Part shown: in pieces, positions 1 to 64,000 of the stretch
Layout of the letters: each line of letters opens with the position of its first letter
How positions within the stretch are numbered: the stretch's first letter is position 1
NCBI RefSeq assembly: GCF_030544485.1
Contig: NZ_CP130610.1
Coordinates: forward strand, 1,798,001 to 1,862,000
Reading direction: 5' to 3'
Length of the DNA stretch: 64,000 bases
Origin: Halomonas sp. HAL1
GTDB taxonomy: Bacteria > Pseudomonadota > Gammaproteobacteria > Pseudomonadales > Halomonadaceae
Position numbers and translations under genes: made by a program
Notes under the pieces: generated by a model
Database searches by the model: none
What the model saw: the letters and a program-made list of their open reading frames with translations, nothing else
Told to the model about the DNA's origin: nothing

Positions 1-360
1 ATGGTCGTCGGCGGATAGCGGGTGGTAGGGATTGCCTGATACCCGCAGTACTTCGCCAAGGGTGTCATCGACCCTCACTCTCACGCCGCATCGGGTAGTA
101 CAGCCGTAACAAATAGTGAAGGCGACTCGCTGGCCGGGGGTTAAGGTGAGTTCACCAGTGTCTAAATCGACTCGGTATTCTGGAGTCAGCGAGTTGCCAT
201 GAATATTGTGCCTGGGTTTTTCACCCGCGCTACCGGTAATGCCCTTAGCCATTTTTGCCAGTGGGTCGGCATAGCCCACAGCAAAAGTGGCTGCACCACC
301 GGCGACGGCAGCGCCTTTTAGAAAACGGCGGCGTGACGGGTCTTGAGCAGACTTAGACAT
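1..360 (-). CDS. ttrA: Molybdopterin oxidoreductase, tetrathionate reductase TtrA-like (partial, N-terminus)
   Basis: Only the first 120 residues are in the window; the gene continues past position 1. The N-terminus carries a Tat export motif (SRRRFLKGAAVAGG, residues 9-22), so a folded cofactor-bearing enzyme is sent to the periplasm. Around residues 88-95 is CYGCTTRC, the Cys motif that binds an N-terminal 4Fe-4S cluster in this family. The start ATG (360-358) overlaps the end of the NrfD gene by 8 bases, so translation is probably coupled. The order iron-sulfur, NrfD, molybdoenzyme matches ttrBCA of Salmonella. Substrate is not proven: polysulfide or another sulfur or arsenic oxyanion remains possible. 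Confidence 0.75.
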   Translation of the reverse strand, partial: MSKSAQDPSRRRFLKGAAVAGGAATFAVGYADPLAKMAKGITGSAGEKPRHNIHGNSLTPEYRVDLDTGELTLTPGQRVAFTICYGCTTRCGVRVRVDDTLGEVLRVSGNPYHPLSADDH

Positions 361-1582
361 GACTAGACGCTCCTTTTTTCGCGGTGAGAGAATGAATAGA
401 AGCATCTGGGGCAGCGTGGCTTGGCGTTGCTATAAGGCCGCCCTGTTGGGCCTCACGCCAGGGAATAAACAGTTCGATCAGTAGAATAGCGGCGAGCCAG
501 AGGCCGAAGGTGCCAACAATGCCTAAAATACCGTAAGAACCGGCGGGAATACCGTAATGATGAAAGCCCGCACTATTGCGCGCCACATGCTGAACATCCA
601 TCAGCACCACCCAGCGGAACATCCAGCCCATGTGTATGGCTATGAGGCCTAGCAACCATGCCCAGGTAAACAGTGCAGGCTGGCTAGAGGTTGGGGCGCC
701 GCGCGCCCCCGGCTGGCGCAGGGTAGGACGAGTCAATAACAACAACACGGCGGCAAATAGCGCTAAGCCGGTAATCCCTCCCCATAGGGCGGTATTGCGC
801 CACGAGTCGCTATGGCGCACGGATTCCAATGCGGCGGCAACTGAGCCTACGTGGGCATTCACGCCATCCAAAAACCAGCTAATCGCGATTAAGCCTGCTA
901 GCGCACAGGTCACTAGCAACACATACAGCATTTGTCGTATCGTAGTTTGCGAACAAAGCCCACTCATCCGGTTCAGCACTAACACCAGCCCGGAGGCGGC
1001 GATAAATCCGGTAGTCACCAGCATAGGCGGTAGCCATACGGTGTTCCAAAGCGGGCGGGCTTTTACGATTGCAAGCTCCGCACCGGTGTAAAGCATAATG
1101 CCGCTGGAAAGCCCCAGCGCAGCCAGACCTACCACGGTGATCAGCGCTCTGGGCGTTGCGCCAGTGCCCAGTGAAAGCCAGGTGGCTAGCATGCCGCTGA
1201 GTCCTGGTGTGCTGCGCTGTGCCTGCAGCGCGGGCCGCCATGCCAGCCAAGCAAGTCCAAGCACGCTAACCAAATAAAGCGGTAGAACAACACTGCCAAT
1301 CGACATCCACGAGTGGCTATTGGCGTAAGCGTAGAAGTGCCAGAACCGCAGCGGCTGGTGCAAATCCGCGAGTAGCGCAACGGGCGCTACCAGCGTAGTG
1401 CTAACGCAAGTGATTAGCGCCAGACGCGCGGTAGGCAGCCAGGCTTTTTTGCCGAATACCAGTGCTGGGGCGGCTAGCCAAAGGCTGGCGTAGGAAACCG
1501 CAATCATAAAAAAGTACTGCACCGCCCACGGGTACCAAGCGATGTCATAGCGCGGTGCCAGTAGCTCAATGGTGGAATTCAT
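353..1582 (-). CDS. ttrC: NrfD/PsrC-family membrane quinol-oxidising subunit (TtrC-like)
   Basis: A 409-residue polytopic membrane protein with about nine or ten hydrophobic segments, of the NrfD/PsrC/TtrC family that takes electrons from quinol and passes them to an iron-sulfur subunit. I chose the ATG at 1582 (MNSTIELLAPRYDIAW) because an AGGAG lies just upstream; a longer reading to 1660 adds a polar tail inside the previous gene. The gene overlaps the iron-sulfur gene by 17 bases and the molybdoenzyme gene by 8, so the three form one operon. It is somewhat longer than enterobacterial TtrC (about 340 residues). Confidence 0.8.
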   Translation of the reverse strand: MNSTIELLAPRYDIAWYPWAVQYFFMIAVSYASLWLAAPALVFGKKAWLPTARLALITCVSTTLVAPVALLADLHQPLRFWHFYAYANSHSWMSIGSVVLPLYLVSVLGLAWLAWRPALQAQRSTPGLSGMLATWLSLGTGATPRALITVVGLAALGLSSGIMLYTGAELAIVKARPLWNTVWLPPMLVTTGFIAASGLVLVLNRMSGLCSQTTIRQMLYVLLVTCALAGLIAISWFLDGVNAHVGSVAAALESVRHSDSWRNTALWGGITGLALFAAVLLLLTRPTLRQPGARGAPTSSQPALFTWAWLLGLIAIHMGWMFRWVVLMDVQHVARNSAGFHHYGIPAGSYGILGIVGTFGLWLAAILLIELFIPWREAQQGGLIATPSHAAPDASIHSLTAKKGASSHV

Positions 1583-2342
1583 AGCCCATCTCCTGACCGT
1601 GGGGGTCGAGTACTTCGAGCGCAACGGGCTCTGCCTTAGGACGTGTGGTGAAGCGCTCATCCATGCCTAGGTAGAACACCTGAGGAAGGGTGTTTTTTTC
1701 TGGTTGTAGCACCATCAATGCATCGTGATGTTCGTGAATCATGCGGCTGATTTGGCTTTGAGGATCGCGCATATCCCCAATCATGCGGGCACCGCCCACG
1801 CAGCTCTCAACGCAAGCAGGCAACAGCCCGGCTTCTAGACGGTGGGCACAGAAAGTGCACTTATCGGCGGTTTGAGTGCGTTGGTTAATAAAGCGAGCAT
1901 CGTAGGGGCAAGCATTGACGCAATAGGCACACCCTACGCAGCGGTCGCTATCGACCACCACAATGCCATCCTGCTGCTGGTAAGTGGCTTCTACAGGGCA
2001 GACCGGGACGCAGGGTGGGTTTTCACAGTGGTTACACAGCCGGGGCAGCATAAAGGTGGCTAATTCGCCGCTTTCCTGATGCTGTACTTCATACTGGGAG
2101 ACCGTGGTGCGAAACTGTCCCAGCGGTGCAGCGTTTTCGATATGACACGATACCGTACAGGCCTGGCAGCCGATGCACTGGCGTAAATCGATAAGCATAC
2201 CGTAGCGTTTAGTTGGGTCGCCTTCGCGGCGGGCAGGTTGCTGATTAATGCCAGCTTGGGCAAGGCTTGAAAACGGCATCAGCGCAGCGCCTGCGCTTAA
2301 GCGTGCCATTTGACCCAAGAGCGAGCGACGTATTGCGTCCAT
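1566..2342 (-). CDS. ttrB: 4Fe-4S ferredoxin-type electron transfer subunit (TtrB-like)
   Basis: A 258-residue protein with four cysteine groups typical of the PsrB/PhsB/TtrB/DmsB family: CIGCQACTVSC near 56-66, CNHCENPPCVPVC near 104-116, CVGCAYCVNAC near 136-146 and a fourth group (CTFC, then CVESC) near 163-182. These bind four 4Fe-4S clusters that carry electrons between the NrfD subunit and the molybdoenzyme. The N-terminus (AIRRSLLGQM followed by a hydrophobic stretch) resembles a Tat signal, placing it in the periplasm. First gene of the operon; an FNR/ANR-like dyad lies 84-97 bases upstream of its start. Confidence 0.82.
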   Translation of the reverse strand: MDAIRRSLLGQMARLSAGAALMPFSSLAQAGINQQPARREGDPTKRYGMLIDLRQCIGCQACTVSCHIENAAPLGQFRTTVSQYEVQHQESGELATFMLPRLCNHCENPPCVPVCPVEATYQQQDGIVVVDSDRCVGCAYCVNACPYDARFINQRTQTADKCTFCAHRLEAGLLPACVESCVGGARMIGDMRDPQSQISRMIHEHHDALMVLQPEKNTLPQVFYLGMDERFTTRPKAEPVALEVLDPHGQEMGYEFHH

Positions 2343-2425
2343 AGCGCCTCCTTGGCGAAATAAACGGCATTCGCAGGGCGAATGTCGTAATACGCTTAGA
2401 TTACGCCTTTGCTCAAGGTGGAAAG

Positions 2426-2439
2426 TTGATACGTGTCAA
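2426..2439 (-). promoter_or_regulatory. FNR/ANR-like box upstream of the ttr-like operon
   Basis: TTGATACGTGTCAA matches the FNR/ANR consensus TTGAT-N4-ATCAA at 9 of 10 positions. On the minus strand a possible -10 (TAATCT, 2403-2398) sits at the spacing expected for an activator site centred near -41. This fits anaerobic induction of a terminal reductase. Confidence 0.6.
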
Positions 2440-2574
2440 TGTGTTAGGATATATCGCTTAATGCTCTCTTAATGTTAAATGACTAAGTGGCTGTTCTGTA
2501 TATGGAATTTAATTTAGTATTAAATAATTGGCTTGCTACATGGGAAATTTTTTAGCGCGCATATGTAAAAAAAA

Positions 2575-2601
2575 CGCTTGCCCTAATAAACATGGCAAGC
2601 G
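2575..2601 (-). terminator. Rho-independent terminator after the rhodanese-DsrE-DUF2892 unit
   Basis: An 8-bp perfect stem (CGCTTGCC / GGCAAGCG) with an 11-base loop is followed on the minus strand by eight T residues. It lies 36 bases after the stop of the DUF2892 gene and separates that unit from the ttr-like operon downstream. Confidence 0.8.
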
Positions 2602-2636
2602 CTTTTTCTATGGTTTTGTTTGCTTAATAGGCACTA

Positions 2637-2822
2637 TTAAATTTTACATGTATTAATGCCTATTAATTTATAAGCTGGGCAGAAGTTAAATAACCCGGTG
2701 GCTAGCGGCAATACGCCGACCCAGCCCCACACCCCGATAGTACCTGTCAGGGCCAGTACGATCAGTGCAATCCCAATCAGGATGCGTAAGATTTTATCGA
2801 TACCACCGACGTTGCGACTCAT
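2637..2822 (-). CDS. DUF2892 (YgaP-type) small inner-membrane protein
   Basis: A 61-residue protein starting MSRNVGGIDKILRI, with two hydrophobic helices (about 11-28 and 31-47) and a C-terminal FNFCPAYKLIGINTC segment carrying two cysteines. This is the typical layout of the DUF2892 family, which also forms the membrane part of the rhodanese YgaP. The start at 2822 follows a GGAG; a reading to 2855 has no clear ribosome site. It is the last gene after the exported rhodanese and DsrE-like genes, so here the rhodanese and its membrane partner appear as separate proteins. The exact role is unknown; sulfide or sulfane-sulfur handling is inferred from context. Confidence 0.8.
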   Translation of the reverse strand: MSRNVGGIDKILRILIGIALIVLALTGTIGVWGWVGVLPLATGLFNFCPAYKLIGINTCKI

Positions 2823-2851
2823 AATTGACTCCTTAAGCTCAGTTTGGGTGC

Positions 2852-3340
2852 TCAAAAACTGTAAACAGGAATGGACGGATCGCGCATCATTTCCGCTATG
2901 GGGCCAGGTGCCGCCACCCCCACGCCTTCAAGAAGGTCGTCTTCTTCGTTTTTGCTGTTAGGCAGGTAAATGGCACATACATCCACCGTTGCGCCATTCT
3001 CTAATAGCATATTAAGCATGCCTTCCGGTTTGACTTGGCCCGCCGGGTTGCTCGGTGGTGTGTGGATAGCTTCAGCACTTGCGTATCCCTCGACGGCCAA
3101 ATCACCAGCAGCATCACAAAGCAGTATATGTAGGTGGGTGCCTTGCTGCTGCATGGCGTTGGATAGAAGCATGGCCATGCCTTGGGTCTGCAGTGAGTCG
3201 CTAGTAAGGATAACTAAAGCCTGGTCTTCAGCTCCGTTACTACCATAGCTGTCAGCTATTGAGAGGCTAGAGAAACCGATGGCAGCAGTAGCGGCTGCCA
3301 GTGCCAAGATAATGTTGCTGGTTTTAAGTGTGTTAGTCAT
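2852..3340 (-). CDS. Exported DsrE-family-like protein
   Basis: A 162-residue protein starting MTNTLKTSNIILALAAAT, with a cleavable signal peptide ending near SLSIADS. The mature part has a DsrE/DsrF-like pattern: a first strand (ALVILTSD), a helix over a GMAMLLSNAMQQQG segment, a second strand LHILLCDAAG with one cysteine, a QVKPEGMLNMLLENGATVDVCAIYLPN segment read in parts with a second cysteine, and a C-terminal DPSIPVYSF. DsrE-like proteins carry or transfer sulfane sulfur on a cysteine. Position between a rhodanese and a DUF2892 gene supports that role in the periplasm. The family call rests on pattern, not a profile search. Confidence 0.65.
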   Translation of the reverse strand: MTNTLKTSNIILALAAATAAIGFSSLSIADSYGSNGAEDQALVILTSDSLQTQGMAMLLSNAMQQQGTHLHILLCDAAGDLAVEGYASAEAIHTPPSNPAGQVKPEGMLNMLLENGATVDVCAIYLPNSKNEEDDLLEGVGVAAPGPIAEMMRDPSIPVYSF

Positions 3341-3410
3341 GCGGTCATCTCGTTGGGTTTGATCAATGTCTAAGCCCCGCTGCTTAAGCGGTGAGCCATA
3401 TATCGGAGTG

Positions 3411-4037
3411 TTAGTGCGCAGGGTGCCATGCCACATCAGGATTGATGTCATAGCTCCACGGAAGGCCCGAATTGCGCCACCCATCCTGCGCTCTTACACC
3501 CTGGGACTGACCCTTCTTGAGATTTTCACCCTCGAAACCATCGGTCATGGAGTAGACTTCGCTGTATCCCATCTCGGCGATCACATCGGCAGCGGGGGCG
3601 CTGCGGGTGGCTCCGGAGCGACACATGACAATGATCGGGTCTTCTTTGTTTACGCCCAGCGCTTCTATTTTGGCGCTTACTTGCACCGCGAAGTCAGCGT
3701 TTTTGACCATTGGCCAAGTCTTCGCTTCTCCATCGAAGTTGTCGCGCTCGGCTAGCACCCAAGGTACATGAATATCGGTGGGCTCAGCGAAGCCCGTAAA
3801 CTTGATCTCAATGGGGTCACGTACGTCAATGAGTACAGCACGATCGTTATCTTGCATGAGGTCATGAGCCTCAATGGCTGTGACATAGAGACCTAATGTT
3901 GTTTCCCGGTAGGCCTCGACTTCGTCTGCAATAGAGGGTGTGGCTCCTAAGGCCATCGTGATTCCGATGACGGCAGCCATAGGTAGTAAAGAGCTATTAA
4001 TAATTATTTTATCTATCGTAATAACTTTAAGTTGCAT
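3411..4037 (-). CDS. Exported rhodanese-like sulfurtransferase
   Basis: A 208-residue protein with an N-terminal signal sequence (hydrophobic 18-34, cleavage near SIADE) and one rhodanese domain. The active loop is CRSGATR at about residues 139-145, so the catalytic cysteine is present; LIDVRDPIE upstream is the usual domain entry motif. Single-domain periplasmic rhodaneses move sulfane sulfur from thiosulfate or polysulfide to thiol acceptors. It is the first gene of a three-gene unit with a DsrE-like protein and DUF2892, next to a ttr-like reductase. A perfect FNR/ANR box lies 54-67 bases upstream. A shorter start at 3980 is possible but leaves a less complete signal peptide. Confidence 0.85.
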   Translation of the reverse strand: MQLKVITIDKIIINSSLLPMAAVIGITMALGATPSIADEVEAYRETTLGLYVTAIEAHDLMQDNDRAVLIDVRDPIEIKFTGFAEPTDIHVPWVLAERDNFDGEAKTWPMVKNADFAVQVSAKIEALGVNKEDPIIVMCRSGATRSAPAADVIAEMGYSEVYSMTDGFEGENLKKGQSQGVRAQDGWRNSGLPWSYDINPDVAWHPAH

Positions 4038-4090
4038 TCGTTGAGAATAGACCTCTTCTCACTTAAAAACACGAGGCATGTGGTCGCAGC

Positions 4091-4104
4091 TTGATCTATA
4101 TCAA
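4091..4104 (-). promoter_or_regulatory. Perfect FNR/ANR box upstream of the rhodanese unit
   Basis: TTGATCTATATCAA matches the TTGAT-N4-ATCAA consensus at all ten positions. On the minus strand a weak -10 (TTTAAG, 4067-4062) is placed as for an activator site near -41.5. This predicts oxygen-limited expression of the rhodanese-DsrE-DUF2892 genes. Confidence 0.75.
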
Positions 4105-4142
4105 GCCAATATGATTTTTCGTGGTCGTGAAATGACGTAACG

Positions 4143-4331
4143 ATGCTACTGGGCGGTGAAACGCTGAATGGCCCCCGCTATATATCTTGGAACTTCGTCG
4201 CTTCTTCGCAGGAAAAGCTGGAGGCCGCAAAGCAGGCTTGGGTAGAAGCGGATTTTGAAAATGGTCGCTTTCGCCTTCCCCCGGCAGACGATGCTGAGTT
4301 CATTCCTTTTCCCGGAAAGCCTGCTAAATAA
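4143..4331 (+). pseudogene. Pirin C-terminal remnant
   Basis: The 62 codons read LLGGETLNGPRYISWNFVAS and then a helix and FIPFPGKPAK. This is the tail of a pirin-family protein, where GEP-(L)-GPRYIWWNFVSS and EFIPLP occur at the C-terminus. A full pirin has about 230-290 residues; upstream in this frame a stop appears within 15 bases and nothing pirin-like is visible. The piece is therefore a 5'-truncated relic. A hairpin after it (4345-4367) may be the old terminator. Confidence 0.75.
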
Positions 4332-4678
4332 CGCTCCCAAAGAAGCTGGCTGCTCCAGGCAGCCAGCGTACTCCACTCGTTGATTCAGTTACGCTTAGCA
4401 AGACATTTGACCAACCCGGCCGCTGTTGAAATCATCTATTGTCTCCATGATCGCCTGTTCGCTGTTCATCCCAAAAAAGCAATGACCCAAGACTGGCTCC
4501 TTAAACGGTCGTTACTCTGCAGTAGAATCGAGGGAGTGAGCCATATCGCATGAAAATGGTTTCTTCCTAATGACAACCGGATACGGGTTTGAAGAGCGGT
4601 ATGGCTAGTATGATGTGGTGAGGTTCTCCAAATGGCCTGGTGCGCGCCCGCCGATTTCCGCCGGGCGCGACAAGGGGT
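4332..4678. other. Non-coding stretch between pirin remnant and MFS gene
   Basis: No convincing gene. It holds two hairpins: a 9-bp perfect stem GCTGGCTGC / GCAGCCAGC at 4345-4367 after the pirin remnant, without a T run, and a GC-rich 8-bp stem at 4643-4669 before the MFS stop. Confidence 0.6.
4643..4669 (-). terminator. Candidate hairpin terminator after the MFS gene
   Basis: Stem CGCGCCCG / CGGGCGCG with an 11-base loop begins 10 bases after the MFS stop on the minus strand. There is no T tract, so intrinsic termination is uncertain. Confidence 0.4.
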
Positions 4679-5860
4679 TTAAGTGCTGGTCACGGCGTCT
4701 TGGCCACGACGATCCAAACTGCCAGAGAATCGAGTGAGCACCAGTGCTAGGGTGACGATGCCAGCGCCAATCCAGGCGGTATCGGTCAGGCTCATGCCGT
4801 CGACCACATAGCCACCAGTCACAGAGCCCAAGGCAATACCGATGTTGAAGGCGGCAATGTTGAGGCCGGAAGCGACATCGACGGCTTCGGGCACGTAGCG
4901 CTCAGCCAACTGCACCACGTAAACCTGTAGGCCAGGCACGTTACCGAATGCGAAAGCACCCCAGATAAGCACGGTCAGTACAGCGGTTACTGGATGTGTG
5001 GCGGAAACTGCCAATACCAGCAAGGTGGCGATAAGGCCTGAGAAAATCAGCGTCAGAGCGCTGATGGGGCCCATACGATCGGCCATCTTTCCGCCGTAAA
5101 TGTTGCCAAACGCTACCGAGACGCCGTAGACCAGCAGGATCAGGCTGATGGCGTTATTCCCGAATCCGCTAACCTCCTGCAGGATAGGTGCTAGGTAGGT
5201 AAATGCAGTGAATGTGCCGCCATAGCCAAGAATGGTGATCAGATATACGAGCAAGAGGCGCGGATGCGTTAAAACCTTAAACTGCTGGCTGAGAGAGGCT
5301 GGAACAGCTTTTTTCAGGTTATTGGGTACGAGCAGGGCGCTACCGATCAGGGCTAAGAGGCCAAGGGAAGAAACCACTAAGAAAGTGGCACGCCAACCGA
5401 AGTTTTGACCAATCCAGGTGCCTAGGGGAACACCCGTGACGAGAGCCACCGTCAGGCCTGTGAACATGATAGCAATAGCGCTGGCTTCCTTGTCCTTGCT
5501 GACTAGGCTAGTGGCGATGGTCGAGCCGATGGAGAAAAACACACCATGGGCCAAGCCCGTTAAGATGCGTGCCGAAATCAATGAGCCGTAGCCTGGCGCT
5601 TGCCAAGCTAAAAGGTTGCCGATGATAAACAAGGCCATCAGGCCAAGAAGCACCCACTTGCGATTCAGGCGACCGGTCATCGCTGTCAGCACGGGTGCGC
5701 CGACAGCAACCCCGGCCGCATAGAGGCTAACCAAGAGACCGGCCGAAGGTAGCGAAACGCCCAAATCCTGGGCAATGGTAGGCACCAATCCGACGATCAC
5801 GAATTCGGTGGTGCCAATGGCAAAGGCACTGAGCGTCAGTGCGAACAATGCAATAGGCAT
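4679..5860 (-). CDS. MFS drug/metabolite exporter (DHA1, AraJ/YdhP-like)
   Basis: A 393-residue carrier with about 12 membrane segments, starting MPIALFALTLSAFAIGTTEF, the opening typical of the AraJ/YdhP group of DHA1 exporters (TTEFVIVGLVP). The loop motif GRLNRKWVLLG after segment 2 and a LAHGVFFSIG stretch in segment 4 fit the family. I chose the ATG at 5860, preceded by TAAGGAGA; the longer reading lacks this site. The substrate cannot be told from sequence. It is transcribed away from a LysR-type regulator 136 bases off, which probably controls it. Confidence 0.85.
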   Translation of the reverse strand: MPIALFALTLSAFAIGTTEFVIVGLVPTIAQDLGVSLPSAGLLVSLYAAGVAVGAPVLTAMTGRLNRKWVLLGLMALFIIGNLLAWQAPGYGSLISARILTGLAHGVFFSIGSTIATSLVSKDKEASAIAIMFTGLTVALVTGVPLGTWIGQNFGWRATFLVVSSLGLLALIGSALLVPNNLKKAVPASLSQQFKVLTHPRLLLVYLITILGYGGTFTAFTYLAPILQEVSGFGNNAISLILLVYGVSVAFGNIYGGKMADRMGPISALTLIFSGLIATLLVLAVSATHPVTAVLTVLIWGAFAFGNVPGLQVYVVQLAERYVPEAVDVASGLNIAAFNIGIALGSVTGGYVVDGMSLTDTAWIGAGIVTLALVLTRFSGSLDRRGQDAVTST

Positions 5861-5996
5861 AGCAAATCTCCTTAGAGGAAAGTAGGTCACTACGTAACGC
5901 AGGGGAGTTTGCGCTTGCTGCCTTGTGTGATAAACGGCTATAAAATAGAAACACTTTTACATTATTAACAATAATGTGCCGATCAAGGAATAGAGG

Positions 5997-6890
5997 ATGC
6001 TGAGCCGTACTGTCGATCTTCAGTTGCTGGTGGCCGTGGTGGACAGCGGTGGGTTTAGCGCTGCCGCCCGCCAAATGGACGTCCCTGTAGCTAAGGTGTC
6101 CCGCGCTGTTCAACGCCTGGAGCAGCAACTGGGTACCCCACTACTTAACCGAACAACACGTAGCGTGACGTTGACGAGTGAAGGGCGCACTTTCGTCGAG
6201 CGAGTAAGGCTGGGATTGAGTACGTTAGAGGAGGCTGAAGAAGCCATGCGATTGAGCCAGGCGCGTCCTAGTGGCCGCTTGCGAGTTGATGCAGCCACGC
6301 CTTTTGTGCTGCATCAACTGGTACCCTTGATCGGGGCGTTTCGCGAGCATTACCCTGGAATCGAGCTTGAGCTATCGGCCTCTGATGACATCATCAACCT
6401 TCTGGAGCAGCGAACAGACGTGGCAATTCGGATTGGCGGTTTAGAAGATTCCACACTGCACGCCCGTCCTTTAGGTCGGTCGCCATTGCAATTAGTGGCT
6501 AGTCCTCAGTACTTAGAGCGCCATGGTGTGCCGGTGAGTCCTGTCGCATTGCGTGATCACCAGTTGCTAGGGTTTCTTAACGCCGATAACCTCAACCGTT
6601 GGCCTGTGGAAGGCCTTCCTCAGGAAGGCCCCAATATTCAAGCCCAGATGAGAACTTCTAGCGGGGAAGTGATGCGTCAGCTTTGCCTTGCTGGTGAAGG
6701 CATCGCCTGCTTCTCACGCTTTATGATTCGGAATGATCTTGAGAGAGGATCTTTGGTCGGATTTATGATGGATCGAATGATCAGTCCTCATCCTCGTGAA
6801 ATGGTCCAGGCGGTCTATTATCGTAATACGGCCCTTTCGGGGCGAATTGGAGCTTTTCTTGACTTTGTGGCTCCACGGTTAAGGCTTTGA
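5997..6890 (+). CDS. LysR-family transcriptional regulator
   Basis: A 297-residue LysR-type protein: N-terminal winged helix-turn-helix (about 5-62, with FSAAARQMDVPVAKVSRAVQ as the recognition region and RTTRSVTLTSEGRTF after it), a linker helix, then a two-lobe effector domain ending near 295. Closest in pattern to the CrgA/DsdC-like group that acts on neighbouring genes. It lies divergent to the MFS exporter, the usual layout of a LysR regulator and its target. Start ATG follows GGAATAGAGG. Effector unknown. Confidence 0.88.
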   Translation: MLSRTVDLQLLVAVVDSGGFSAAARQMDVPVAKVSRAVQRLEQQLGTPLLNRTTRSVTLTSEGRTFVERVRLGLSTLEEAEEAMRLSQARPSGRLRVDAATPFVLHQLVPLIGAFREHYPGIELELSASDDIINLLEQRTDVAIRIGGLEDSTLHARPLGRSPLQLVASPQYLERHGVPVSPVALRDHQLLGFLNADNLNRWPVEGLPQEGPNIQAQMRTSSGEVMRQLCLAGEGIACFSRFMIRNDLERGSLVGFMMDRMISPHPREMVQAVYYRNTALSGRIGAFLDFVAPRLRL

Positions 6891-7672
6891 TCTAAAACAT
6901 TTTAATTTAAATTGCCTCTTGCCCGGAATTAATATCTAAATACGGCCAGTCACTCGTGGGGCCAAGAATGACGCGCAGCGCCCTTAACAAGTGCTGTTCC
7001 TGGGGGCAGCCTCAGTATGACTTGAGGCCTATATGCCCCACAAGGAAAGTGCTAGCCGACGGCAGGGAAGTTTCTACATTTGAGAAATCTGAATGCAACC
7101 AGAGAACAGCTTTGAGCTGAAGGTTTATCTGGCAAAGCTACGTAATATTACTACGAAAATGGTGACGCCATGTATCACTGCAAGCGTCGCCACTCCCGCC
7201 TTGAAAATGCTCAAGTTTGCTATTCCCGAAAAAGACTATATAAACGATAGTATATTCTCTGGAGTTCGTTAATTCGTTCAATAGTCTATAACTGCCAACA
7301 GAGTTACGTGTTGTCGCGCTTGTTTTCTACAGAATCTCCTCACACCTAGTTTATAAAAATCCTACATTTTCTATATGTGGCACCATATTTTTTCGAGAGA
7401 GGCGATTACCAAATCAGGCAAGAAATGGACAGTATTGTGCAATGCGTTTCAGTCTTATTGAAGCTAATAATGTATGTGTTGGTGACAACTCTAACTAGCT
7501 TGGAGTCAAAAAAATGTAATGAAATACCAGATAGGTGGGTGAGAAGGAGATGGCGTTTGCAATGCGGTAGACGCTGAAGCCACATAGGTTCTCATCATCT
7601 GTAGGGGCCTTTTCGTGCGTACCTTTTTCAGCTGAGGGGGGACAACACTAGTTAAGTAAAAGGAGTAAAATC
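6891..7672. other. 782-base non-coding stretch
   Basis: No gene I can support. A 66-codon reading at 7377-7577 has a GTG start, no ribosome site and no family pattern. The second half is AT-rich. The stretch marks the boundary between the LysR/MFS pair and the accessory island. Confidence 0.5.
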
Positions 7673-7849
7673 ATGAAAATGTTAAATGCGGTATTAATGA
7701 TTACATTAGTGCTTATCTCAGGTGTAGCACTCGCTGAGAAGGGGGCGGCTGAGGATAGCAGGGTTGTTTATTCCGAATCGAAGTCTCCGCAACAAGGCAG
7801 CGGCACACGAAGTTTATCACCCTCCGAGTTGCGTGTCAGAAACCCTTAA
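7673..7849 (+). CDS. Small exported peptide (58 aa), unknown function
   Basis: An ATG preceded by AAAGGAGT at ideal spacing opens a 58-codon gene. Residues 1-21 (MKMLNAVLMITLVLISGVAL + A) form a clean signal peptide with an ALA cleavage site, leaving a mature peptide of about 37 residues rich in Ser, Gly, Arg and Glu (ending SPSELRVRNP). No cysteine, no further membrane helix. It stands alone upstream of the ABC export genes, with a hairpin 33 bases after the stop. I do not recognise the family. The strong ribosome site and signal peptide argue for a real gene. Confidence 0.65.
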   Translation: MKMLNAVLMITLVLISGVALAEKGAAEDSRVVYSESKSPQQGSGTRSLSPSELRVRNP

Positions 7850-7882
7850 GCGAAGCAGCCTGATCTGATATGATCAGTATTG

Positions 7883-7915
7883 CCGGGCAGGCATAACATC
7901 CTTCGGGCTGCCCGG
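7883..7915 (+). terminator. Hairpin after the small exported peptide gene
   Basis: Perfect 8-bp stem CCGGGCAG / CTGCCCGG with a 17-base loop, 33 bases after the stop at 7849. No T run follows, so it is only a candidate terminator or RNA-stabilising element. Confidence 0.4.
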
Positions 7916-8190
7916 TAACTTGCTAGGTTTCAATAAAATCAGCCGCTAATTAGGCAAGAACTCATCCATGTGGTGACCCTTTAATAACAAGCTGTATGTA
8001 ATAAAATATTTGGCGGCAAGCCAGTTATTGATCTTCCCTCTTAAGCTTTTGCTTCATCGAAAGCAAATGGCCTATTCTTCGCGCAAGTATTTTGCATGTC
8101 TAACCTCCTAGTCAGAAGTGACAGGCTATTGAGCTTAGCGCTACTCATTCAGGAATTGACATCAGGAATGCAAGATATCTTGAGAAATTC

Positions 8191-8204
8191 TTGATCTGCG
8201 TCAC
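8191..8204 (+). promoter_or_regulatory. FNR/ANR-like site upstream of the HlyD-type gene
   Basis: TTGATCTGCGTCAC matches TTGAT-N4-ATCAA at 8 of 10 positions. A possible -10, CATACT, begins at 8226, about the distance expected for an activator site near -41. Degenerate, so weak on its own; its value is in the recurrence of such sites across the island. Confidence 0.4.
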
Positions 8205-8284
8205 CACGTTTACATTTTCTAGTTTCATACTGGTTGTAAAGACCAATGCTGGCACTAGCCGTTATACGCTCTTTTCCTTCTGAA

Positions 8285-8298
8285 TGACTAGTTAGTCA
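8285..8298. promoter_or_regulatory. Palindromic operator candidate
   Basis: TGACTA-GT-TAGTCA is a perfect 6-bp dyad ending 14 bases before the GTG start of the membrane-fusion gene. TetR-family repressors of export operons often bind dyads of this kind, but no TetR gene is visible in the window. A repressor bound here would block transcription or early elongation. Confidence 0.45.
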
Positions 8299-8311
8299 AG
8301 GATGCCGAATC

Positions 8312-9387
8312 GTGCCCTCCACGCTGAGAAAAGTGGTATGGCGAATGTTAATAATTGCCGGTGTTGTATTTATTGCCGGTGTGTTGGTGTGGCTGGAGCT
8401 TCGACCTGAGGGGCTGGGTGATGGTTTTGCCAGCGGTAATGGGCGAATTGAAGCGACAGAGATCGATATTGCTACCAAGCAGGCGGGTCGTATCGAAGCT
8501 GTGCTTGTTGGCGAAGGGGAGCAGGTCGAGCCGAATCAGCTCTTGGCGCGTATGGACACGAAGGTGCTAGAAGCCGAACTGGGGCAGGCCAGGGCACAGG
8601 TTCGACAAGCCGAGAGTGCGAGACGGACCGCCCAGGCACAAGTAGCTCAACGACAGAGCGAAAAAACGGCTGCTGAGGCCGTCGTGCTGCAACGAGACGC
8701 CGAGCTGTTGCAGCGCACAAGCGTTATGATCGCACCCGGGCATTGGTGGCTCGCAATGCCTTGTCGAGGCAGCAACTCGACGATGACTTGGCCAGCCTGG
8801 AGAGTACCGAAGCCGCGCTGGCCGCTGCACGTGCGGGTGTGCTCTCCGCCTTGGCAGCCATCGAGGCAGCCGATTCAAAGGTTATTGAATCACAGGCGGC
8901 CATTGAGGCAGCCAGCGCAACAGTGGACAAGCTGGAGGCAGATCTTGAAGACAGTCAACTGCGCAGTGACCGGGTGGCAAGGGTTCAATATCGTGTCGCC
9001 CAGCCCGGTGAAGTGCTGCCAGCCGGGGGTGTGGTACTCAACCTCGTCGATCTGACCGATGTCTACATGACCTTTTTCCTGCCTGAGCGTCAAGCCGGGC
9101 GTGTTGCGTTGGGTGCCGACGTGCACCTGGTGCTGGACGCAGCACCTCAGTATGTAATCCAGGCTAACGTCAGCTACGTCTCCAGCGTGGCCCAATTCAC
9201 TCCCAAGTCCGTGGAGACAGCTAGCGAACGTGAAAAGCTGATGTTTCGGGTCAAGGCCCGTATCGACCCCGCGCTACTTGAACAGCACCTAGACAAAGTC
9301 AAAACCGGTTTGCCGGGCATGGCCTATCTCAAGCTTGATGATACGCTCGATTGGCCCGACGAACTGAAGGTCAACGTGACGCCATGA
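8312..9387 (+). pseudogene. HlyD-type membrane fusion protein (YhiI-like), split by a frameshift
   Basis: The periplasmic adaptor of a tripartite export system. Frame one gives residues 1 to about 137: one membrane anchor (10-28), a lipoyl-type half motif (GRIEATEIDIATKQAGRIE) and a coiled coil rich in Ala, Gln and Glu. Near 8716-8722 the family pattern leaves this frame and resumes in the -1 frame (KRYDRTRALVARNALSRQQL) to a normal C-terminus at 9387, through the second coiled-coil arm and a barrel domain. One missing base explains it; total length would be about 358 residues, close to E. coli YhiI (355). The stop overlaps the next ATG (ATGA at 9384). Could be a true mutation or a sequencing error. 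Confidence 0.8.
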
Positions 9388-12107
9388 CCATTGATGGATC
9401 TGTAGTGCGGCTGGAAGGTGTCAGCTTGCGCTATGGTTCAGTGCATGCGTTATCCGGTCTAAATTTGGCCATTCCCGCTGGCTGTATGGTGGGGTTGATC
9501 GGGCCCGATGGCGTCGGTAAGTCCAGTCTGATGGCCCTGATTGCCGGTGCCAGAAAAATTCAGCAGGGTAGGGTTGTCGTATTAGACGGCGACATGGCAG
9601 AAGGGCGGCATCGCAAAGAGGTGTGTCGGAGGATTGCCTATATGCCTCAGGGGTTGGGAAAGAACCTCTATCCCACCCTGACAGTCTTTGAAAATCTCGA
9701 TTTCTTCGGCCGTCTATTCGGTCTGGATCGTCAGAGCCGGCATAGTCGTATTGCCGAACTTTTGCATAGTACTGGGCTGGCTAGGTTCACGGAACGCCCT
9801 GTCGGCAAGCTCTCCGGCGGTATGAAGCAAAAGCTGGGGTTATGCTGTGCGCTGATCCACGATCCCGACCTGTTGATACTCGATGAACCCACCACGGGCG
9901 TCGATCCTTTATCACGGGCTCAGTTTTGGGACCTGATTGGGCGGATACGGAGCAAGCGTCCAGGTATGAGCGTGTTAGTCGCCACTGCCTATATGGAGGA
10001 GGCTCGAAACTTCGACTGGTTGGTGGTGATGGATGACGGGCAGGTATTGAATACTGGCGCGCCTAACGATCTGCTGGCAGCGACGGGAAGTGCAACGCTC
10101 GAGGAAGCTTTTATCAGGTTGTTGCCTGAGACTAAACGGCGCAGGTATCGAGAGTTCAAAATATCGCCCCGCCAACCTGATGCCAATATAGCCATCGAGG
10201 CCCATGGACTGACCAAGCGGTTCGGCGATTTTGTCGCCGTGGATCGCGCCGACTTTCGTATCGAGCGCGGTGAAATATTTGGTTTCCTGGGATCCAATGG
10301 TTGTGGGAAGACCACCACGATGAAGATGCTCACCGGGCTACTATCCGCCAGCGAAGGAAAGGCATTGCTGTTCGATAAGCCCGTCGATCCGCGCGATATT
10401 GCTACGCGCAGTCGGGTGGGCTACATGTCCCAGGGTTTTTCTCTCTATACAGAACTGACGCTACGTCAGAACCTTGAGTTGCATGCGCACCTGTTTCATC
10501 TGCCTAAGGCTGAGCGTGCCACACGCGTGAGGGAGATGCTGGATCGCTTTGATCTCACGGCAGTGGCTGACAAATTACCGCCAGCGCTTCCACTGGGAGT
10601 GCGTCAACGGCTGTCGTTGGCGGTGGCAGTTATTCACCGACCTGAGTTATTGATTCTTGATGAACCCACCTCCGGGGTGGATCCGATAGCACGCGATAAC
10701 TTCTGGCTGCTGTTAGGGCAGATCTCCCGTGGAGAGGGAGTGACGATCTTTATCTCCACCCACTTCATGAACGAGGCAATGCGCTGCGACCGGATCGCTT
10801 TGATGCATGCCGGGCGCGTATTGGCTACCGACACCCCTGAGAAGCTACTAGCGTCGCGTGGCTTACCCACACTAGAAGCTACCTTTATGGCGTATCTGAA
10901 AGAGGCTAGTAAGATAGATGAAGCCGAGTCCGAAAAGCCGACGACTACCTCTCTCAAACCGCACCCGCCGACCCGGTCAGGCGGGCTGACCGTTAGCTTG
11001 CGCCGTTTGTTCAGCTATACCCACCGAGAGACCCTGGAGCTACGTCGCGACCCGATACGCGCCACGCTGGCGCTGCTGGGTAGTCTGATCCTAATGTTTA
11101 TCATGGGATATGGCATCAATATGGATGTCGAACATTTGACCTATGCCGTGCTCGACCGTGACCAGACCACGACCAGCCAAGCGTATACTCTCAATCTAAC
11201 GGGATCGCGTTATTTCACCGAAAAGCCTCCTCTGACCGACTACAGCGATGTACAGCAGCGTCTACGCAGCGGCGACATCAGCCTGGCGGTGGAAATTCCG
11301 CCAGGGTTTGGCCGTGATATCAAGCGTGGCAATGTGCCCAAAGTTGCTTACTGGGTCGATGGTTCCATGCCGGTCAGGGCCGATACTATCAAGGGGTATG
11401 TCGAGGGGATTCATGCGGACACCTTGGCTCGCTTGAGCGAAGGGGCTGGAGCTTTTTCTCCTCCCGTCGAGATTGCCATTCGCTACCGCTACAATCCCGA
11501 CGTTAGAAGTCTGCCAGCCATGGCCCCGGCGATGATCCCACTGCTGCTCATGTTGATACCTGCGATGCTGACTGCCTTGGGAGTCGTACGTGAGAAGGAG
11601 CTCGGCTCTATTATCAATCTCTACGTTACGCCGGTTTCTCGGTTGGAATTTCTGCTCGGCAAACAGTTGCCCTACATCATGCTGGCGATGATCAATTTCG
11701 TCACCCTGGTGGCGTTCGCCGTGTTGGCCTTTGGTGTGCCGGTGAAGGGTAGCCTGCTGACATTGAGCCTAGGCGCGCTGCTCTATGTCATCTGTTCCAC
11801 GGGGATGGGATTGTTGATGTCATCGGTTCTGCATAGTCAGATTGCCGCTATCTTCGGTACCGCCATCGCTACACTGGTGCCTGCGATCCAGTTTTCGGGG
11901 CTACTCTCTCCAGTTTCCGCGCTGCAAGGGGGTGCGGCTGTCATTGGACATATCTATCCCACCAGCCATTTTTTGATTATCAGCCGAGGCGTGTTTTCCA
12001 AAGCGCTCAGTCTGGGAGATCTGACACCGTATTTTCTGGCCCTGCTGATCACCATCCCCGTACTGACGTTATTGAGTGTTTTGGGTCTCAGGAAACAGGA
12101 GCGCTGA
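9384..12107 (+). CDS. RbbA/YhiH-like double-ATPase ABC transporter fused to an ABC-2 permease
   Basis: A 907-residue protein with two ATP-binding cassettes and a membrane domain, close to E. coli RbbA (911). Cassette 1 (about 5-235) has Walker [10 protein letters not shown], signature LSGGMKQ and Walker [14 protein letters not shown]. Cassette 2 (about 275-495) has Walker [10 protein letters not shown] and Walker [14 protein letters not shown], but its signature reads LPLGVRQ instead of LSGGQ. The C-terminal part (from about 550) has one early membrane segment, a large periplasmic loop and five later segments, as in ABC-2 exporters. It overlaps the adaptor gene by ATGA and lies 1 base from the next permease gene: an adaptor-ATPase-permease export operon. 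Substrate unknown. Confidence 0.88.
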
Positions 12108-12108
12108 G

Positions 12109-13224
12109 ATGGCCAGGCTTGCCAATATTCTGCAACTGGGTATCAAAGAAATACGCAGCCTGTATCGCGACCCGGCTCTGATGTTACTGATCATTTACTC
12201 GTTCACTTTGGGGATCTACCTGAGTGCCACTGGCGAGCCGGAGGCGCCATTCCGAGCTAGCGTGGCCATTGTCGACGAGGATCAGTCTCAGGCATCCTTA
12301 CGTATTGTTAATGCCTTTCAGCTTCCCTATTTTTTGCCGCCTGAATTTATCGATATTGGCCAGATGGATCGTGGCATGGATGCGGGGCGTTATACCTTTA
12401 CACTTAATATTCCTCCTAACTTTCAGCGTGATCTGCTGGCCGCTCGACAGCCGACCATTCAGTTGAATGTCGACGCTACCCAGATCAGTCAGGCATTTAC
12501 GGGAGCTGGGCATATTCAGCGGATTATCAGTGATGAGGTGGCCGATTTCATCGGAACATACCAGCACCCATCGCCGGGCCGCATTGAGGCAGTAGTTCGT
12601 GCTGAATTCAACGCTAATCTCAACCGAAGTTGGTTCGGCGCCATTAATGAAGCTATCAATCAAATCACCATGTTGTCGATTATCCTGACAGGAGCAGCGT
12701 TGATCCGTGAACGAGAGCACGGCACCATTGAGCATTTGTTGGTCATGCCGGTCACCTCGTTCGAGATCATGTTGGCCAAGGTCTGGTCGATGGGGTTGAT
12801 CGTGCTGTTGGCTTCGGTCTTCGCACTACGCATCATCGTCGAGGGTTGGCTGCAAGTACCTCTTCGCGGCTCGCAGACGCTCTATCTTTTCGGCGCCACG
12901 CTACTGCTGTTTGCGACCACATCAATGGGGATTTTTCTGGGCACGTTGGCGCGCTCAATGCCGCAACTGGGCCTGTTAATCATTCTGGTACTGATTCCCC
13001 TGCAGATTCTGTCGGGTGGGATGACCCCGCGTGAAAGCATGCCTGAGCTTGTGCAGCGCATCATGTTTGTCGCCCCGACCACTCACTTTGTCGAACTTGC
13101 TCAGGCCATTCTCTTTCGTGGCGCCGGATTGGGAATTGTCTGGCCGCATTTGTTGGCGCTGGCCATCATTGGCAGCGCGTTTTTTTTGGGCGCCCTTTTA
13201 AGGCTCAGAAAAGCACAAGAATGA
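12109..13224 (+). CDS. ABC-2 type permease, YhhJ-like
   Basis: A 371-residue inner-membrane protein (E. coli YhhJ has 375). One membrane segment near 20-40 is followed by a periplasmic domain of about 150 residues, then five segments from about 180 on, with the ABC-2 motif EREHGTIEHLLVMPVT. Start at 12109 directly follows the stop of the ATPase gene (GAGCGCTGAG then ATG), so translation is coupled. It should pair with the membrane half of the RbbA-like protein to form the channel. It converges on ftsH with six bases between stops. Confidence 0.88.
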   Translation: MARLANILQLGIKEIRSLYRDPALMLLIIYSFTLGIYLSATGEPEAPFRASVAIVDEDQSQASLRIVNAFQLPYFLPPEFIDIGQMDRGMDAGRYTFTLNIPPNFQRDLLAARQPTIQLNVDATQISQAFTGAGHIQRIISDEVADFIGTYQHPSPGRIEAVVRAEFNANLNRSWFGAINEAINQITMLSIILTGAALIREREHGTIEHLLVMPVTSFEIMLAKVWSMGLIVLLASVFALRIIVEGWLQVPLRGSQTLYLFGATLLLFATTSMGIFLGTLARSMPQLGLLIILVLIPLQILSGGMTPRESMPELVQRIMFVAPTTHFVELAQAILFRGAGLGIVWPHLLALAIIGSAFFLGALLRLRKAQE

Positions 13225-13230
13225 TCCAGC

Positions 13231-15078
13231 TTATATGCGATCCGTCGCTGGCCTGTCAGCTATCTCTACTACTCCCCCGATGGGCGGAAAATCTTGGGCG
13301 GTCAGCGTCTCGCGCTCCAGCAGCATGGCGGCACCGGTCTCCAGTACCTGGCGACGGCGGGTCAGTATCTGGGTGGCGCTATCAAAAGCGTCGTCGACCA
13401 GCCTGCGTATGGCAGTATCGATTTCACGGGCTGTTTCCTCGGAGTAGGTCTTGGGCTTTGCGAGCCCAAATTTGTCGCCTAGAAAAGCTTGCCGGTCTTC
13501 CTCATAAATGACTTGACCGCCTTCCTCACTCATTCCGAACCGGGTGACCATGCTACGGGCAATATCGGTCACCTTGGCCAAGTCATCAGCCGCTCCAGTG
13601 GAAATTTCATTGAAAATCATGCGTTCGGCGGCTCGGCCGCCCATCAGCACTGCCATGCGACTCTTTAGGTCGGCAACCGTTTGCAGGAAACGCTCCTCTG
13701 TTGGGCGCTGGATTGTATAGCCCAAGGCGCCCACCCCTCGTGGAATGATAGAGATTTTGTGTACAGGGTCCATTCCAGGCAACGAAGCGGCGACGAGAGC
13801 ATGGCCCATTTCGTGATGCGCTACTACGCGTCGCTCATGTTCATTAAGCACACGGCTTTTCTTCTCCAGTCCAGCAACGATGCGTTCCACGGCGAGTGTA
13901 AAATCGCTTAATGCCACCGCATCGGCATCACGGCGCGTGGCTAGCAGAGCCGCTTCATTGACCAAGTTGGCTAGATCAGCACCGGTAAACCCTGGAGTCA
14001 AGGCGGCTATCTGCTCGGCATCGACATCAGACGCCAACTTGTTGAGGTGTTTTAGATGTACATTGAGAATGGCAATACGTCCCCGACGCTCGGGGCGATC
14101 GACCAAAACCTGACGGTCGAAGCGTCCTGCACGCAGCAGGGCGGGATCAAGGATCTCGGGTCGGTTAGTCGCGGCCAGAAGTACAATCCCGGATGATGTA
14201 TCAAAGCCATCTAGCTCAGTTAGTAGCTGGTTGAGGGTCTGTTCCTTTTCGTCATGACCGCCACCGAGCATACCAAGCCCTCGGGCGCCGCCGAGGGCAT
14301 CCAGCTCATCAATAAAAATGATACACGGCGTGGCTTTTGCAGCTTGCTCAAAGAGGTCTCTAACTCGGGCTGCCCCCACGCCGACGAACATCTCTACGAA
14401 CTCGGACCCTGAAATCGAAAAGAAGGGAACGCCAGCTTCGCCAGCCACGGCACGGGCCAGCAGCGTCTTGCCAGTGCCAGGAGGGCCAACCAGAAGGATG
14501 CCCTTCGGCACGTGAGCCCCCAGGCGACCATAACGCTGAGGGTCGCGCAAAAAGGCCACTACTTCCTTGAGTTCATCCTTGGCTTCGTCAATGCCAGCCA
14601 CGTCGGCGAAGGTCACCTTGGTTTCGGTCTCAACATAAACACGGGCTTTCGATTTGCCCAGTGTCATCATGCTGCCGAAGCCTCCCTGACTTGATACCAT
14701 ACGGCGTAGGAAAAATCCCCAGATAGCGAATACGAGCAGGAACGGCAAGAGCCAAGAAAGCAGAGAGGTCAGCCATGACTCACTAGGCGCACCATTGAAA
14801 GTGACATCGTATTGGGCTAGCTCATTGGCCAAGGTCGGGTCGATGCGATAGGTGGTGAAGCCAGTAGTACCGTCGGAGAGTGGCGTATTGTAGGTGCCTT
14901 TGATCCGCTCTGAACTAACATCAAGCGTGTTGATGATGCCTTGCTCAAGATGATGACGAAACTCGGAATAGGGAATCGGTTCGTAGGAACGCCCCTCCGC
15001 AATGAAATCCTGAACCAATAGGACAAAAATATAGCCGAAAATAAAAAAGAGGATATATGCTTGGTAACGTTTGTCCAT
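13231..15078 (-). CDS. ftsH: Accessory FtsH membrane AAA+ zinc metalloprotease
   Basis: A 615-residue FtsH: membrane segments at about 8-22 and 104-123 around a small periplasmic domain; AAA+ module with Walker A GPPGTGKT (198-205), Walker [12 protein letters not shown] (253-263) and a second region of homology near 304-320; zinc protease motif HEMGH (422-426) in place of the usual HEAGH. It degrades membrane and short-lived cytosolic proteins. The setting, with no ftsJ/rlmE, folP or glmM nearby and with hsp20, phaC and stress genes around, marks it as an extra copy rather than the housekeeping ftsH. Such extra FtsH copies occur on stress-tolerance islands. The gene downstream on the other strand converges on it. 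Confidence 0.92.
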
Positions 15079-15132
15079 GCTAACCTCAATGCGGCTTACT
15101 AGAGGGCCTGATTGGAGGAGGTTTCGCCCTTG

Positions 15133-15459
15133 TTACAGATCAGCGCAGTTTTTGCAGCGGGTTGTGTAGGGCAAGGCCCTGAGACGATCTGGTGCGATGG
15201 GCTTGCCACATTTCTCGCAGAAGTCTCCGACCTGGGCAGCGATGCGTGCCAAGGCGCGTTCGGCCTGGGCCAGTTCTAGCCTGGCTTCTTCCTCCAGCCG
15301 CGCGACAACTTCGTCGTTTTGAACCTCTAGCGCCTGATCATCAAGATCTTTATTCAGAGCGCCACTGCTTCGATGCTGGTGTTCTTCATAGTGATGGATG
15401 CGGGCTTTGAGCTCTAACCGTAGGTTGTCTAGCCAGGCCTTTCTATCTTGAGTAGACAT
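15133..15459 (-). CDS. DksA/TraR-type C4 zinc-finger protein
   Basis: A 108-residue protein with a helical N-terminal hairpin and a C-terminal zinc finger CEKCG...RCKNCADL (four cysteines, C-x2-C...C-x2-C), the C4 arrangement of DksA/TraR proteins. DksA-like factors enter the RNA polymerase secondary channel and alter transcription under stress. It lacks the long N-terminus of housekeeping DksA (151 residues in E. coli) and is closer in size to the short family members. It lies just upstream of ftsH on the same strand, 54 bases apart, probably in one unit. Confidence 0.82.
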   Translation of the reverse strand: MSTQDRKAWLDNLRLELKARIHHYEEHQHRSSGALNKDLDDQALEVQNDEVVARLEEEARLELAQAERALARIAAQVGDFCEKCGKPIAPDRLRALPYTTRCKNCADL

Positions 15460-15638
15460 GATGTACCCGTTAATGTTGGTTAGTACGTGGCTCTATTGAG
15501 CGGTATATGGCATCTAATACACTTGGTACAGCTCGCGTTATGCTCAAACCTGTTTTAATCGGGCCGACGGTGGCGTTACACCATCACGGCTTTCTGAGTA
15601 AGGTCCAACAGCATGAGCGCTAGAACTTGTAGCTGTGA

Positions 15639-16097
15639 CTAAAGATCTTCCAGCTTTTCCGCGTCTCGTATCATGCGCATGATTTCGTGTTGTTCTAAAG
15701 CGAGGAGGCCATTCAATAATTCCTCGGTGGACGAGACTTCAGCCCGTGTCGATAAATAGCGATAGAGATCAATAATACGATCATGTACTGCTAGCAAAGA
15801 GCGCAGGACATCGTCAGTGCTCATGTTGGCAAAGTCTAAATTACCCAGTGTTTCAAGCTTGAAAGGGTACTTGTCAAAGTATTCTGCACACCACGTTTGG
15901 AGCGTGGCTTTCTCTGCATCTTCCTCGCTCAATGCTATGACCCTGCTAAGTTCTTGTTCATGTTGGGAAAGATAGTCAAGTAACATGCGCAGCTTTTCTT
16001 GCCGGGCATCCATGGCGGCGCGCTTCAGTGTATCGGCCAGATTGGCATGCAATTGCCGGGTCAGCTCCAATATGTCTTTAATGGTTTCAACCGTCAT
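15639..16097 (-). CDS. Hypothetical helical protein (152 aa)
   Basis: An all-helical, acidic, cytosolic protein starting MTVETIKDILELTRQLHANL with no signal or membrane segment. Predicted four-helix pattern: helices near 3-28, 32-55, 60-95 and 100-150, the last with LLALEQHEIMRMIRDAEKLE. The E/H-rich helices recall ferritin- or rubrerythrin-like bundles, but I see no full metal-binding set, so this is only a hint. It is on the same strand as the phasin-like gene (59 bases upstream) and the DksA-like and ftsH genes, and may be co-transcribed with them. Confidence 0.6.
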   Translation of the reverse strand: MTVETIKDILELTRQLHANLADTLKRAAMDARQEKLRMLLDYLSQHEQELSRVIALSEEDAEKATLQTWCAEYFDKYPFKLETLGNLDFANMSTDDVLRSLLAVHDRIIDLYRYLSTRAEVSSTEELLNGLLALEQHEIMRMIRDAEKLEDL

Positions 16098-16156
16098 GCC
16101 CTTGTCCTATCTCAGGTTGGCTCTTGTTGGAAGTGATGCGTTACTGAGCAGAATCT

Positions 16157-16516
16157 TTAGATCTCACACCAAATGCGCTCTCTTAGGTCATCGCTGAGCT
16201 TTGATACCTTACGCGCGCGTTTTAACGTCGCTTCTGTCATATCACCAGTGATTTCATGATAGCAGGACACCATAGACGAAGGTGTTAGCAGACCCTCAAG
16301 GCCCAACATGCAGCTTGTCAGCTTGTTGCAGGAACTCGTCACGGTTGAAAAGAAGTCTAGTTCGTGACGCGTTGCGTCATTCAGTGTCTCTAGCCAAATT
16401 CGCTGCAACTTGATCGCTGTATTAGTGGATTCCATCCACGGTTGAGACCACAAAACGAGCAAGTTTTCTGTGAGAGGTGCTTTCAAAGGCTGTTTTGTAA
16501 GATCTGACGTTACCAT
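16157..16516 (-). CDS. Phasin-like small helical protein
   Basis: A 119-residue protein starting MVTSDLTKQPLKAPLTENLL, after a good AGAGGA site. It is one long amphipathic helical region with WLETLNDATRHELDFFSTVT, a pattern like that of phasins that coat polyhydroxyalkanoate granules. A PHA synthase lies 6 kb away in the same island, which supports the idea. The family call is weak without a profile search; a generic coiled-coil protein is the alternative. Confidence 0.5.
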   Translation of the reverse strand: MVTSDLTKQPLKAPLTENLLVLWSQPWMESTNTAIKLQRIWLETLNDATRHELDFFSTVTSSCNKLTSCMLGLEGLLTPSSMVSCYHEITGDMTEATLKRARKVSKLSDDLRERIWCEI

Positions 16517-16789
16517 TTTATTGTCCTCTTTGAAGGTAAGGCCGTATAGATGGCTTTAATGTTGTTGTAATATTTTATGTTTTTACCAGCCAGCCGACAC
16601 TGACGTTTTATGGTGTCTATACAAAAAGTTAGCTAGAACTCCAATAATAACTTTCAAATAGTATAGACGACATGGGTGCACAAAAATTTGACCGTTGTCA
16701 GCTTTATGGCTTGAAATTTTTTATGGATAGTATGCTTGATTTCAAGGAGAGAGCTGCTGCTAAGGATGGGGTGCCTTGTTGTTTTGAAA

Positions 16790-16824
16790 ATGATAACCTA
16801 AATGATTAGATTTTTAGTTATCAT
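16790..16824. repeat. Inverted repeat in the 17.0-kb promoter region
   Basis: ATGATAAC and GTTATCAT form a perfect 8-bp dyad; with one bulged base the pairing extends by TAAA / TTTA. The whole spans 35 bases. Could be a regulator site or an AT-rich hairpin. Confidence 0.45.
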
Positions 16825-16909
16825 GATAGTGATAAAGTATTAATAGTTGATTAGTTAAAAACAGGTAAGATTTTAATGAGTGTTAATTTTTTAATGTTGA
16901 TATAGAAAA

Positions 16910-16952
16910 TTGACCGGTATCATAGAAAACGAGCTTTACCTCACACTAGGAT
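16910..16952 (+). promoter_or_regulatory. ANR-like site and -10, conserved with the 28.0-kb paralog
   Basis: TTGACCGGTATCAT (8 of 10 to the FNR/ANR consensus) starts 37 bases before a TAGGAT -10. The same layout, with the shared core ATCATAG then GAGCTTT, occurs before the paralogous gene at 28.1 kb. Confidence 0.5.
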
Positions 16953-17006
16953 GCCCTTTGAAAAGCTGCCCATTGTTGGGCTTTTTTTGATGATTAGAGG
17001 GCTTTA

Positions 17007-17510
17007 ATGATGGATAACTTGACAGCACTTACTTATCTACCGCAAGACCAGTTGAGCTTAGCTTATTTGCACGAGGTACGTGAGCTGAATCGCTACCGGG
17101 GCTTGGCACTGAGTTTTCTGCCCTTTGATCCACCTATTAGTCGCCTGATGGATGCGATTGGTATGGAGTGTGTGCACAGACTCTGCAGTTTGCAGGAAGT
17201 GGCTAGTCAGATGGAGCTTGGCGCTTGCGCAAATGCTAACCAGCAAAAGGAGCCTCCTTTTTTTAATAAAGTTAATAAGCACCTCTTCGTTGTTGATGAA
17301 AATATGGGGAAATACCTACTAGCAAATGCCGAAAAATCCGCTGAAGCGACGTGTACGTTCTTTGGTTGGCTGCTGGAAACAAATGCGACGCCTGAGCTAC
17401 ATCAGCCATTATTCGACTTTGTGACACAGAAAACGAAAGAGTGCCATGTGCTTCGGGAGTGTCGTGAGCAGTGGGGAGTAGGCTCTTCTAAGTTAAGTCT
17501 TGCGATGTGA
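17007..17510 (+). CDS. Ferritin-like helical protein, paralog A
   Basis: A 167-residue cytosolic protein, mostly helical. It shares a long block with the gene at 28108: RYRGLALSFLPFDPPISRLM (about 29-48), then AIGMEC-x-HR and LQEVASQMEL. The E-x-x-H inside GMECVHR is the type of metal-ligand pair found in ferritin-like diiron helices; a second acidic/His site is ECH near 150, in KTKECHVLRECREQW. Two ATGs (17007, 17010) follow GAGGG. No catalytic function can be assigned; an iron- or redox-linked stress role is inferred. It stands alone on the plus strand with an ANR-like promoter. Confidence 0.6.
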   Translation: MMDNLTALTYLPQDQLSLAYLHEVRELNRYRGLALSFLPFDPPISRLMDAIGMECVHRLCSLQEVASQMELGACANANQQKEPPFFNKVNKHLFVVDENMGKYLLANAEKSAEATCTFFGWLLETNATPELHQPLFDFVTQKTKECHVLRECREQWGVGSSKLSLAM

Positions 17511-17793
17511 TTAAAGCGCCGCTTTGTACACAACATATGTCAGCGGAGGAGCATATTTCTACTGACGCAGAGTGAGCTACGTTGAGAGGTTTTTTTTGCG
17601 CTAGATCAATACTGTTATGGGTAAGTGCTTTTATTTGCTTGGAGAGCTTCTCTTCAAGAGAGCTTACACTATAACTATTCATACTCTACTAATAGTCGCT
17701 GTGGTCGAGGCATGGGTTTGTGCAAAAAATAGCGCACAAAAGCTAGGTAAGGGACGTTAGTTAAATTGTAGTTTACGTGCTTAGGGAAGTCGC

Positions 17794-18816
17794 ATGAAGG
17801 TCATGGTGCTTGAGAAACAGGGTGGGCCTTTGCAGTGTCATGAAAGGGTAATTCCTACGCCGGGGCCGGGGCAGGTACTGCTTAAAGTAGAGGCGTGCGC
17901 CGTGTGTCGTACTGACTTGCACCTACTCGATGGAGAATTGCCAGACATCCATTATCCGATTATTCCTGGCCACGAAATTATTGGTCATGTTGTCGAGTGT
18001 GGCCCTGGTGTGTCGCTGGAGAAGGGAGTACGACTGGGTATTCCCTGGCTAGGGTATAGCTGCGGTGAATGCCGTTACTGTTTACATGGGCAGGAGAACC
18101 TTTGTGATCAGGCGCGCTTTACTGGCTACCAGATTGATGGTGGCTTTGCTGAATACACGCTGGCGGACCATCGCTTCTGCTTTTCAATCGGCCCCGACTA
18201 TAGCGCTGTAGAAGCTGCTCCACTGATGTGTGCTGGTCTGATCGGCTATCGTTCTCTAGTCATGTGTGGCGATGACCTGCAGCGTCTCGGTATTTATGGC
18301 GTTGGCGCGGCGGCGCATATCGTGGCGCAGGTCGCAAAACGGCAGGGCGTGGAAGTGTACGCCTTTACTCGCCCGGGCGATAAAGCGTCTCAACGATTTG
18401 CGCAACACTTGGGCGCGATGTGGGTAGGTAGCTCTGAACAGTTGCCGGAGGTACCCCTGGATGCCGCTATCATTTTTGCACCCGTGGGGAAGCTGGTACC
18501 CCTTGCACTTCGTGCCGTGCGCAAAGGGGGAGTCGTTGTCTGTGGCGGTATACACATGACTGACATTCCCTCTTTCCCTTATGCGCTACTCTGGGGAGAG
18601 CGCCAATTACGCTCGGTAGCTAACCTGACCCGCCAGGACGGTAAGGCGTTTTTATCGCTGGCCTCCCAAGCGACCCTTCAAACCAGTACAACCTGCTATC
18701 CGCTCCACGCTGCTAATGAAGCGCTTAAGGATCTCAGGGAAGGCAAAGTAACCGGCGCTGCAGTATTGGTGATGGAGACATCACCAGCATCTGAGATGTT
18801 CGATGTCGATTCGTAA
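17794..18816 (+). CDS. Zinc-dependent alcohol dehydrogenase family protein
   Basis: A 340-residue medium-chain dehydrogenase. Catalytic zinc ligands are in CAVCRTDLHLLDG (Cys near 38) and GHEIIG (His-Glu near 61-62); the structural zinc lobe is CGECRYCLHGQENLC (90-104). A Rossmann motif GIYGVGAAAHIVAQ lies near 168-181. The pattern fits the zinc-binding alcohol dehydrogenase group that includes AdhA-like enzymes. It would interconvert alcohols and aldehydes with NAD(P)H, a redox outlet at low oxygen. The next gene (P-type ATPase) starts 134 bases on, same strand. A degenerate ANR-like sequence (17596-17609) is too weak to list. Confidence 0.88.
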   Translation: MKVMVLEKQGGPLQCHERVIPTPGPGQVLLKVEACAVCRTDLHLLDGELPDIHYPIIPGHEIIGHVVECGPGVSLEKGVRLGIPWLGYSCGECRYCLHGQENLCDQARFTGYQIDGGFAEYTLADHRFCFSIGPDYSAVEAAPLMCAGLIGYRSLVMCGDDLQRLGIYGVGAAAHIVAQVAKRQGVEVYAFTRPGDKASQRFAQHLGAMWVGSSEQLPEVPLDAAIIFAPVGKLVPLALRAVRKGGVVVCGGIHMTDIPSFPYALLWGERQLRSVANLTRQDGKAFLSLASQATLQTSTTCYPLHAANEALKDLREGKVTGAAVLVMETSPASEMFDVDS

Positions 18817-18950
18817 GTTGGGTACTTTGTTTTCCCACACCACGATCACTTTGCTTGCTGCCATGACCGTGATGAAGTCGATACCGTGACGGTGGTGATC
18901 TGTGACAGTGATTGCTTATTCCTCTTGGATACGTCTGCCAGGGAGTCAGG

Positions 18951-21683
18951 ATGGAAACGCCTACTGCCGATACCAGTTTGTTATTAGATAACTCGTCTTT
19001 GGGGGTTCATGCTAGGCATATTGATGAGGTCCTTGCGGACTTGAAGACTTCATCGTCGGGTCTGACAGCAGGCGAAGCGACCAGGCGCTTGGCTAAGTAC
19101 GGACGCAACCAGTTACCGGTAGTGGCTGGCCGCCACCCACTGTTTCGTTTTCTTGCGCATTTTCATAATGCATTAATCTATTTTCTGTTAGCGGCAGCGC
19201 TCGCTGCATCACTGCTAGGGCATTTTGTCGATGCATCGGTCATTGCTGCGGTGGTCTTAGTCAACGCCGTGGTCGGTTTTATTCAGGAAGGTAAGGCGGA
19301 AAAGGCGCTGAGCGCGATCCACAATCTTATCGCCCCGCACGCTTATCTGGTAAGAGAAGGAAGGCGAGTCAAGGTGCCTGTCGAAGAGATTGTACCTGGG
19401 GATATCGTGTCGCTTGAGCCAGGGGAACGGGTTCCTGCTGACCTGCGGCTTATTCGTACGAGTGCTTTACGTATCGAAGAAGCCATTCTGACTGGTGAGT
19501 CGGTAGCAGCAGAAAAGCAGGTAATACCAGCATCAAAGGAAGCTGCGCTGGGTGACCGGCACTCAATGGCCTATTCGGGTACGCTGGTGGCTGCTGGGCA
19601 AGGGCTAGGTGTCGTGGTCGCAACGGGGGGTGCTACGGAAATCGGGCGCATCAGTGCTTTGTTGCGAGAGGTGCAGCCATTGACCACACCGCTGCTGCGC
19701 CAGATTAATCATTTTGGAAAGCAGTTTACTTGGATCACCCTGGCGGTGGCGGCCGTACTCTTTGCCTTTGCGGTATTAGTACGTGGCTATGCATGGCCGG
19801 ACGCACTGATAGCTGTCGTTGCTCTGGCGGTGGGGGCTATTCCTGAAGGCTTACCAGCAGTCATCACCATTACATTGGCTATTGGTGTACAGCGCATGGC
19901 GCGTCGTCATGCAGCGATCCGGCAGCTACCGGCGGTAGAAACACTCGGCGCTACGTCGGTCATCTGTTCCGATAAGACCGGCACCTTGACGCGTAACGAA
20001 ATGACAGTGCGACGGCTGGAAGTCCCTCATGGGCAGTACACGGTGACAGGTTCGGGCTATGTGCCGGAAGGTCGGCTGGAAGCCGCTTCTACCGATGATG
20101 CTGCTGCGGATAAACAGCGGCTAGAGAGTAGTTGTTTAGTGCTATCGGGAGCGCTGTGCAACGATGCCCAATTGAACCAGGAAAATGGTGCTTGGCATGT
20201 GATGGGCGATCCGATGGAAGGGGCGCTGGTGGCGTTGGCGATGAAAGCTGGTTTGGAGCCGGAGCTAACCCGCCATGAATGGCCGCGACTTGATGAGATC
20301 CCCTTTGATGCCAAGCATCGTTTTATGGCCACGCTTCATCGCCATTCAGCAGGCGATGGTCGGATTTTTGTCAAGGGCGCCCCCGATGAACTGCTGACGA
20401 GATGTATCGCCCAAATAGATGGTGAAGGGACGGCGCCGTTAGACCGAGATACCTGGGGCGCCAAGGTCGCGAATGCAGCCGCCCAGGGAGAAAGAGTGCT
20501 CGGCTTTGCGGTTAAAACAGTAGCCTCCGATATTGATAAGCTGGCTTTTTCCGACCTGGATGGGCTTGTCTTCATTGGCCTGATAGGGTTTATCGACCCC
20601 CCGCGCCAAGAGGCAGTGGCCGCCATTAAAGAGTGCCACTCTGCAGGTATTGCGGTGAAAATGATTACCGGTGATCACGCTGAGACGGCTGCGGCGATTG
20701 CTCGGCAGCTAGGATTTGGAGAGGAACCATACGTCCTGACGGGGCGTGATCTTGATGACATTTCAGACACTGACCTGCCTGCTATCGTGACCGAAACCAG
20801 TGTGTTTGCTCGAACCAACCCTGAACACAAACTGCGTATCGTGCGTGCCTTGCAGTCGACGGGGGCGATCGTGGCCATGACCGGCGATGGCGTCAATGAT
20901 GCACCGTCGTTGAAGCAGGCAAATGTCGGTGTTGGCATGGGGCATAAAGGGACTGATGCAGCGAAGGAGGCCTCCCAGATGGTCTTGCTGGATGATAACT
21001 TCGCCTCCATCGTCGCTGCAGTGAATGAAGGGCGAGTAGTCTATGACAATATCCGCAAAGTAACCGCGTGGACACTGCCTACTAATGGCGGCGAGGTATT
21101 GGCGGTGATTGCCGCTATCTTGTTTAACTTCTCAATGCCGATGTCTGCGGTGCAGATTTTGTGGATCAATCTTGTTACGGCGGGCACCCTTGGCCTTGCT
21201 CTAGCGTTCGAACCGGCAGAGCCCAACGTCATGCAGCGCCGCCCTAGGCCTGCCAACCAAGGGCTGCTGACACCTTTTTTGATCTGGCGGGTAGCGCTTG
21301 TGTCGTTCCTGTTTCTGGCAGCGGTGTTGGGCGTATTTTTTTACTCACTAGGGCGAGGGGATGAGCTTGCGATGGCTCGCACCTTAGTGGTCAATTTGAT
21401 CGTCGTATTGGAAATTTTCTATCTATTTAACGTGCGCTATCTACACTACACTTCATTTAGCTGGCAGGGGCTAATAGGCACCCCCGCTGTGCTGTCTGCT
21501 GTCACTGTGGTGATCGTTGCTCAGGCATTGTTTACCTACTGGCCTGTTATGCATGCCCTTTTCGATACGCGTCCGTTAGCATTTTTGGATGGCGTATTAG
21601 TCATCAGCATCGGCATGGTGATGATGGCTATATTGGAAGTCGAGAAAATTGTGATGCGCCGAACAGGCTGGCTAAATCAATAA
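18951..21683 (+). CDS. P-type cation-transporting ATPase (P2 type)
   Basis: A 910-residue pump with all P-type signatures: TGES in the actuator domain (near 180), PEGLP in the fourth membrane segment, phosphorylation motif DKTGTLTRNE near 340, MTGDHAETA and TGDGVND in the hinge, and about ten membrane segments. PEGLPA in M4 is the pattern of calcium-type (P2A) pumps, but proton or sodium/potassium relatives share it, so the ion is open. Start ATG at 18951 follows GGAGTCAGG; the reading from 18912 adds a tail without a ribosome site. It is followed after 16 bases by the YjdF-like gene and forms a unit with it. Confidence 0.9.
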   Translation: METPTADTSLLLDNSSLGVHARHIDEVLADLKTSSSGLTAGEATRRLAKYGRNQLPVVAGRHPLFRFLAHFHNALIYFLLAAALAASLLGHFVDASVIAAVVLVNAVVGFIQEGKAEKALSAIHNLIAPHAYLVREGRRVKVPVEEIVPGDIVSLEPGERVPADLRLIRTSALRIEEAILTGESVAAEKQVIPASKEAALGDRHSMAYSGTLVAAGQGLGVVVATGGATEIGRISALLREVQPLTTPLLRQINHFGKQFTWITLAVAAVLFAFAVLVRGYAWPDALIAVVALAVGAIPEGLPAVITITLAIGVQRMARRHAAIRQLPAVETLGATSVICSDKTGTLTRNEMTVRRLEVPHGQYTVTGSGYVPEGRLEAASTDDAAADKQRLESSCLVLSGALCNDAQLNQENGAWHVMGDPMEGALVALAMKAGLEPELTRHEWPRLDEIPFDAKHRFMATLHRHSAGDGRIFVKGAPDELLTRCIAQIDGEGTAPLDRDTWGAKVANAAAQGERVLGFAVKTVASDIDKLAFSDLDGLVFIGLIGFIDPPRQEAVAAIKECHSAGIAVKMITGDHAETAAAIARQLGFGEEPYVLTGRDLDDISDTDLPAIVTETSVFARTNPEHKLRIVRALQSTGAIVAMTGDGVNDAPSLKQANVGVGMGHKGTDAAKEASQMVLLDDNFASIVAAVNEGRVVYDNIRKVTAWTLPTNGGEVLAVIAAILFNFSMPMSAVQILWINLVTAGTLGLALAFEPAEPNVMQRRPRPANQGLLTPFLIWRVALVSFLFLAAVLGVFFYSLGRGDELAMARTLVVNLIVVLEIFYLFNVRYLHYTSFSWQGLIGTPAVLSAVTVVIVAQALFTYWPVMHALFDTRPLAFLDGVLVISIGMVMMAILEVEKIVMRRTGWLNQ

Positions 21684-21699
21684 ACAGAGGTAGAGGAGT

Positions 21700-22377
21700 G
21701 TGTCTAGGATTAAGCAAGTACGTGCTCGGCTGCTAACGCTTGATCCGTTTCCTGTATGGCTGTTTGTTGGCTTTGTGCTGTTCTGGATATGGCTGGCCAT
21801 AGCACCTTATTACCGCTCAGATTGGCTGCTTGAAAATATTCTGGTGTTTGCCGCGGTGCCCGTATTGGGTTGGTTGTGGTATCAGGGTGGTGTCTCGCGT
21901 CTGGCATGGTTAAGCATTTTTCTATTTTTAATATTTCATGAAGTTGGTGCTCATTATACCTATTCTGAAGTGCCCTATGACCACTGGTTGAGAACACTGC
22001 TTGGGTTTTCTCTGGACCAACGGTTTAGCTTTGAGCGTAATCAGTACGACCGCTGGGTACATTTCCTTTATGGACTGCTACTTTTTCCACTGATGAAAGA
22101 TCTTGTGAAAAGACGCCTACTATATGAGGCAGTTTTATGGCGCCTACTACCGGTGGTGCTGATTTTATCCCATTCGGCGTTTTATGAGATTGCTGAGTGG
22201 CTGGCTGTTGTACTCTTCCCAGGGGAATTGGGGGAGTCATACCTAGGTGCCCAGGGAGATATTTGGGATGCGCAGAAGGATATGGCGTTAGCACTTTTAG
22301 GAGCTTTCATAGCCAGTGCGCTGAGTGTGCCAGTGCGCTATTTAGTAGCTAGAATTAGCTCGGCCGCCAATAAATAG
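21700..22377 (+). CDS. DUF2238 (YjdF-like) membrane protein
   Basis: A 225-residue inner-membrane protein with six or so hydrophobic segments, starting with GTG after GAGGTAGAGGAGT. It has the family markers EVGAHYTYSEVPYDHW and QYDRWVHFLYGLL and, later, HSAFYEIAEW and GAQGDIWDAQKDM: conserved His, Asp and Glu residues within membrane helices. Function unknown. The 16-base gap to the P-type ATPase suggests a joint transcript and perhaps a joint role at the membrane. Confidence 0.85.
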   Translation: MSRIKQVRARLLTLDPFPVWLFVGFVLFWIWLAIAPYYRSDWLLENILVFAAVPVLGWLWYQGGVSRLAWLSIFLFLIFHEVGAHYTYSEVPYDHWLRTLLGFSLDQRFSFERNQYDRWVHFLYGLLLFPLMKDLVKRRLLYEAVLWRLLPVVLILSHSAFYEIAEWLAVVLFPGELGESYLGAQGDIWDAQKDMALALLGAFIASALSVPVRYLVARISSAANK

Positions 22378-22822
22378 GCAGTTTTAATAGTGGGTAGAAG
22401 CTATTCTAAAATACATCAATGCACCACTGAAAGGAGTGGTAGCATTGTGCTTTACTACTGCTAACAGTTGCATGGGGTGATAGATAAAAAATATTAACTT
22501 TAGTATTCTCTTGTTGATTTAGTCATATGAAAATCTTGCAGTTTATTAAGTTGTTTTATAGCGTTTATTTGAGGCGCTATGCAGTAAGTGTATAAGTTTT
22601 TTTAGGGGTTGGATATGGGGTTTGTATGATTACGTCTTAAGACTTATTTGGTTGCTTAAGTCGCTAAAAGTTGTTGCCTATCGTTTTGCGTGTTTTATTT
22701 ATTTCTCTAATCGTGGAGGGTTTATTCCACTATATATTAGTGGGCGACGCTCAGCTTCGTTAGCTAGCCAGGCTCAAAGAACACAAAATGAATAGCGTCT
22801 TCATCAAGCTAGCCATACAGAG
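22378..22822. other. AT-rich convergent intergenic region
   Basis: 445 bases between the convergent YjdF-like and PHA synthase genes. AT-rich, no gene and no clear terminator found. Confidence 0.5.
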
Positions 22823-24550
22823 CTATGCTTTTCTGACATAGCTGCCGGGGGCGTTTTCGAGAGGTGGGTAGTTTTGTGAACCAACGTGAGGTGCCTCGAC
22901 AAGGGGGCCTGATCTTGCTGCCAACCATGATTGCCATGCACCCCACCAGGAGCCTGGCTTAATTGCTGTACGCTCCAGCCACGTGTCTGGATCAATATAG
23001 GAGTCACCTTCAAAGGCGGTGGCTATTCGATAATGCCGATGCGATTGTTCAGGGGGACTAATAATACCCGCGTTATGACCACCGCTAGTGAGCAAAAAAG
23101 TAATCTCCGGTGCATCTGCAAGAAGGTGCAATCTATAAGTGGATCGCCATGGTGCGACATGGTCCCACTCTGTGCCAACACAGAAAATAGGTATTTGTAT
23201 ATCGCTAAGCGCCACCGGGCGGCCTTCTACCCGCAAGCGTCCTTCGGCTAAGTCATTATTTAAAAATAGGGTACGCAAATATTCAGAATGCATACGGTAG
23301 GGCATGCGCGTTGCATCGGTGTTCCAGGCGAGAAGGTCGTTAATGGGTTGCCTTGCGCCTAACAAATACTCGTTCACGGCCCGGGACCAGATTAAATCGT
23401 TGGAGCGCAGTATCTGGAATACCCCTGACATTTGTTTCGTATCGAGAATGCCCTGAGCCCACATTAAGTCTTCAAGGAAAGCGAGCTGCTTTTCATCAAT
23501 AAAAAGCATTAGTTCACCAGCTTCTCGGAAGTCCGTTTGTGCGGCGAAGAGTGTCATTGAGGCCAAGCGGTTGGCTCCATTTCTGGCCATCGCAGAAGCG
23601 GTAATAGCCAACAGGGTGCCGCCCAGGCAGTAGCCTACCGCATGTATTTTCTGACTAGGAAATAAGTTTTCGATGACATAGAGACTCGCCAGAATGCCTT
23701 GTTGCCGATAGTCATCCATTCCAATATCGCGATCTTCGGCCGTTGGGTTGCGCCAGGAAATTATAAAAACCGTATGGCCATGATCGACTAAGTACTTAAC
23801 AAGCGAGTTATGGGGGGACAAATCCAGGATGTAATACTTCATGATCCATGCAGGCACAATGAGTATAGGCATCACATGTACTTCTTCTGTAGTAGGGGTG
23901 TACTGGATTAGCTCGATCAGATGATTGCGAAAGATAACCTTGCCCGGTGTAATTGCTACATTTTCTCCAACGACATACATTTCAGAACCCGCTGACCTTT
24001 TGCCGAGATAGTGGTTTTGGATATCTTCACAGTAGTGCTGCAGCCCTTGTATTAAGTTGGCTCCAGCGCTCTCAACAGTTTTTTGGAGCACCGCGGGATT
24101 AGTCAGTAAAAAATTGGAGGGCGAGAACACATCAAGCCACTGGCGGGCACCGAATTCTACTGCCTGCTCGTGATGCAGGGATAAGCCGCGTAGTCCGGTG
24201 GTGGCGTTATGCCACCACTGCTGTTGAAGAAGGAAGCCCTGATAAAGCAGATTATAGGGGAAGTAACGCCAGGCAGGGTCACGAAAACGACGATCCTGGG
24301 GCAGGGGATCAATACAAGCTGTGGCATTGGGGTCGAAGGCCGAATGGCTGGCCCAAGACAGCAAGCGTAGCTGTTTCTTCATTGCTTTTTGTACTAGATG
24401 AGCTTGAGTTCCAGGAGAAGTCTGGAGGCTTGATAGCCAGTCCAAGTAAGTCAGCATGGCCGATGTAGGAGAAATGCCGAGTGTTAGCCCTGCCAGTGAT
24501 GCTCGTACCAGCCTGTCCAAATGTTGGTATTGTGTCTCATCATAAAGCAT
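22823..24550 (-). CDS. phaC: Class I-type polyhydroxyalkanoate synthase
   Basis: A 575-residue PHA synthase that polymerises hydroxyacyl-CoA into storage polyester. The N-terminal domain covers about 1-200 (RRFRDPAWRYFPYNLLYQGF near 87-106). The alpha/beta hydrolase part has the lipase-like box GYCLGG with the nucleophile Cys308, Asp463 (TEWDHVAPW) and His492 (SGGHNAG), the full triad. No phaA or phaB lies beside it; a phasin-like gene is 6 kb away. It is divergent from hsp20 and shares the 433-base region between them. In this setting it may be a second, stress-linked PHA synthase rather than the main one. Confidence 0.9.
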   Translation of the reverse strand: MLYDETQYQHLDRLVRASLAGLTLGISPTSAMLTYLDWLSSLQTSPGTQAHLVQKAMKKQLRLLSWASHSAFDPNATACIDPLPQDRRFRDPAWRYFPYNLLYQGFLLQQQWWHNATTGLRGLSLHHEQAVEFGARQWLDVFSPSNFLLTNPAVLQKTVESAGANLIQGLQHYCEDIQNHYLGKRSAGSEMYVVGENVAITPGKVIFRNHLIELIQYTPTTEEVHVMPILIVPAWIMKYYILDLSPHNSLVKYLVDHGHTVFIISWRNPTAEDRDIGMDDYRQQGILASLYVIENLFPSQKIHAVGYCLGGTLLAITASAMARNGANRLASMTLFAAQTDFREAGELMLFIDEKQLAFLEDLMWAQGILDTKQMSGVFQILRSNDLIWSRAVNEYLLGARQPINDLLAWNTDATRMPYRMHSEYLRTLFLNNDLAEGRLRVEGRPVALSDIQIPIFCVGTEWDHVAPWRSTYRLHLLADAPEITFLLTSGGHNAGIISPPEQSHRHYRIATAFEGDSYIDPDTWLERTAIKPGSWWGAWQSWLAARSGPLVEAPHVGSQNYPPLENAPGSYVRKA

Positions 24551-24983
24551 TGTTATTAACCCTAGAAACTGAGCGTTAGTTTATCTAACAATAACACTTA
24601 CTTACCTTTACTGGTTCACTTTACTCGAGTGCCAAGTGACGCTGATGCCACTGTACTTTAAGCTGTCCGTATATATAACAAAAGCAATAACGAAAAATTA
24701 TTGTGATATGAGTTCTATTGATAGGTTTAATATGAGTTCAAATTGGCTGCTACACAATAATTTTACTACCATTTTATAGGTGAGTTGGGGTGAAGCTGGT
24801 TTTAATTGCTCTGGATCAAGTTTTTTGCGTATTAGTGCTTTTTGATTACATGTGTCACCTTCTAAATAAAAATGTTTGCGCTATAAATATACCATGGCTT
24901 GTAATGTAGCCATTGAGAAAAAGAAGGATAAAAATGCAATTTAGCCCTTTTCTTAAGTAAAAGAAATACATAGGAGTAGTGTC
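24551..24983. other. Divergent promoter region between phaC and hsp20
   Basis: 433 AT-rich bases with no gene. It holds the ANR-like site at 24806-24819. I looked for a sigma-32 promoter before hsp20 and did not find one. Confidence 0.5.
24806..24819 (+). promoter_or_regulatory. ANR/FNR-like box upstream of hsp20
   Basis: TTGCTCTGGATCAA matches TTGAT-N4-ATCAA at 9 of 10 positions. A loose -10 (TGATTA at 24843) lies 37 bases on, the same distance as for the two ferritin-like genes. The site could also act on phaC in the other direction. Confidence 0.5.
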
Positions 24984-25487
24984 ATGGAAAAAGCAATCAG
25001 CAAGCCTGTAATGGCGGAAAAAGATACGGACTCACTTTCCAGTAAGCGCTCTTTAAGCCCGCTGGAAGAGTTTGATCGTATGATAGAGGGTTTCTTCGAG
25101 CGCAGCTGGATGAAGCCCTTTTTCAAGGAAGACTTAATAAAAGAACGGCTAGGTTTTTTCGGTCAACATAACCCTAAAGTTGACATCATTGATCGAGACA
25201 TAGAAATCGAAGTGCGCGCTGAGATGCCAGGGGTTGACCGGAAAGAAATAGACCTGGAAATAACCGAACACGCCGTGATGTTGAAAGGCCAGCGTTCTGG
25301 AGAAACCCAGGAAAAACAGGATGAGTATTACCATTCAGAAATTTGGCAAGGTGCCTTTTCTCGGACGATTGCCTTGCCAGTAGAAGTGGATACTAAACAT
25401 GCTGAAGCTAAATTTAAAGACGGCATATTGACAATCACCATGCCAAAAGCCAAACAGGCTTTACGGCGCAAGCTTGAAATCAAGTAG
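24984..25487 (+). CDS. Hsp20 / alpha-crystallin small heat shock protein
   Basis: A 167-residue small heat shock protein that holds unfolding proteins in a refoldable state. N-terminal arm with FFERSWMKPFFKED (about 37-50); alpha-crystallin domain from about 65 to 155 with VDIIDRDIEIEVRAEMPGV at its start and the closing FKDGILTITMPKA. No C-terminal I-x-I is evident beyond LEIK. Start follows AGGAGTAGTGTC. It is followed 61 bases on by the BON gene. Expression may depend on ANR rather than sigma-32. Confidence 0.93.
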   Translation: MEKAISKPVMAEKDTDSLSSKRSLSPLEEFDRMIEGFFERSWMKPFFKEDLIKERLGFFGQHNPKVDIIDRDIEIEVRAEMPGVDRKEIDLEITEHAVMLKGQRSGETQEKQDEYYHSEIWQGAFSRTIALPVEVDTKHAEAKFKDGILTITMPKAKQALRRKLEIK

Positions 25488-25548
25488 GTAGAGTGAGTAT
25501 TTCTACGTAATAAGAAGATTTGCTTGCAAAACTGAAGGAGTACTAAGG

Positions 25549-26199
25549 ATGCCAAAGTCAGATAGTCAAATTCAGAAAGATGTGCTTGCCGAACTCGAGT
25601 ATGAACCCACTGTTCGTGCTTCGAATATTGGGGTAGAGGTTAACGACGGCATTGTGACATTAGCAGGCCATGTAGATAGTTATGCAGAGAAGTGGCATGC
25701 AGAAATGGCAGCGCAGCGAGTTAGCGGTGTTAAAGGCGTTGCCGTTGAAATGGATGTAAAATTGCCTGGGAATAACAAGCGCACTGATGCGGATATTGCT
25801 CGTGCGGTTAAAAATACGCTGGAGTGGAATATATACATTCCAAATGACCCATTAAAGGTAATGGTTGAAGACGGTTGGGTGACGCTAACCGGCGAAGTCC
25901 CCTGGGAGTATCAACGGCGTTTGGCTGCTAGTTCCATACGCTACTTGACAGGGGTTACGGGTGTGAGTAACCAAATCGTTCTCAAACCTAAGCCTACCGC
26001 TGCTGCTGTCAAGGCCGATATTGAGGCCTCACTTAAACGTAGAGCTATCCAGGATGCCAATGCGATCAAAGTCGAGGTGCACGATCACGACGTAATACTA
26101 AGTGGCAAGGCACACAGCATCGCGGAAAAAGACTTAATACACCATTCTGCATGGAGTTCGCCCGGCGTATGGAAGGTAATAGATGATATAAGGGTTTGA
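25549..26199 (+). CDS. BON-domain protein with three BON repeats
   Basis: A 216-residue protein with three BON domains at about 5-73, 79-147 and 150-216; each has the pattern helix, then G-x-V-x-L-x-G (DGIVTLAGHV, DGWVTLTGEV, HDVILSGKA). Unlike OsmY it starts MPKSDSQIQKDVLAEL with no signal peptide, so it appears cytosolic. BON domains bind membranes or lipids and are linked to osmotic and envelope stress. It follows hsp20 closely and is probably co-transcribed. Good AAGGAG site upstream. Confidence 0.88.
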   Translation: MPKSDSQIQKDVLAELEYEPTVRASNIGVEVNDGIVTLAGHVDSYAEKWHAEMAAQRVSGVKGVAVEMDVKLPGNNKRTDADIARAVKNTLEWNIYIPNDPLKVMVEDGWVTLTGEVPWEYQRRLAASSIRYLTGVTGVSNQIVLKPKPTAAAVKADIEASLKRRAIQDANAIKVEVHDHDVILSGKAHSIAEKDLIHHSAWSSPGVWKVIDDIRV

Positions 26200-26293
26200 A
26201 GGCGATAAGTAATAAAATTTCAAAACGTAGAATGGTCATCGAATCGCTAGAAGGGTTCGATGACTCTATCTTTTGTCTGCCGTTTTTTGTTGA

Positions 26294-26527
26294 ATTGATG
26301 TTCTCTATCACTATATCCGCTCGTTTGAGACGCTGGGTGAACCGGCCCCAGCCTACCTGCCACCGGGCGAGACACCTCCCGCCCCCTATGTGGATTTATC
26401 CCGGAGTTATTTATCGACGAGATGGCTACGTCAGAAGGATTTTGTCGTGGCGCTTGCCGTAGCCCCACTTCATAATCGACCCAGCTATCGTATGGTAGCG
26501 TCGGTGAAGGCCAAAATAATTTATTAG
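26294..26527 (+). pseudogene. Gene fragment, C-terminal part of an unknown protein
   Basis: This frame is open from a stop at 26291 to TAG at 26527 and reads like protein: YHYIRSFETLGEPAPAYLPP, then YVDLSRSYLSTRWLRQKDF and VVALAVAPLHNRP. There is no start codon with a ribosome site, so it is best read as the tail of a disrupted gene. I do not recognise the family. It ends exactly where the minus-strand small ORF (26528) ends. Confidence 0.4.
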
Positions 26528-26707
26528 CTAGCAGATAGTGCCTTCAACCATAGGGCCGGGGGAATGAAGGGTGATGACCACCTTCCTATCGCCAAGATCC
26601 ACCGCCTCGAACTGACCTTGGGTAATGTGCCAGCTAAGACGCTGACAGGCGCAGGCTATCGTCTGCGTTGAGAGGCCGTCATCAACTATAAGCTTTAAAT
26701 TTATCAT
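26528..26707 (-). CDS. Small hypothetical protein beside IS30 (59 aa)
   Basis: From the ATG at 26707 (MINLKLIVDDGLSTQTIACA) 59 codons run to a stop abutting the plus-strand fragment. The sequence looks protein-like (QRLSWHITQGQFEAVDLGDR) but has no ribosome site, because the left end of the IS30 element begins 8 bases upstream. If the element is removed, the flank joins to give another in-frame ATG just before this one. The gene may have lost its promoter or first codons to the insertion. Family unknown. Confidence 0.4.
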   Translation of the reverse strand: MINLKLIVDDGLSTQTIACACQRLSWHITQGQFEAVDLGDRKVVITLHSPGPMVEGTIC

Positions 26708-26714
26708 CTTGGCC

Positions 26715-26732
26715 GCAGAAACTGAGTGCAAC
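26715..26732 (+). repeat. IS30 left terminal inverted repeat
   Basis: GCAGAAACTGAGTGCAAC; 15 of 18 bases match the reversed right end. Confidence 0.75.
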
Positions 26733-26762
26733 ACCTAAGAATTTTAGTAAGGTGTTGGATTT

Positions 26763-27779
26763 ATGTCCTATTCAGAACTCAGCATCGAAGAACGTGCCAC
26801 CATACAGGTAAGCCTCAGGCAAGGCATGAGTCTCCGCCAGATTGCTCACATGTTGAGGCGTTCTCCGTCTACCCTCAGCCGTGAAGTACGGCGCAACCAA
26901 ACTCAGTCAGGTGCCTACTGTGCTCATAGTGCGCAGACGCACCGCTGCGCTCGACGCATGGTTTGTCGCCCAAAACGTAAGCTGCTGTTGGGGAGTGAAC
27001 GCTTTGAGCTGGTCATTCATATGCTTCGCAACCGCTTGTCTCCAGAACAAATAGCAGGCAAGCTCAAACGCATGATGACGCCCAGTTTTGAAGATGCTTA
27101 CGTCTGCCGTGAGACGGTCTACAACGCCATTTACGCCTTGCCTGTGGGCCAGCTTAAGAAAGAGTTGATTCACTGCCTGCGCCAAGGCAAATCGACCCGT
27201 AAGCCTCGCCGTGGTCAGGTCGATCGCCGTGGCCAAATACCCGACATGGTGAGCATTCACCTTCGTCCACCGGAGATAGAGAAGCGCGAAATGCCAGGCC
27301 ACTGGGAGGGCGATTTAATCAAAGGTAAGAACAATGCCTCTGCCGTCGGCACGTTAGTTGAACTCAGCAGTGGCTACGTCATCCTCGCCAAATTACATGA
27401 CGCCACAGCGACCTCAGCTGTTGAGGGATTTAGCGCAGCACTCAACCGAATGCCACTAGCCGCACGCAAGAGCATGACGTATGACCAAGGCCGAGAAATG
27501 GCTAAGCATGCACAGATTACCCAAGCAACGGGTGTTGCAATCTACTTTTGTGACCCTCACAGCCCATGGCAACGCGGTAGCAATGAAAACATCAATGGCT
27601 TGATACGGCAGTATTTACCGAAAGGGACGGATCTGTCGCACCACACCCAAGAGGAACTTGATGCCATTGCATTACAGCTGAATATGCGGCCTCGAAAGCG
27701 CTTTGACTTCAGGTGCCCAGTTGAAGTGCTGGGCGAAATATTGGCGAAACACCAAGAAAGCCCACCAGCCATTCATTAA
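26763..27779 (+). CDS. IS30-family transposase
   Basis: A 338-residue DDE transposase. N-terminal helix-turn-helix (YSELSIEERATIQVSLRQGM, then LRQIAHMLRRSPSTLSREV) is the IS30 signature. The catalytic domain shows GHWEGDLIKG (first Asp), YDQGREM (second Asp) and the third acidic residue in SPWQRGSNENINGLIRQYLP, followed by KGTDLS. All three acidic residues are present and the frame is intact, so the element could be active. Confidence 0.95.
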   Translation: MSYSELSIEERATIQVSLRQGMSLRQIAHMLRRSPSTLSREVRRNQTQSGAYCAHSAQTHRCARRMVCRPKRKLLLGSERFELVIHMLRNRLSPEQIAGKLKRMMTPSFEDAYVCRETVYNAIYALPVGQLKKELIHCLRQGKSTRKPRRGQVDRRGQIPDMVSIHLRPPEIEKREMPGHWEGDLIKGKNNASAVGTLVELSSGYVILAKLHDATATSAVEGFSAALNRMPLAARKSMTYDQGREMAKHAQITQATGVAIYFCDPHSPWQRGSNENINGLIRQYLPKGTDLSHHTQEELDAIALQLNMRPRKRFDFRCPVEVLGEILAKHQESPPAIH

Positions 27780-27784
27780 GTAGC

Positions 27785-27802
27785 GTTGCACTCAGAGACT
27801 GC
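27785..27802 (-). repeat. IS30 right terminal inverted repeat
   Basis: Reversed it reads GCAGTCTCTGAGTGCAAC, pairing with the left end at 26715-26732. Confidence 0.75.
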
Positions 27803-28107
27803 ATCCACCCATTATTAATTAATGAAAAATATTTACGGCTAATGCTTTTTTATTAATTAAGTTAAGCGTAATGATGGTTTTCTTACTATTTTTATTTATA
27901 AAAATACCTTATATAAATTATGGTTTGTAAATTTTTTTATTTATTTAATGTTCATGGTGATTTTGATTTATTTAATTTACGTTAACTTTTTATTACTGGC
28001 TGAAAAGCTAACATATATCATAGTAACTGAGCTTTGTTCCGCTCTAAGATAATTTTTTGAAATCCTCCCGGCCTTGAGATGTTTTATACCCTTAGAGGGC
28101 TTTGCCA
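27803..28107. other. Very AT-rich region between IS30 and the ferritin-like paralog
   Basis: 305 bases, no gene. Contains runs of T and A and the promoter at 28008-28050. Confidence 0.6.
28008..28050 (+). promoter_or_regulatory. Promoter matching that of the 17.0-kb paralog
   Basis: CTAACATATATCAT starts 37 bases before a TAAGAT -10, the same distance as at 16910-16952. The two share ATCATAG and, further on, GAGCTTT. The first half of the ANR dyad is more degenerate here. Confidence 0.45.
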
Positions 28108-28608
28108 ATGGTTAGCTTAGCAGTACTTAGTCCCCTGCCTCAGGATCAAATAACCTTAGCTTACTCGCAAGAGACACGTGAGTTGTATCGCTATCGTGGG
28201 TTGGCACTTTGCTTTCTGCCCTTTGATCCCCCCGTTAGCCGTTTGATGAGCGCCATTGGTATGGAGTGCGAACATAGGATTTTTAACTTGCAGGAAGTGG
28301 CAAAGCAGATGGAGTTAGTTCTTCCTTCAACTATTAGCCAGCTAAGAGAAATGTCCTTTTTAAATAAAAATAGCAGGCATTTTTTCGTGTTGGATGAAAC
28401 TATGGGTAGGCAGGTTCTTCTTGACGCTGAAGAGGCGGCTGAAACGTCGCATACATTCTTTAGCAGGCTATCGGAAACCAACGCGATTCCTGAGTTACAG
28501 CAACTGTTATCTACCTTTGTAGCTCAGAAATATAGTGAGTATCACGTCGTAAAAGAGTGTCGTGAGCAATGGAAGAACGCTCTCTATGCGCTGGGTTGTG
28601 CTTCATAA
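28108..28608 (+). CDS. Ferritin-like helical protein, paralog B
   Basis: A 166-residue helical protein, clearly related to the gene at 17007: RYRGLALCFLPFDPPVSRLM and AIGMECEHR (with E-x-x-H) recur, followed by LQEVAKQMEL, FVLDETMGRQVL and a C-terminal EYHVVKECREQW. I chose the ATG at 28108 after AGAGGG, as in the paralog; a TTG two codons earlier is possible. Conserved residues suggest a metal-binding four-helix bundle. It overlaps nothing and is followed at 28673 by a diguanylate cyclase. Function unknown. Confidence 0.6.
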   Translation: MVSLAVLSPLPQDQITLAYSQETRELYRYRGLALCFLPFDPPVSRLMSAIGMECEHRIFNLQEVAKQMELVLPSTISQLREMSFLNKNSRHFFVLDETMGRQVLLDAEEAAETSHTFFSRLSETNAIPELQQLLSTFVAQKYSEYHVVKECREQWKNALYALGCAS

Positions 28609-28672
28609 GCTGTGCCTTATAAAACAGATAGCTGTTTATTTGCCACTACACTCATGGTGGGAGTGCGTGTCT

Positions 28673-29674
28673 ATGATCATGCCAATACGGAACAAACCTG
28701 GTTTTCAAGATTATTTTGGTGATGATGCCGACTCAATGTTGAAGTTCCTTTGGGATTTTTTTCCTGCATCAATGATAATTATTCGTTTTGAAGAGCCGGG
28801 TAATTTTGTCGTCGAGGCAGTCAACCCCACTCAGCAAGCTATGTTAAGCAGCAAAAAGATATACGTGGGGGAGCATCTATCCCATATATTTCCTGAATCG
28901 TTATGTGATGAGCTCATTGCAAATTGTGGTCACTGTGTAGCAGACGGAGTGCCGGTTCGTTACGAAATGGCGGGTGGATACATTGATGGGGAATATCATC
29001 AGACCGACTGCCAGATCCTACTCAAACCTATTAGTACTCTTCAAGGAGTAATTACTCATTTGCTCTGCATCGTCAATAACCCAAACACTTACAGCCGTTC
29101 GAAGGTGGCTCATTATTCCGAACTAGAAATAGAGCGTCGGGTGATGGAGCGTACCGATGAATTGACGGCCGTTAATCAGCAATTAAGCTACTTAGCGACT
29201 CATGATTGGCTCACTGAAGCGTTTAACCGCCGTCATCTTCTTGAGTTAGCGACGACTGAGTTCAAGCGAGTTTACCGTTATGGGTTATCACTCGGCCTGT
29301 TAATGCTGGATATTGATCACTTTAAGTCAATCAACGATGAAAAGGGCCACGCCGCTGGAGATCAGGCGTTGCAAACGGTGACTCGCGCAATACGAGCGAC
29401 GGTTCGTAACTGCGATTTGGTCGGGCGCTATGGCGGTGATGAATTCATCATCGTGTTGCCCGAAACCGATCTCCATGGAGCCCGCGTAATTGCCGAGCGG
29501 TTGAGAAGTACACTGCAGGGAGCTGAGCTATTTATCAGCATTGGCCTCGCCACGCTAGAGCGTAATGACCAAACGATTGATGATGTGATCAACCGCGCGG
29601 ATCATTTATTATTGAGCGCTAAGCGAAATGGTCGTAACCGAATAGAAAGCGCTTCCCTTACCCTTATATCTTGA
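28673..29674 (+). CDS. Diguanylate cyclase with N-terminal sensory domain
   Basis: A 333-residue protein that makes cyclic di-GMP. Residues about 20-135 look like a PAS-type fold (VVEAVNPTQQAML and ICVVNN-like end); a short coiled coil (ERRVMERTDELTAVNQQLSY) leads to a GGDEF domain from about 165. The active motif GGDEF is intact, and RNCD five residues before it is an I-site (R-x-x-D), so product inhibition is expected. No transmembrane segment. Start ATG at 28673 follows GGGAG; the longer reading runs back into the ferritin-like gene. Its position 64 bases after that gene suggests co-transcription. Confidence 0.88.
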   Translation: MIMPIRNKPGFQDYFGDDADSMLKFLWDFFPASMIIIRFEEPGNFVVEAVNPTQQAMLSSKKIYVGEHLSHIFPESLCDELIANCGHCVADGVPVRYEMAGGYIDGEYHQTDCQILLKPISTLQGVITHLLCIVNNPNTYSRSKVAHYSELEIERRVMERTDELTAVNQQLSYLATHDWLTEAFNRRHLLELATTEFKRVYRYGLSLGLLMLDIDHFKSINDEKGHAAGDQALQTVTRAIRATVRNCDLVGRYGGDEFIIVLPETDLHGARVIAERLRSTLQGAELFISIGLATLERNDQTIDDVINRADHLLLSAKRNGRNRIESASLTLIS

Positions 29675-29800
29675 TGGCTGGCGTTTAGTGGCTACTATAT
29701 TTAGCTTCCTTGATTAACGCCTACCTCATGTCTTCAATATACGCTTGCGTCCAGCTAGCTATCGCGGTACTACAGTTATCTCTTAGCTTTGGATAGCTCG

Positions 29801-30568
29801 ATGAAAAAAATGCTGCTGCGATGGCTGCTTACTCTCGTAGTGCTTTTAGCGCTGCTGCTAGTAGGGCCTGTATGGATATTGGCAAGTAATCAAGTGGTAA
29901 CAGAAGGGCATTGGTCATCGTTGGATCGCACCTCTGCTGGGATCGCCCCAGACCCAGCAGCGATCTCCGAAGCCGTGGTGCAGGTCTATTCTGCCCGCGC
30001 CTATAATTGGCGCGGGGCGTTTGGCGAACATATCTGGATTGCGACGAAAGCAGAGAATGCTGATAGCTACCGGCTGCACCAAGTGTTGAGCTGGCGTCGC
30101 CCTACGGTAGTCTCTTCTATTGATACCCCTGATCGCGCCTGGTTTGGTAACCCGCCCACGCTGCTGGCTGATTACCGCGGTGGCGCGGCTGCACAATTAA
30201 TACCCAAGATAGAATCCGCTGCTGCTGACTACCCTCAAGCCGACCTTTATCGCTTATGGCCCGGGCCTAACAGCAACAGTTTTATCGCTTGGGTGATTCG
30301 TGAAGTACCAGACTTTGAGGTGACGCTGCCCGTTACCGCTATCGGCAAAGATTATATTTTCAACGGTATTTTGGCACCTGCGCCAAGTGGCACGGGTTAC
30401 CAGCTCTCATTAGGCGGGGTAGCCGGTATTATGCTGGCGCTAGAAGAGGGCATCGAAATTAATGTTCTCGGCTTGAGTTTTGGTATTGATGTGATGCGTC
30501 CTGCCTTGAAGCTGCCAGGTATAGGGCGCCTTGGAATGCCCGCACGAGTAGCGAGCGGTGAGCTTTAA
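29801..30568 (+). CDS. DUF3750 protein
   Basis: A 255-residue protein with one N-terminal membrane anchor (about 3-27) and a periplasmic domain. It has the family mark WPGPNSNSFIAWVIREVP (about 151-168) and AYNWRGAFGEHIWIATKA. DUF3750 has no known function; the conserved Asn-Ser and His-Trp groups suggest an enzyme fold acting on the envelope. I took the ATG at 29801 over a TTG twelve bases upstream. Downstream converges on mntR. Confidence 0.8.
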   Translation: MKKMLLRWLLTLVVLLALLLVGPVWILASNQVVTEGHWSSLDRTSAGIAPDPAAISEAVVQVYSARAYNWRGAFGEHIWIATKAENADSYRLHQVLSWRRPTVVSSIDTPDRAWFGNPPTLLADYRGGAAAQLIPKIESAAADYPQADLYRLWPGPNSNSFIAWVIREVPDFEVTLPVTAIGKDYIFNGILAPAPSGTGYQLSLGGVAGIMLALEEGIEINVLGLSFGIDVMRPALKLPGIGRLGMPARVASGEL

Positions 30569-30638
30569 TTTTCTGCAACCTGCGCTTATCCCATCACAGG
30601 AGCCTTGAAGTTTAACCCGATAGCTTCTTGATGAGCAT

Positions 30639-31118
30639 TTAGCTTTTCTGCTGCTGCTCGGTAAATCGCTGCATTATATCCAGTGTTTCATCGCTCACGT
30701 GGTGCTCCATGCCTTCAGCATCAATACGAGCAGTGGCATCTTTGACTCCCAGCGCGCGTAAAAAATGCAATACGATATCGTGCCGAGCGCGTGAGGTTTC
30801 CGCCATTTTCTGGCCTGCCTCGGTCAGAAACAGAGAGCGGTAGGGCTTGCTAGTCACCAGCTCAAGCTCATTTAGGCGCCTGATCATTTTCGATACGGTT
30901 GCCTGACTAACCGCCATGCGGTTGGCAATGTCCGCCGCACGCGCTTCGCCACGATGCGTCAGTAAATCCCCAATCAGCTCAACGTAGTCTTCAATCAGCT
31001 CGGTTTCATGGGCATTACGCACCGTTGCATACTGCTGAGCATGCTGCTCCACGGGCGGAAGGGCATCACCATGAATGCTTGGGGCGGTTAATGAAGCGTT
31101 CGGATTAGAATCAGTCAT
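30639..31118 (-). CDS. mntR: MntR manganese-responsive DtxR-family repressor
   Basis: A 159-residue DtxR-type regulator. Winged helix-turn-helix at about 50-110 (DLLTHRGEARAADIANRM, VSQATVSKMIRRLNELELV), then a dimerisation and metal-binding helix set with EGMEHHVSDETLDIM, where Glu and His bind Mn. Like E. coli MntR it has an N-terminal extension and lacks the SH3-like third domain. Start ATG at 31118; the longer reading covers the promoter. It is divergent from the Mn ABC transporter, with an MntR box between. Confidence 0.88.
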   Translation of the reverse strand: MTDSNPNASLTAPSIHGDALPPVEQHAQQYATVRNAHETELIEDYVELIGDLLTHRGEARAADIANRMAVSQATVSKMIRRLNELELVTSKPYRSLFLTEAGQKMAETSRARHDIVLHFLRALGVKDATARIDAEGMEHHVSDETLDIMQRFTEQQQKS

Positions 31119-31195
31119 TGGCAAATTATATCGGAAGCAGTGGCAATAATCATTGGATCGTACTTGGGATAGTAGCCTATTTTTACGCAACATTG

Positions 31196-31209
31196 TTAGC
31201 CAAGGCTAA
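31196..31209. promoter_or_regulatory. MntR operator
   Basis: TTAGCCAAGGCTAA, a perfect 6-bp dyad around AA. Its core TAGCCAAGGCTA differs by one base from the core of the E. coli MntR box (TAGCAAAGGCTA). It lies between mntR and the Mn transporter genes, and should let Mn-loaded MntR repress both directions. Confidence 0.75.
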
Positions 31210-31275
31210 ACTATTTGCACAGTGCTTTATTTTTGAGCTACAGTCTACTTATCAGTAATGCGAAAGGGATGAATA

Positions 31276-32196
31276 ATGAATAAGCGCAATCTTTGTATAG
31301 CTTTGAGCCTGCCGCTGTGGTTAAACGCAGCAATGGTGAATGCTCAGGGTGAGGATGTTGCGCCATCGCCTTTGAATGTTGCCGTAACGTTTTCCGTGCT
31401 TGGCGATATTGTTACCCGCGTGGCGGGGGAGAATGCCAACGTATCAGTATTAACCCCGGTTGGTGCGGAAGTGCATGAGTGGGAACTGACCCCAAGTAAT
31501 TTTGCGGCGTTAGAAACAGCAAACATCGTTTTCTATAACGGTTACCAGTTGGAGCAGTGGATGCCCCAGGTGGAAGCAACCCTTGTAGATGGCACGCCGC
31601 TAGTGGCGATAGCTGAAGCTTCTGAGTACCCCACTCAAACCATTATTACCGGCGATATGGAAGGCGATGTCGATCCCCATCTCTGGATGGATCCGCGGGC
31701 TGTTGCTACCTACGTTCAGGTAATTGCTAACGAGCTAGAGCATGTACTTCCTCAGCGGGCTGAAGAGTTCCAGCAGCGTGCTGAGGCGTTGAAAAAAGAG
31801 CTGCATACGCTGCACGTTGAACTTCAAGAGCGCTTAGAAGCGATACCTGACGAACGGCGGGTATTGTTAAGTAGCGAAGCTGCCTTTTTATATTTCTCAG
31901 ATGCTTACCATTTTGAACATGACGGCATCTGGGGCACCAACGCTGAGACCGAGGGCTCGCCCCGTCAGCTTATGCGAGTGGTGGATATGATCAATGAGCG
32001 CCAACCCGCCGCGCTGTTTTGGGAAAGCACTATTTCTGACCGCCATGTGACCAGTTTGGCGCGGGATACAGGCGTTAAAGTGGCTGGGCCTTTATATGTG
32101 GACTCATTGAGTGAGCCAAGTGGTGAAGCTGGCGACTATTTCACCATGATGCGTCACAACGTTGAGTTGTTGCGTCAGACCTTGGCAACCGAGTAA
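31276..32196 (+). CDS. mntA: Mn (Zn)-binding periplasmic protein of ABC transporter
   Basis: A 306-residue cluster A-I metal-binding protein with a signal peptide (1-23, cleavage at VNAQG). Metal ligands: His in GAEVHEWELTP, His in DPHLWMDP, Glu in SSEAAFLYFSDAYHF, Asp in YVDSLSEP. Glu in the third site, rather than His, is the pattern of Mn-type proteins such as PsaA/MntC. With the MntR box before it, manganese is the likely cargo. The ATPase gene follows after 6 bases. Confidence 0.88.
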   Translation: MNKRNLCIALSLPLWLNAAMVNAQGEDVAPSPLNVAVTFSVLGDIVTRVAGENANVSVLTPVGAEVHEWELTPSNFAALETANIVFYNGYQLEQWMPQVEATLVDGTPLVAIAEASEYPTQTIITGDMEGDVDPHLWMDPRAVATYVQVIANELEHVLPQRAEEFQQRAEALKKELHTLHVELQERLEAIPDERRVLLSSEAAFLYFSDAYHFEHDGIWGTNAETEGSPRQLMRVVDMINERQPAALFWESTISDRHVTSLARDTGVKVAGPLYVDSLSEPSGEAGDYFTMMRHNVELLRQTLATE

Positions 32197-32202
32197 ATAG
32201 CG

Positions 32203-33021
32203 ATGGCAACTACCTCCCCTGTGGCGATTGAGATCAAAGGCCTCTACGCGGCCTACCAGCGTCAGCCGGTGCTTGAAAATATTAACCTGCGTTTTCCGGC
32301 AGGCCAATGGACCGCTATTGTAGGCCCGAACGGGGCAGGGAAATCGACACTTTTTCATGTGCTTACCGGTAGCATGAAGGCACTGCGTGGCAGTGTTCAG
32401 GCGTTTGGTGAGCCGATTTCGACGCACCGTAAAGCGGGACATATTGCTTATATGGCTCAGCGCGAAGCGATTGAATGGGATTTTCCTGTCTCGGTCTGGG
32501 AAACTGTGATGGGTGGCCGCTATGGGCATATGCGTCATGACCCCTTGTGGCGGCGTCTGTTGCCTTCACGTTGGTATGATTGCCGCCATGGCGAGGCGGT
32601 AAAGAGCGCGCTAGAAGCGGTGGATATGCTGGCGTTGGCGAAACGCCCGATTGGCGCGCTATCCGGTGGGCAGAAAAAGCGTGTTTTACTTGCCCGTACG
32701 CTTGCTCAGCAGGCCAATATTTTACTGCTTGATGAGCCACTGGCGGGTGTAGACCCACCTAGTGAGCGGTTGATTTTAGACGTGCTGGCCGGTGAGCGAG
32801 AGGCTGGACGTACGGTAATTATGGTCACTCACGATATGCCAGGGGCACGGCGCCACGTCGACCATGTGGTGTTGATCAATCGTTTTATTCGTGGGGTAGG
32901 CTCGCCTGATGAGATGCTCAGCGATGCCAAGTTGGCTGAGCTTGCAGTGAGTTCCACCGAGCAGTCGGCGAATGATGTGCAGGTCGATAAAGCATCTTCC
33001 TTAACGGCAGCGCAGGGGTAA
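32203..33021 (+). CDS. mntB: Manganese ABC transporter ATPase
   Basis: A 272-residue ABC ATPase: Walker A GPNGAGKST (about 43-51), Q-loop in AYMAQREAIEWDFPVSVWE (family-typical for Mn/Zn transporters), signature LSGGQKKR, Walker B ILLLDEPLAGVDP, switch His in MVTHDM. Lies 6 bases after the binding-protein gene and 5 before the permease. Powers uptake. Gene names for this family differ between species, so mntB is a guess at convention. Confidence 0.9.
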   Translation: MATTSPVAIEIKGLYAAYQRQPVLENINLRFPAGQWTAIVGPNGAGKSTLFHVLTGSMKALRGSVQAFGEPISTHRKAGHIAYMAQREAIEWDFPVSVWETVMGGRYGHMRHDPLWRRLLPSRWYDCRHGEAVKSALEAVDMLALAKRPIGALSGGQKKRVLLARTLAQQANILLLDEPLAGVDPPSERLILDVLAGEREAGRTVIMVTHDMPGARRHVDHVVLINRFIRGVGSPDEMLSDAKLAELAVSSTEQSANDVQVDKASSLTAAQG

Positions 33022-33026
33022 CTAAC

Positions 33027-33968
33027 GTGGCAGAACTAATGGCAACACTTGGCCTGTTTGGCGATGCGTTGGTGAGCGGGCTCATTGCCGCCATCATGGT
33101 TATTGTCAATTTATTTCCCGCTAGCATTTCAGATGCTTTCCAGTACGCCTTTATGCAGCGCGCCTTATTGACCTCGGTGTTGGTGGGGGCTATCTGCGGT
33201 ATTTTATCCTGCTACGTGGTGCTTAAGCGCTGGTCACTTCTAGGCGACGCGATCTCCCATGCGGTGCTGCCGGGGGTGGCCATTGCCTATCTGTTAGGCT
33301 GGCCCTTCTTTATTGGCGCGTTTATTACTGGCGCGCTGACCTCAGTGGGCATTGGTGCGATTGAGCGCCACACGCGAATCAAATCCGATGCGGCCATGGG
33401 ATTAATGTTTACCGGTGCTTTTGCACTGGGCATTGTGATTATCAGCAAAATCGCCTCCAGCACCCACCTGATGCATATCCTGTTTGGCAATGTGCTGGGT
33501 GTTCAGCAATCGGCACTATTGCTGACCTTAGTGGCCAGCGTGATTGCCTTGCTGGTGGTGTGGCTCGCTTATCGGCCGTTGCTGCTCTACGCGTTTGACC
33601 CCCAGCAGGCTCAGGCGCTGGGTTTCAATACCAGCGTGATTCACTACGGTTTGATCTTGCTGCTGACGCTTACCATCGTGGCGAGTTTAGAAACGGTGGG
33701 CATTATTTTAGTGGTCGCCATGCTGATTACTCCAGGCGCCACGGCGCACTTACTCACGGACCGCTTTAAAACCATGATGCTGATTTCAGTGGGCGTGGGC
33801 GTTAGCTCAGCGGTCATTGGGCTGTGGCTTTCTGTGGTGTTGGACGTTGCTTCTGGCGGCACCATTGTATTGGTCGCTACCAGTTGGTTTTTTATGGCGC
33901 TGCTTTTTTCGCCCAAGCAGGGTGTATTGATGCGCCAATGGCGTCGCTGGCGCATGGGCCAGCCTTAG
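33027..33968 (+). CDS. mntC: Manganese ABC transporter permease
   Basis: A 313-residue ABC-3 family permease with about eight or nine membrane segments. Markers: CYVVLKRWSLLGDAISHAVL, a family block after segment 2, and VETVGIILVVAML-like ASLETVGIILVVAMLITP. Start is GTG at 33027 after AACTAAC; the ribosome site is weak but close spacing to the ATPase gene suggests coupling. Completes a mntABC-type uptake operon. Confidence 0.9.
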   Translation: MAELMATLGLFGDALVSGLIAAIMVIVNLFPASISDAFQYAFMQRALLTSVLVGAICGILSCYVVLKRWSLLGDAISHAVLPGVAIAYLLGWPFFIGAFITGALTSVGIGAIERHTRIKSDAAMGLMFTGAFALGIVIISKIASSTHLMHILFGNVLGVQQSALLLTLVASVIALLVVWLAYRPLLLYAFDPQQAQALGFNTSVIHYGLILLLTLTIVASLETVGIILVVAMLITPGATAHLLTDRFKTMMLISVGVGVSSAVIGLWLSVVLDVASGGTIVLVATSWFFMALLFSPKQGVLMRQWRRWRMGQP

Positions 33969-34011
33969 GGAACAGTGTCAATTACTTACAAAAAGTAGGG
34001 CGTTGCGAAAC

Positions 34012-34365
34012 TTATGGCTGCGCCTGATCGGCCGATTCGGAAAGTGATTTAATCTGGTTTTTTACCCCTACGGCATCCTCTACATCGAGCTGAAAAGCGA
34101 TACCCGTGCCAGGTGTCTCATCAAATTCGCCCACTTGGGCAATCGCCTCAAGAATATGGCGGCTGCGGTGCTCCTCCGCCAGGAACAGCAGCATATCCCG
34201 TTGTGCGGTAATCTCCATGCCAAAAATTCCGTGGGCTTTATTTAACCCTTCGCCTCGGGCGTTATTGATCACGGTGGCGCCCGTAGCACCTGCATGGCGT
34301 GCGGCTTCAATAATGGCATCGGTTAGTTCGTCTTCCACCATGGCGACAATGAGTTTAAAACGCAT
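34012..34365 (-). CDS. PII-like signalling protein
   Basis: A 117-residue PII-fold protein. It has the GlnB-like start [20 protein letters not shown], the AGATGATVINNARGEG strand-loop and FLAEEHRSRHILEAIAQVG. The T-loop lacks the Tyr that is uridylylated in GlnB, and the region reads HGIFGMEITAQRDMLLF, so it is not a classic nitrogen regulator. It is the third gene after two DUF1538 genes, overlapping the second by 11 bases, and follows AAGGAGAT. PII-like proteins in such operons usually bind the membrane partner and gate it by nucleotide or metabolite. Ligand unknown. Confidence 0.8.
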   Translation of the reverse strand: MRFKLIVAMVEDELTDAIIEAARHAGATGATVINNARGEGLNKAHGIFGMEITAQRDMLLFLAEEHRSRHILEAIAQVGEFDETPGTGIAFQLDVEDAVGVKNQIKSLSESADQAQP

Positions 34366-35170
34366 CGTGATCTCCTTTTCCTACTAGTTTGCTTTTTAAT
34401 GGCGTTGAGGTATTGGCTGTGCTTCGTCGTGTGGCCCGCCATTGAGCAATTTGGGCATAACCCATTACGGTAATAATAGGAAATAAACAGGCAAGAGCGA
34501 TCATGCCAAAGCCGTCCATTACCGGGCTACGTCCAGGAATTTCTGTTGCAAGTCCTAATCCTAACGCGGCAATAATCGGCACCGTTATGGTAGAAGTAGT
34601 GACGCCACCTGAGTCGAATGCCAACGGAATAATGGATCGCGGCGAACGCAAAGTTTGAACAATGACCAGCAAGTAAGCGGCGAATACGAACCACTGCAAC
34701 GGCCAGCCCATTACAATACGCCAAGTACCCAGCGTGATCCCAAAAGCCATACCAAGTGCAACCGCAATGCGCAGCATCAATGGGTCAATCGTGCCGCCTG
34801 AAATCTCACCTGCCTTCAACGAAACCGCAATGAGCGATGGTTCGGCAATTGTCGTACTGGCGCCAATAGCAAAGGCGAAAATATATACCCAGTAATAGTC
34901 ACTCCAATGACGCTGGGCCCCTTCGGCTAAGCTTGGCAAAAATTCATGGTTAGTGAGCTGGGTGGCCATTAACTCACCCATTGGAAACAGTGCTTGCTCT
35001 AAGCCGACTAAAAAAAACGACAGCCCCACCCAAACCATAAGAAAACCGACCAAAACCTGCGGCAGGCGCTTTACAGGCTTACGAATGACCAAGAATTGGA
35101 AGCCGAAAACGATTGCAGCGATAGGCAGGATATCCAGCAGTGTTCCCCAAAAAGTGACGATAAGCGTCAT
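34355..35170 (-). CDS. DUF1538 membrane protein, second copy
   Basis: A 271-residue inner-membrane protein with about seven hydrophobic segments. Shared blocks with its neighbour at 35167: [38 protein letters not shown] and [20 protein letters not shown]. The conserved AEP and DSGGVTTST runs lie in membrane and look like a substrate path. It overlaps the first copy by ATGA and the PII-like gene by 11 bases, so the three proteins are made together. Likely a two-subunit transporter controlled by PII; substrate unknown. Confidence 0.82.
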
Positions 35171-35934
35171 GGAGCGACTCCTGGTATCAGATGGATGCCG
35201 ACAATGCCAAATACCAGCACAAAAATAATCGGCATCACTGATGCCAATGCAATCAGGCCAAAACCGTCGAGCATCGGGCTGCGGCCTTTTATCGAAGACG
35301 CGAGTCCTACGCCCAGTGCTGTCACCAGCGGCACCGTAATGGTCGAGGTTGTCACACCGCCAGAATCATAAGCGATGCCAATCATCTCGGCGGGGGCAAG
35401 CAGGGTTAACAACAGCACCAGCACGTAACCGGCAATAATCATTAAATGCAGCGACCAGCCCTTAAAAATACGTACTACACCTATTACAACCGCTACGCCA
35501 ACAGAAACAGCCACCACCATCCGCAGCGCAAAGGCAAAGCTGTCTTGAGCGCTAATGCTGTTATTGATTAGACCGCCTTGGGCAACCACTTCAGCCGCTC
35601 GGGCGGCGATCGCGATCAAGGCAGGCTCGGCCACGGTAGAGCCAAGCCCCAGTGCAAAAGCAAACATCAGTAGCCATATGACCGAGCCCTTTTTTACAAA
35701 GGCATGCGCTAAGTTTTCACCCAATGGAAACAGTCCCAGCTCAAGTCCTTTGATAAAGAGTGTGAGGCCTACGACAACAAACACTAGGCCTAAGGCCAGA
35801 TCCATCAAAGCGAGGGAGTCGGGCAGTGGCTGACGAATAACCACGAGTTGGAAAAACGCCATCACCAACACCACCGGCGCAAGGTCGCGCAGGCTATCTT
35901 TAAACTGTCGGGCAAGTGATGCCACAAGTTCCAT
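35167..35934 (-). CDS. DUF1538 membrane protein, first copy
   Basis: A 255-residue inner-membrane protein, paralogous to the next gene: [38 protein letters not shown] and [20 protein letters not shown]. It has about seven hydrophobic segments and ends [16 protein letters not shown]. As the first gene of the operon it has the promoter region 35935-36070 upstream. Family annotated only as DUF1538; transport is inferred from the fold and the PII partner. Confidence 0.82.
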
Positions 35935-36070
35935 TCAATCTTCCGCGTGTCAGGGAGGGTTAGCAGTAGCGCTCAAGCACTATCTCATTGATGCCAGAGT
36001 GTAGAATGAAAGAGTATCCAAAAAGTTGATCCTGCGCATGAAGATCAGCTTGAGTAGCGGTAGTAGCCTT

Positions 36071-36199
36071 TTAACACAGCCGACTGCCAAATAGCAGCAG
36101 TGAAGGGTCGAGGTTTTGCCAGCCCCACCAGGCGAATGCCAAGCCACCCAGCAGAGCGGCCGCTAAAAGTAGAGAGCTTACTGTTTTGGCAGGGTTCAT
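36071..36199 (-). CDS. Small single-span membrane protein (42 aa)
   Basis: The ATG (36199-36197) overlaps the stop of the MFS gene as ATGA, so ribosomes finishing the carrier can restart here. The 42 residues begin MNPAKTVSSLLLAAALLGGL, forming one membrane helix (about 8-28), then AWWGWQNLDP and a C-terminal LLLFGSRLC with one cysteine. Small proteins of this type are likely to modulate or stabilise the carrier encoded just upstream. I know of no named family. The tight overlap and clean hydrophobic profile argue that it is real. Confidence 0.65.
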   Translation of the reverse strand: MNPAKTVSSLLLAAALLGGLAFAWWGWQNLDPSLLLFGSRLC

Positions 36200-37404
36200 G
36201 ACGTCACCTTGGTTAGCGTGCCACGCTCAAGCGGCTTCTCACTAATAAACCAGTGTAGCGCAGCTGCCAACACAGAGAGCACGATAGCGATTTGCCATAC
36301 CGTATTGTAGTGACCGGTTAAATCATAAAAATAGCCGCCCAACCAAACGCCCATAAAAGAGCCTAACTGATGAAATAGAAACACGATGCCGCCCAGCATG
36401 GAGAGGTGGCGTACACCAAACACGGAAGCCACGATGCCATTAGTCAGTGGCACCGTAGAAAGCCAAAGCAGCCCCATCGCAATACCAAATACATAAGCAC
36501 TCACAGGGCTTAATGGCAAATAAACAAACGCCGTAATTACCACGCCGCGAATCAAGTAGAGCCAGGTCAGCAGCTTGGGTTTTGACCAAATGCCACCCAT
36601 CCAGCCAGCGGTATAGGTGCCGACAATATTAAATAAACCCACTAACGCCAGCACCGTAGTTCCTACCTGAACGGCAAGGCCGTTATCAAACAGGTAGCCG
36701 GGTAGGTGTACGGCAATAAACACCACCTGAAAACCACAGACAAAAAAGCCTAAGCAGAGTAGCCAAAAGCCCTTTTGGCCCGCTGCCTCATTAAGCGCAT
36801 CTTTCAGGCTTAAGTCGGTTGCCGTTTTAGCGGAAGGCTTATCGCGCAGCATGGCGCCCAAAGGAATGATGATGGTAGCGATGGCTGCCATCGCCATGAG
36901 TGCTGCTGCCCAGCCAAGCCACTCAAGCAGGCCCAGCGTGCCGGGCAGCATGGCGAATTGCCCAAATGAGCCTGCGGCGCTCACAATGCCCATAGCCATG
37001 CTGCGTTTTTCAGGCGCCACTGCGCGACCAACGGCACCCAGGATCACCGAGAACGTGGTACCCGAAAGACCAAGGCCAATCAGCAGCCCGGCGCTGACTG
37101 TCATGCCTAACACCGAAGTGGAAAGGCTCATAAACAGCAGCCCTAAGGCATACAACAAGCCGCCAACGACGATAATCTTAGCCGCACCGAAACGGTCAGC
37201 CAGCGCGCCGGTAAAGGGTTGTGACAAACCCCAAACCAAGTTTTGTAACGCGAGGGCGAAGGCAAACACCCCGCGACCCCAGCCTAGCTCGCTGCTGAGT
37301 GGCTCCATAAAGAGCCCAAATCCGTGGCGTAAGCCCATGGCCGTGGAAATAACCAAACTTCCCAGGATAATCAACAGCAGTGAGTGGTGACGAATGAGCG
37401 CCAT
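36196..37404 (-). CDS. MFS transporter
   Basis: A 402-residue carrier with 12 predicted membrane segments in two halves. Start MALIRHHSLLLIILGSLVIS after AAGAGA. The first half has MGLRHGFGLFMEPLSSELGW and QPFTGALADRFGAAK, the A-like motif of the family, as in monocarboxylate/oxalate-type carriers (OFA-like). Substrate not determinable. It is translationally coupled to the 42-aa membrane protein. Confidence 0.85.
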   Translation of the reverse strand: MALIRHHSLLLIILGSLVISTAMGLRHGFGLFMEPLSSELGWGRGVFAFALALQNLVWGLSQPFTGALADRFGAAKIIVVGGLLYALGLLFMSLSTSVLGMTVSAGLLIGLGLSGTTFSVILGAVGRAVAPEKRSMAMGIVSAAGSFGQFAMLPGTLGLLEWLGWAAALMAMAAIATIIIPLGAMLRDKPSAKTATDLSLKDALNEAAGQKGFWLLCLGFFVCGFQVVFIAVHLPGYLFDNGLAVQVGTTVLALVGLFNIVGTYTAGWMGGIWSKPKLLTWLYLIRGVVITAFVYLPLSPVSAYVFGIAMGLLWLSTVPLTNGIVASVFGVRHLSMLGGIVFLFHQLGSFMGVWLGGYFYDLTGHYNTVWQIAIVLSVLAAALHWFISEKPLERGTLTKVTS

Positions 37405-37462
37405 GATGTTCTCTTTATTTGCAGGCTTACCGTTTGTTCACTATCGCATGGGTGGTAGGCGT

Positions 37463-38857
37463 TTAGAAACTGCCAAATAGTGTACCTAGCGTAATAACGC
37501 TGATCAGTGCCGTAATTGGCAGCACAATGGTCACCATGGCGACGTTGGCGTAAGACTGTCGATGTGTCAGTCCACAGATAGCCAGCAGCGTAATAACAGC
37601 ACCTGAGTGAGGTAGGGTATCCATACCGCCCGCCGCCAGCGTTGCTACCCGGTGCATCAACTCGGGATCAATGCCCGCTTCCTGAGCCATGGCGAGGTAT
37701 TCACTGCCTAATGTTTCCAGTGCAATCGAGAGCCCACCGGAGGAGGAGCCCGTGATTCCCGCCAGGACGCTCATCGCCATGGCTTCAGAAATTAAAGGAT
37801 TGCCGGGTGAGGCAGAGAGGACAGCATCGCGGATAATCGCAAAGCCTGCCAAGCTAGCGATGACCGCACCGTAGCCAACTTCGGAGGCGGTATTGAAAAT
37901 AGGTAGTAGTGAACCCAGACAGCCTTTATTAACACTCTCTTTAAGATCCAGCCAATGCTTCCAGCGGGTAATGATTAACCATGCAGAGGCGCTGAGCAGG
38001 GCAATCAAAATGGCCCAAAGACCGCTCTGGCCGGACGGTGAGACATTTTCAAACTCGTCGCTGATAAAGCTTAAATCAATCGCTGGAAACACCCCGTAAG
38101 TAAACAGTGCATTTAATCCAATCACCATGATTAATGGGATGAGCGCTAACGCCAGCGGCATGTGAGTGGTTGGCGCCGCTGCTTCATTGGTAGCCGCTTC
38201 TCGCTCGGTATGTTGACCGTAGCCCTCGTCTTTGGAGGCTGCATTTTTCACCCGTGATTGTAAATAGTAGGTGCCCAAGCCAAGCATGATCAGCCCAGCA
38301 ATAATGCCCAGGCCCGGTGCTGCAAAACTGTTGGTTTCAAAGTAAGGAATAGGAATCGCATTCTGAATGGCAGGCGTGCCCGGCAGCGCGGTCATGGTAA
38401 AGGTAAAGGAGCCAAGAGCAATCGAAGCGGGAATAAGCCGCTTGGGCACATTCGCACTACGAAACAGTTCACGGCTGATGGGGTAAATGGCAAAGGCGAC
38501 AACAAACAGCGATACACCGCCATAGGTTAATACCGCACAGGCCATGACCACGGTGAGGACTACGTGATGGGTACCCAGCTTATTAACAATGCCGTTAGCA
38601 ATTGATTGGGCTGCGCCTGAATCGGCCATTAGCTGTCCAAAGAGTGCGCCTAATAAAAATAGTGGAAAGAATTGAATGACGTAGTTGCCCAACGCACTCA
38701 TAAAAGTATCGGTATAGATCGGCAGAAGAAACGCAGCATCCCCCGAGAGTAGTACCGCCAAGCAGGCCATTAATGGAGCCAGCAGCAGTACTGAAATGCC
38801 TCGGTAAGCTAGGAGCATCAATAAAAGCAGCGAAATGATAATGGCAAGTATGCTCAT
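37463..38857 (-). CDS. GntP-family permease
   Basis: A 464-residue carrier with 12-14 hydrophobic segments. I start it at 38857 (MSILAIIISLLLLMLLAYRG) after TAGGAGCTCCC; the longer reading has no site. GntP-type marks: FFPLFLLGALFGQLMADSGAA in the first half and AGITGSSSGGLSIALETLG plus GGMDTLPHSGAVITLLAICG in the second. The family imports gluconate or other organic acids. It is divergent from the antiporter gene, 207 bases apart. Substrate unknown. Confidence 0.87.
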   Translation of the reverse strand: MSILAIIISLLLLMLLAYRGISVLLLAPLMACLAVLLSGDAAFLLPIYTDTFMSALGNYVIQFFPLFLLGALFGQLMADSGAAQSIANGIVNKLGTHHVVLTVVMACAVLTYGGVSLFVVAFAIYPISRELFRSANVPKRLIPASIALGSFTFTMTALPGTPAIQNAIPIPYFETNSFAAPGLGIIAGLIMLGLGTYYLQSRVKNAASKDEGYGQHTEREAATNEAAAPTTHMPLALALIPLIMVIGLNALFTYGVFPAIDLSFISDEFENVSPSGQSGLWAILIALLSASAWLIITRWKHWLDLKESVNKGCLGSLLPIFNTASEVGYGAVIASLAGFAIIRDAVLSASPGNPLISEAMAMSVLAGITGSSSGGLSIALETLGSEYLAMAQEAGIDPELMHRVATLAAGGMDTLPHSGAVITLLAICGLTHRQSYANVAMVTIVLPITALISVITLGTLFGSF

Positions 38858-39064
38858 GGGAGCTCCTAAGCAATTGTTAAAGTAGTGAGCGCTGAAGTTA
38901 AGCAAAAGAGAGAATGGTAGGCAGCATGGTGCGACGCAGCAATGGCGTCACGACTAAAGTAGCAACACGTTAACGGTAAACCTTAGTCTTAGGTTTGACG
39001 TTGTAATCTGCTAAAATCCGCTCCCTTCGCCATTAATGACCTCTTAATAGCTCTAGGGATTTCC

Positions 39065-40411
39065 ATGAATGCAGTAATTCTTGCGGTGCTGGTGATGGTG
39101 GCTCTATCACTGGCGCGTGTTTCGGTGGTGTTTGCGTTAGTGGTAGGTGCCTTGGTGGGTGGTCTGGTGGGCGGGTTGTCACTTGAACAAACCCTGGATG
39201 CCTTTAATGAAGGTGTTGGCGGAGGAGCTCAGGTGGCACTGGCTTATGCCACATTAGGGGCGTTTGCGGTCGCTATTTCCCGTTCAGGGCTGCCGGATAT
39301 GCTGGCGAACCGCTTGATAACCTTATTGGGTAAAGAAACCACTGCCTCGCAACAGGCCCGCGTCAAAATGTTGCTGCTCACGGCGGTACTACTGGTGGCG
39401 ATCTCTTCGCAAAATGCTATCCCGGTACATATCGCCTTTATACCGGTGTTGATCCCACCGCTGTTAACCGTGATGAACCGCTTGAAGCTTGATCGACGTG
39501 CGGTGGCGTGCGCACTCACCTTTGGTTTGACAGCGCCTTATATGCTGCTGCCGGTAGGGTTCGGGGCGATCTTTCTAAACGACATTCTGCTGGCAAACTT
39601 AAATAGCGCTGGCGAACCGTTAGGTTTGGAGATCACCCGGGGCATGGTGCCGATGGCCATGGCCATACCGGTCGGGGGAATGGCGCTGGGGCTAATTGTG
39701 GCACTGCTATGGAGTTACCGCCGTCCGCGGGAATACCAAGTGCAAGACATCGCTAGCCGCCATGTGACTGAAGGGCATAAGCCTGCTGAACCACATATGT
39801 TGGGGCTGGTGATGTCAGGGGTGGCTATTGTTGCCGCGCTCGGCCTGCAGCTGTATAGCGGCTCAATGATCCTAGGTGGCCTGGTGGGTATTGGCCTGCT
39901 GTCGATGGGCGGCATCTTTAAGTGGCGCGAGGCAGACGATCTGTTCACCAGCGGTATGCGCATGATGGCGCTGATCGGTTTTATCATGATTTCTGCGGCG
40001 GGCTTTGCGGAAGTGATGAAAACCACAGGAGAAATTGATGCGCTTGTATCGGGCGCTTTCGCGCTATTTGGTGATAATCGCGGTTTAGCCGCCCTGGTGA
40101 TGTTGTTGGTAGGGCTATTTATTACTTTGGGGATTGGCTCTTCGTTTTCTACCATTCCCATTATCGCGGCGATTTTTGTGCCTTTAGCGGTACAGTTTGG
40201 TTTTTCGCCCATGGCAACGGTGGTATTGGTAGGTACGGCAGCTGCGTTGGGTGATGCGGGCTCACCAGCGTCGGATTCAACCTTGGGGCCAACGTCTGGC
40301 CTGAACGTTGATCGCCAGCATGATCATATGTGGGACAGCGTGGTGCCAACGTTTCTACACTACAACATTCCGTTAGTAGGCTTTGGCTGGCTAGCGGCGA
40401 TGATGCTCTAA
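39065..40411 (+). CDS. Na+/H+ antiporter family protein (NhaC-like fold)
   Basis: A 448-residue membrane protein with about 12 segments. Blocks: [60 protein letters not shown] and [19 protein letters not shown], typical of the Na+/H+ antiporter family related to NhaC. Conserved Ser/Asp/Asn in the last block would bind the cation. Would export Na+ in exchange for protons, fitting a salt-loving host. A terminator follows at 40447. Confidence 0.87.
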
Positions 40412-40446
40412 AGATTCTGCTTTAAAACCACTATTTTAGATCCATA

Positions 40447-40474
40447 AAGGGACAACACTGGTTGTCCCTTTTTT
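40447..40474 (+). terminator. Rho-independent terminator of the antiporter gene
   Basis: Perfect 10-bp stem AAGGGACAAC / GTTGTCCCTT, 4-base loop, then a T run. It may also serve trmJ on the other strand. Confidence 0.85.
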
Positions 40475-40485
40475 AATTTAGCCCG

Positions 40486-41220
40486 TTATTGTTTAGGTAG
40501 GTGGGATTCAAACGCGCTTAATAGTCCTCGTAACAGTGAAAGCTCTTTGCGGCTGGGTTGGGCTCGGGCGAAGAGGGCTTGAAGCTGCTCTTCAGTGCGG
40601 GCGTGGGGCTGCGTTAAAAAGCCGCTCTCCTGCATTAAGCGGCCCAGATGCGCCTGAAAGTGTAAAAACTGTTCGCGGCTCGGCGGTGTTGCCTCCAGCG
40701 GGCGCTGGTAACTAAAGCCACTATCCTCTCCTTTACGCCAAGCGCGATGCACTTCATACGCCAGAATCTGCACCGCCTGGGATAAATTCAGAATGCCGTA
40801 ATCAGGGTTGGCGGGAATGCTCACTTGATGCGTGCAGCAGCGGATCTCATCGTTAGTCAGCCCGGAACGTTCACGTCCAAACACCAGTGCCACCGGCGCC
40901 GTTTGTGCGTTCTGAATAACGTCTGCCGCCATATCGTCGGGTTCGTCATAGTGTGGCAAAGGTAGGTTGCGCAAGCGCGCGCTGGCACCGACGACCTGAA
41001 CGCAGTCGTTAACCGCTTCCTCCAATGTTGTCACTACCCGTGCATTATCCAAAACATCGGTGGCCCCTGCGGAAAGGCGAGTGGCTTCTTCGTCAGGAAA
41101 CATGCGTGGATTAACCAGCACTAGCTCGGTTAAGCCCATGGTTTTCATGGCCCGCGCCGCAGCACCAATATTGCCTGGGTGGAAGGTCTGAACGAGTACG
41201 ATACGAATATGCTGCAACAT
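40486..41220 (-). CDS. trmJ: tRNA (cytidine/uridine-32-2'-O)-methyltransferase TrmJ
   Basis: A 244-residue SPOUT-class enzyme that methylates the ribose of nucleotide 32 in tRNA using S-adenosylmethionine. N-terminal RIVLVQTFHPGNIGAAARAM is the family opening (HPGNIGAAAR); knot region with ALVFGRERSGLTNDEI and IPANPDYGILNLSQAVQIL. Length matches E. coli TrmJ (246). Stand-alone gene here; suhB and iscR, neighbours in E. coli, are not seen. Confidence 0.93.
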   Translation of the reverse strand: MLQHIRIVLVQTFHPGNIGAAARAMKTMGLTELVLVNPRMFPDEEATRLSAGATDVLDNARVVTTLEEAVNDCVQVVGASARLRNLPLPHYDEPDDMAADVIQNAQTAPVALVFGRERSGLTNDEIRCCTHQVSIPANPDYGILNLSQAVQILAYEVHRAWRKGEDSGFSYQRPLEATPPSREQFLHFQAHLGRLMQESGFLTQPHARTEEQLQALFARAQPSRKELSLLRGLLSAFESHLPKQ

Positions 41221-41350
41221 GCGCTGATTTCGCCCTATAGCCTTATAAAAAATCGCGCTGATAGTACCACGTTAGCTCAATGCAATGGGGCGGAGGCGTA
41301 TTGGGTTGCTACTGATTGTTGGCACCACATGTTGGCGACTCATAAAACGC

Positions 41351-41377
41351 AACAACCCCGCACAAGGCGGGGTTGTT
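41351..41377 (-). terminator. Rho-independent terminator of groSL
   Basis: Perfect 11-bp stem AACAACCCCGC / GCGGGGTTGTT with a 5-base loop, 51 bases after the groL stop; GCGTTTT follows on the minus strand. Confidence 0.85.
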
Positions 41378-41427
41378 GGTGACTACTTTAATAGCTAGTA
41401 GCCTTGAGCATAGGGCTCAGGGGTGCA

Positions 41428-43083
<1,656 letters not shown>

Positions 43084-43155
43084 CTAAATTGAATGCAAAA
43101 ACGTGAAAGTAAATAATCGAGGCGCTCATCAATCAAATGTGAGCCGCAACGACTG

Positions 43156-43449
43156 TTAGCCTTCAACAACCGCAAGAATATCGGCTTCGCTCATGATCAA
43201 GACTTCTTCGCCGTCGACTTTTTGTTTCTCAACGCCGTAGCCATCTTTAAAGATCACGTTATCGCCAACTTTAACGTCGAGAGGGCGGACATCGCCATTT
43301 TCCAGAATGCGGCCATTACCGACAGCAAGAATTTCGCCACGCGTCGGCTTTTCTGCTGCATTGCCCGGAAGCACGATGCCGCCAGCGGTTTTCTGCTCTT
43401 CTTCAACGCGACGGACGATGACACGATCGTGCAAAGGACGGATATTCAT
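43156..43449 (-). CDS. groS: Co-chaperonin GroES
   Basis: 97 residues, starts [20 protein letters not shown]. The mobile loop is near 17-32 ([15 protein letters not shown]). It caps GroEL rings. First gene of the groSL operon; ribosome site CAGGAGAACG. A heat-shock promoter lies about 155 bases upstream. Confidence 0.98.
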
Positions 43450-43531
43450 TCACGTTCTCCTGAGTAGGGTTGAAGCCCTGATGAGGGCGGTTAGTCTAAA
43501 AGTGTTCTCGAGGGAGTAACCCGCGAGAAGT

Positions 43532-43549
43532 GAAGACCTGACGGTCTTC
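43532..43549 (-). other. Hairpin in the groES leader
   Basis: GAAGACC-TGAC-GGTCTTC, a perfect 7-bp stem with a 4-base loop between the sigma-32 promoter and groES. May stabilise the mRNA 5' end; role unknown. Confidence 0.45.
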
Positions 43550-43603
43550 CTTGTTAATGGCAGCTACCGTCTAGATCGCTGCCGAATTTGTGTGCTGGGT
43601 GAA

Positions 43604-43631
43604 AAATGGGGGCTGCGGTTGGCCTTTCAAG
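43604..43631 (-). promoter_or_regulatory. Sigma-32 heat-shock promoter of groSL
   Basis: On the minus strand a perfect -35 CTTGAAA (43631-43625), 13-base spacer, then CCCCATTT (43611-43604), matching the RpoH consensus CTTGAAA-N-CCCCAT. No CIRCE repeat was found, so HrcA control is unlikely. Confidence 0.85.
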
Positions 43632-43683
43632 GGGGCGAGTAAGAAAAAATTGATTTTTTAGCGATTTTCTTCCAATCCGCGCC

Positions 43684-44169
43684 TTAGTCGCGGCGTGGAG
43701 GCTCATCTCGGCTAATAAAGTCACCCTCGATCGGGCCCTCCTGTTGGGAGGTATTGGGGTTGTGGTGCTCATGTGCTCGGGCCGAGGAAGCGTTAGGATC
43801 TTGCTGCTGACTAGCAATCTTTTTCAGACCTAGCCAAGTAAGTGCTTTAAACATCAATTGGCGTGCGCTAGGTATCAGGCACGCAAGGCCCAGTGCATCA
43901 GATAAAAAGCCTGGCGCCATTAATAAGGCACCACCAAAAATAAGCGCGGCGCCAGTCAATAGCTCACTAGAAGGGATTTCGCCGACCTGCATACGCTGAC
44001 GCGCACGAGCAAAGGTTGATATGCCTTCTTTACGAATAAGATGTAACCCGGCAAAGCCTGTGCCAAGCACTAGGAGTAGGGTAGTGAATAGCCCTATTTG
44101 GCTACCAATCGAAAAAAGCACTACAAAATCAAGTAGGGTAAACAGTGATATAAAAACAAGAATGGGCAT
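43684..44169 (-). CDS. fxsA: FxsA-family membrane protein
   Basis: A 161-residue protein with three to four hydrophobic segments in the first 115 residues (MPILVFISLFTLLDFVVLF; GLFTTLLLVLGTGFAGLHLI; GALLMAPGFLSDALG) and a long acidic, His-rich C-terminal tail. The block RKEGISTFARARQRMQVGE and GGALLMAPGFLSD identify FxsA, which in E. coli relieves exclusion of phage T7 by F. Adjacent to groSL, as often in proteobacteria. Confidence 0.9.
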   Translation of the reverse strand: MPILVFISLFTLLDFVVLFSIGSQIGLFTTLLLVLGTGFAGLHLIRKEGISTFARARQRMQVGEIPSSELLTGAALIFGGALLMAPGFLSDALGLACLIPSARQLMFKALTWLGLKKIASQQQDPNASSARAHEHHNPNTSQQEGPIEGDFISRDEPPRRD

Positions 44170-44360
44170 GACTAACTCCAGAAAGCGCTAGAAATAGCGA
44201 CTCGATAACCGTCGTAATTGCGTAATATGGTGACATAAATATAAATAGCAAGCAGCTAACATTGCGCACTCCAGCGGCGATGTAGCTCGATTAATGCCCG
44301 TAATTCTTCTATGCTGCAATGCACAATTAAGCTGGTTGTATTTCTCGTAAGGAGTCAATA

Positions 44361-45122
44361 ATGGTACTTGCCGATAAAGTAATCGCCGTCACCGGTGGGG
44401 CGCGTGGGTTGGGTTATGCCATGGCATTGCGCCTGGGGAAGCAGGGCGCACGCATGGCGCTGTTGGATATGAGCGCTGAAGCGCTTGATCAAGCGGTATC
44501 AGCACTTGCTACAGAAGGTGTCGATGCTCAAGCCTTTGTGGTGAATGTTGCAGAAGAGGCTTCTGTGACTCAAGCATTTGCCGATATTGCTCAGCGTATG
44601 GGGCCGATCAGCGGTTGCGTTAATAACGCGGGGATTACTCAGGATGCACTCCTGGTAAAGGCCAAAGAGGGGCAAGTGGAAAAACGCATGTCGTTGGAGG
44701 CATGGCAAAATGTCATTAACGTCAATTTAACTGGCGTTTTTCTGTGTGGTCGCGAGGCTGCCACGCAGATGATTGAAGCAGGGCATGAAGGTGTGATTGT
44801 TAATATCTCCAGCATTTCCCGTGCAGGAAATATGGGCCAAAGCAACTATGCCGCTGCCAAAGCAGGCGTGCATGCGCTGACGGTTACCTGGAGCAAAGAG
44901 TTAGCGCGCTATGGTATTCGGACAGGCACCGTGGCGCCAGGGTTTGTGGCTACCGAAATGACCGCCTCGATGCGTCCCGATATGCTGGAACGTATCTCAT
45001 CAAGCGTGCCGCTAAAACGCCTGGGTGAGCCGGATAACATTGCTCAAAGCGTTGCGTTTATCCTTGAAAACGACTACTTTACCGGGCGTATGATTGAGTG
45101 CGATGGTGGGTTGCGGCTGTAG
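44361..45122 (+). CDS. Short-chain dehydrogenase/reductase, FabG-like
   Basis: A 253-residue SDR: cofactor loop [10 protein letters not shown] (about 11-20), NNAGI (91-95), catalytic Ser in ISSISR, Tyr-x3-Lys in NYAAAKAG (near 160), and C-terminal ECDGGLRL. FabG-type enzymes reduce 3-oxoacyl-ACP or -CoA with NADPH. It stands alone away from other fab genes, so acetoacetyl-CoA reductase (PHA precursor) or another alcohol substrate is possible. Good TAAGGAG site. Confidence 0.87.
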
Positions 45123-45142
45123 CATTTACTTGCTGTAACCAG

Positions 45143-45170
45143 AATGGGCGGCCAAGCATGGCCGCCCATT
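45143..45170. terminator. Hairpin between convergent genes
   Basis: Perfect 12-bp stem AATGGGCGGCCA / TGGCCGCCCATT, loop AGCA. Strong stem but little T run on either strand; probably a bidirectional terminator. Confidence 0.55.
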
Positions 45171-45206
45171 AGTCGCTCTTAAAAGATCGTGATTAAAAGG
45201 TCGTAC

Positions 45207-46193
45207 CTAAAAATAATCGCGACTAATCTCTCGCTGAAAATACATCTCCAAGCGCAGTGTCATGGCCCAGCGTGGGTCATAGCTAACATCGCGTTGAAAA
45301 TGCAGTTCCGGAATCACATCGGCAAATAAAATCCCTTTATGGATGTCCCGGCGATAGCGTGTTTGCAGGTAGTAGTTAGTCATGCGAGGATTTGAAGCGC
45401 TTTCGCCGATGGCAATCGCCGAGTAGCGCAGTGCGCTGCGGCGGTTAATGCGGTGATTGATTTCGGCAATTTCACTGTATTCCAGCTTATCTTCCTCTTC
45501 ACGCCACTGAACCGTAGAAATAAACCGCAAATGGCGGCGTTCGCTCAATTGGCGGCCGATATCCCAGCGCGTTCGTGCCGAATAGCCTTCATTGTTAAAC
45601 CAGGAAACACGGTTGTTCGACTCAAGCTGCCAAGGCCCTTCACCAAGCTGCCATAGCCGTTCGCTGGTAAAGCGAACATAAGGATCCAGAGGGAGACGCA
45701 GACGAATACCAGCGCCAACGCGGTTGCTCCAATTTTCGCGCTTGTCACGACTTTCTAGCCAATCCAGGCCTAACGTAGAGCTACGACGGTCGCGCTGGTC
45801 ATTGGCAAGACGCCCTGATCCTTGCTCTTCAAGAGTACCTTGCGACTCTTCAGGATCACTCTCGATCACCAGGCGTAAGCGTTCTTCCGAGGTAGGTAGA
45901 TCGATACGGTAACGAAGTGAAGTATCGCCGCGCGTACCATCCCCCTCCATCCAATCGATTTCTTGGCCAAAACGAAGATAAGACTCGTTTTTGGTCTGCA
46001 TATGGTCGTCGGTGCCAAAGAAACCATCAATTCGGCGCGATGTGTTATCTACCCAATTGCCTACGCTTTCACGAAACGGTTCAACGTGCTCTTCCGCCCA
46101 GACAGGTAGGTCACTGTCATCCTCTTCGGCATAAGCGCTAGCCGCAACCGTGGTCATTATGCCGAGCCAGCAGAAGGTTAGGATTTTATGCAT
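45207..46193 (-). CDS. Probable outer-membrane beta-barrel protein, unknown function
   Basis: A 328-residue protein with a signal peptide (1-22, cleavage at AYAEE). The mature part begins with an acidic segment, then alternating strands rich in Arg, Trp, Tyr and Glu (RFTSERLWQLGEGPWQLES; TNYYLQTRYRRDIHKGILF), ending YFQREISRDYF. A terminal Phe and alternating hydrophobicity are the marks of outer-membrane barrels. About 12-14 strands seem possible. Family not recognised. It ends near the FabG-like gene and is followed upstream by another unknown membrane protein. Confidence 0.7.
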   Translation of the reverse strand: MHKILTFCWLGIMTTVAASAYAEEDDSDLPVWAEEHVEPFRESVGNWVDNTSRRIDGFFGTDDHMQTKNESYLRFGQEIDWMEGDGTRGDTSLRYRIDLPTSEERLRLVIESDPEESQGTLEEQGSGRLANDQRDRRSSTLGLDWLESRDKRENWSNRVGAGIRLRLPLDPYVRFTSERLWQLGEGPWQLESNNRVSWFNNEGYSARTRWDIGRQLSERRHLRFISTVQWREEEDKLEYSEIAEINHRINRRSALRYSAIAIGESASNPRMTNYYLQTRYRRDIHKGILFADVIPELHFQRDVSYDPRWAMTLRLEMYFQREISRDYF

Positions 46194-46251
46194 CGAATGG
46201 TCTCAATCAAAAGTGCTCGCTGTTCAATATCAGCTTTGCAAAGGTAAGGGG

Positions 46252-46881
46252 TTAACGTGCTTTATGAGTCTCGATCTCTTTTGCCCATTCAAGTACGCGC
46301 TTACGTTGGCCACGGCTATTGAGTCGGTCTGTATCAACGCTAGCTGGAATAAGCTGACGATTGGGCGATGCGTCTAGATCAAGATTAAAAGACCTCGAGG
46401 CGCCAGTGGGCATATCTTCAGAGCCATAAATGGCAATAACACGAATTTCGAGTTGTATATTCTGCTCATGAAGCAGGCTGTCATCAATTTCCCAATATTG
46501 CTTAACCTGATTGACAATGTCGCCAAACGACTGAATATTAAGGTAATCCCCCGATGCTAACGGGCCTTGATGGGTGCGATAGCTGGCTTCCTGTTTTTCG
46601 CTGCCGTGTTGCTGGTACTCCACCACATCTAGAGAGTAACTCTTTTTTTGCGTATGCAGCACCGCTACAAGGTGTTGAACATAGATTGCTTCGCTGCTCA
46701 TATTGCTGATTAAGCAAATAGCATCCACACCAATCCCCTTGCCACGGTTAATGATTACACGAGGGCGACGTTGGCGGACATAGCCGTTATAAAGCAATTG
46801 GGCATAGAAAACCCAGACGAAGAGGGTGCAAATACTGGCTATTGCCGAGATGGCTTGGGCATTATCGTTGAGCCATTCCAT
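46252..46881 (-). CDS. Hypothetical membrane-anchored protein
   Basis: A 209-residue protein with one N-terminal helix (about 8-32, AISAIASICTLFVWVFYAQL) and a soluble domain (about 40-200) that looks like a beta-sandwich. No signal cleavage site, so it is anchored. No family recognised. The gene is upstream of the barrel gene on the same strand (58 bases), so they may be co-transcribed. Confidence 0.65.
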   Translation of the reverse strand: MEWLNDNAQAISAIASICTLFVWVFYAQLLYNGYVRQRRPRVIINRGKGIGVDAICLISNMSSEAIYVQHLVAVLHTQKKSYSLDVVEYQQHGSEKQEASYRTHQGPLASGDYLNIQSFGDIVNQVKQYWEIDDSLLHEQNIQLEIRVIAIYGSEDMPTGASRSFNLDLDASPNRQLIPASVDTDRLNSRGQRKRVLEWAKEIETHKAR

Positions 46882-47209
46882 TATTAGAGATCCTTCTCAT
46901 GGTTATTGGAGGTAGTCATTGGCGATAGTATTGGTGTCAATTACTCGCAGTAAGCCATTTCACATTGAGGCATAAACGAGTATCCGGTTAGTCGTTTTAA
47001 CAGAGCCTAGCGGAAAAGTGGAGCTAAGTCAGCCTGTTAAAAGTATGTAATTCGGCAAATGCTAAGCACGAAAAAAATGGCATTGAGCCATTAATGATTT
47101 AAAGCGAGGGATAAAATGCAAAAAAAGCCTTAATATTACCTAAGCTAGGCAGGTATTAAGACATTTTGAAAGGGGGGTAACGTTAACTGCTTCAAAACTA
47201 ACAAGTAAT
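46882..47209. other. Intergenic region downstream of tRNA-Leu
   Basis: 328 bases. Contains the candidate tRNA terminator (47120-47160) and a small hairpin AATGGC / GCCATT near 47078; otherwise nothing seen. Confidence 0.55.
47120..47160 (-). terminator. Terminator after tRNA-Leu
   Basis: On the minus strand CTTAATACCT pairs with AGGTAATATTAAG (3-base bulge) around a short loop, then a run of seven T within GCTTTTTTTGC. It lies 50 bases after the tRNA end. Confidence 0.65.
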
Positions 47210-47294
47210 TGGTGCGGATGGGGAGACTCGAACTCCCACACCTTACGGCACTAGAACCTAAATCTAGCGTGTCTACCAATTCCACCACATCCGC
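47210..47294 (-). tRNA. tRNA-Leu (anticodon UAG)
   Basis: 85 bases including an encoded CCA. Acceptor GCGGATG pairs with CATCCGC; D arm GGTGGAATTGGTAGACAC; anticodon stem CTAGA / TCTAG with loop TTTAGGT gives UAG; a class II long variable arm (TGCCGTAAGGTG region) is present, as expected for leucine; T arm GGAGTTCGAGTCTCC. Reads CUN leucine codons. Confidence 0.97.
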
Positions 47295-47374
47295 TAAGAC
47301 GAGGCGTATATTATCAACTTCGTGATAGAAGTCAACCATGAGTTTAATATTAATATCTCTATTGGGGAGAAGGC

Positions 47375-48079
47375 ATGAATGTAAAACAATGGCTACAGCG
47401 TGGCGGCCATTGGCTAAAGCAGGCCATGCCTGGCTATTGCGCCTTTTGTTTGGCACCCGCCTTGGCGGGGCGGGGGTGGTGCACCGCCTGTTTGGTCGGG
47501 CTGCCGTGGAACCTGCATGCCTGTCGCCAGTGCGGTGACCCTGTTTACCACGGAGCGCAGCTGTGTGGTCACTGCTTAATTGACCCACCGGCATTCTCGA
47601 CCACCCAAGCGGGGCTTTTGTATCAGGGGCCGATTAAAGAGCTGGTACATGATTTTAAATTTCACGCCTCTCCGCGGGCGGGCACGTTGTTAGCGGAGTT
47701 AATGGTATTAACGCCGCCGCCTACCCAAGCAGACGCACTGTTGTCGGTACCTATGCACCCAGCGCATGCTCGCACGCGAGGATTTAATCAATCGCAGTGG
47801 TTAGCCGAGAGGCTCAGCCCCCAGTTTGATGTGCCATTGGTGTCTGCCAAGCGAGTGAAGGATTCCCCCTCCCAGCGCACGTTAAACCGTCGTCAACGGG
47901 CTGCTAATTTGGTGGGCGCCTTTGTGTTTGAGACGCCGCCACCAGCGCATGTATTGATCATTGATGATGTTGTAACGACGGGCTCGACGGGGCATGCACT
48001 GGCGCGCGCGGCGCTAGAGGCGGGCGCAGAACGTGTGGATATTTGGGCGACCGCGCGGACACCCCTGGGCAAGGATTGA
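47375..48079 (+). CDS. comF: ComF-family phosphoribosyltransferase-like protein
   Basis: A 234-residue protein: an N-terminal zinc-ribbon-like part with CAFC...CTAC and CRQCGD...CGHC (about 22-70), then a PRT fold with VLIIDDVVTTGSTGHAL (PRPP-binding motif, about 195-211). The family block HPAHARTRGFNQSQWLAERL is intact. ComF helps DNA uptake across the inner membrane in naturally competent species. GGGGAGAAGGC precedes the ATG. Usually next to bioB; here it follows a tRNA-Leu. Confidence 0.9.
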   Translation: MNVKQWLQRGGHWLKQAMPGYCAFCLAPALAGRGWCTACLVGLPWNLHACRQCGDPVYHGAQLCGHCLIDPPAFSTTQAGLLYQGPIKELVHDFKFHASPRAGTLLAELMVLTPPPTQADALLSVPMHPAHARTRGFNQSQWLAERLSPQFDVPLVSAKRVKDSPSQRTLNRRQRAANLVGAFVFETPPPAHVLIIDDVVTTGSTGHALARAALEAGAERVDIWATARTPLGKD

Positions 48080-48133
48080 TAGAATAGCGCTTTAGCGTAT
48101 TCAAAAGCCTTTTTGCCAACCCAGGAGTGACCG

Positions 48134-49108
48134 ATGTCACACCCGTTTAGCTCACTTTCGCCCGACCTAGTGATGTCTGCAGTAGAGTCGCTGGATGTTT
48201 GGCCCGCCGGTGAGCCCTTTGCGCTGAATAGCTATGAAAACCGTGTGCTGTTGTTTCGCGATGACGACGGCAAAAACTGGATTGTTAAATTTTATCGGCC
48301 TGATCGCTGGTCAGACGCGGCGATTCAGGAAGAGCACGATTTTTTACAAGAGCTCGCTAGTCAGCAGGTGCAGGTAGTTGCGCCTTGGCGTGATAGGGCG
48401 GGTGTCTCGTTACACTATTTTAAAGCGTATCGATTTGCACTGTTTCCCCACTGCCCAGGCCAGGCACCAGAGTTAGATAATCCATCGCACTTATTTGCCA
48501 TGGGGCAGGTGTTAGGGCGGTTGCATAAAGAGTCGGCCAAAAAAACGTTTCAGCACCGTCCTCGGCTAGAAATGGCGAGTGGTATTTTAGATGCCCAGCA
48601 GCGAGTGCTGGCCAGTAATTGGCTGAACCGTCATCAGCGCCGGGCCTACGATAATGTAATTGAAAAGGTGCATCAGCAGCTTGTAAAACATACGGTGCCC
48701 GCCAGCAGCATGATTCGCTGCCATGGAGATTGCCATTTGGGCAATGTGCTGGGGCGTGATGAGGACTTTACGCTGGTCGATTTTGACGACTGCATCATGG
48801 CGCCTGCTATGCAGGATATCTGGATGCTACTGCCCACGGATGACCCCCAGGGGTGGCGATCATATCTAAGTGAAATTACCGAAGGGTATGAGGAAACCTG
48901 TTCGTTTCCTACTGATCAGTTGGCGTTGATAGAACCACTGAGAAGTTATCGTTTAATTAGGCACTCAGCGTGGCTGGTCTCTCGCTGGGATGATCCTGCT
49001 TTTCCCCGTGCTTTTCCCTGGCTGGCGGATAGTGGCTATTGGGATCAGCATATCCGCCAATTAGAGCAGCAGTGCCTGCAGTTAGACAATCCCCGCTGGC
49101 TGGCGTAA
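48134..49108 (+). CDS. srkA: Stress response kinase SrkA (YihE)
   Basis: A 324-residue APH-fold Ser/Thr kinase. SrkA limits the death pathway driven by the MazF toxin under stress in E. coli (known of the family). Visible: FALNSYENRVLLF near the start with WIVKFYRPDRW (ATP-contact Lys), catalytic loop CHGDCHLGNVL (about 198-208), and VDFDDCIMAP for metal binding. Length matches E. coli (328). AGGAG site before ATG. Follows comF by 54 bases. Confidence 0.93.
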   Translation: MSHPFSSLSPDLVMSAVESLDVWPAGEPFALNSYENRVLLFRDDDGKNWIVKFYRPDRWSDAAIQEEHDFLQELASQQVQVVAPWRDRAGVSLHYFKAYRFALFPHCPGQAPELDNPSHLFAMGQVLGRLHKESAKKTFQHRPRLEMASGILDAQQRVLASNWLNRHQRRAYDNVIEKVHQQLVKHTVPASSMIRCHGDCHLGNVLGRDEDFTLVDFDDCIMAPAMQDIWMLLPTDDPQGWRSYLSEITEGYEETCSFPTDQLALIEPLRSYRLIRHSAWLVSRWDDPAFPRAFPWLADSGYWDQHIRQLEQQCLQLDNPRWLA

Positions 49109-49119
49109 ATAGGGACGAT

Positions 49120-49683
49120 TTAATCTGGTACGGCCTCTTCGCGGGGTACGGGGTTAGCGACGCCTTCGCCGTCAACTTGGCGGCGTTGCTCGTTCAATTC
49201 TTCAGAGGGGTTGTCCTGCTCTTTAATCTCTAGGGACTCATTTAGCGTGAGAACGAACGTTTGCCCAGGAGAAAGCGTGCACGGAGTGCCTTCGCATGCG
49301 ATGCCGTATTGACCATCTTCGGCATACGCGCTGGCGCTGAATTCACCTGTAAAAATATCACTGTCCGCATCGTGTGTTTCAATGCAGGTGGCATCTTTTG
49401 TGGTAACACGAATGCGCTCATCGACTAATTGGGCATTGCCCACGATGACACAATATTCAGGCAGCGAGTGCGAAGCTTTCTCAGCTTGAGTGGGGTGAAG
49501 CAATATGTCGTTAAGACGAGCTTGGTTTGACTCAAAGGTAAGCTCTTCAACAACCTCAACGCCAACAGTCGCTTCATTGGGCAGTGAAAGTGTCGCTTCT
49601 GCGGCGAAAGAAGGTAGCGGCGTGGAGAAATAAAAGGGGGCCGCAATGGCGGCTAACCAAAAGGGCGTTGGCTTAAATGACAT
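49120..49683 (-). CDS. Hypothetical exported protein
   Basis: A 187-residue protein with a signal peptide (1-28, PLPSFAAEAT). The mature part has four cysteines (EYCVIVG, ATCIETH, GIACEGTPCTL), which may form two disulfides, and an acidic, low-complexity C-terminus. Probably periplasmic. Family not recognised. Convergent with srkA. Confidence 0.65.
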   Translation of the reverse strand: MSFKPTPFWLAAIAAPFYFSTPLPSFAAEATLSLPNEATVGVEVVEELTFESNQARLNDILLHPTQAEKASHSLPEYCVIVGNAQLVDERIRVTTKDATCIETHDADSDIFTGEFSASAYAEDGQYGIACEGTPCTLSPGQTFVLTLNESLEIKEQDNPSEELNEQRRQVDGEGVANPVPREEAVPD

Positions 49684-50020
49684 GGCGAACTCTCAATGGT
49701 GGTGCCTGAAATAAAGGCAATCAATAATAATGATTTATCATAGCACAGGCCCCTAGGTTGCAAAGTGAGCACCGCGGCGCTCTGCCGCAGTTAGAGAAGC
49801 CAACAGCAGGCGAGATGCGGTAAAATAATGGAATTAATTAATATTTGTTGTGCGTTTTTTATGAAAAGTATACTTTTTGTACAACTTGGGTAGAGAAAGG
49901 CGGTGGTTAACGTCCCTCTAGTGGTAGTTTTACTTTTTCATGCGCAAAGGGTTAGAGACCTAGGTGACCGTTTGGACGCGATTGCGCACGGTTTTGATAC
50001 AGTTTTTGAAGAGGCTTAAT
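49684..50020. other. folE upstream region
   Basis: 337 bases between the exported protein gene and folE. No gene. It carries the palindrome at 49864-49877. Confidence 0.5.
49864..49877. promoter_or_regulatory. 14-bp palindrome upstream of folE
   Basis: AAAAGTATACTTTT is a perfect palindrome 144 bases before folE. Could be an operator or a chance AT-rich dyad. Confidence 0.3.
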
Positions 50021-50572
50021 ATGTCCGATGATATCGCCGAGCACTATCGCCAGATAATTTCAGCACTTGGCGAAGACCCAAACCGTGAAGGGCTACGAGA
50101 TACGCCGAAACGTGCAGCCAAAGCTATGCAGTTTTTGAATGCAGGCTACTCTCAGTCGTTGGACGAGATCGTTAATGGTGCGGTGTTTGAATCGCAAACG
50201 GATGAAATGGTGTTGGTGAAAGACATTGAACTCTACTCAATGTGTGAACACCACTTGCTGCCATTTATCGGTAAATGCCACATTGCCTATCTGCCAAACG
50301 GTAAAGTATTAGGACTGTCTAAGTTTGCCCGTATTGTCGATATGTTTGCGCGCCGTATGCAGATCCAAGAGAATTTAACCCGTGAGATTGCAGATGCCGT
50401 TCAGGAAGTGACTCAGGCAACGGGCGTTGCTGTGGTCATTGAGGCGCGTCACCTCTGTATGATGATGCGTGGCGTAGAGAAGCAAAACTCCAGCATGACA
50501 TCTTCGGTAATGCTGGGTGGTTTTCGTAGCAACCAGGCGACCCGGCAAGAGTTTTTAATGCTGATTAACTGA
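50021..50572 (+). CDS. folE: GTP cyclohydrolase I (FolE)
   Basis: A 183-residue enzyme making dihydroneopterin triphosphate from GTP, first step of folate (and queuosine) synthesis. Motifs: [14 protein letters not shown], zinc site [20 protein letters not shown] with Cys-His ligands, and [10 protein letters not shown] carrying the second Cys. The zinc-type enzyme. Start ATG at 50021 follows GAGG; the longer reading lacks family match. Confidence 0.95.
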
Positions 50573-50691
50573 TTCAACTGTTGTTAATTAGCGAGTCAAG
50601 CACGCGGTAAACTTGGTCTAAAGGGGTGTTTCGTCTTAGCATGAAGAGGTTAATGAGCCTATAAGGCCATCATTTTGGTCAGGAGTCTGTC

Positions 50692-52149
50692 ATGGAAGCG
50701 CTTAAAGAAACACAGCTGTATTGCCCCTTTGCTTATATAGACGGCAGTTGGGTCGCGGCGGATAGCGGCGAACAGATCACCGTATTGAACCCGGCAACCG
50801 GCGAAGCGATTGGCGATATTCCCCGCTTGGGAAAAGTTGAGACCGAGCGGGCGATAGACGCGGCGGATGCTGCACTACCGGCATGGCGTGCCCTTACCGC
50901 TCAGGAGCGAGCGGATTTGTTGTTGAAATGGCACGATCTGATGATGGAGCATCAGCAGGATCTTGCCATGCTGATGACCTACGAACAGGGTAAGCCGCTC
51001 AAAGAAGCGGCGGGTGAAATTGCCTATGCGGCCAGTTTTCTGCGCTGGTTTGCCGAAGAAGCGCGACGCGTTTACGGCGAAACCATTCCTGCCGCTAAAG
51101 CTAACCAGCGCATTGTGGTAACTAAGCAGCCCGTCGGTGTTGTGGGGGCCATTACGCCCTGGAATTTCCCTGCGGCGATGATTACTCGCAAGGCAGGGGC
51201 TGCACTGGCAGCAGGCTGCACGATCGTGGTTAAACCTGCTAGCCAGACGCCTTTTTCAGCCACTGCGCTCGCGCTATTGGCCGAGCGTGCCGGCATTCCC
51301 CGCGGTGTGTTCAATGTGGTGCCCGGCAGTGCCAGCGATATTGCCCAAGCCATGACCCAGTCGCCCAAAGTGCGCAAGATTACCTTCACTGGCTCGACCG
51401 AAGTAGGCCGCAAGCTGATGGCGCAAGCGGCGGAACACGTACAGAAAATCTCGCTAGAGTTGGGCGGTAATGCGCCGTTTATCGTGTTTGAAGATGCCGA
51501 TTTAGACGCCGCCGTAGAAGGCGCCATGGCCGCTAAATTCCGTAACGCCGGGCAAACCTGTGTTTGCACTAATCGCTTCCTGGTTCAGTCCAGCGTGATT
51601 AATGCCTTTTGCGAAAAGTTAGCGGTTGCCATGAACAGCGAGCTGCATGTCGGCGATGGCACCAAGCCGAATATTAATATCGGTCCGCTCATTGATAGCA
51701 ATGCGGTTAAAAAAGTCAGTGAACATGTGCAGGACGCCATCGATAATGGTGCAGAGCTGTTGTTGGGCGGGCATCCGCACCCGTTGGGCGGTAACTTCTT
51801 TACGCCGACGCTGATCAGTTTTGCGACCGACAAGATGAAAGTGGCTCATGAAGAGACCTTCGGTCCGCTCGCGGCTGTCTTCCCGTTTGACGATGAAGAG
51901 ACCGCGATTGAAATGGCCAACGATACCCAGTATGGCTTGGCTTCTTACTTCTATTCGCGTGATCTCTCCCGCGTATGGCGCGTGGCCGAAGCACTTGAGT
52001 ACGGTATGGTCGGGATTAATACCGGCGCCATTTCTAACGCTGCTGCGCCGTTTGGGGGTGTCAAAGCCTCAGGCTTAGGCCGTGAAGGCGGCCATCAGGG
52101 CTTGGAAGAGTACCTTGAAACCAAGTATCTATGTATTGATCTTGGCTGA
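50692..52149 (+). CDS. gabD: Succinate-semialdehyde dehydrogenase (GabD)
   Basis: A 485-residue aldehyde dehydrogenase. Catalytic Cys in NAGQTCVCTNRF (about 287-298) and Glu in SLELGGNAPFIVF (near 253-265); cofactor region FTGSTEVGRKLM. The block VKPASQTPFSATALALLAE and IGPLIDS fit GabD (NADP-dependent). It oxidises succinate semialdehyde to succinate in GABA breakdown. No gabT is adjacent. GGTCAGGAGTCTGTC precedes the ATG; a strong terminator follows. Confidence 0.92.
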   Translation: MEALKETQLYCPFAYIDGSWVAADSGEQITVLNPATGEAIGDIPRLGKVETERAIDAADAALPAWRALTAQERADLLLKWHDLMMEHQQDLAMLMTYEQGKPLKEAAGEIAYAASFLRWFAEEARRVYGETIPAAKANQRIVVTKQPVGVVGAITPWNFPAAMITRKAGAALAAGCTIVVKPASQTPFSATALALLAERAGIPRGVFNVVPGSASDIAQAMTQSPKVRKITFTGSTEVGRKLMAQAAEHVQKISLELGGNAPFIVFEDADLDAAVEGAMAAKFRNAGQTCVCTNRFLVQSSVINAFCEKLAVAMNSELHVGDGTKPNINIGPLIDSNAVKKVSEHVQDAIDNGAELLLGGHPHPLGGNFFTPTLISFATDKMKVAHEETFGPLAAVFPFDDEETAIEMANDTQYGLASYFYSRDLSRVWRVAEALEYGMVGINTGAISNAAAPFGGVKASGLGREGGHQGLEEYLETKYLCIDLG

Positions 52150-52187
52150 GCCCTAAGTGTTCTTTTTTAAGTAAGACTGGGTAAAAA

Positions 52188-52218
52188 AGCCCCCATCAGC
52201 GCGCTGCTGATGGGGGCT
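52188..52218. terminator. Bidirectional terminator between gabD and purH
   Basis: Perfect 13-bp stem AGCCCCCATCAGC / GCTGATGGGGGCT, 5-base loop; A run before and T run after serve both strands. Confidence 0.9.
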
Positions 52219-52274
52219 AGTTTTTTACGGTATCAGTTTGATGCCGATAGTGTGGCTAAGCGTCGTGGCTACTC

Positions 52275-53891
52275 TTAGTGGCGGAAGTGGCGCATGCCGG
52301 TAAACACCATGGCAATGCCTGCTTCGTTGGCGGCGTCGATCACTTCCTGGTCGCGCATGGAACCCCCCGGTTGAATCACGGCGGTAATGCCTGCGGCTGC
52401 CGCGGCATCAATGCCATCGCGGAACGGGAAGAAGGCGTCAGACGCCATCACTGATCCGGGCACCGAAAGACCTTCGTCGGCGGCCTTAATGCCGGCAATT
52501 TTAGCCGAGTAAACGCGGCTCATTTGGCCCGCGCCAACGCCCACGGTTTGGCCCTCTTTGGCATACACAATGGCGTTGGATTTGACGAACTTGGCCACTC
52601 GCCAGGCAAAGGCCAGATCACGCAGCTCCTGTTCGCTAGGGGCGCGCTGGCTGACCACTGTCAGGTTGTCACGGGTGACCATTCCGTCGTCACGTTCCTG
52701 CACCAGTAACCCGCCGTTGACACGCTTAAAGTCCAGCGCAGGCTGCTGCTCGCCGGGCCAGTGAGCGCTGACGTCCAGCAAGCGTACGTTTTGCTTATTC
52801 GCCACGATGGCAGCGGCTTCATCGCTGACCCCTGGGGCAATAATTACCTCGACAAACTGGCGATCAATGATCGCCTGGGCTGTTTCGGCGTCTAGCGGTG
52901 TATTGAAAGCGATAATGCCGCCAAACGCACTGGTAGGATCGGTGGCAAAGGCTTTGTCGTAAGCGGCTAAGGCGGTTGCGCCAATGGCGACGCCGCAGGG
53001 GTTGGCGTGTTTAACAATCACGCAGGCTGTCTCGTTAAAGGCTTTTACACACTCAAACGCAGCGTCAGTATCGGCGACATTGTTATATGAAAGCGGCTTG
53101 CCTTGGAGCATTTTGGCCGTAGCGACACTGGGCTCGCTCGCCTGGGGGTCAACGTAAAAGGCTGCCTGCTGATGCGGGTTTTCGCCGTAGCGCATGTCCT
53201 GCTTTTTATCGAGCTGCAGGTTAAAAGTGCGTGGGAAGGTCTTATCGCTAGCATTCACTTGGCGACCCAGGTAGTCAGCAATCGCGCCGTCGTAGCCAGC
53301 GGTGTGTTCAAACGCTTTTACCGCTAAATCAAAACGCGTGACGCGACTCACCTGGCCATCCTGTGCGGCCAGCTCACCAAGTACCCGCGCATAGTCACTG
53401 CTATTGACCACGATAGTGGTGTAGGCGTGGTTTTTGGCGCAGGCGCGTACCATGGTTGGGCCGCCGATATCGATATTTTCAATCGCATCTTCCAGCGTGC
53501 AATCAGGCTTGGCTACCGTCGCGGCAAATGGGTAGAGGTTGACGACCACCATGTCGATCGGGGTAATGTCGTTCTCAGCCATGACCGCATCATCCTGACC
53601 ACGGCGCGCCAGGATGCCGCCGTGGATTTTCGGATGCAGCGTTTTTACCCGGCCATCCATAATTTCGGGGAAACCGGTGTGTTCAGACACTTCTTTCACT
53701 GCGATAGCATTTTCCTGCAGTAGGCGGAAGGTGCCACCCGTGGAGAGCAGTTCAACACCATGTTGAGTCAGGCCACGGGCAAATTCTACAATGCCGGTTT
53801 TATCAGAAACGCTCAAAAGAGCGCGGCGGACGGGGGTGGCGCTACTGTCAGTCAAGGAAGAACTATCAGCCATGAGAGGATTATCAGCCAT
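52275..53891 (-). CDS. purH: Bifunctional AICAR transformylase / IMP cyclohydrolase (PurH)
   Basis: A 538-residue enzyme for the last two steps of IMP synthesis. N-terminal cyclohydrolase domain from [20 protein letters not shown]; the transformylase domain includes [10 protein letters not shown] and the C-terminal [14 protein letters not shown]. Two near-repeat starts occur (MADNPL at 53891 and MADSSS at 53873); neither has a clear ribosome site, so the true start is open by six codons. Minus strand, 50 bases after fis. Confidence 0.95.
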
Positions 53892-53941
53892 AAGAATGCT
53901 CGTATGCAGAGTCGAGAATAGAAAATAACAACGCCCCAGGG

Positions 53942-54301
53942 TTATGGGGCGTCACCTTCGATAAGTCCGTATTGCTTGAGTTTTTTACGCAGGGTGCCGC
54001 GGTTCAAGCCGAGCACATCCGCGGCACGGGTCTGGTTGCCGTCGGTGTGCTCCAAAACGCAGGCGAGTAATGGTGCCTCTACTTCGGCCATCACCATGGC
54101 ATAAAGGTCGCTGGCTTGGCTGCCATCTAAATGCTCAAAGTAGCGGCGCATTGCCGTTTCAACAGCCTCTCTAAGCGGCTGTGGCGGTGAGCTAGCAGCC
54201 GCCGGATCCGCAAGCGTGCCCGTTAAATGGGAGTAGCCTTCGCTGGCACGGGTGTCGCTAGAAGAGTAGGTGTCGCTAGAGAGAAGATCGCGTTCGGTCA
54301 T
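53942..54301 (-). CDS. fis: Nucleoid protein Fis
   Basis: A 119-residue DNA-bending protein. The C-terminal helix-turn-helix is [20 protein letters not shown] followed by [17 protein letters not shown], the classic Fis end. The N-terminus is longer than in E. coli (98 residues) by a polar Ser/Thr/Pro-rich tract of about 30 residues. The ATG overlaps the dusB stop as ATGA. Fis rises with fast growth and tunes rRNA and many genes. Confidence 0.93.
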
Positions 54302-55350
54302 GCAGCATGGCTTCCTTTGGCTAGCAAACGTATGGCAGCACCGGGGGCCATCACGTCGTTGATCCAATCAAATTGCGTTTCAGGTGACGCTAACGCATTG
54401 AACTGCTGCTTAAGCGCGCGCTGCTGAGGCTGCGTAAAGCGTGGGTCGTCGCTGAGGTACCAGCCGACATGCTTGCGCGCAATACGCACACCCATAGTCG
54501 TGCCATAAAACTCATGCAACGCCTCGACATGCCCGTGTAGCACGTGGCGGCGCTCCACAAGGGTGGGTAGCGCCAACCGTTCCCCATGCTGAAGATAGTG
54601 GTTAATCTGTTGAAATATCCACGGGTTGCCCTGAGCACCACGGCCTACCATTACTGCATCAGCGCCGGTATAAGCGAGTACCTCGGCGGCTTTTTCCGGA
54701 CTTGTTATGTCGCCGTTGGCTATCACCGGTATTGAAAGGTGAGATTTGATTTCAGCAATCGTGTCGTACTCTGCCTGTCCAGTATAGCGCTGCTGGCGGT
54801 GACGGCCATGTACGGCGAGTGCTTGAATGCCTGCGGACTCAGCTAAGCGGGCAATTCGCAGGGCGTTGTTTGATTCGGCGCACCAGCCGGTGCGAATTTT
54901 CAGCGTTACTGGAATATCGACCGCTGAAACTACTGCGTCAAGAATCTCGGCAACCAGGGCTTCATCGCGAAGGAGCGCCGACCCAGCGGCTTTGTTGCAG
55001 ACTTTTTTCGCGGGGCAGCCCATGTTGATATCGATGATCTGAGCGCCAAGTTCGGCATTCAACCGCGCCGCCTGGGCGAGCATCTCGGCATCGCCACCGG
55101 CGATTTGTACCACGCGCGGGTCGGGCTCTCCGCGATGGTCCATCCGTAGCTGCGATTTACGCGTGTGCCATAAGCTGGGGTCTGACGTCACCATTTCACC
55201 CACCACCCAGCCAGCCCCCAGCCGCCGACATAACTGGCGGAAAGGCCGGTCGGTGACGCCGGCCATGGGCGCGAGAATTACCCGGTTGGGTAATGCATAC
55301 GTCCCAATGGTGACGGGCTCATTGGTGGCTAGTGCATTGGCTACAGTCAT
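54298..55350 (-). CDS. dusB: tRNA-dihydrouridine synthase B (DusB)
   Basis: A 350-residue flavoprotein that reduces uridines in tRNA. TIM-barrel marks: [20 protein letters not shown] near the start, [19 protein letters not shown] with the catalytic Cys, [16 protein letters not shown], and [14 protein letters not shown]. Start at 55350 ([12 protein letters not shown]). dusB-fis is a conserved operon in gammaproteobacteria, and the ATGA overlap confirms it here. Confidence 0.95.
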
Positions 55351-55449
55351 GGCGTTAGGCTTTAAGTGTGCTGGGCTAGCGGCGAGTAGGCGATTCAAGG
55401 GGGCGTATGATACGCCTACTCGGTGATGGGGTGAAGGCCGTTTGCCGCT

Positions 55450-56364
55450 TTAACGCGGACGCTGGCCGTTAAGTCGCACCCAGCCTTCGCGAATCACTGG
55501 CTCCTCCATGGCGATTCCCTGTGCGGCATAGGCTTCATAAACCTCATTTGCCTGGTTCGCCAAGATGCCGGATAGCGCAATGCGGCCGCTAGGGGTCACG
55601 TGCCCGGCAATCATTGGAGCAAGCTCGACTAGCGGGCCCGCTAAAATATTGGCGGTCACAACAGGGTAGTCGCCGCCATCACTTAACTGCTCAGGGTAGT
55701 AGAGCGTTAAATCCGGCTCGGCAATCCCGTTACGCTCGGCGTTGTCACGGCTGGCTTGGAGTGCCTGCGGGTCAATATCGGTGGCATCAGCATGGCTAGC
55801 GCCGAGTTTGAGTGCGGCGATAGCAAGAATGCCGGAGCCACAGCCCACATCCAGCACGGTCTGCTGGGCTAAGTGCCCAGCCACGGCCAGTTCATCCAAC
55901 CACTCCAAACACAGCGCTGTGGTCGGGTGCGTGCCCGTTCCAAAGGCCAGGCCGGGGTCGAGAATCAAGTTAACGGCGTCGGCATGGGGAGGTTCGTGCC
56001 AGCTTGGTACGATCCACAGCCGCTGGCCCATCTGCAGCGGTGTGAAGTCATCCATCCATTCCCGCTCCCAGTCCCTGTCAGCCAGTAGCTCATATACGAT
56101 GGTGGGGCAGGGCTCCTCAGGCATCTGTTCGGACCATGCCGCCTCAATACGTTCCAACATGCTTTCGACGCCCTCTAGGTCATCGTAAAGGCCGGTCAGA
56201 ATGGTGTCTTCCCAGAGCGGTGTGGTGCCACGTTCTGGCTCAAATACCGGATCATCGTGGGCATCCTGAAGGCCAATCGCTGTCGCGCCTTCATCAAGCA
56301 GCAGTTCTTCGAGAAACTCTGCTTGTTCAGGGGCGACATGGGCTTTGAGTTGGAGCCAGGGCAT
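55450..56364 (-). CDS. prmA: Ribosomal protein L11 methyltransferase (PrmA)
   Basis: A 304-residue enzyme that trimethylates ribosomal protein L11 with S-adenosylmethionine. Family opening MPWLQLKAHVAPEQAEFLEE; the methyltransferase motif I is VLDVGCGSGILAIAALKLGA (about 171-190); post-motif DIDPQALQASRDNAERNG; VTANILAGPLVELAP is the motif IV. Follows accC on the same strand after 157 bases that hold a repeat array. Start after GGAGA. Confidence 0.95.
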   Translation of the reverse strand: MPWLQLKAHVAPEQAEFLEELLLDEGATAIGLQDAHDDPVFEPERGTTPLWEDTILTGLYDDLEGVESMLERIEAAWSEQMPEEPCPTIVYELLADRDWEREWMDDFTPLQMGQRLWIVPSWHEPPHADAVNLILDPGLAFGTGTHPTTALCLEWLDELAVAGHLAQQTVLDVGCGSGILAIAALKLGASHADATDIDPQALQASRDNAERNGIAEPDLTLYYPEQLSDGGDYPVVTANILAGPLVELAPMIAGHVTPSGRIALSGILANQANEVYEAYAAQGIAMEEPVIREGWVRLNGQRPR

Positions 56365-56386
56365 GGAGAGTCTCCGCAGGGCGAAT

Positions 56387-56461
56387 TAAAGACAAATACA
56401 GTAAAGACAGATTCAGTAAAAACAAAGAAGGTAAAGACAAAGACGTTAAAGACAGAGACGG
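56387..56461. repeat. Five imperfect 15-bp tandem repeats between accC and prmA
   Basis: Units at 56387, 56402, 56417, 56432 and 56447, each beginning TAAAGACA (one TAAAAACA) with a variable last six bases. On the accC-prmA strand this reads as T-rich units ending TGTCTTTA. Not CRISPR: no spacers, short units. It directly follows the hairpin at 56459-56480 and may be an expanded terminator tail. Confidence 0.85.
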
Positions 56462-56480
56462 GGTGGACATGGCCACCCCG
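56459..56480 (-). terminator. Hairpin after accC
   Basis: Perfect 8-bp stem CGGGGTGG / CCACCCCG with a 6-base loop, 42 bases after the accC stop. On the minus strand it is followed by T-rich TCTCTGTCTTTAACGTC, so it probably ends accBC transcripts in part before prmA. Confidence 0.6.
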
Positions 56481-56521
56481 CTGGGCATCACTCTTAGCGC
56501 TGGAAAGCGTTTGAAGTGCTA

Positions 56522-57862
56522 TTAGCTGCTGAGTTTCTTTTCCAGGTAGTGAATGTTGACACCACCTTGACGGAAGTAGCTATCGCGAACCAAATCTTTT
56601 TGTAGATCGATATTGGTTTTAATACCTTCCACCAATAGCTCGTCGAGAGCATTGCGCATGCGCGTCAGCGCTATTTCACGGTCGGCGCCCCAGGTGATCA
56701 GTTTGCCGATCAGTGAGTCATAGTGCGGAGGCACGGTGTAGCCGGTGTAGAGGTGGGAGTCCATACGGACACCCAGGCCACCCGGCGCGTGAAACAGCGT
56801 TACCTTGCCAGGGGAGGGCATAAAGGTACGTGAATCTTCAGCGTTAATCCGGCACTCGAAGGAATGACCGTTGAGCTTTACATCTTCCTGGCGAATCGAC
56901 AGCGGCAGACCCGAGGCAATACGCAGCTGCTCTTTAACGATATCGACGCCGGTGACCATCTCGGTAACAGGGTGCTCTACCTGAACGCGGGTATTCATCT
57001 CAATGAAGAAATACTCGCCGTCTTCGTACAAGAATTCAAAGGTGCCTGCGCCACGGTAGTTGATCTTAATACACGCTTGGCGACACGCTTCTAGCACTTG
57101 GGCGCGGGCTTCCGGATCAAGACCTGGTGCAGGCGCTTCTTCAAGCACTTTCTGGTGACGGCGTTGGAGCGAGCAGTCGCGGTCATAAAGATGAATCGCG
57201 TTGCCCTGTCCATCAGCAAGTACCTGAACTTCGACGTGGCGCGGTTTTTCGAGGAATTTCTCCATATAAACCGTGCCGTCACCAAAGGCGGCGTGGGCTT
57301 CAGTGCGAGTAACGGTGATTGCCGAAAGCAGGTGGCCTTCGGTGTGTACCACACGCATACCGCGACCACCGCCGCCGGAAGCTGCCTTAATGATCACGGG
57401 ATAGCCAATGCGACGCGCAGTGGCTAAATTGGTCGCATCATCGTCACCCAAGGGGCCGTCTGAGCCTGGCACCGTGGGAACGCCCGCTTCCTTCATCGAC
57501 TGGATAGCACTGACTTTATCGCCCATCAGGCGAATCGTCTCTGCGCGGGGGCCAATAAAGGTAAATCCCGAGCGCTCAACCTGTTCGGCAAAGTTGGCGT
57601 TTTCAGACAAAAAGCCGTAACCGGGGTGAATAGCGGTCGAGTCAGTGACTTCGGCCGCACTGATCAGGGCCGGAATATTTAAGTAAGACTGCGCTGACGA
57701 TGCCGGTCCAATACACACGGCTTCATCCGCCAGGCGAACATGCATGAGTTCACGATCAGCTTTGGAGTGTACCGCTACGGTTTTAATGCCTAGTTCTTTA
57801 CAGGCCCGTAGGATACGGAGGGCAATCTCGCCGCGGTTGGCGATAAGTACCTTGTCCAGCAT
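56522..57862 (-). CDS. accC: Biotin carboxylase subunit of acetyl-CoA carboxylase (AccC)
   Basis: A 446-residue ATP-grasp enzyme that carboxylates biotin on AccB, first committed step of fatty acid synthesis. Start [20 protein letters not shown] at 57862; a GTG four codons earlier is possible. Glycine-rich ATP loop [14 protein letters not shown] (about 160-173), [19 protein letters not shown], and [20 protein letters not shown]. Length fits E. coli (449). It follows accB by 31 bases. Confidence 0.97.
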
Positions 57863-57893
57863 GGGAGAGTCCACCCGTGTTGAAAATGAAGGA

Positions 57894-58361
57894 TTAAGCG
57901 ATGACGATCATGGGTTGATCGAATTCGACCGGCTCACCATCTTCTACCAGGATGGCTTCCACCACGCCGTCGCGGTCAGCTTCAATCTGGTTCATCATTT
58001 TCATGGCTTCAATAATACAAATGGTATCGCCTTGCTTGACGCTATCACCGACTTCTACAAACGACTTGGCGCCCGGCGCGGGGCTACGATAGAAGGTGCC
58101 TACCATCGGGGAGTTAACGGCTTCACCACGGTAGCTTGTGCCTTGAGGCTCAGCTTCAGCAGCCGGTGCTGATGTAGGAGCGGGAGCTGCTGCATAGCCA
58201 GGCTGCTGTTGTGCGTATTGCGGCATGGGCTGTGGCTGCCACGAGGCGCCATTAGGGTGGCGGCTGATACGAACGGACTCTTCGCCTTCCTGAATTTCAA
58301 TCTCGCTAATATTGGACTCTTCGAGCAGCTCGATCAGTTTCTTAACTTTGCGGATATCCAT
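57894..58361 (-). CDS. accB: Biotin carboxyl carrier protein (AccB)
   Basis: A 155-residue carrier. N-terminal helix ([20 protein letters not shown]), a flexible Pro/Ala/Gln linker (about 41-73), and the biotinyl domain with the target lysine in EAMKMMN (Lys121). It presents biotin to AccC and the AccAD transferase. First gene of accBC; aroQ, often upstream in gammaproteobacteria, is missing here and dsbD lies in its place. Confidence 0.97.
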
Positions 58362-58718
58362 GGCATAGCCCCATCAATGTCATAAAAGAAGATTATGAGA
58401 AATAATCACACAGTAACCGTGGCCTATAGGCGAGTTGCTGCGCGGCGCTGCGCGGCTCATCTATAGGCGCAGTAAACCAAATTTAAAAATGAAGAGAACG
58501 CTGCATGTTAGCGAACGTTACCCCGTTCTCACCCCTAAAAAAGGAAGTTTTTAGCTAATATGGGAGCGGAGTTTGCCGAAAAAGTGCCAGGATGTCCAGC
58601 GACAGCCTAAGCCAGTGCTTAAACTGACGCTGAATGTAGATTTAAACAACTGTTTGACGATATTCGCGTCAAAACGCTGCTTAAGTGCCTTAGTGGGCAA
58701 GGCTCGTAGGGCGGTGGC
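58362..58718. other. accB upstream region
   Basis: 357 bases between dsbD and accB. It probably holds the accBC promoter. It has a tandem repeat of CTGCGCGGCG near 58439 and an inverted repeat GAGAACG / CGTTCTC (58494-58530), no gene. Confidence 0.5.
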
Positions 58719-60584
58719 TCAACTATTGGCAAGCCACTGGCTAACGGATTCAAGATGTTCATGCAGTTGGTCGGCGGTGACTTCGCCTTGAATGCGCGCA
58801 TCACGAATTTCTTCGCCTTGACTGAAAAACAGCAGGCTTGGCGGGCCGAAAAGATTGAACTGTTCCAGCAGCTCACGACTTTGTGGATCGGTCTGCGTCA
58901 CGTCTGCGGCAATTAATGTGTAACCCTCCAATGCCGCTGAAACACGTGGGTCAGGATAAACATCGCGTTCCAGTAGCTTGCATGAAATGCACCAGTCAGC
59001 GGTAAAGTGAACAAACGCCGGCTGATTAGTACTTTTCGCTTGAGCGATGGCCGCCTCAAGCGCGGTAAGGTTATCGACCTCAACAAACTCAAGCTGTTCC
59101 ACTTGAGACTCGCCGGGCCCAATCGAGGTGGCCGCAAGAGGGCGCAGTGGGTTGCTGCCACCTTGCGCGGCACCAATCACCAGCAGGACGCCCCACGCCA
59201 GCAGCAAAACCCCCAGCGTTTGACGTGCCCGTGGCCACCCTTGCGGTTGATTGAAGTTCAGAGCCCCAAGCGCCAGCGCCGTGCCGATCGCGAGTGTTGC
59301 CCATAGAAGTAGCGCTATGGGTGCAGCAACTAAACGCTCGATCATCCAAATTGCCACACCCAGTAGCAACAGGCCAAAGGCAATCTTTACGCCATTCATC
59401 CAGGCGCCCGAACGGGGAAACAGCGTGGCGCCAAAAGTGCCGACTAAAAGAAGCGGTACGCCCATGCCAAGACCCAGCGCAAAGAGCACCGCACCCCCCA
59501 TGACTGCATCGCCGGTTGAGGATATAAACACCAGGGCTCCGGCTAATGGCGCGGTAACGCAGGGTGATACCACCAATACTGAGAGCGCACCTGCTAACGC
59601 TAATCCCGCTGGGCCACTGCGCTGAGCGCGAGTCTGCCAAGCATCAATACGGGTGGCTAAGCGGGGCGAGAGATTCAGCGTGAATGCCCCGAACATCGCC
59701 AGTGCAAAGAGCGTGAAGAGTACGGCGAAAGTGATAAGCACGGGCGCTGACTGTAAGCGCGCCTGAAGGTTTAGGCCGGCGCCAAATAGCCCCATTAAGA
59801 CCCCGACCAGGGCGTAGGTCAGCGCCATGCCCAGCACGTAGCTTAACGAGAGAGCAAAGGCGCGTGGGCGGGTGGGGTTCTGGCCGACGACGATTGAGGA
59901 GAGAATCGGGATCATCGGGAGTACGCAGGGGGTAAAGGTAAGTCCAAGGCCGGCAATAAAAAACAGCCCTAGCGCTAACGGTAAGCTCGCATCGCTGATT
60001 AGCGCGCTAAAGCGGCTATCTTCGCTTTGGGGCCCTGCGAAGTCACTCTGTGAAGTAGAGGTAGCGGTAGCGATTTCACTAGCGGCGCTATCTCCTTCTT
60101 GCCAGTTCGCAAATTGACTGGGCGGCTCAGTCTCACTCGCTTGTAGGCTCAAGCGTTCCGGTGGATAGCATAGTCCTGCATCCGCGCAGCCTTGAAAGGT
60201 TAACTCAACGTTTAGCGGGCCTGCGTAGGGGGCGCTCAGCGGTACTTCAAGCACCACCTGGTCGCGGAAGATGTAAACATCGCCCATGAATTCATCGTTG
60301 GTGAACGTGCCTTCGGGGATGTTGGGTTCCCCAAGCGTTATACCCTCGGTCTGACTGGACACAGCAAACTGATGCCGGTAAAGATAGTACTCATCGGTGA
60401 TATCGGTACCGATAAAAAGCGTTTCTCCATCGTGCCAAGCGGTAGGCTGGAAGGCTTCCATTACCGGTAAAAATTCATCTTGGTTGCTAGACGATGAAAA
60501 CCATTGGGCGTCTGCGCTCAGCGGTAACCAGCCGAGGAAAAAAAACAGTAAGGGAAATAGGCTCAGGCGTTTAAGAGATAACAC
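58719..60584 (-). CDS. dsbD: Thiol:disulfide interchange protein DsbD
   Basis: A 621-residue protein that carries electrons from cytosolic thioredoxin to periplasmic isomerases. Signal peptide (1-26, ADAQWF), N-terminal domain with the Cys pair GCADAGLCYPP, eight membrane segments with TFTPCVLPMIPI and VVSPCVTAPLAG each carrying a reactive Cys, and a C-terminal thioredoxin domain with WCISCK. Start is GTG at 60584 after AAGGACGCACC. Full and intact. Confidence 0.95.
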   Translation of the reverse strand: MLSLKRLSLFPLLFFFLGWLPLSADAQWFSSSSNQDEFLPVMEAFQPTAWHDGETLFIGTDITDEYYLYRHQFAVSSQTEGITLGEPNIPEGTFTNDEFMGDVYIFRDQVVLEVPLSAPYAGPLNVELTFQGCADAGLCYPPERLSLQASETEPPSQFANWQEGDSAASEIATATSTSQSDFAGPQSEDSRFSALISDASLPLALGLFFIAGLGLTFTPCVLPMIPILSSIVVGQNPTRPRAFALSLSYVLGMALTYALVGVLMGLFGAGLNLQARLQSAPVLITFAVLFTLFALAMFGAFTLNLSPRLATRIDAWQTRAQRSGPAGLALAGALSVLVVSPCVTAPLAGALVFISSTGDAVMGGAVLFALGLGMGVPLLLVGTFGATLFPRSGAWMNGVKIAFGLLLLGVAIWMIERLVAAPIALLLWATLAIGTALALGALNFNQPQGWPRARQTLGVLLLAWGVLLVIGAAQGGSNPLRPLAATSIGPGESQVEQLEFVEVDNLTALEAAIAQAKSTNQPAFVHFTADWCISCKLLERDVYPDPRVSAALEGYTLIAADVTQTDPQSRELLEQFNLFGPPSLLFFSQGEEIRDARIQGEVTADQLHEHLESVSQWLANS

Positions 60585-60707
60585 GGTGCGTCCTTAATTA
60601 ATGGCATCGCAAGCTAGGACAAATAGCATACCGCAACCTTGAATCTCTCGCGTATACGCTGCGGTGACGTGACGCGGTCGCTAATGGTGCGTTAATCCTA
60701 ACAACCT

Positions 60708-60733
60708 AAAAGGTCGCCCGAAGGCGACCTTTT
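60708..60733 (-). terminator. Terminator after ppa
   Basis: Perfect 11-bp stem AAAAGGTCGCC / GGCGACCTTTT, loop CGAA, 31 bases after the ppa stop on the minus strand; the stem ends supply the T run. Confidence 0.85.
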
Positions 60734-60763
60734 CACATACACAGAAGCAACTTTACAAAACGA

Positions 60764-61294
60764 TTACGCTTTCTGGTAAGCGATAACGGATTTTTCAATC
60801 GCTTTGCGCGCAGCGTCAGCGCCTTCCCAGGACTCAACTTTTACCCATTTGCCTTTTTCGAGATCTTTGTAGTTCTCGAAGAAGTGGGCGATTTGCTGGC
60901 GCAGCAGCTCAGGTAGGTCAGTGACTTCCTGAATGTCATCGTAGAGCGAACTAAGCTTGGCGTGGGGCACACAAATCAGCTTGGCATCTTCGCCGGCTTC
61001 GTCGGTCATGTTTAAAATGCCTACCGGACGAGCACGAATAATGCTGCCGGGTTGAACCGGGTGCGGGGTCACGACCAGCGCATCCAGGGCGTCGCCGTCA
61101 TCGGCTAGGGTGTGGGGAATAAAGCCATAGTTGGCAGGGTAGAACATGGGGGTGGCCATAAAGCGGTCAACGAGTAGTGCGCCCATGTCCTTATCAATTT
61201 CGTATTTGATTGGATCGTGGTTGGCTGGAATTTCGATCACCACATAAACGTCGTTGGGGAGATCCTTTCCAGCAGGGATATTATCGAAGTTCAT
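60764..61294 (-). CDS. ppa: Inorganic pyrophosphatase
   Basis: A 176-residue family I enzyme that splits pyrophosphate into phosphate. Motifs: [39 protein letters not shown] with the metal-binding DDGDALD-type Asp cluster, and the Lys-rich [14 protein letters not shown] near the end. Length matches E. coli (176). AAGGAATCAACG precedes ATG. Divergent from the kinase-phosphatase fusion. Confidence 0.97.
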
Positions 61295-61593
61295 CGTTGA
61301 TTCCTTGGTAGTACTGTGGCTTGAGTCGTGCAGAGGTTAGGTAATCGTTACAGAGTCGTTGATGGCGAAGAATTATACGAACATGACTACGCGATTACCA
61401 ATGCGACATAGGTGGGCCGCTGTGGTTTAGCCGTTGCCCTATTATGAGGGAAATCAAAAAGCAGCGCATATAAAAGCGCACTAATACGATAGAGACGTTT
61501 GTTGGGCATCGTTTCTGCTCCGCTGCGTGTATCATAGGCAGAGTTTATTGACAGTGAAGTCCCTCGATCGAGTCGGCAGCCTAGGAGGATGAC
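61295..61593. other. Divergent promoter region between ppa and the kinase-phosphatase gene
   Basis: 299 bases with no gene supported. Short readings here have no ribosome site. Confidence 0.5.
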
Positions 61594-63309
61594 TTGTCGC
61601 ACGCCCAGTTGCTCATCAGTTATGGTCAAGCATTTGTCGCGCCGGACCGGCGCCTGCACCGCAGTTCAATGTCGGTTCGCTTTCCTGAAGCGCCGCTGCT
61701 GCGCGCCAAAGGTGGCTGTGCCGTTATTAGTGACTCCATCTCACGCAATACCATGGCCAAGCAGGCCGGTGATTTAAGCGTGCGCGGCTTTCTGGCCGAT
61801 TACTTCTCCACCCCTGATCATTGGGATGTCAAAACCTCGGCCACCCGCGTGCTGCGTGCCCTTAATAGCTGGTGCTACAGCCAAAGCCAGCATGTGAAAG
61901 AGGGCAGCTTTGTTTCCTCCATGTCGGCGATGGTCTTCCGTGGGCGCGAAGCACATCTGTTTCATATGGGCGACACGCTGGTGTTCCGTTTGCGCGGGGC
62001 CGAGTTTGAGCAGTTGAGCCGAGACCATGTCACCGACTTAGGAGGGTACCGTTATCCTTCCCGGGCGCTGGGTATGGATGGCAGTGTTGATATCGATTAC
62101 ACCCATATAGCGCTCAAACAGGGCGATCTGTTCTTGTTCACCACCCAGGGTGTGCGCGGTACGCTGCTACCTTCCGACTATGTACGCTTGATCCGCCAAG
62201 ATGCCAGTGATCTGGATGCCGCCTGCGAACGGCTTGCCGATGAGGCGAAGCAGCGCGCCCAGGATCGTGGCTACGGTGGCGATCAGTTCTGCTTCCAGTT
62301 GGTGCGAATCGATGAGTTGCCTGACGAAGTAACGGAGCATCCAGGACAGCTCTACGGCGACTTGCCGATTCCGCCAGAACTGGCGCCGGGTGAGCGTTTA
62401 GATGGCCTTGAAGTTCTCGCTGTGCTGTCACGCACAGCGCAGTCGCGGGTTTATCGTGTTCGTGATGTGCATAGCGAGCGTGAAATGGTCATGAAAGCAC
62501 CCAGCCCGGAGCTTTCGTTGCGCAACGCCTATCTGGAGCACTTCCTGCTTCAGCAGTGGGTGGTCGAGCGCGTCAATTCGCCGTTTGTGGTCAAGGTGAT
62601 GGAGCCGTCGCGGCCGCGCCGTTATCTCTATTACCTGATGCAGCATATTGAAGGTGAAACGCTGCGACAGTGGGCCGAACGCCATCCTCAAGCCAGCTTA
62701 ACGCAGCGCTTAGATATTGCTAATCAGCTGGGTAAGGCGGTGCAGGCGCTGCATCACCGGGAAATTATTCATCAGCAGATCAACCCCGATAATATCCTGA
62801 TCGACCCGCACGGCAAGCTGGTGCTGACTGATTTTAGTGCCTGCCATATGCGCGACGGCGAAGGGCACCGCCACTCGGGTGAGTTGCTCCGCCAAATTGG
62901 CTTCAACGAGCACACCGCCCCTGAGTATGCGTTGGCCGACAGCATTGGACGGCGCAGTGATCAGTACTCGCTGGCATCCACGACCTACTGGTTATTGACC
63001 GGTGCTTTGCCCTATACCTTGACGCCCAATCGCCTGCGCAGCCATACCGATCTTGAAGAATTAACCTACCGCAGCGCGCGCACAACCAATCCTGAGATAT
63101 CCCAAGACTTAGACGATGCGCTACGCCGCGCTTTGGATCCGCAGCGGGCTCTGCGCTTTAGGCGTCTATCGGAGTTCTTGCATGCCCTTAGGGTGCCGCT
63201 GGGGCGATTGCCGAACCGGGAAGAGAGCCGCCAGGAGCCGCGGCGTTTCTGGCAGGGGGTAGCAGGTATATTGCTATTGCTGCTCGTGCTTTCCTGGCTG
63301 TTACGCTAA
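61594..63309 (+). CDS. PP2C-type phosphatase / Ser-Thr kinase fusion with degenerate active sites
   Basis: A 571-residue fusion: PP2C-like domain (about 10-240), kinase-like domain (about 268-535), C-terminal membrane anchor (about 552-570). Both halves miss expected residues. Phosphatase: the DG motif reads ISDSIS (45-50), the later metal Asp site reads FTTQGVRG (182-189) instead of TDG, and DN reads GGDQ (228-231). Kinase: ATP-site Lys is present (Lys301), but the HRDxKPxN loop reads HQQINPDN (393-400), so catalytic Asp and Lys are Gln and Asn; DFG reads DFS (413-415). Start is TTG at 61594 after AGGAGG; an ATG 5 bases earlier is out of frame. It may act as a binding or signalling scaffold. 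Confidence 0.85.
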   Translation: MSHAQLLISYGQAFVAPDRRLHRSSMSVRFPEAPLLRAKGGCAVISDSISRNTMAKQAGDLSVRGFLADYFSTPDHWDVKTSATRVLRALNSWCYSQSQHVKEGSFVSSMSAMVFRGREAHLFHMGDTLVFRLRGAEFEQLSRDHVTDLGGYRYPSRALGMDGSVDIDYTHIALKQGDLFLFTTQGVRGTLLPSDYVRLIRQDASDLDAACERLADEAKQRAQDRGYGGDQFCFQLVRIDELPDEVTEHPGQLYGDLPIPPELAPGERLDGLEVLAVLSRTAQSRVYRVRDVHSEREMVMKAPSPELSLRNAYLEHFLLQQWVVERVNSPFVVKVMEPSRPRRYLYYLMQHIEGETLRQWAERHPQASLTQRLDIANQLGKAVQALHHREIIHQQINPDNILIDPHGKLVLTDFSACHMRDGEGHRHSGELLRQIGFNEHTAPEYALADSIGRRSDQYSLASTTYWLLTGALPYTLTPNRLRSHTDLEELTYRSARTTNPEISQDLDDALRRALDPQRALRFRRLSEFLHALRVPLGRLPNREESRQEPRRFWQGVAGILLLLLVLSWLLR

Positions 63310-63614
63310 ACCTACACAGCGAGTTGCGAATAAAACGGGGTTATGTCATTGCGTATAGGGACTCCTCCCCGGTTGCAAGCGACGATGATGGAAAAACATA
63401 AGCCGATGCGTGCGTATAGTCGGTCTCTTGATGGGGACGCTATCCCCTGACCCTGATGAACGTCGCGCACCTTCTCTCCTCAACGAGGCGTAGGCTTTTT
63501 CAGCCATCGCAATGATCAGGTTGCGAGAAGGTCGGTCTGACCTGTTTTTCATCGATCGTTGCCCGGCAACAAGGTAGCCGCCTCTCGGCGCTTAGCCGCT
63601 GATGGTGCTACCGC
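63310..63614. other. Region between the fusion gene and the IS110 transposase
   Basis: 305 bases. Probably includes the end of the IS110-type element, but I could not fix its boundary. A 68-codon reading here (63346-63552) shows no family pattern. Confidence 0.45.
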
Positions 63615-64000
63615 TTAGCTCACCATCAGCGCTGAACCGTCGTTAAACTCTCTACAATAGGACTGTCCGCTGTGCAGAACCGCCCAGGCGGTTCGTACTG
63701 TCTTGTTCGCTAACGCGACAGCCGCTTTGTTCTTGCCCACGCGTGCGACCAGCGCGCGTAGCCAACGGCTTTTGGCATCCTGCTTGTCACCCACGGTGTT
63801 GATGGCCGAGTGTGCGCCGCGTATCAGGGCGGCTTTCAGCGAGATTTGCCCCGTTCGGCCAATGCCCTTGATCTTCGCGATGCCACCACTGCTGTGTTGT
63901 GTCGGCGTCAACCCCAGATAGGCTGACGCTTGGCGACCTTTCTTGAAGGCGTTGCCGTTACCGAGGGCGCTATAGAGCTGGGTGGCGACCACCGGTCCCA
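63615..64000 (-). CDS. IS110-family transposase, C-terminal part (partial)
   Basis: The visible 128 codons carry the C-terminal transposase domain of IS110/IS1111 elements: GPVVATQLYSALGNGNAFKK, the Ser motif region QASAYLGLTPTQHSSGG (with the conserved Ser of the recombinase), then KIKGIGRTGQISLKAALIRG and WLRALVARVGKNKAAVALAN. The gene runs off the window end, so its start and integrity are unknown. Confidence 0.9.
   Translation of the reverse strand, partial: GPVVATQLYSALGNGNAFKKGRQASAYLGLTPTQHSSGGIAKIKGIGRTGQISLKAALIRGAHSAINTVGDKQDAKSRWLRALVARVGKNKAAVALANKTVRTAWAVLHSGQSYCREFNDGSALMVS

Follow-up and report, generated by a model that had tools for sequence, protein, structure and literature searches.

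In Halomonas sp. HAL1 genes for storage, chaperones, a pump and ferritin-like proteins are clustered, and in the reading that we favour and hold to be fairly likely the cluster is an accessory and often rearranged low-oxygen stress island, which would be the Halomonadaceae version of the FNR/FixK-type hypoxic regulon of proteobacteria and is tied to a distinct clade of accessory PHA synthases (PhaC). The window analysed is a stretch of 64,000 nucleotides (NZ_CP130610.1, 1,798,001 to 1,862,000), and all coordinates are positions in it.

Gene content of the island

The genes were identified mostly by profile search (Table 1), and the gene list of a preliminary description turned out to be largely right. 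FtsH, Hsp20, PhaC, the alcohol dehydrogenase, the P-type ATPase, the YjdF-like protein (DUF2238, which we take to be the YjdF family), the BON protein and the IS30 are each backed by a profile match. The DksA-like factor is supported by zf-dskA_traR, but it falls far short of the DksA equivalog (38.6 bits against a cut-off of 105). A YhiI-RbbA-YhhJ-like exporter had also been proposed; the RbbA equivalog is found together with a permease, but the HlyD adaptor is split over two overlapping frames in the HAL1 assembly (8312-9055 and 8743-9387). The same adaptor is one open frame in the relative G014. The 119-aa protein, whose gene is the immediate upstream neighbour of phaC at four loci of relatives, had been called phasin-like; this assignment was dropped after a profile search, the one method applied, matched none of 6 members to a phasin at E-values up to 10. 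The genome has two copies of FtsH and two of PhaC, and one of each lies in the island. At gathering scores the only Rfam family in the window is one tRNA.

Table 1. Features of the island, with positions in the window
Feature	Position	Strand	Basis or remark
HlyD-type adaptor of RbbA exporter	8312..9387	+	HlyD profiles on both pieces
RbbA-type ABC ATPase/permease	9351..12107	+	NF033858, 1519 bits (cut-off 1050)
YhhJ-like ABC-2 permease	12076..13224	+	ABC2_membrane_3
Accessory FtsH protease (FtsH2), second copy	13231..15078	-	TIGR01241, 772 bits (cut-off 600)
DksA-like zinc-finger protein	15133..15459	-	zf-dskA_traR above its cut-off
152-aa four-helix bundle, possibly ferritin-like	15639..16097	-	
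119-aa protein, no family assigned	16157..16516	-	
167-aa ferritin-like bundle of halomonads	17007..17510	+	
adh promoter	17596..17674	+	ANR/FNR-type box 17596-17609, CTATAA 17669-17674
Zinc alcohol dehydrogenase (Zn-ADH)	17794..18816	+	TIGR02822, 348 bits (cut-off 283.5)
P2-type cation-transporting ATPase	18912..21683	+	Cation_ATPase_N, E1-E2_ATPase, Cation_ATPase_C
DUF2238 (YjdF-like) membrane protein	21700..22377	+	Pfam profile
Accessory PHA synthase (PhaC), lipase-type box GYCLGG	22823..24550	-	PhaC_N and PHBC_N
hsp20 promoter	24806..24886	+	ANR/FNR-type box 24806-24819, CTATAA 24881-24886; box shared with divergent phaC
Hsp20 small heat-shock protein	24984..25487	+	Pfam profile
BON3 protein, three BON domains	25549..26199	+	Pfam profile
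IS30-type transposase	26763..27779	+	Pfam profile; insertion absent from relative G024
168-aa paralogue of 167-aa ferritin-like protein	28102..28608	+	57% identity
GGDEF protein	28562..29674	+	Pfam profile; adjoins 167-aa homologue in several relatives

The 167-aa protein has the make-up of a ferritin-like four-helix bundle. In the alignment of its family E23, E54, E109 and E145 are invariant or nearly so and H57 is frequent; a second ExxH was not seen. A sequence search of the 167-aa and 152-aa proteins against solved structures returned nothing at an E-value below 0.3, and among 45 members of the 167-aa family no Pfam profile matched more than 4, Rubrerythrin appearing weakly in 2. The family is present in 13 of the 14 genomes of the genus with the island's PhaC lineage and in 17 of the 68 without it.

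The accessory PHA synthase and its neighbours

The island PhaC matches PhaC_N with 207.7 bits, and its translation has the lipase-type box GYCLGG with the cysteine. Its score of 556.4 bits lies below the cut-off of the curated class I family (622.65; TIGR01838), and judged from its sequence the protein is a member of a distinct accessory clade of PHA synthases and is itself only class I-like. FabI and MaoC-Pta are recurrent neighbours of this clade in other genomes. A Zn-ADH with 54-62% identity stands beside PhaC in 5/40 accessory loci as compared to 0/20 canonical loci (p 0.16).

The gene set is more than a chance grouping. The gene-neighbourhood search which the preliminary description called for finds the same gene families, in rearranged order, at 15 accessory-phaC loci of the genus, and finds them absent at 8 loci of other PhaC lineages. 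The co-occurrence does not extend to every member: FtsH2 and the RbbA exporter are seen at 4 of the 15 loci, which are those of the HAL1 genome and its three nearest relatives only, and beyond the genus the synthase is accompanied by just part of the set. Among 80 loci with an island-type PhaC outside the genus Hsp20 is found at 5, FtsH2 at 2, BON3 at 1 and DUF2238 at none; an even sample of 40 accessory loci outside the genus gives Hsp20 once and neither BON3 nor DUF2238. As a control 37 window proteins from outside the island were compared with the 80 loci: 30 were unmatched, five had 1-4 matches, and the outliers were an ABC ATPase with 39 (shared ABC domain) and a short-chain dehydrogenase with 16. 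In the even sample these outliers occur at 10/40 accessory and 1/20 canonical loci, and at 5/40 and 6/20, respectively.

RbbA (at least 51% identity), with adaptor and permease, adjoins 15 of the 80 closest PhaC relatives, but the exporter is seen at only 1/40 accessory and 0/20 canonical loci in the even sample. It is thus ruled out as a general partner of the accessory clade and accompanies only part of it. In several relatives we read J-domain/CbpM-like genes next to the cluster, and in three a CRP-like gene inside it, the latter from translations.

The region could instead be a hot spot which collects unrelated stress genes, with oxygen control limited to hsp20-BON3 and adh-ATPase-DUF2238 and with no programme as such. 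The IS30 in mid-region, the broken genes, the variation of gene order and content among relatives and the narrow spread of FtsH2 and RbbA would all fit such a hot spot; that the same specific families recur with the island's PhaC lineage, and not with the other PhaC lineages of the genus, argues against it.

Promoters and the candidate regulator

Around the island's PhaC clade in Pseudomonadota 29 exact ANR/FNR-type boxes were found, in 19 of 80 loci, where permuted palindromes gave 0-2. With at most one mismatch there are 77 boxes in 28/40 accessory loci (747 kb) versus 14 in 9/20 canonical loci (372 kb); comparison within the same genomes gives 29 boxes versus 7, unevenly distributed (Wilcoxon p 0.049). 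A box of their own is found upstream of 28 of 113 island genes and 4 of 81 controls. It is usual for hsp20 (8/9) and adh (4/5), and rare or absent for the DksA-like gene (1/10), the P2 ATPase (0/9), FtsH2 (0/4), RbbA (0/3) and GGDEF (0/3). Since most island genes are thus boxless, co-control of the island's left half is only putative.

The Vreelandella layout consists of a box, 59-62 bp and CTATAA, and the genes that follow it are hsp20, adh, a BON gene and one for an 888-aa synthetase-like protein. A whole-genome pattern search in HAL1 finds it in two places, both in the island; it should be noted that the pattern was itself drawn from those two promoters. In 82 genomes of the genus there are 25 matches, 19 of them before island-type genes (reversed control 12). 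We judge the other six to be chance (G008, G026, G029, G042, G050 and G066), four lying inside long open frames, and a match before a 167-aa homologue in G019, which looks unlike the others, may also be chance. With all matches kept the layout occurs in 11/14 genomes with the island's PhaC lineage versus 7/68 without it (p 6e-7); with the six dropped the numbers are 10/14 versus 2/68. Outside the genus 8 matches in 175 genomes stand against 9 for the reversed control, so the layout is not enriched there.

The boxless majority of genes is another point for the hot spot. Against it, hsp20 keeps the layout even where it is located elsewhere or where the island's PhaC is absent (G001, G044), and taking both sides together we find the hot spot unlikely.

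We rejected an RNA thermometer for both hsp20 and adh, since their leaders gave no stronger folding than shuffled sequences (z 0.29 and 0.52, respectively). The result for hsp20, together with its conserved ANR-type box, also weighs against a heat-resistance type locus, in which Hsp20 would act with proteases and low oxygen would play no part. The joint presence of Hsp20 and FtsH and the J-domain/CbpM-like genes beside the cluster would suit such a locus. Other marker genes of heat-resistance loci are ClpK/ClpG, YfdX and HdeD, and none of these turned up when the island was matched against Pfam; we regard this explanation as very improbable.

Ten CRP-type regulators score above the cut-off in the genome, and one of them has the CX2CX5C motif of the FNR type; the other nine were checked for that motif alone. 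The number of regulators leaves room for a variant of our reading, in which the island is the same but its boxes serve another CRP/FNR-family protein, DNR- or FixK-like and responding to nitric oxide or redox, rather than the oxygen sensor FNR/ANR. Many relatives share, in the conserved box TTGCTCTAGATCAA, the same deviation from the FNR consensus, a CRP-like gene lies within the cluster of three relatives, and FNR, FixK and DNR boxes closely resemble one another according to the available part of one study (PMC2908626). The presence of a regulator with the FNR cysteine motif speaks for the oxygen sensor, and we consider the variant improbable.

Returning to the FNR/ANR reading, the island genes are probably switched on together at low oxygen, co-regulation being deduced from the promoters. 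When oxygen falls the ANR/FNR-type regulator would bind boxes centred about 80 bp upstream of the predicted start and activate hsp20-BON3 and adh-ATPase-DUF2238, possibly together with the divergently placed phaC. PhaC and ADH would then store carbon and reductant as polyester, Hsp20 and FtsH2 would hold or remove damaged protein, the P2 ATPase would maintain ion balance, the DksA-like protein would adjust transcription, and the ferritin-like proteins may handle iron or oxygen. What the sequences themselves show are the identities of the genes, their co-occurrence, the enrichment of boxes, the conserved layout of the promoters and a single FNR-type regulator gene; we infer that the regulator binds and activates, how the genes are grouped in operons, and all of the physiology in this scheme. 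The preliminary description had proposed a coordinated low-oxygen programme, to be given up if the genes neither co-occurred in other genomes nor were co-regulated. So far co-occurrence and a conserved ANR/FNR-type layout at two island promoters support the proposal in part; it is weakened for the boxless genes and for FtsH2 and the exporter.

Relation to known low-oxygen regulons

The programme had further been thought to be unnamed. Titles and abstract openings of the open-licence literature gave no description of the halomonad island, but the rhizobial FixK/FNR regulons are a published precedent. In the available parts of the papers on the FixK/FixK2 regulon of Bradyrhizobiaceae (bll6068-blr6074; PMC2908626, PMC10888616, PMC6515984) an accessory PhaC (phaC2) and a Zn-ADH lie in one low-oxygen cluster, as in the island. 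The phaC2-ADH-kinase-CBS cluster and an Hsp20 of Bradyrhizobium depend on FixK2 (PMC2908626, PMC10888616), and the predicted regulon has Hsp20, HlyD and ABC genes with FNR-type boxes, again as in the island. PhaC2 is there judged to be no active synthase by itself. Order and strand of an acetyltransferase-like gene, Usp, ADH, PhaC and CBS at one of our loci (L217) match the published locus tags, the kinase being unmatched. The island differs in belonging to another bacterial class, in the absence of Usp and CBS among its profile matches, in its additional DksA-like, DUF2238 and ferritin-like genes, and in its box near -80 with CTATAA. Judged from these gene and promoter sequences, we regard the island as the form which an already described type of low-oxygen stress regulon takes in Halomonadaceae.

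The DosR dormancy set of mycobacteria (PMC8044303, available in part) has analogous roles in HspX, CtpF and Tgs1, i.e., a small heat-shock protein, a cation P-type ATPase and a storage-lipid synthase. Regulator, storage polymer and phylum differ, and the likeness is a functional analogy with no claim of system homology. A bolder reading, which we put forward tentatively and would not yet rely on, is that the island is a discrete, transferable hypoxic-persistence module in Halomonadaceae, the functional counterpart of the DosR set. One promoter type, which combines CTATAA with an ANR-type box near -80 and would be almost confined to the module within the genus, would join the storage synthase, the small heat-shock protein, the P2 ATPase, the dehydrogenase and the halomonad ferritin-like family into a single programme of survival, even where their genes are not adjacent.

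Halomonads are used in bioplastic production and have extra PHA synthases. If the island PhaC belongs to an oxygen-controlled stress programme, this predicts when it acts and gives a compact candidate for a promoter that responds to oxygen. A further suggestion would be that in Pseudomonadota the genes for storage, chaperones and ion pumps make up a single unit for survival of hypoxia. The phaC1-fabI-bi-pta cluster of Halomonas sp. SF2003 and Cobetia marina, in the available part of its description (PMC8686332), has a PhaC with a GYCLG-type box like the island PhaC, and differs in its FabI and MaoC-Pta, which were not seen in the island. PhaC1 of SF2003 allows a mutant host to form PHA, as stated in the accessible part of PMC7175313.

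Recurrence of the island within the genus

The island is real and recurring. Some PhaC match is present in 77 of 82 genomes of the genus and the lineage of the window's accessory PhaC in 14, as an intact gene in nine (77-100% identity) and as broken pieces in five (G020, G077, G059, G002 and G009; loci L129, L130 and L135-L142); the pieces of G002 and G009, 61-76% identical, were put in this lineage by judgement. The broken copies in these relatives suggest that the gene has been lost repeatedly.

The window's proteins were mapped onto loci reaching up to 20 kb to each side of phaC, shorter at contig ends. Among 15 accessory-phaC loci (window counted) the DksA-like and 119-aa proteins occur in ten each, Hsp20, BON3 and the 152-aa and 167-aa proteins in nine each, the P2 ATPase (at least 74% identity) in eight, DUF2238 in seven, GGDEF in six and ADH in five. 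FtsH2 and RbbA are each found in four loci and only in this genome and its nearest relatives G024, G014 and G075. Hsp20, BON3, DksA-like, 152-aa, 119-aa, 167-aa, DUF2238 and ADH were all absent from eight loci of 49-57%-identical PhaCs of the same genus, four of which are single stretches of at most 20 kb. Counted by genome, the 167-aa family is present in 13 of 14 with the accessory lineage versus 17 of 68 without it (p 3e-6). Gene order varies; one G046 locus reads BON3, 152-aa, Hsp20, ADH, ATPase, DUF2238, DksA-like, PhaC. Judged from translations only, relatives' clusters apparently contain in addition an 888-aa acetyl-CoA synthetase/acetyltransferase-like protein and CbpA/CbpM-like proteins, and those of G069, G077 and G006 a CRP-like regulator.

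Profile searches confirmed most of the gene families listed for the island. The 4.44 Mb genome has two copies each of FtsH and PhaC, one of each pair in the island. The 119-aa family, proposed to be phasin-like, has no match to any phasin profile. Structure models give the 167-aa protein, which has named relatives in Vreelandella, Halomonas and Halovibrio, the fold of a ferritin-like bundle; for the 152-aa protein this prediction is less sure. The IS30-type insertion looks recent, since the corresponding shorter gap in G024 has no IS30 match.

Features of the window
Feature	Position	Remarks
NrfD-type, 4Fe-4S and rhodanese genes	353-4104	boxes of FNR type at 4091 (exact) and 2426 (one mismatch); homologues, likewise with boxes, in G069 and G081
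HlyD adaptor	8312-9387	two frames in this assembly; single intact 366-codon frame in G014
152-aa protein	15639-16097	
119-aa protein	16157-16516	
167-aa protein	17007-17510	
Box, adh promoter	17596	
Accessory PhaC	22823-24550	minus strand
Box, hsp20 promoter	24806	
IS30-type insertion	26200-28101	gap from BON gene to 168-aa gene 1.9 kb here, 0.8 kb in G024
Paralogue of 167-aa protein	28102-28608	
167-aa-family and GGDEF genes in tandem	28102-29674	also in G024, G069, G077, G059 and G009
Iron-dependent-repressor-type regulator adjoining ZnuA-type binding protein and ABC ATPase	30639-33021	probably takes up manganese or zinc
Cpn60 chaperonin	41428-43071	12 kb right of island

PhaC neighbourhoods across Pseudomonadota

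From named genomes, a scan yielded 80 PhaC loci, the best 80 among the matches listed. RbbA (at least 51% identity) with adaptor and permease lies beside PhaC in 15 of them, Hsp20 in 5, FtsH2 and the 152-aa protein in 2 each, BON3 and the DksA-like protein in 1 each; DUF2238, 119-aa and 167-aa gave no match in these 80 loci. Recurring families include MaoC-Pta (16), AckA (13), FabI (9) and Usp (8).

In an even draw, 43 of 397 genomes had the accessory PhaC (E 1e-170 or better) and 83 of 199 the canonical PhaC (E 1e-100 or better); some of the latter matches are accessory copies. Forty accessory loci of 45 places listed (the two of this genome and G024 and three others were left out) were compared with 20 canonical loci, 15 of them from the same genomes. 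With p values uncorrected for the number of families, AckA occurs in 12/40 versus 0/20 (p 0.005), MaoC-Pta in 10/40 versus 0/20 (p 0.023), Usp in 8/40 versus 0/20 (p 0.043), an acetyl-CoA synthetase-like protein in 7/40 versus 0/20 (p 0.08) and ADH in 5/40 versus 0/20 (p 0.16). RbbA and Hsp20 occur in 1/40 versus 0/20 each, FtsH2 in 1/40 versus 1/20, and BON3, DUF2238 and P2 ATPase in none of either set. A tree of 171 PhaCs cleanly separates the 136 for which BLAST favours the window's copy from the 35 for which it favours the canonical PhaC. Both types lie about 6 kb apart in L205 and L207 (genomes G155 and G267).

The exact ANR/FNR-type box, TTGAT-N4-ATCAA, has 29 sites, spread over 19 of the best 80 loci, compared to 0-2 sites for each of 19 other same-letter palindromes and 0-4 for each other spacing from 0 to 11 bp. 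Twenty-three of the 29 lie outside mechanically called frames, and six are 190-360 bp upstream of PhaC. When up to one mismatch is allowed, the 40 accessory loci of the even sample (747 kb) contain 77 boxes, spread over 28 of them, and the 20 canonical loci (372 kb) contain 14, spread over 9; exact boxes number 7 versus 0. The 15 same-genome pairs total 29 versus 7, with an uneven spread: the accessory locus has more boxes in 9 pairs, fewer in 3 and the same number in 3 (Wilcoxon p 0.049).

Promoter layout and predicted low-oxygen control

In Vreelandella a box lies upstream of hsp20 in 8 of 9 loci and of adh in 4 of 5. Most island genes have no box (28 of 113 have one, versus 4 of 81 control genes). 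The coordinated low-oxygen programme of the preliminary description is supported in part. All four control matches are upstream of the window's left-end Fer4 and rhodanese genes or homologues, which look anaerobic themselves; the genes at 353-4104 likely form an anaerobic respiratory complex.

Aligned promoters show the box, a near-constant gap and then CTATAA: in 23 regions, 15 of 20 CTATAA within 150 nt after TTGNNNTNNNTCAA sit 59-62 bp behind it. A site near -80 is in the position of a class I activator, and the box centre, near -80 from the predicted transcription start, would be so placed. A strict pattern modelled on the two island promoters has no match in this genome other than these two. 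A looser pattern gave 25 places in 18 of 82 genus genomes (reversed control 12), upstream of hsp20 in ten genomes, adh in five, the 888-aa gene in two and BON3 in one. The matches are not independent because many are orthologous promoters; six appear chance-like and one, upstream of a distant 167-aa homologue, is doubtful. The ten genomes with the hsp20 layout include G044, without the accessory PhaC, and G001, where hsp20 is located elsewhere. Outside the genus matches were at control level, with no enrichment.

The likely course is that FNR/ANR would be activated as oxygen falls and hsp20-BON3 and adh-ATPase-DUF2238 would then be transcribed; phaC would perhaps also be switched on via the same intergenic box, 269 bp upstream of it. 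From their families, the products would have protective roles. Of ten CRP-type proteins over the cut-off in this genome, one has CX2CX5C. Five of the ten lie within 17 kb (contig 1, 1715898-1732452), to the left of the window at a distance of about 66-82 kb.

Known low-oxygen systems and the function of PhaC

We regard the island as a new version of a low-oxygen stress regulon that is already known. In Bradyrhizobium, the targets of FixK2 include phaC2 (PMC10888616), and PhaC2 is a microoxia-induced protein (PMC6515984); a comparative study predicts a FixK regulon with Hsp20, HlyD, ABC subunits, Zn-ADH, kinase and CBS proteins and gives blr6070, blr6071, blr4637, blr0497 and blr6074 as FixK2-dependent (PMC2908626). 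Usp, ADH, PhaC and CBS are ordered and oriented in locus L217 as in bll6069-blr6074; the kinase has no match in L217. The likeness to the DosR set (PMC8044303) is analogy only.

The window's PhaC may be a modulator and not a main synthase, since Bradyrhizobium PhaC2 is regarded as no active synthase (PMC10888616); in contrast, PhaC1 of Halomonas SF2003, with a GYCLG box, supported PHA formation in a mutant host (PMC7175313). In L219 the accessory PhaC has a homologue (57%) of the window's Cpn60 next to it.
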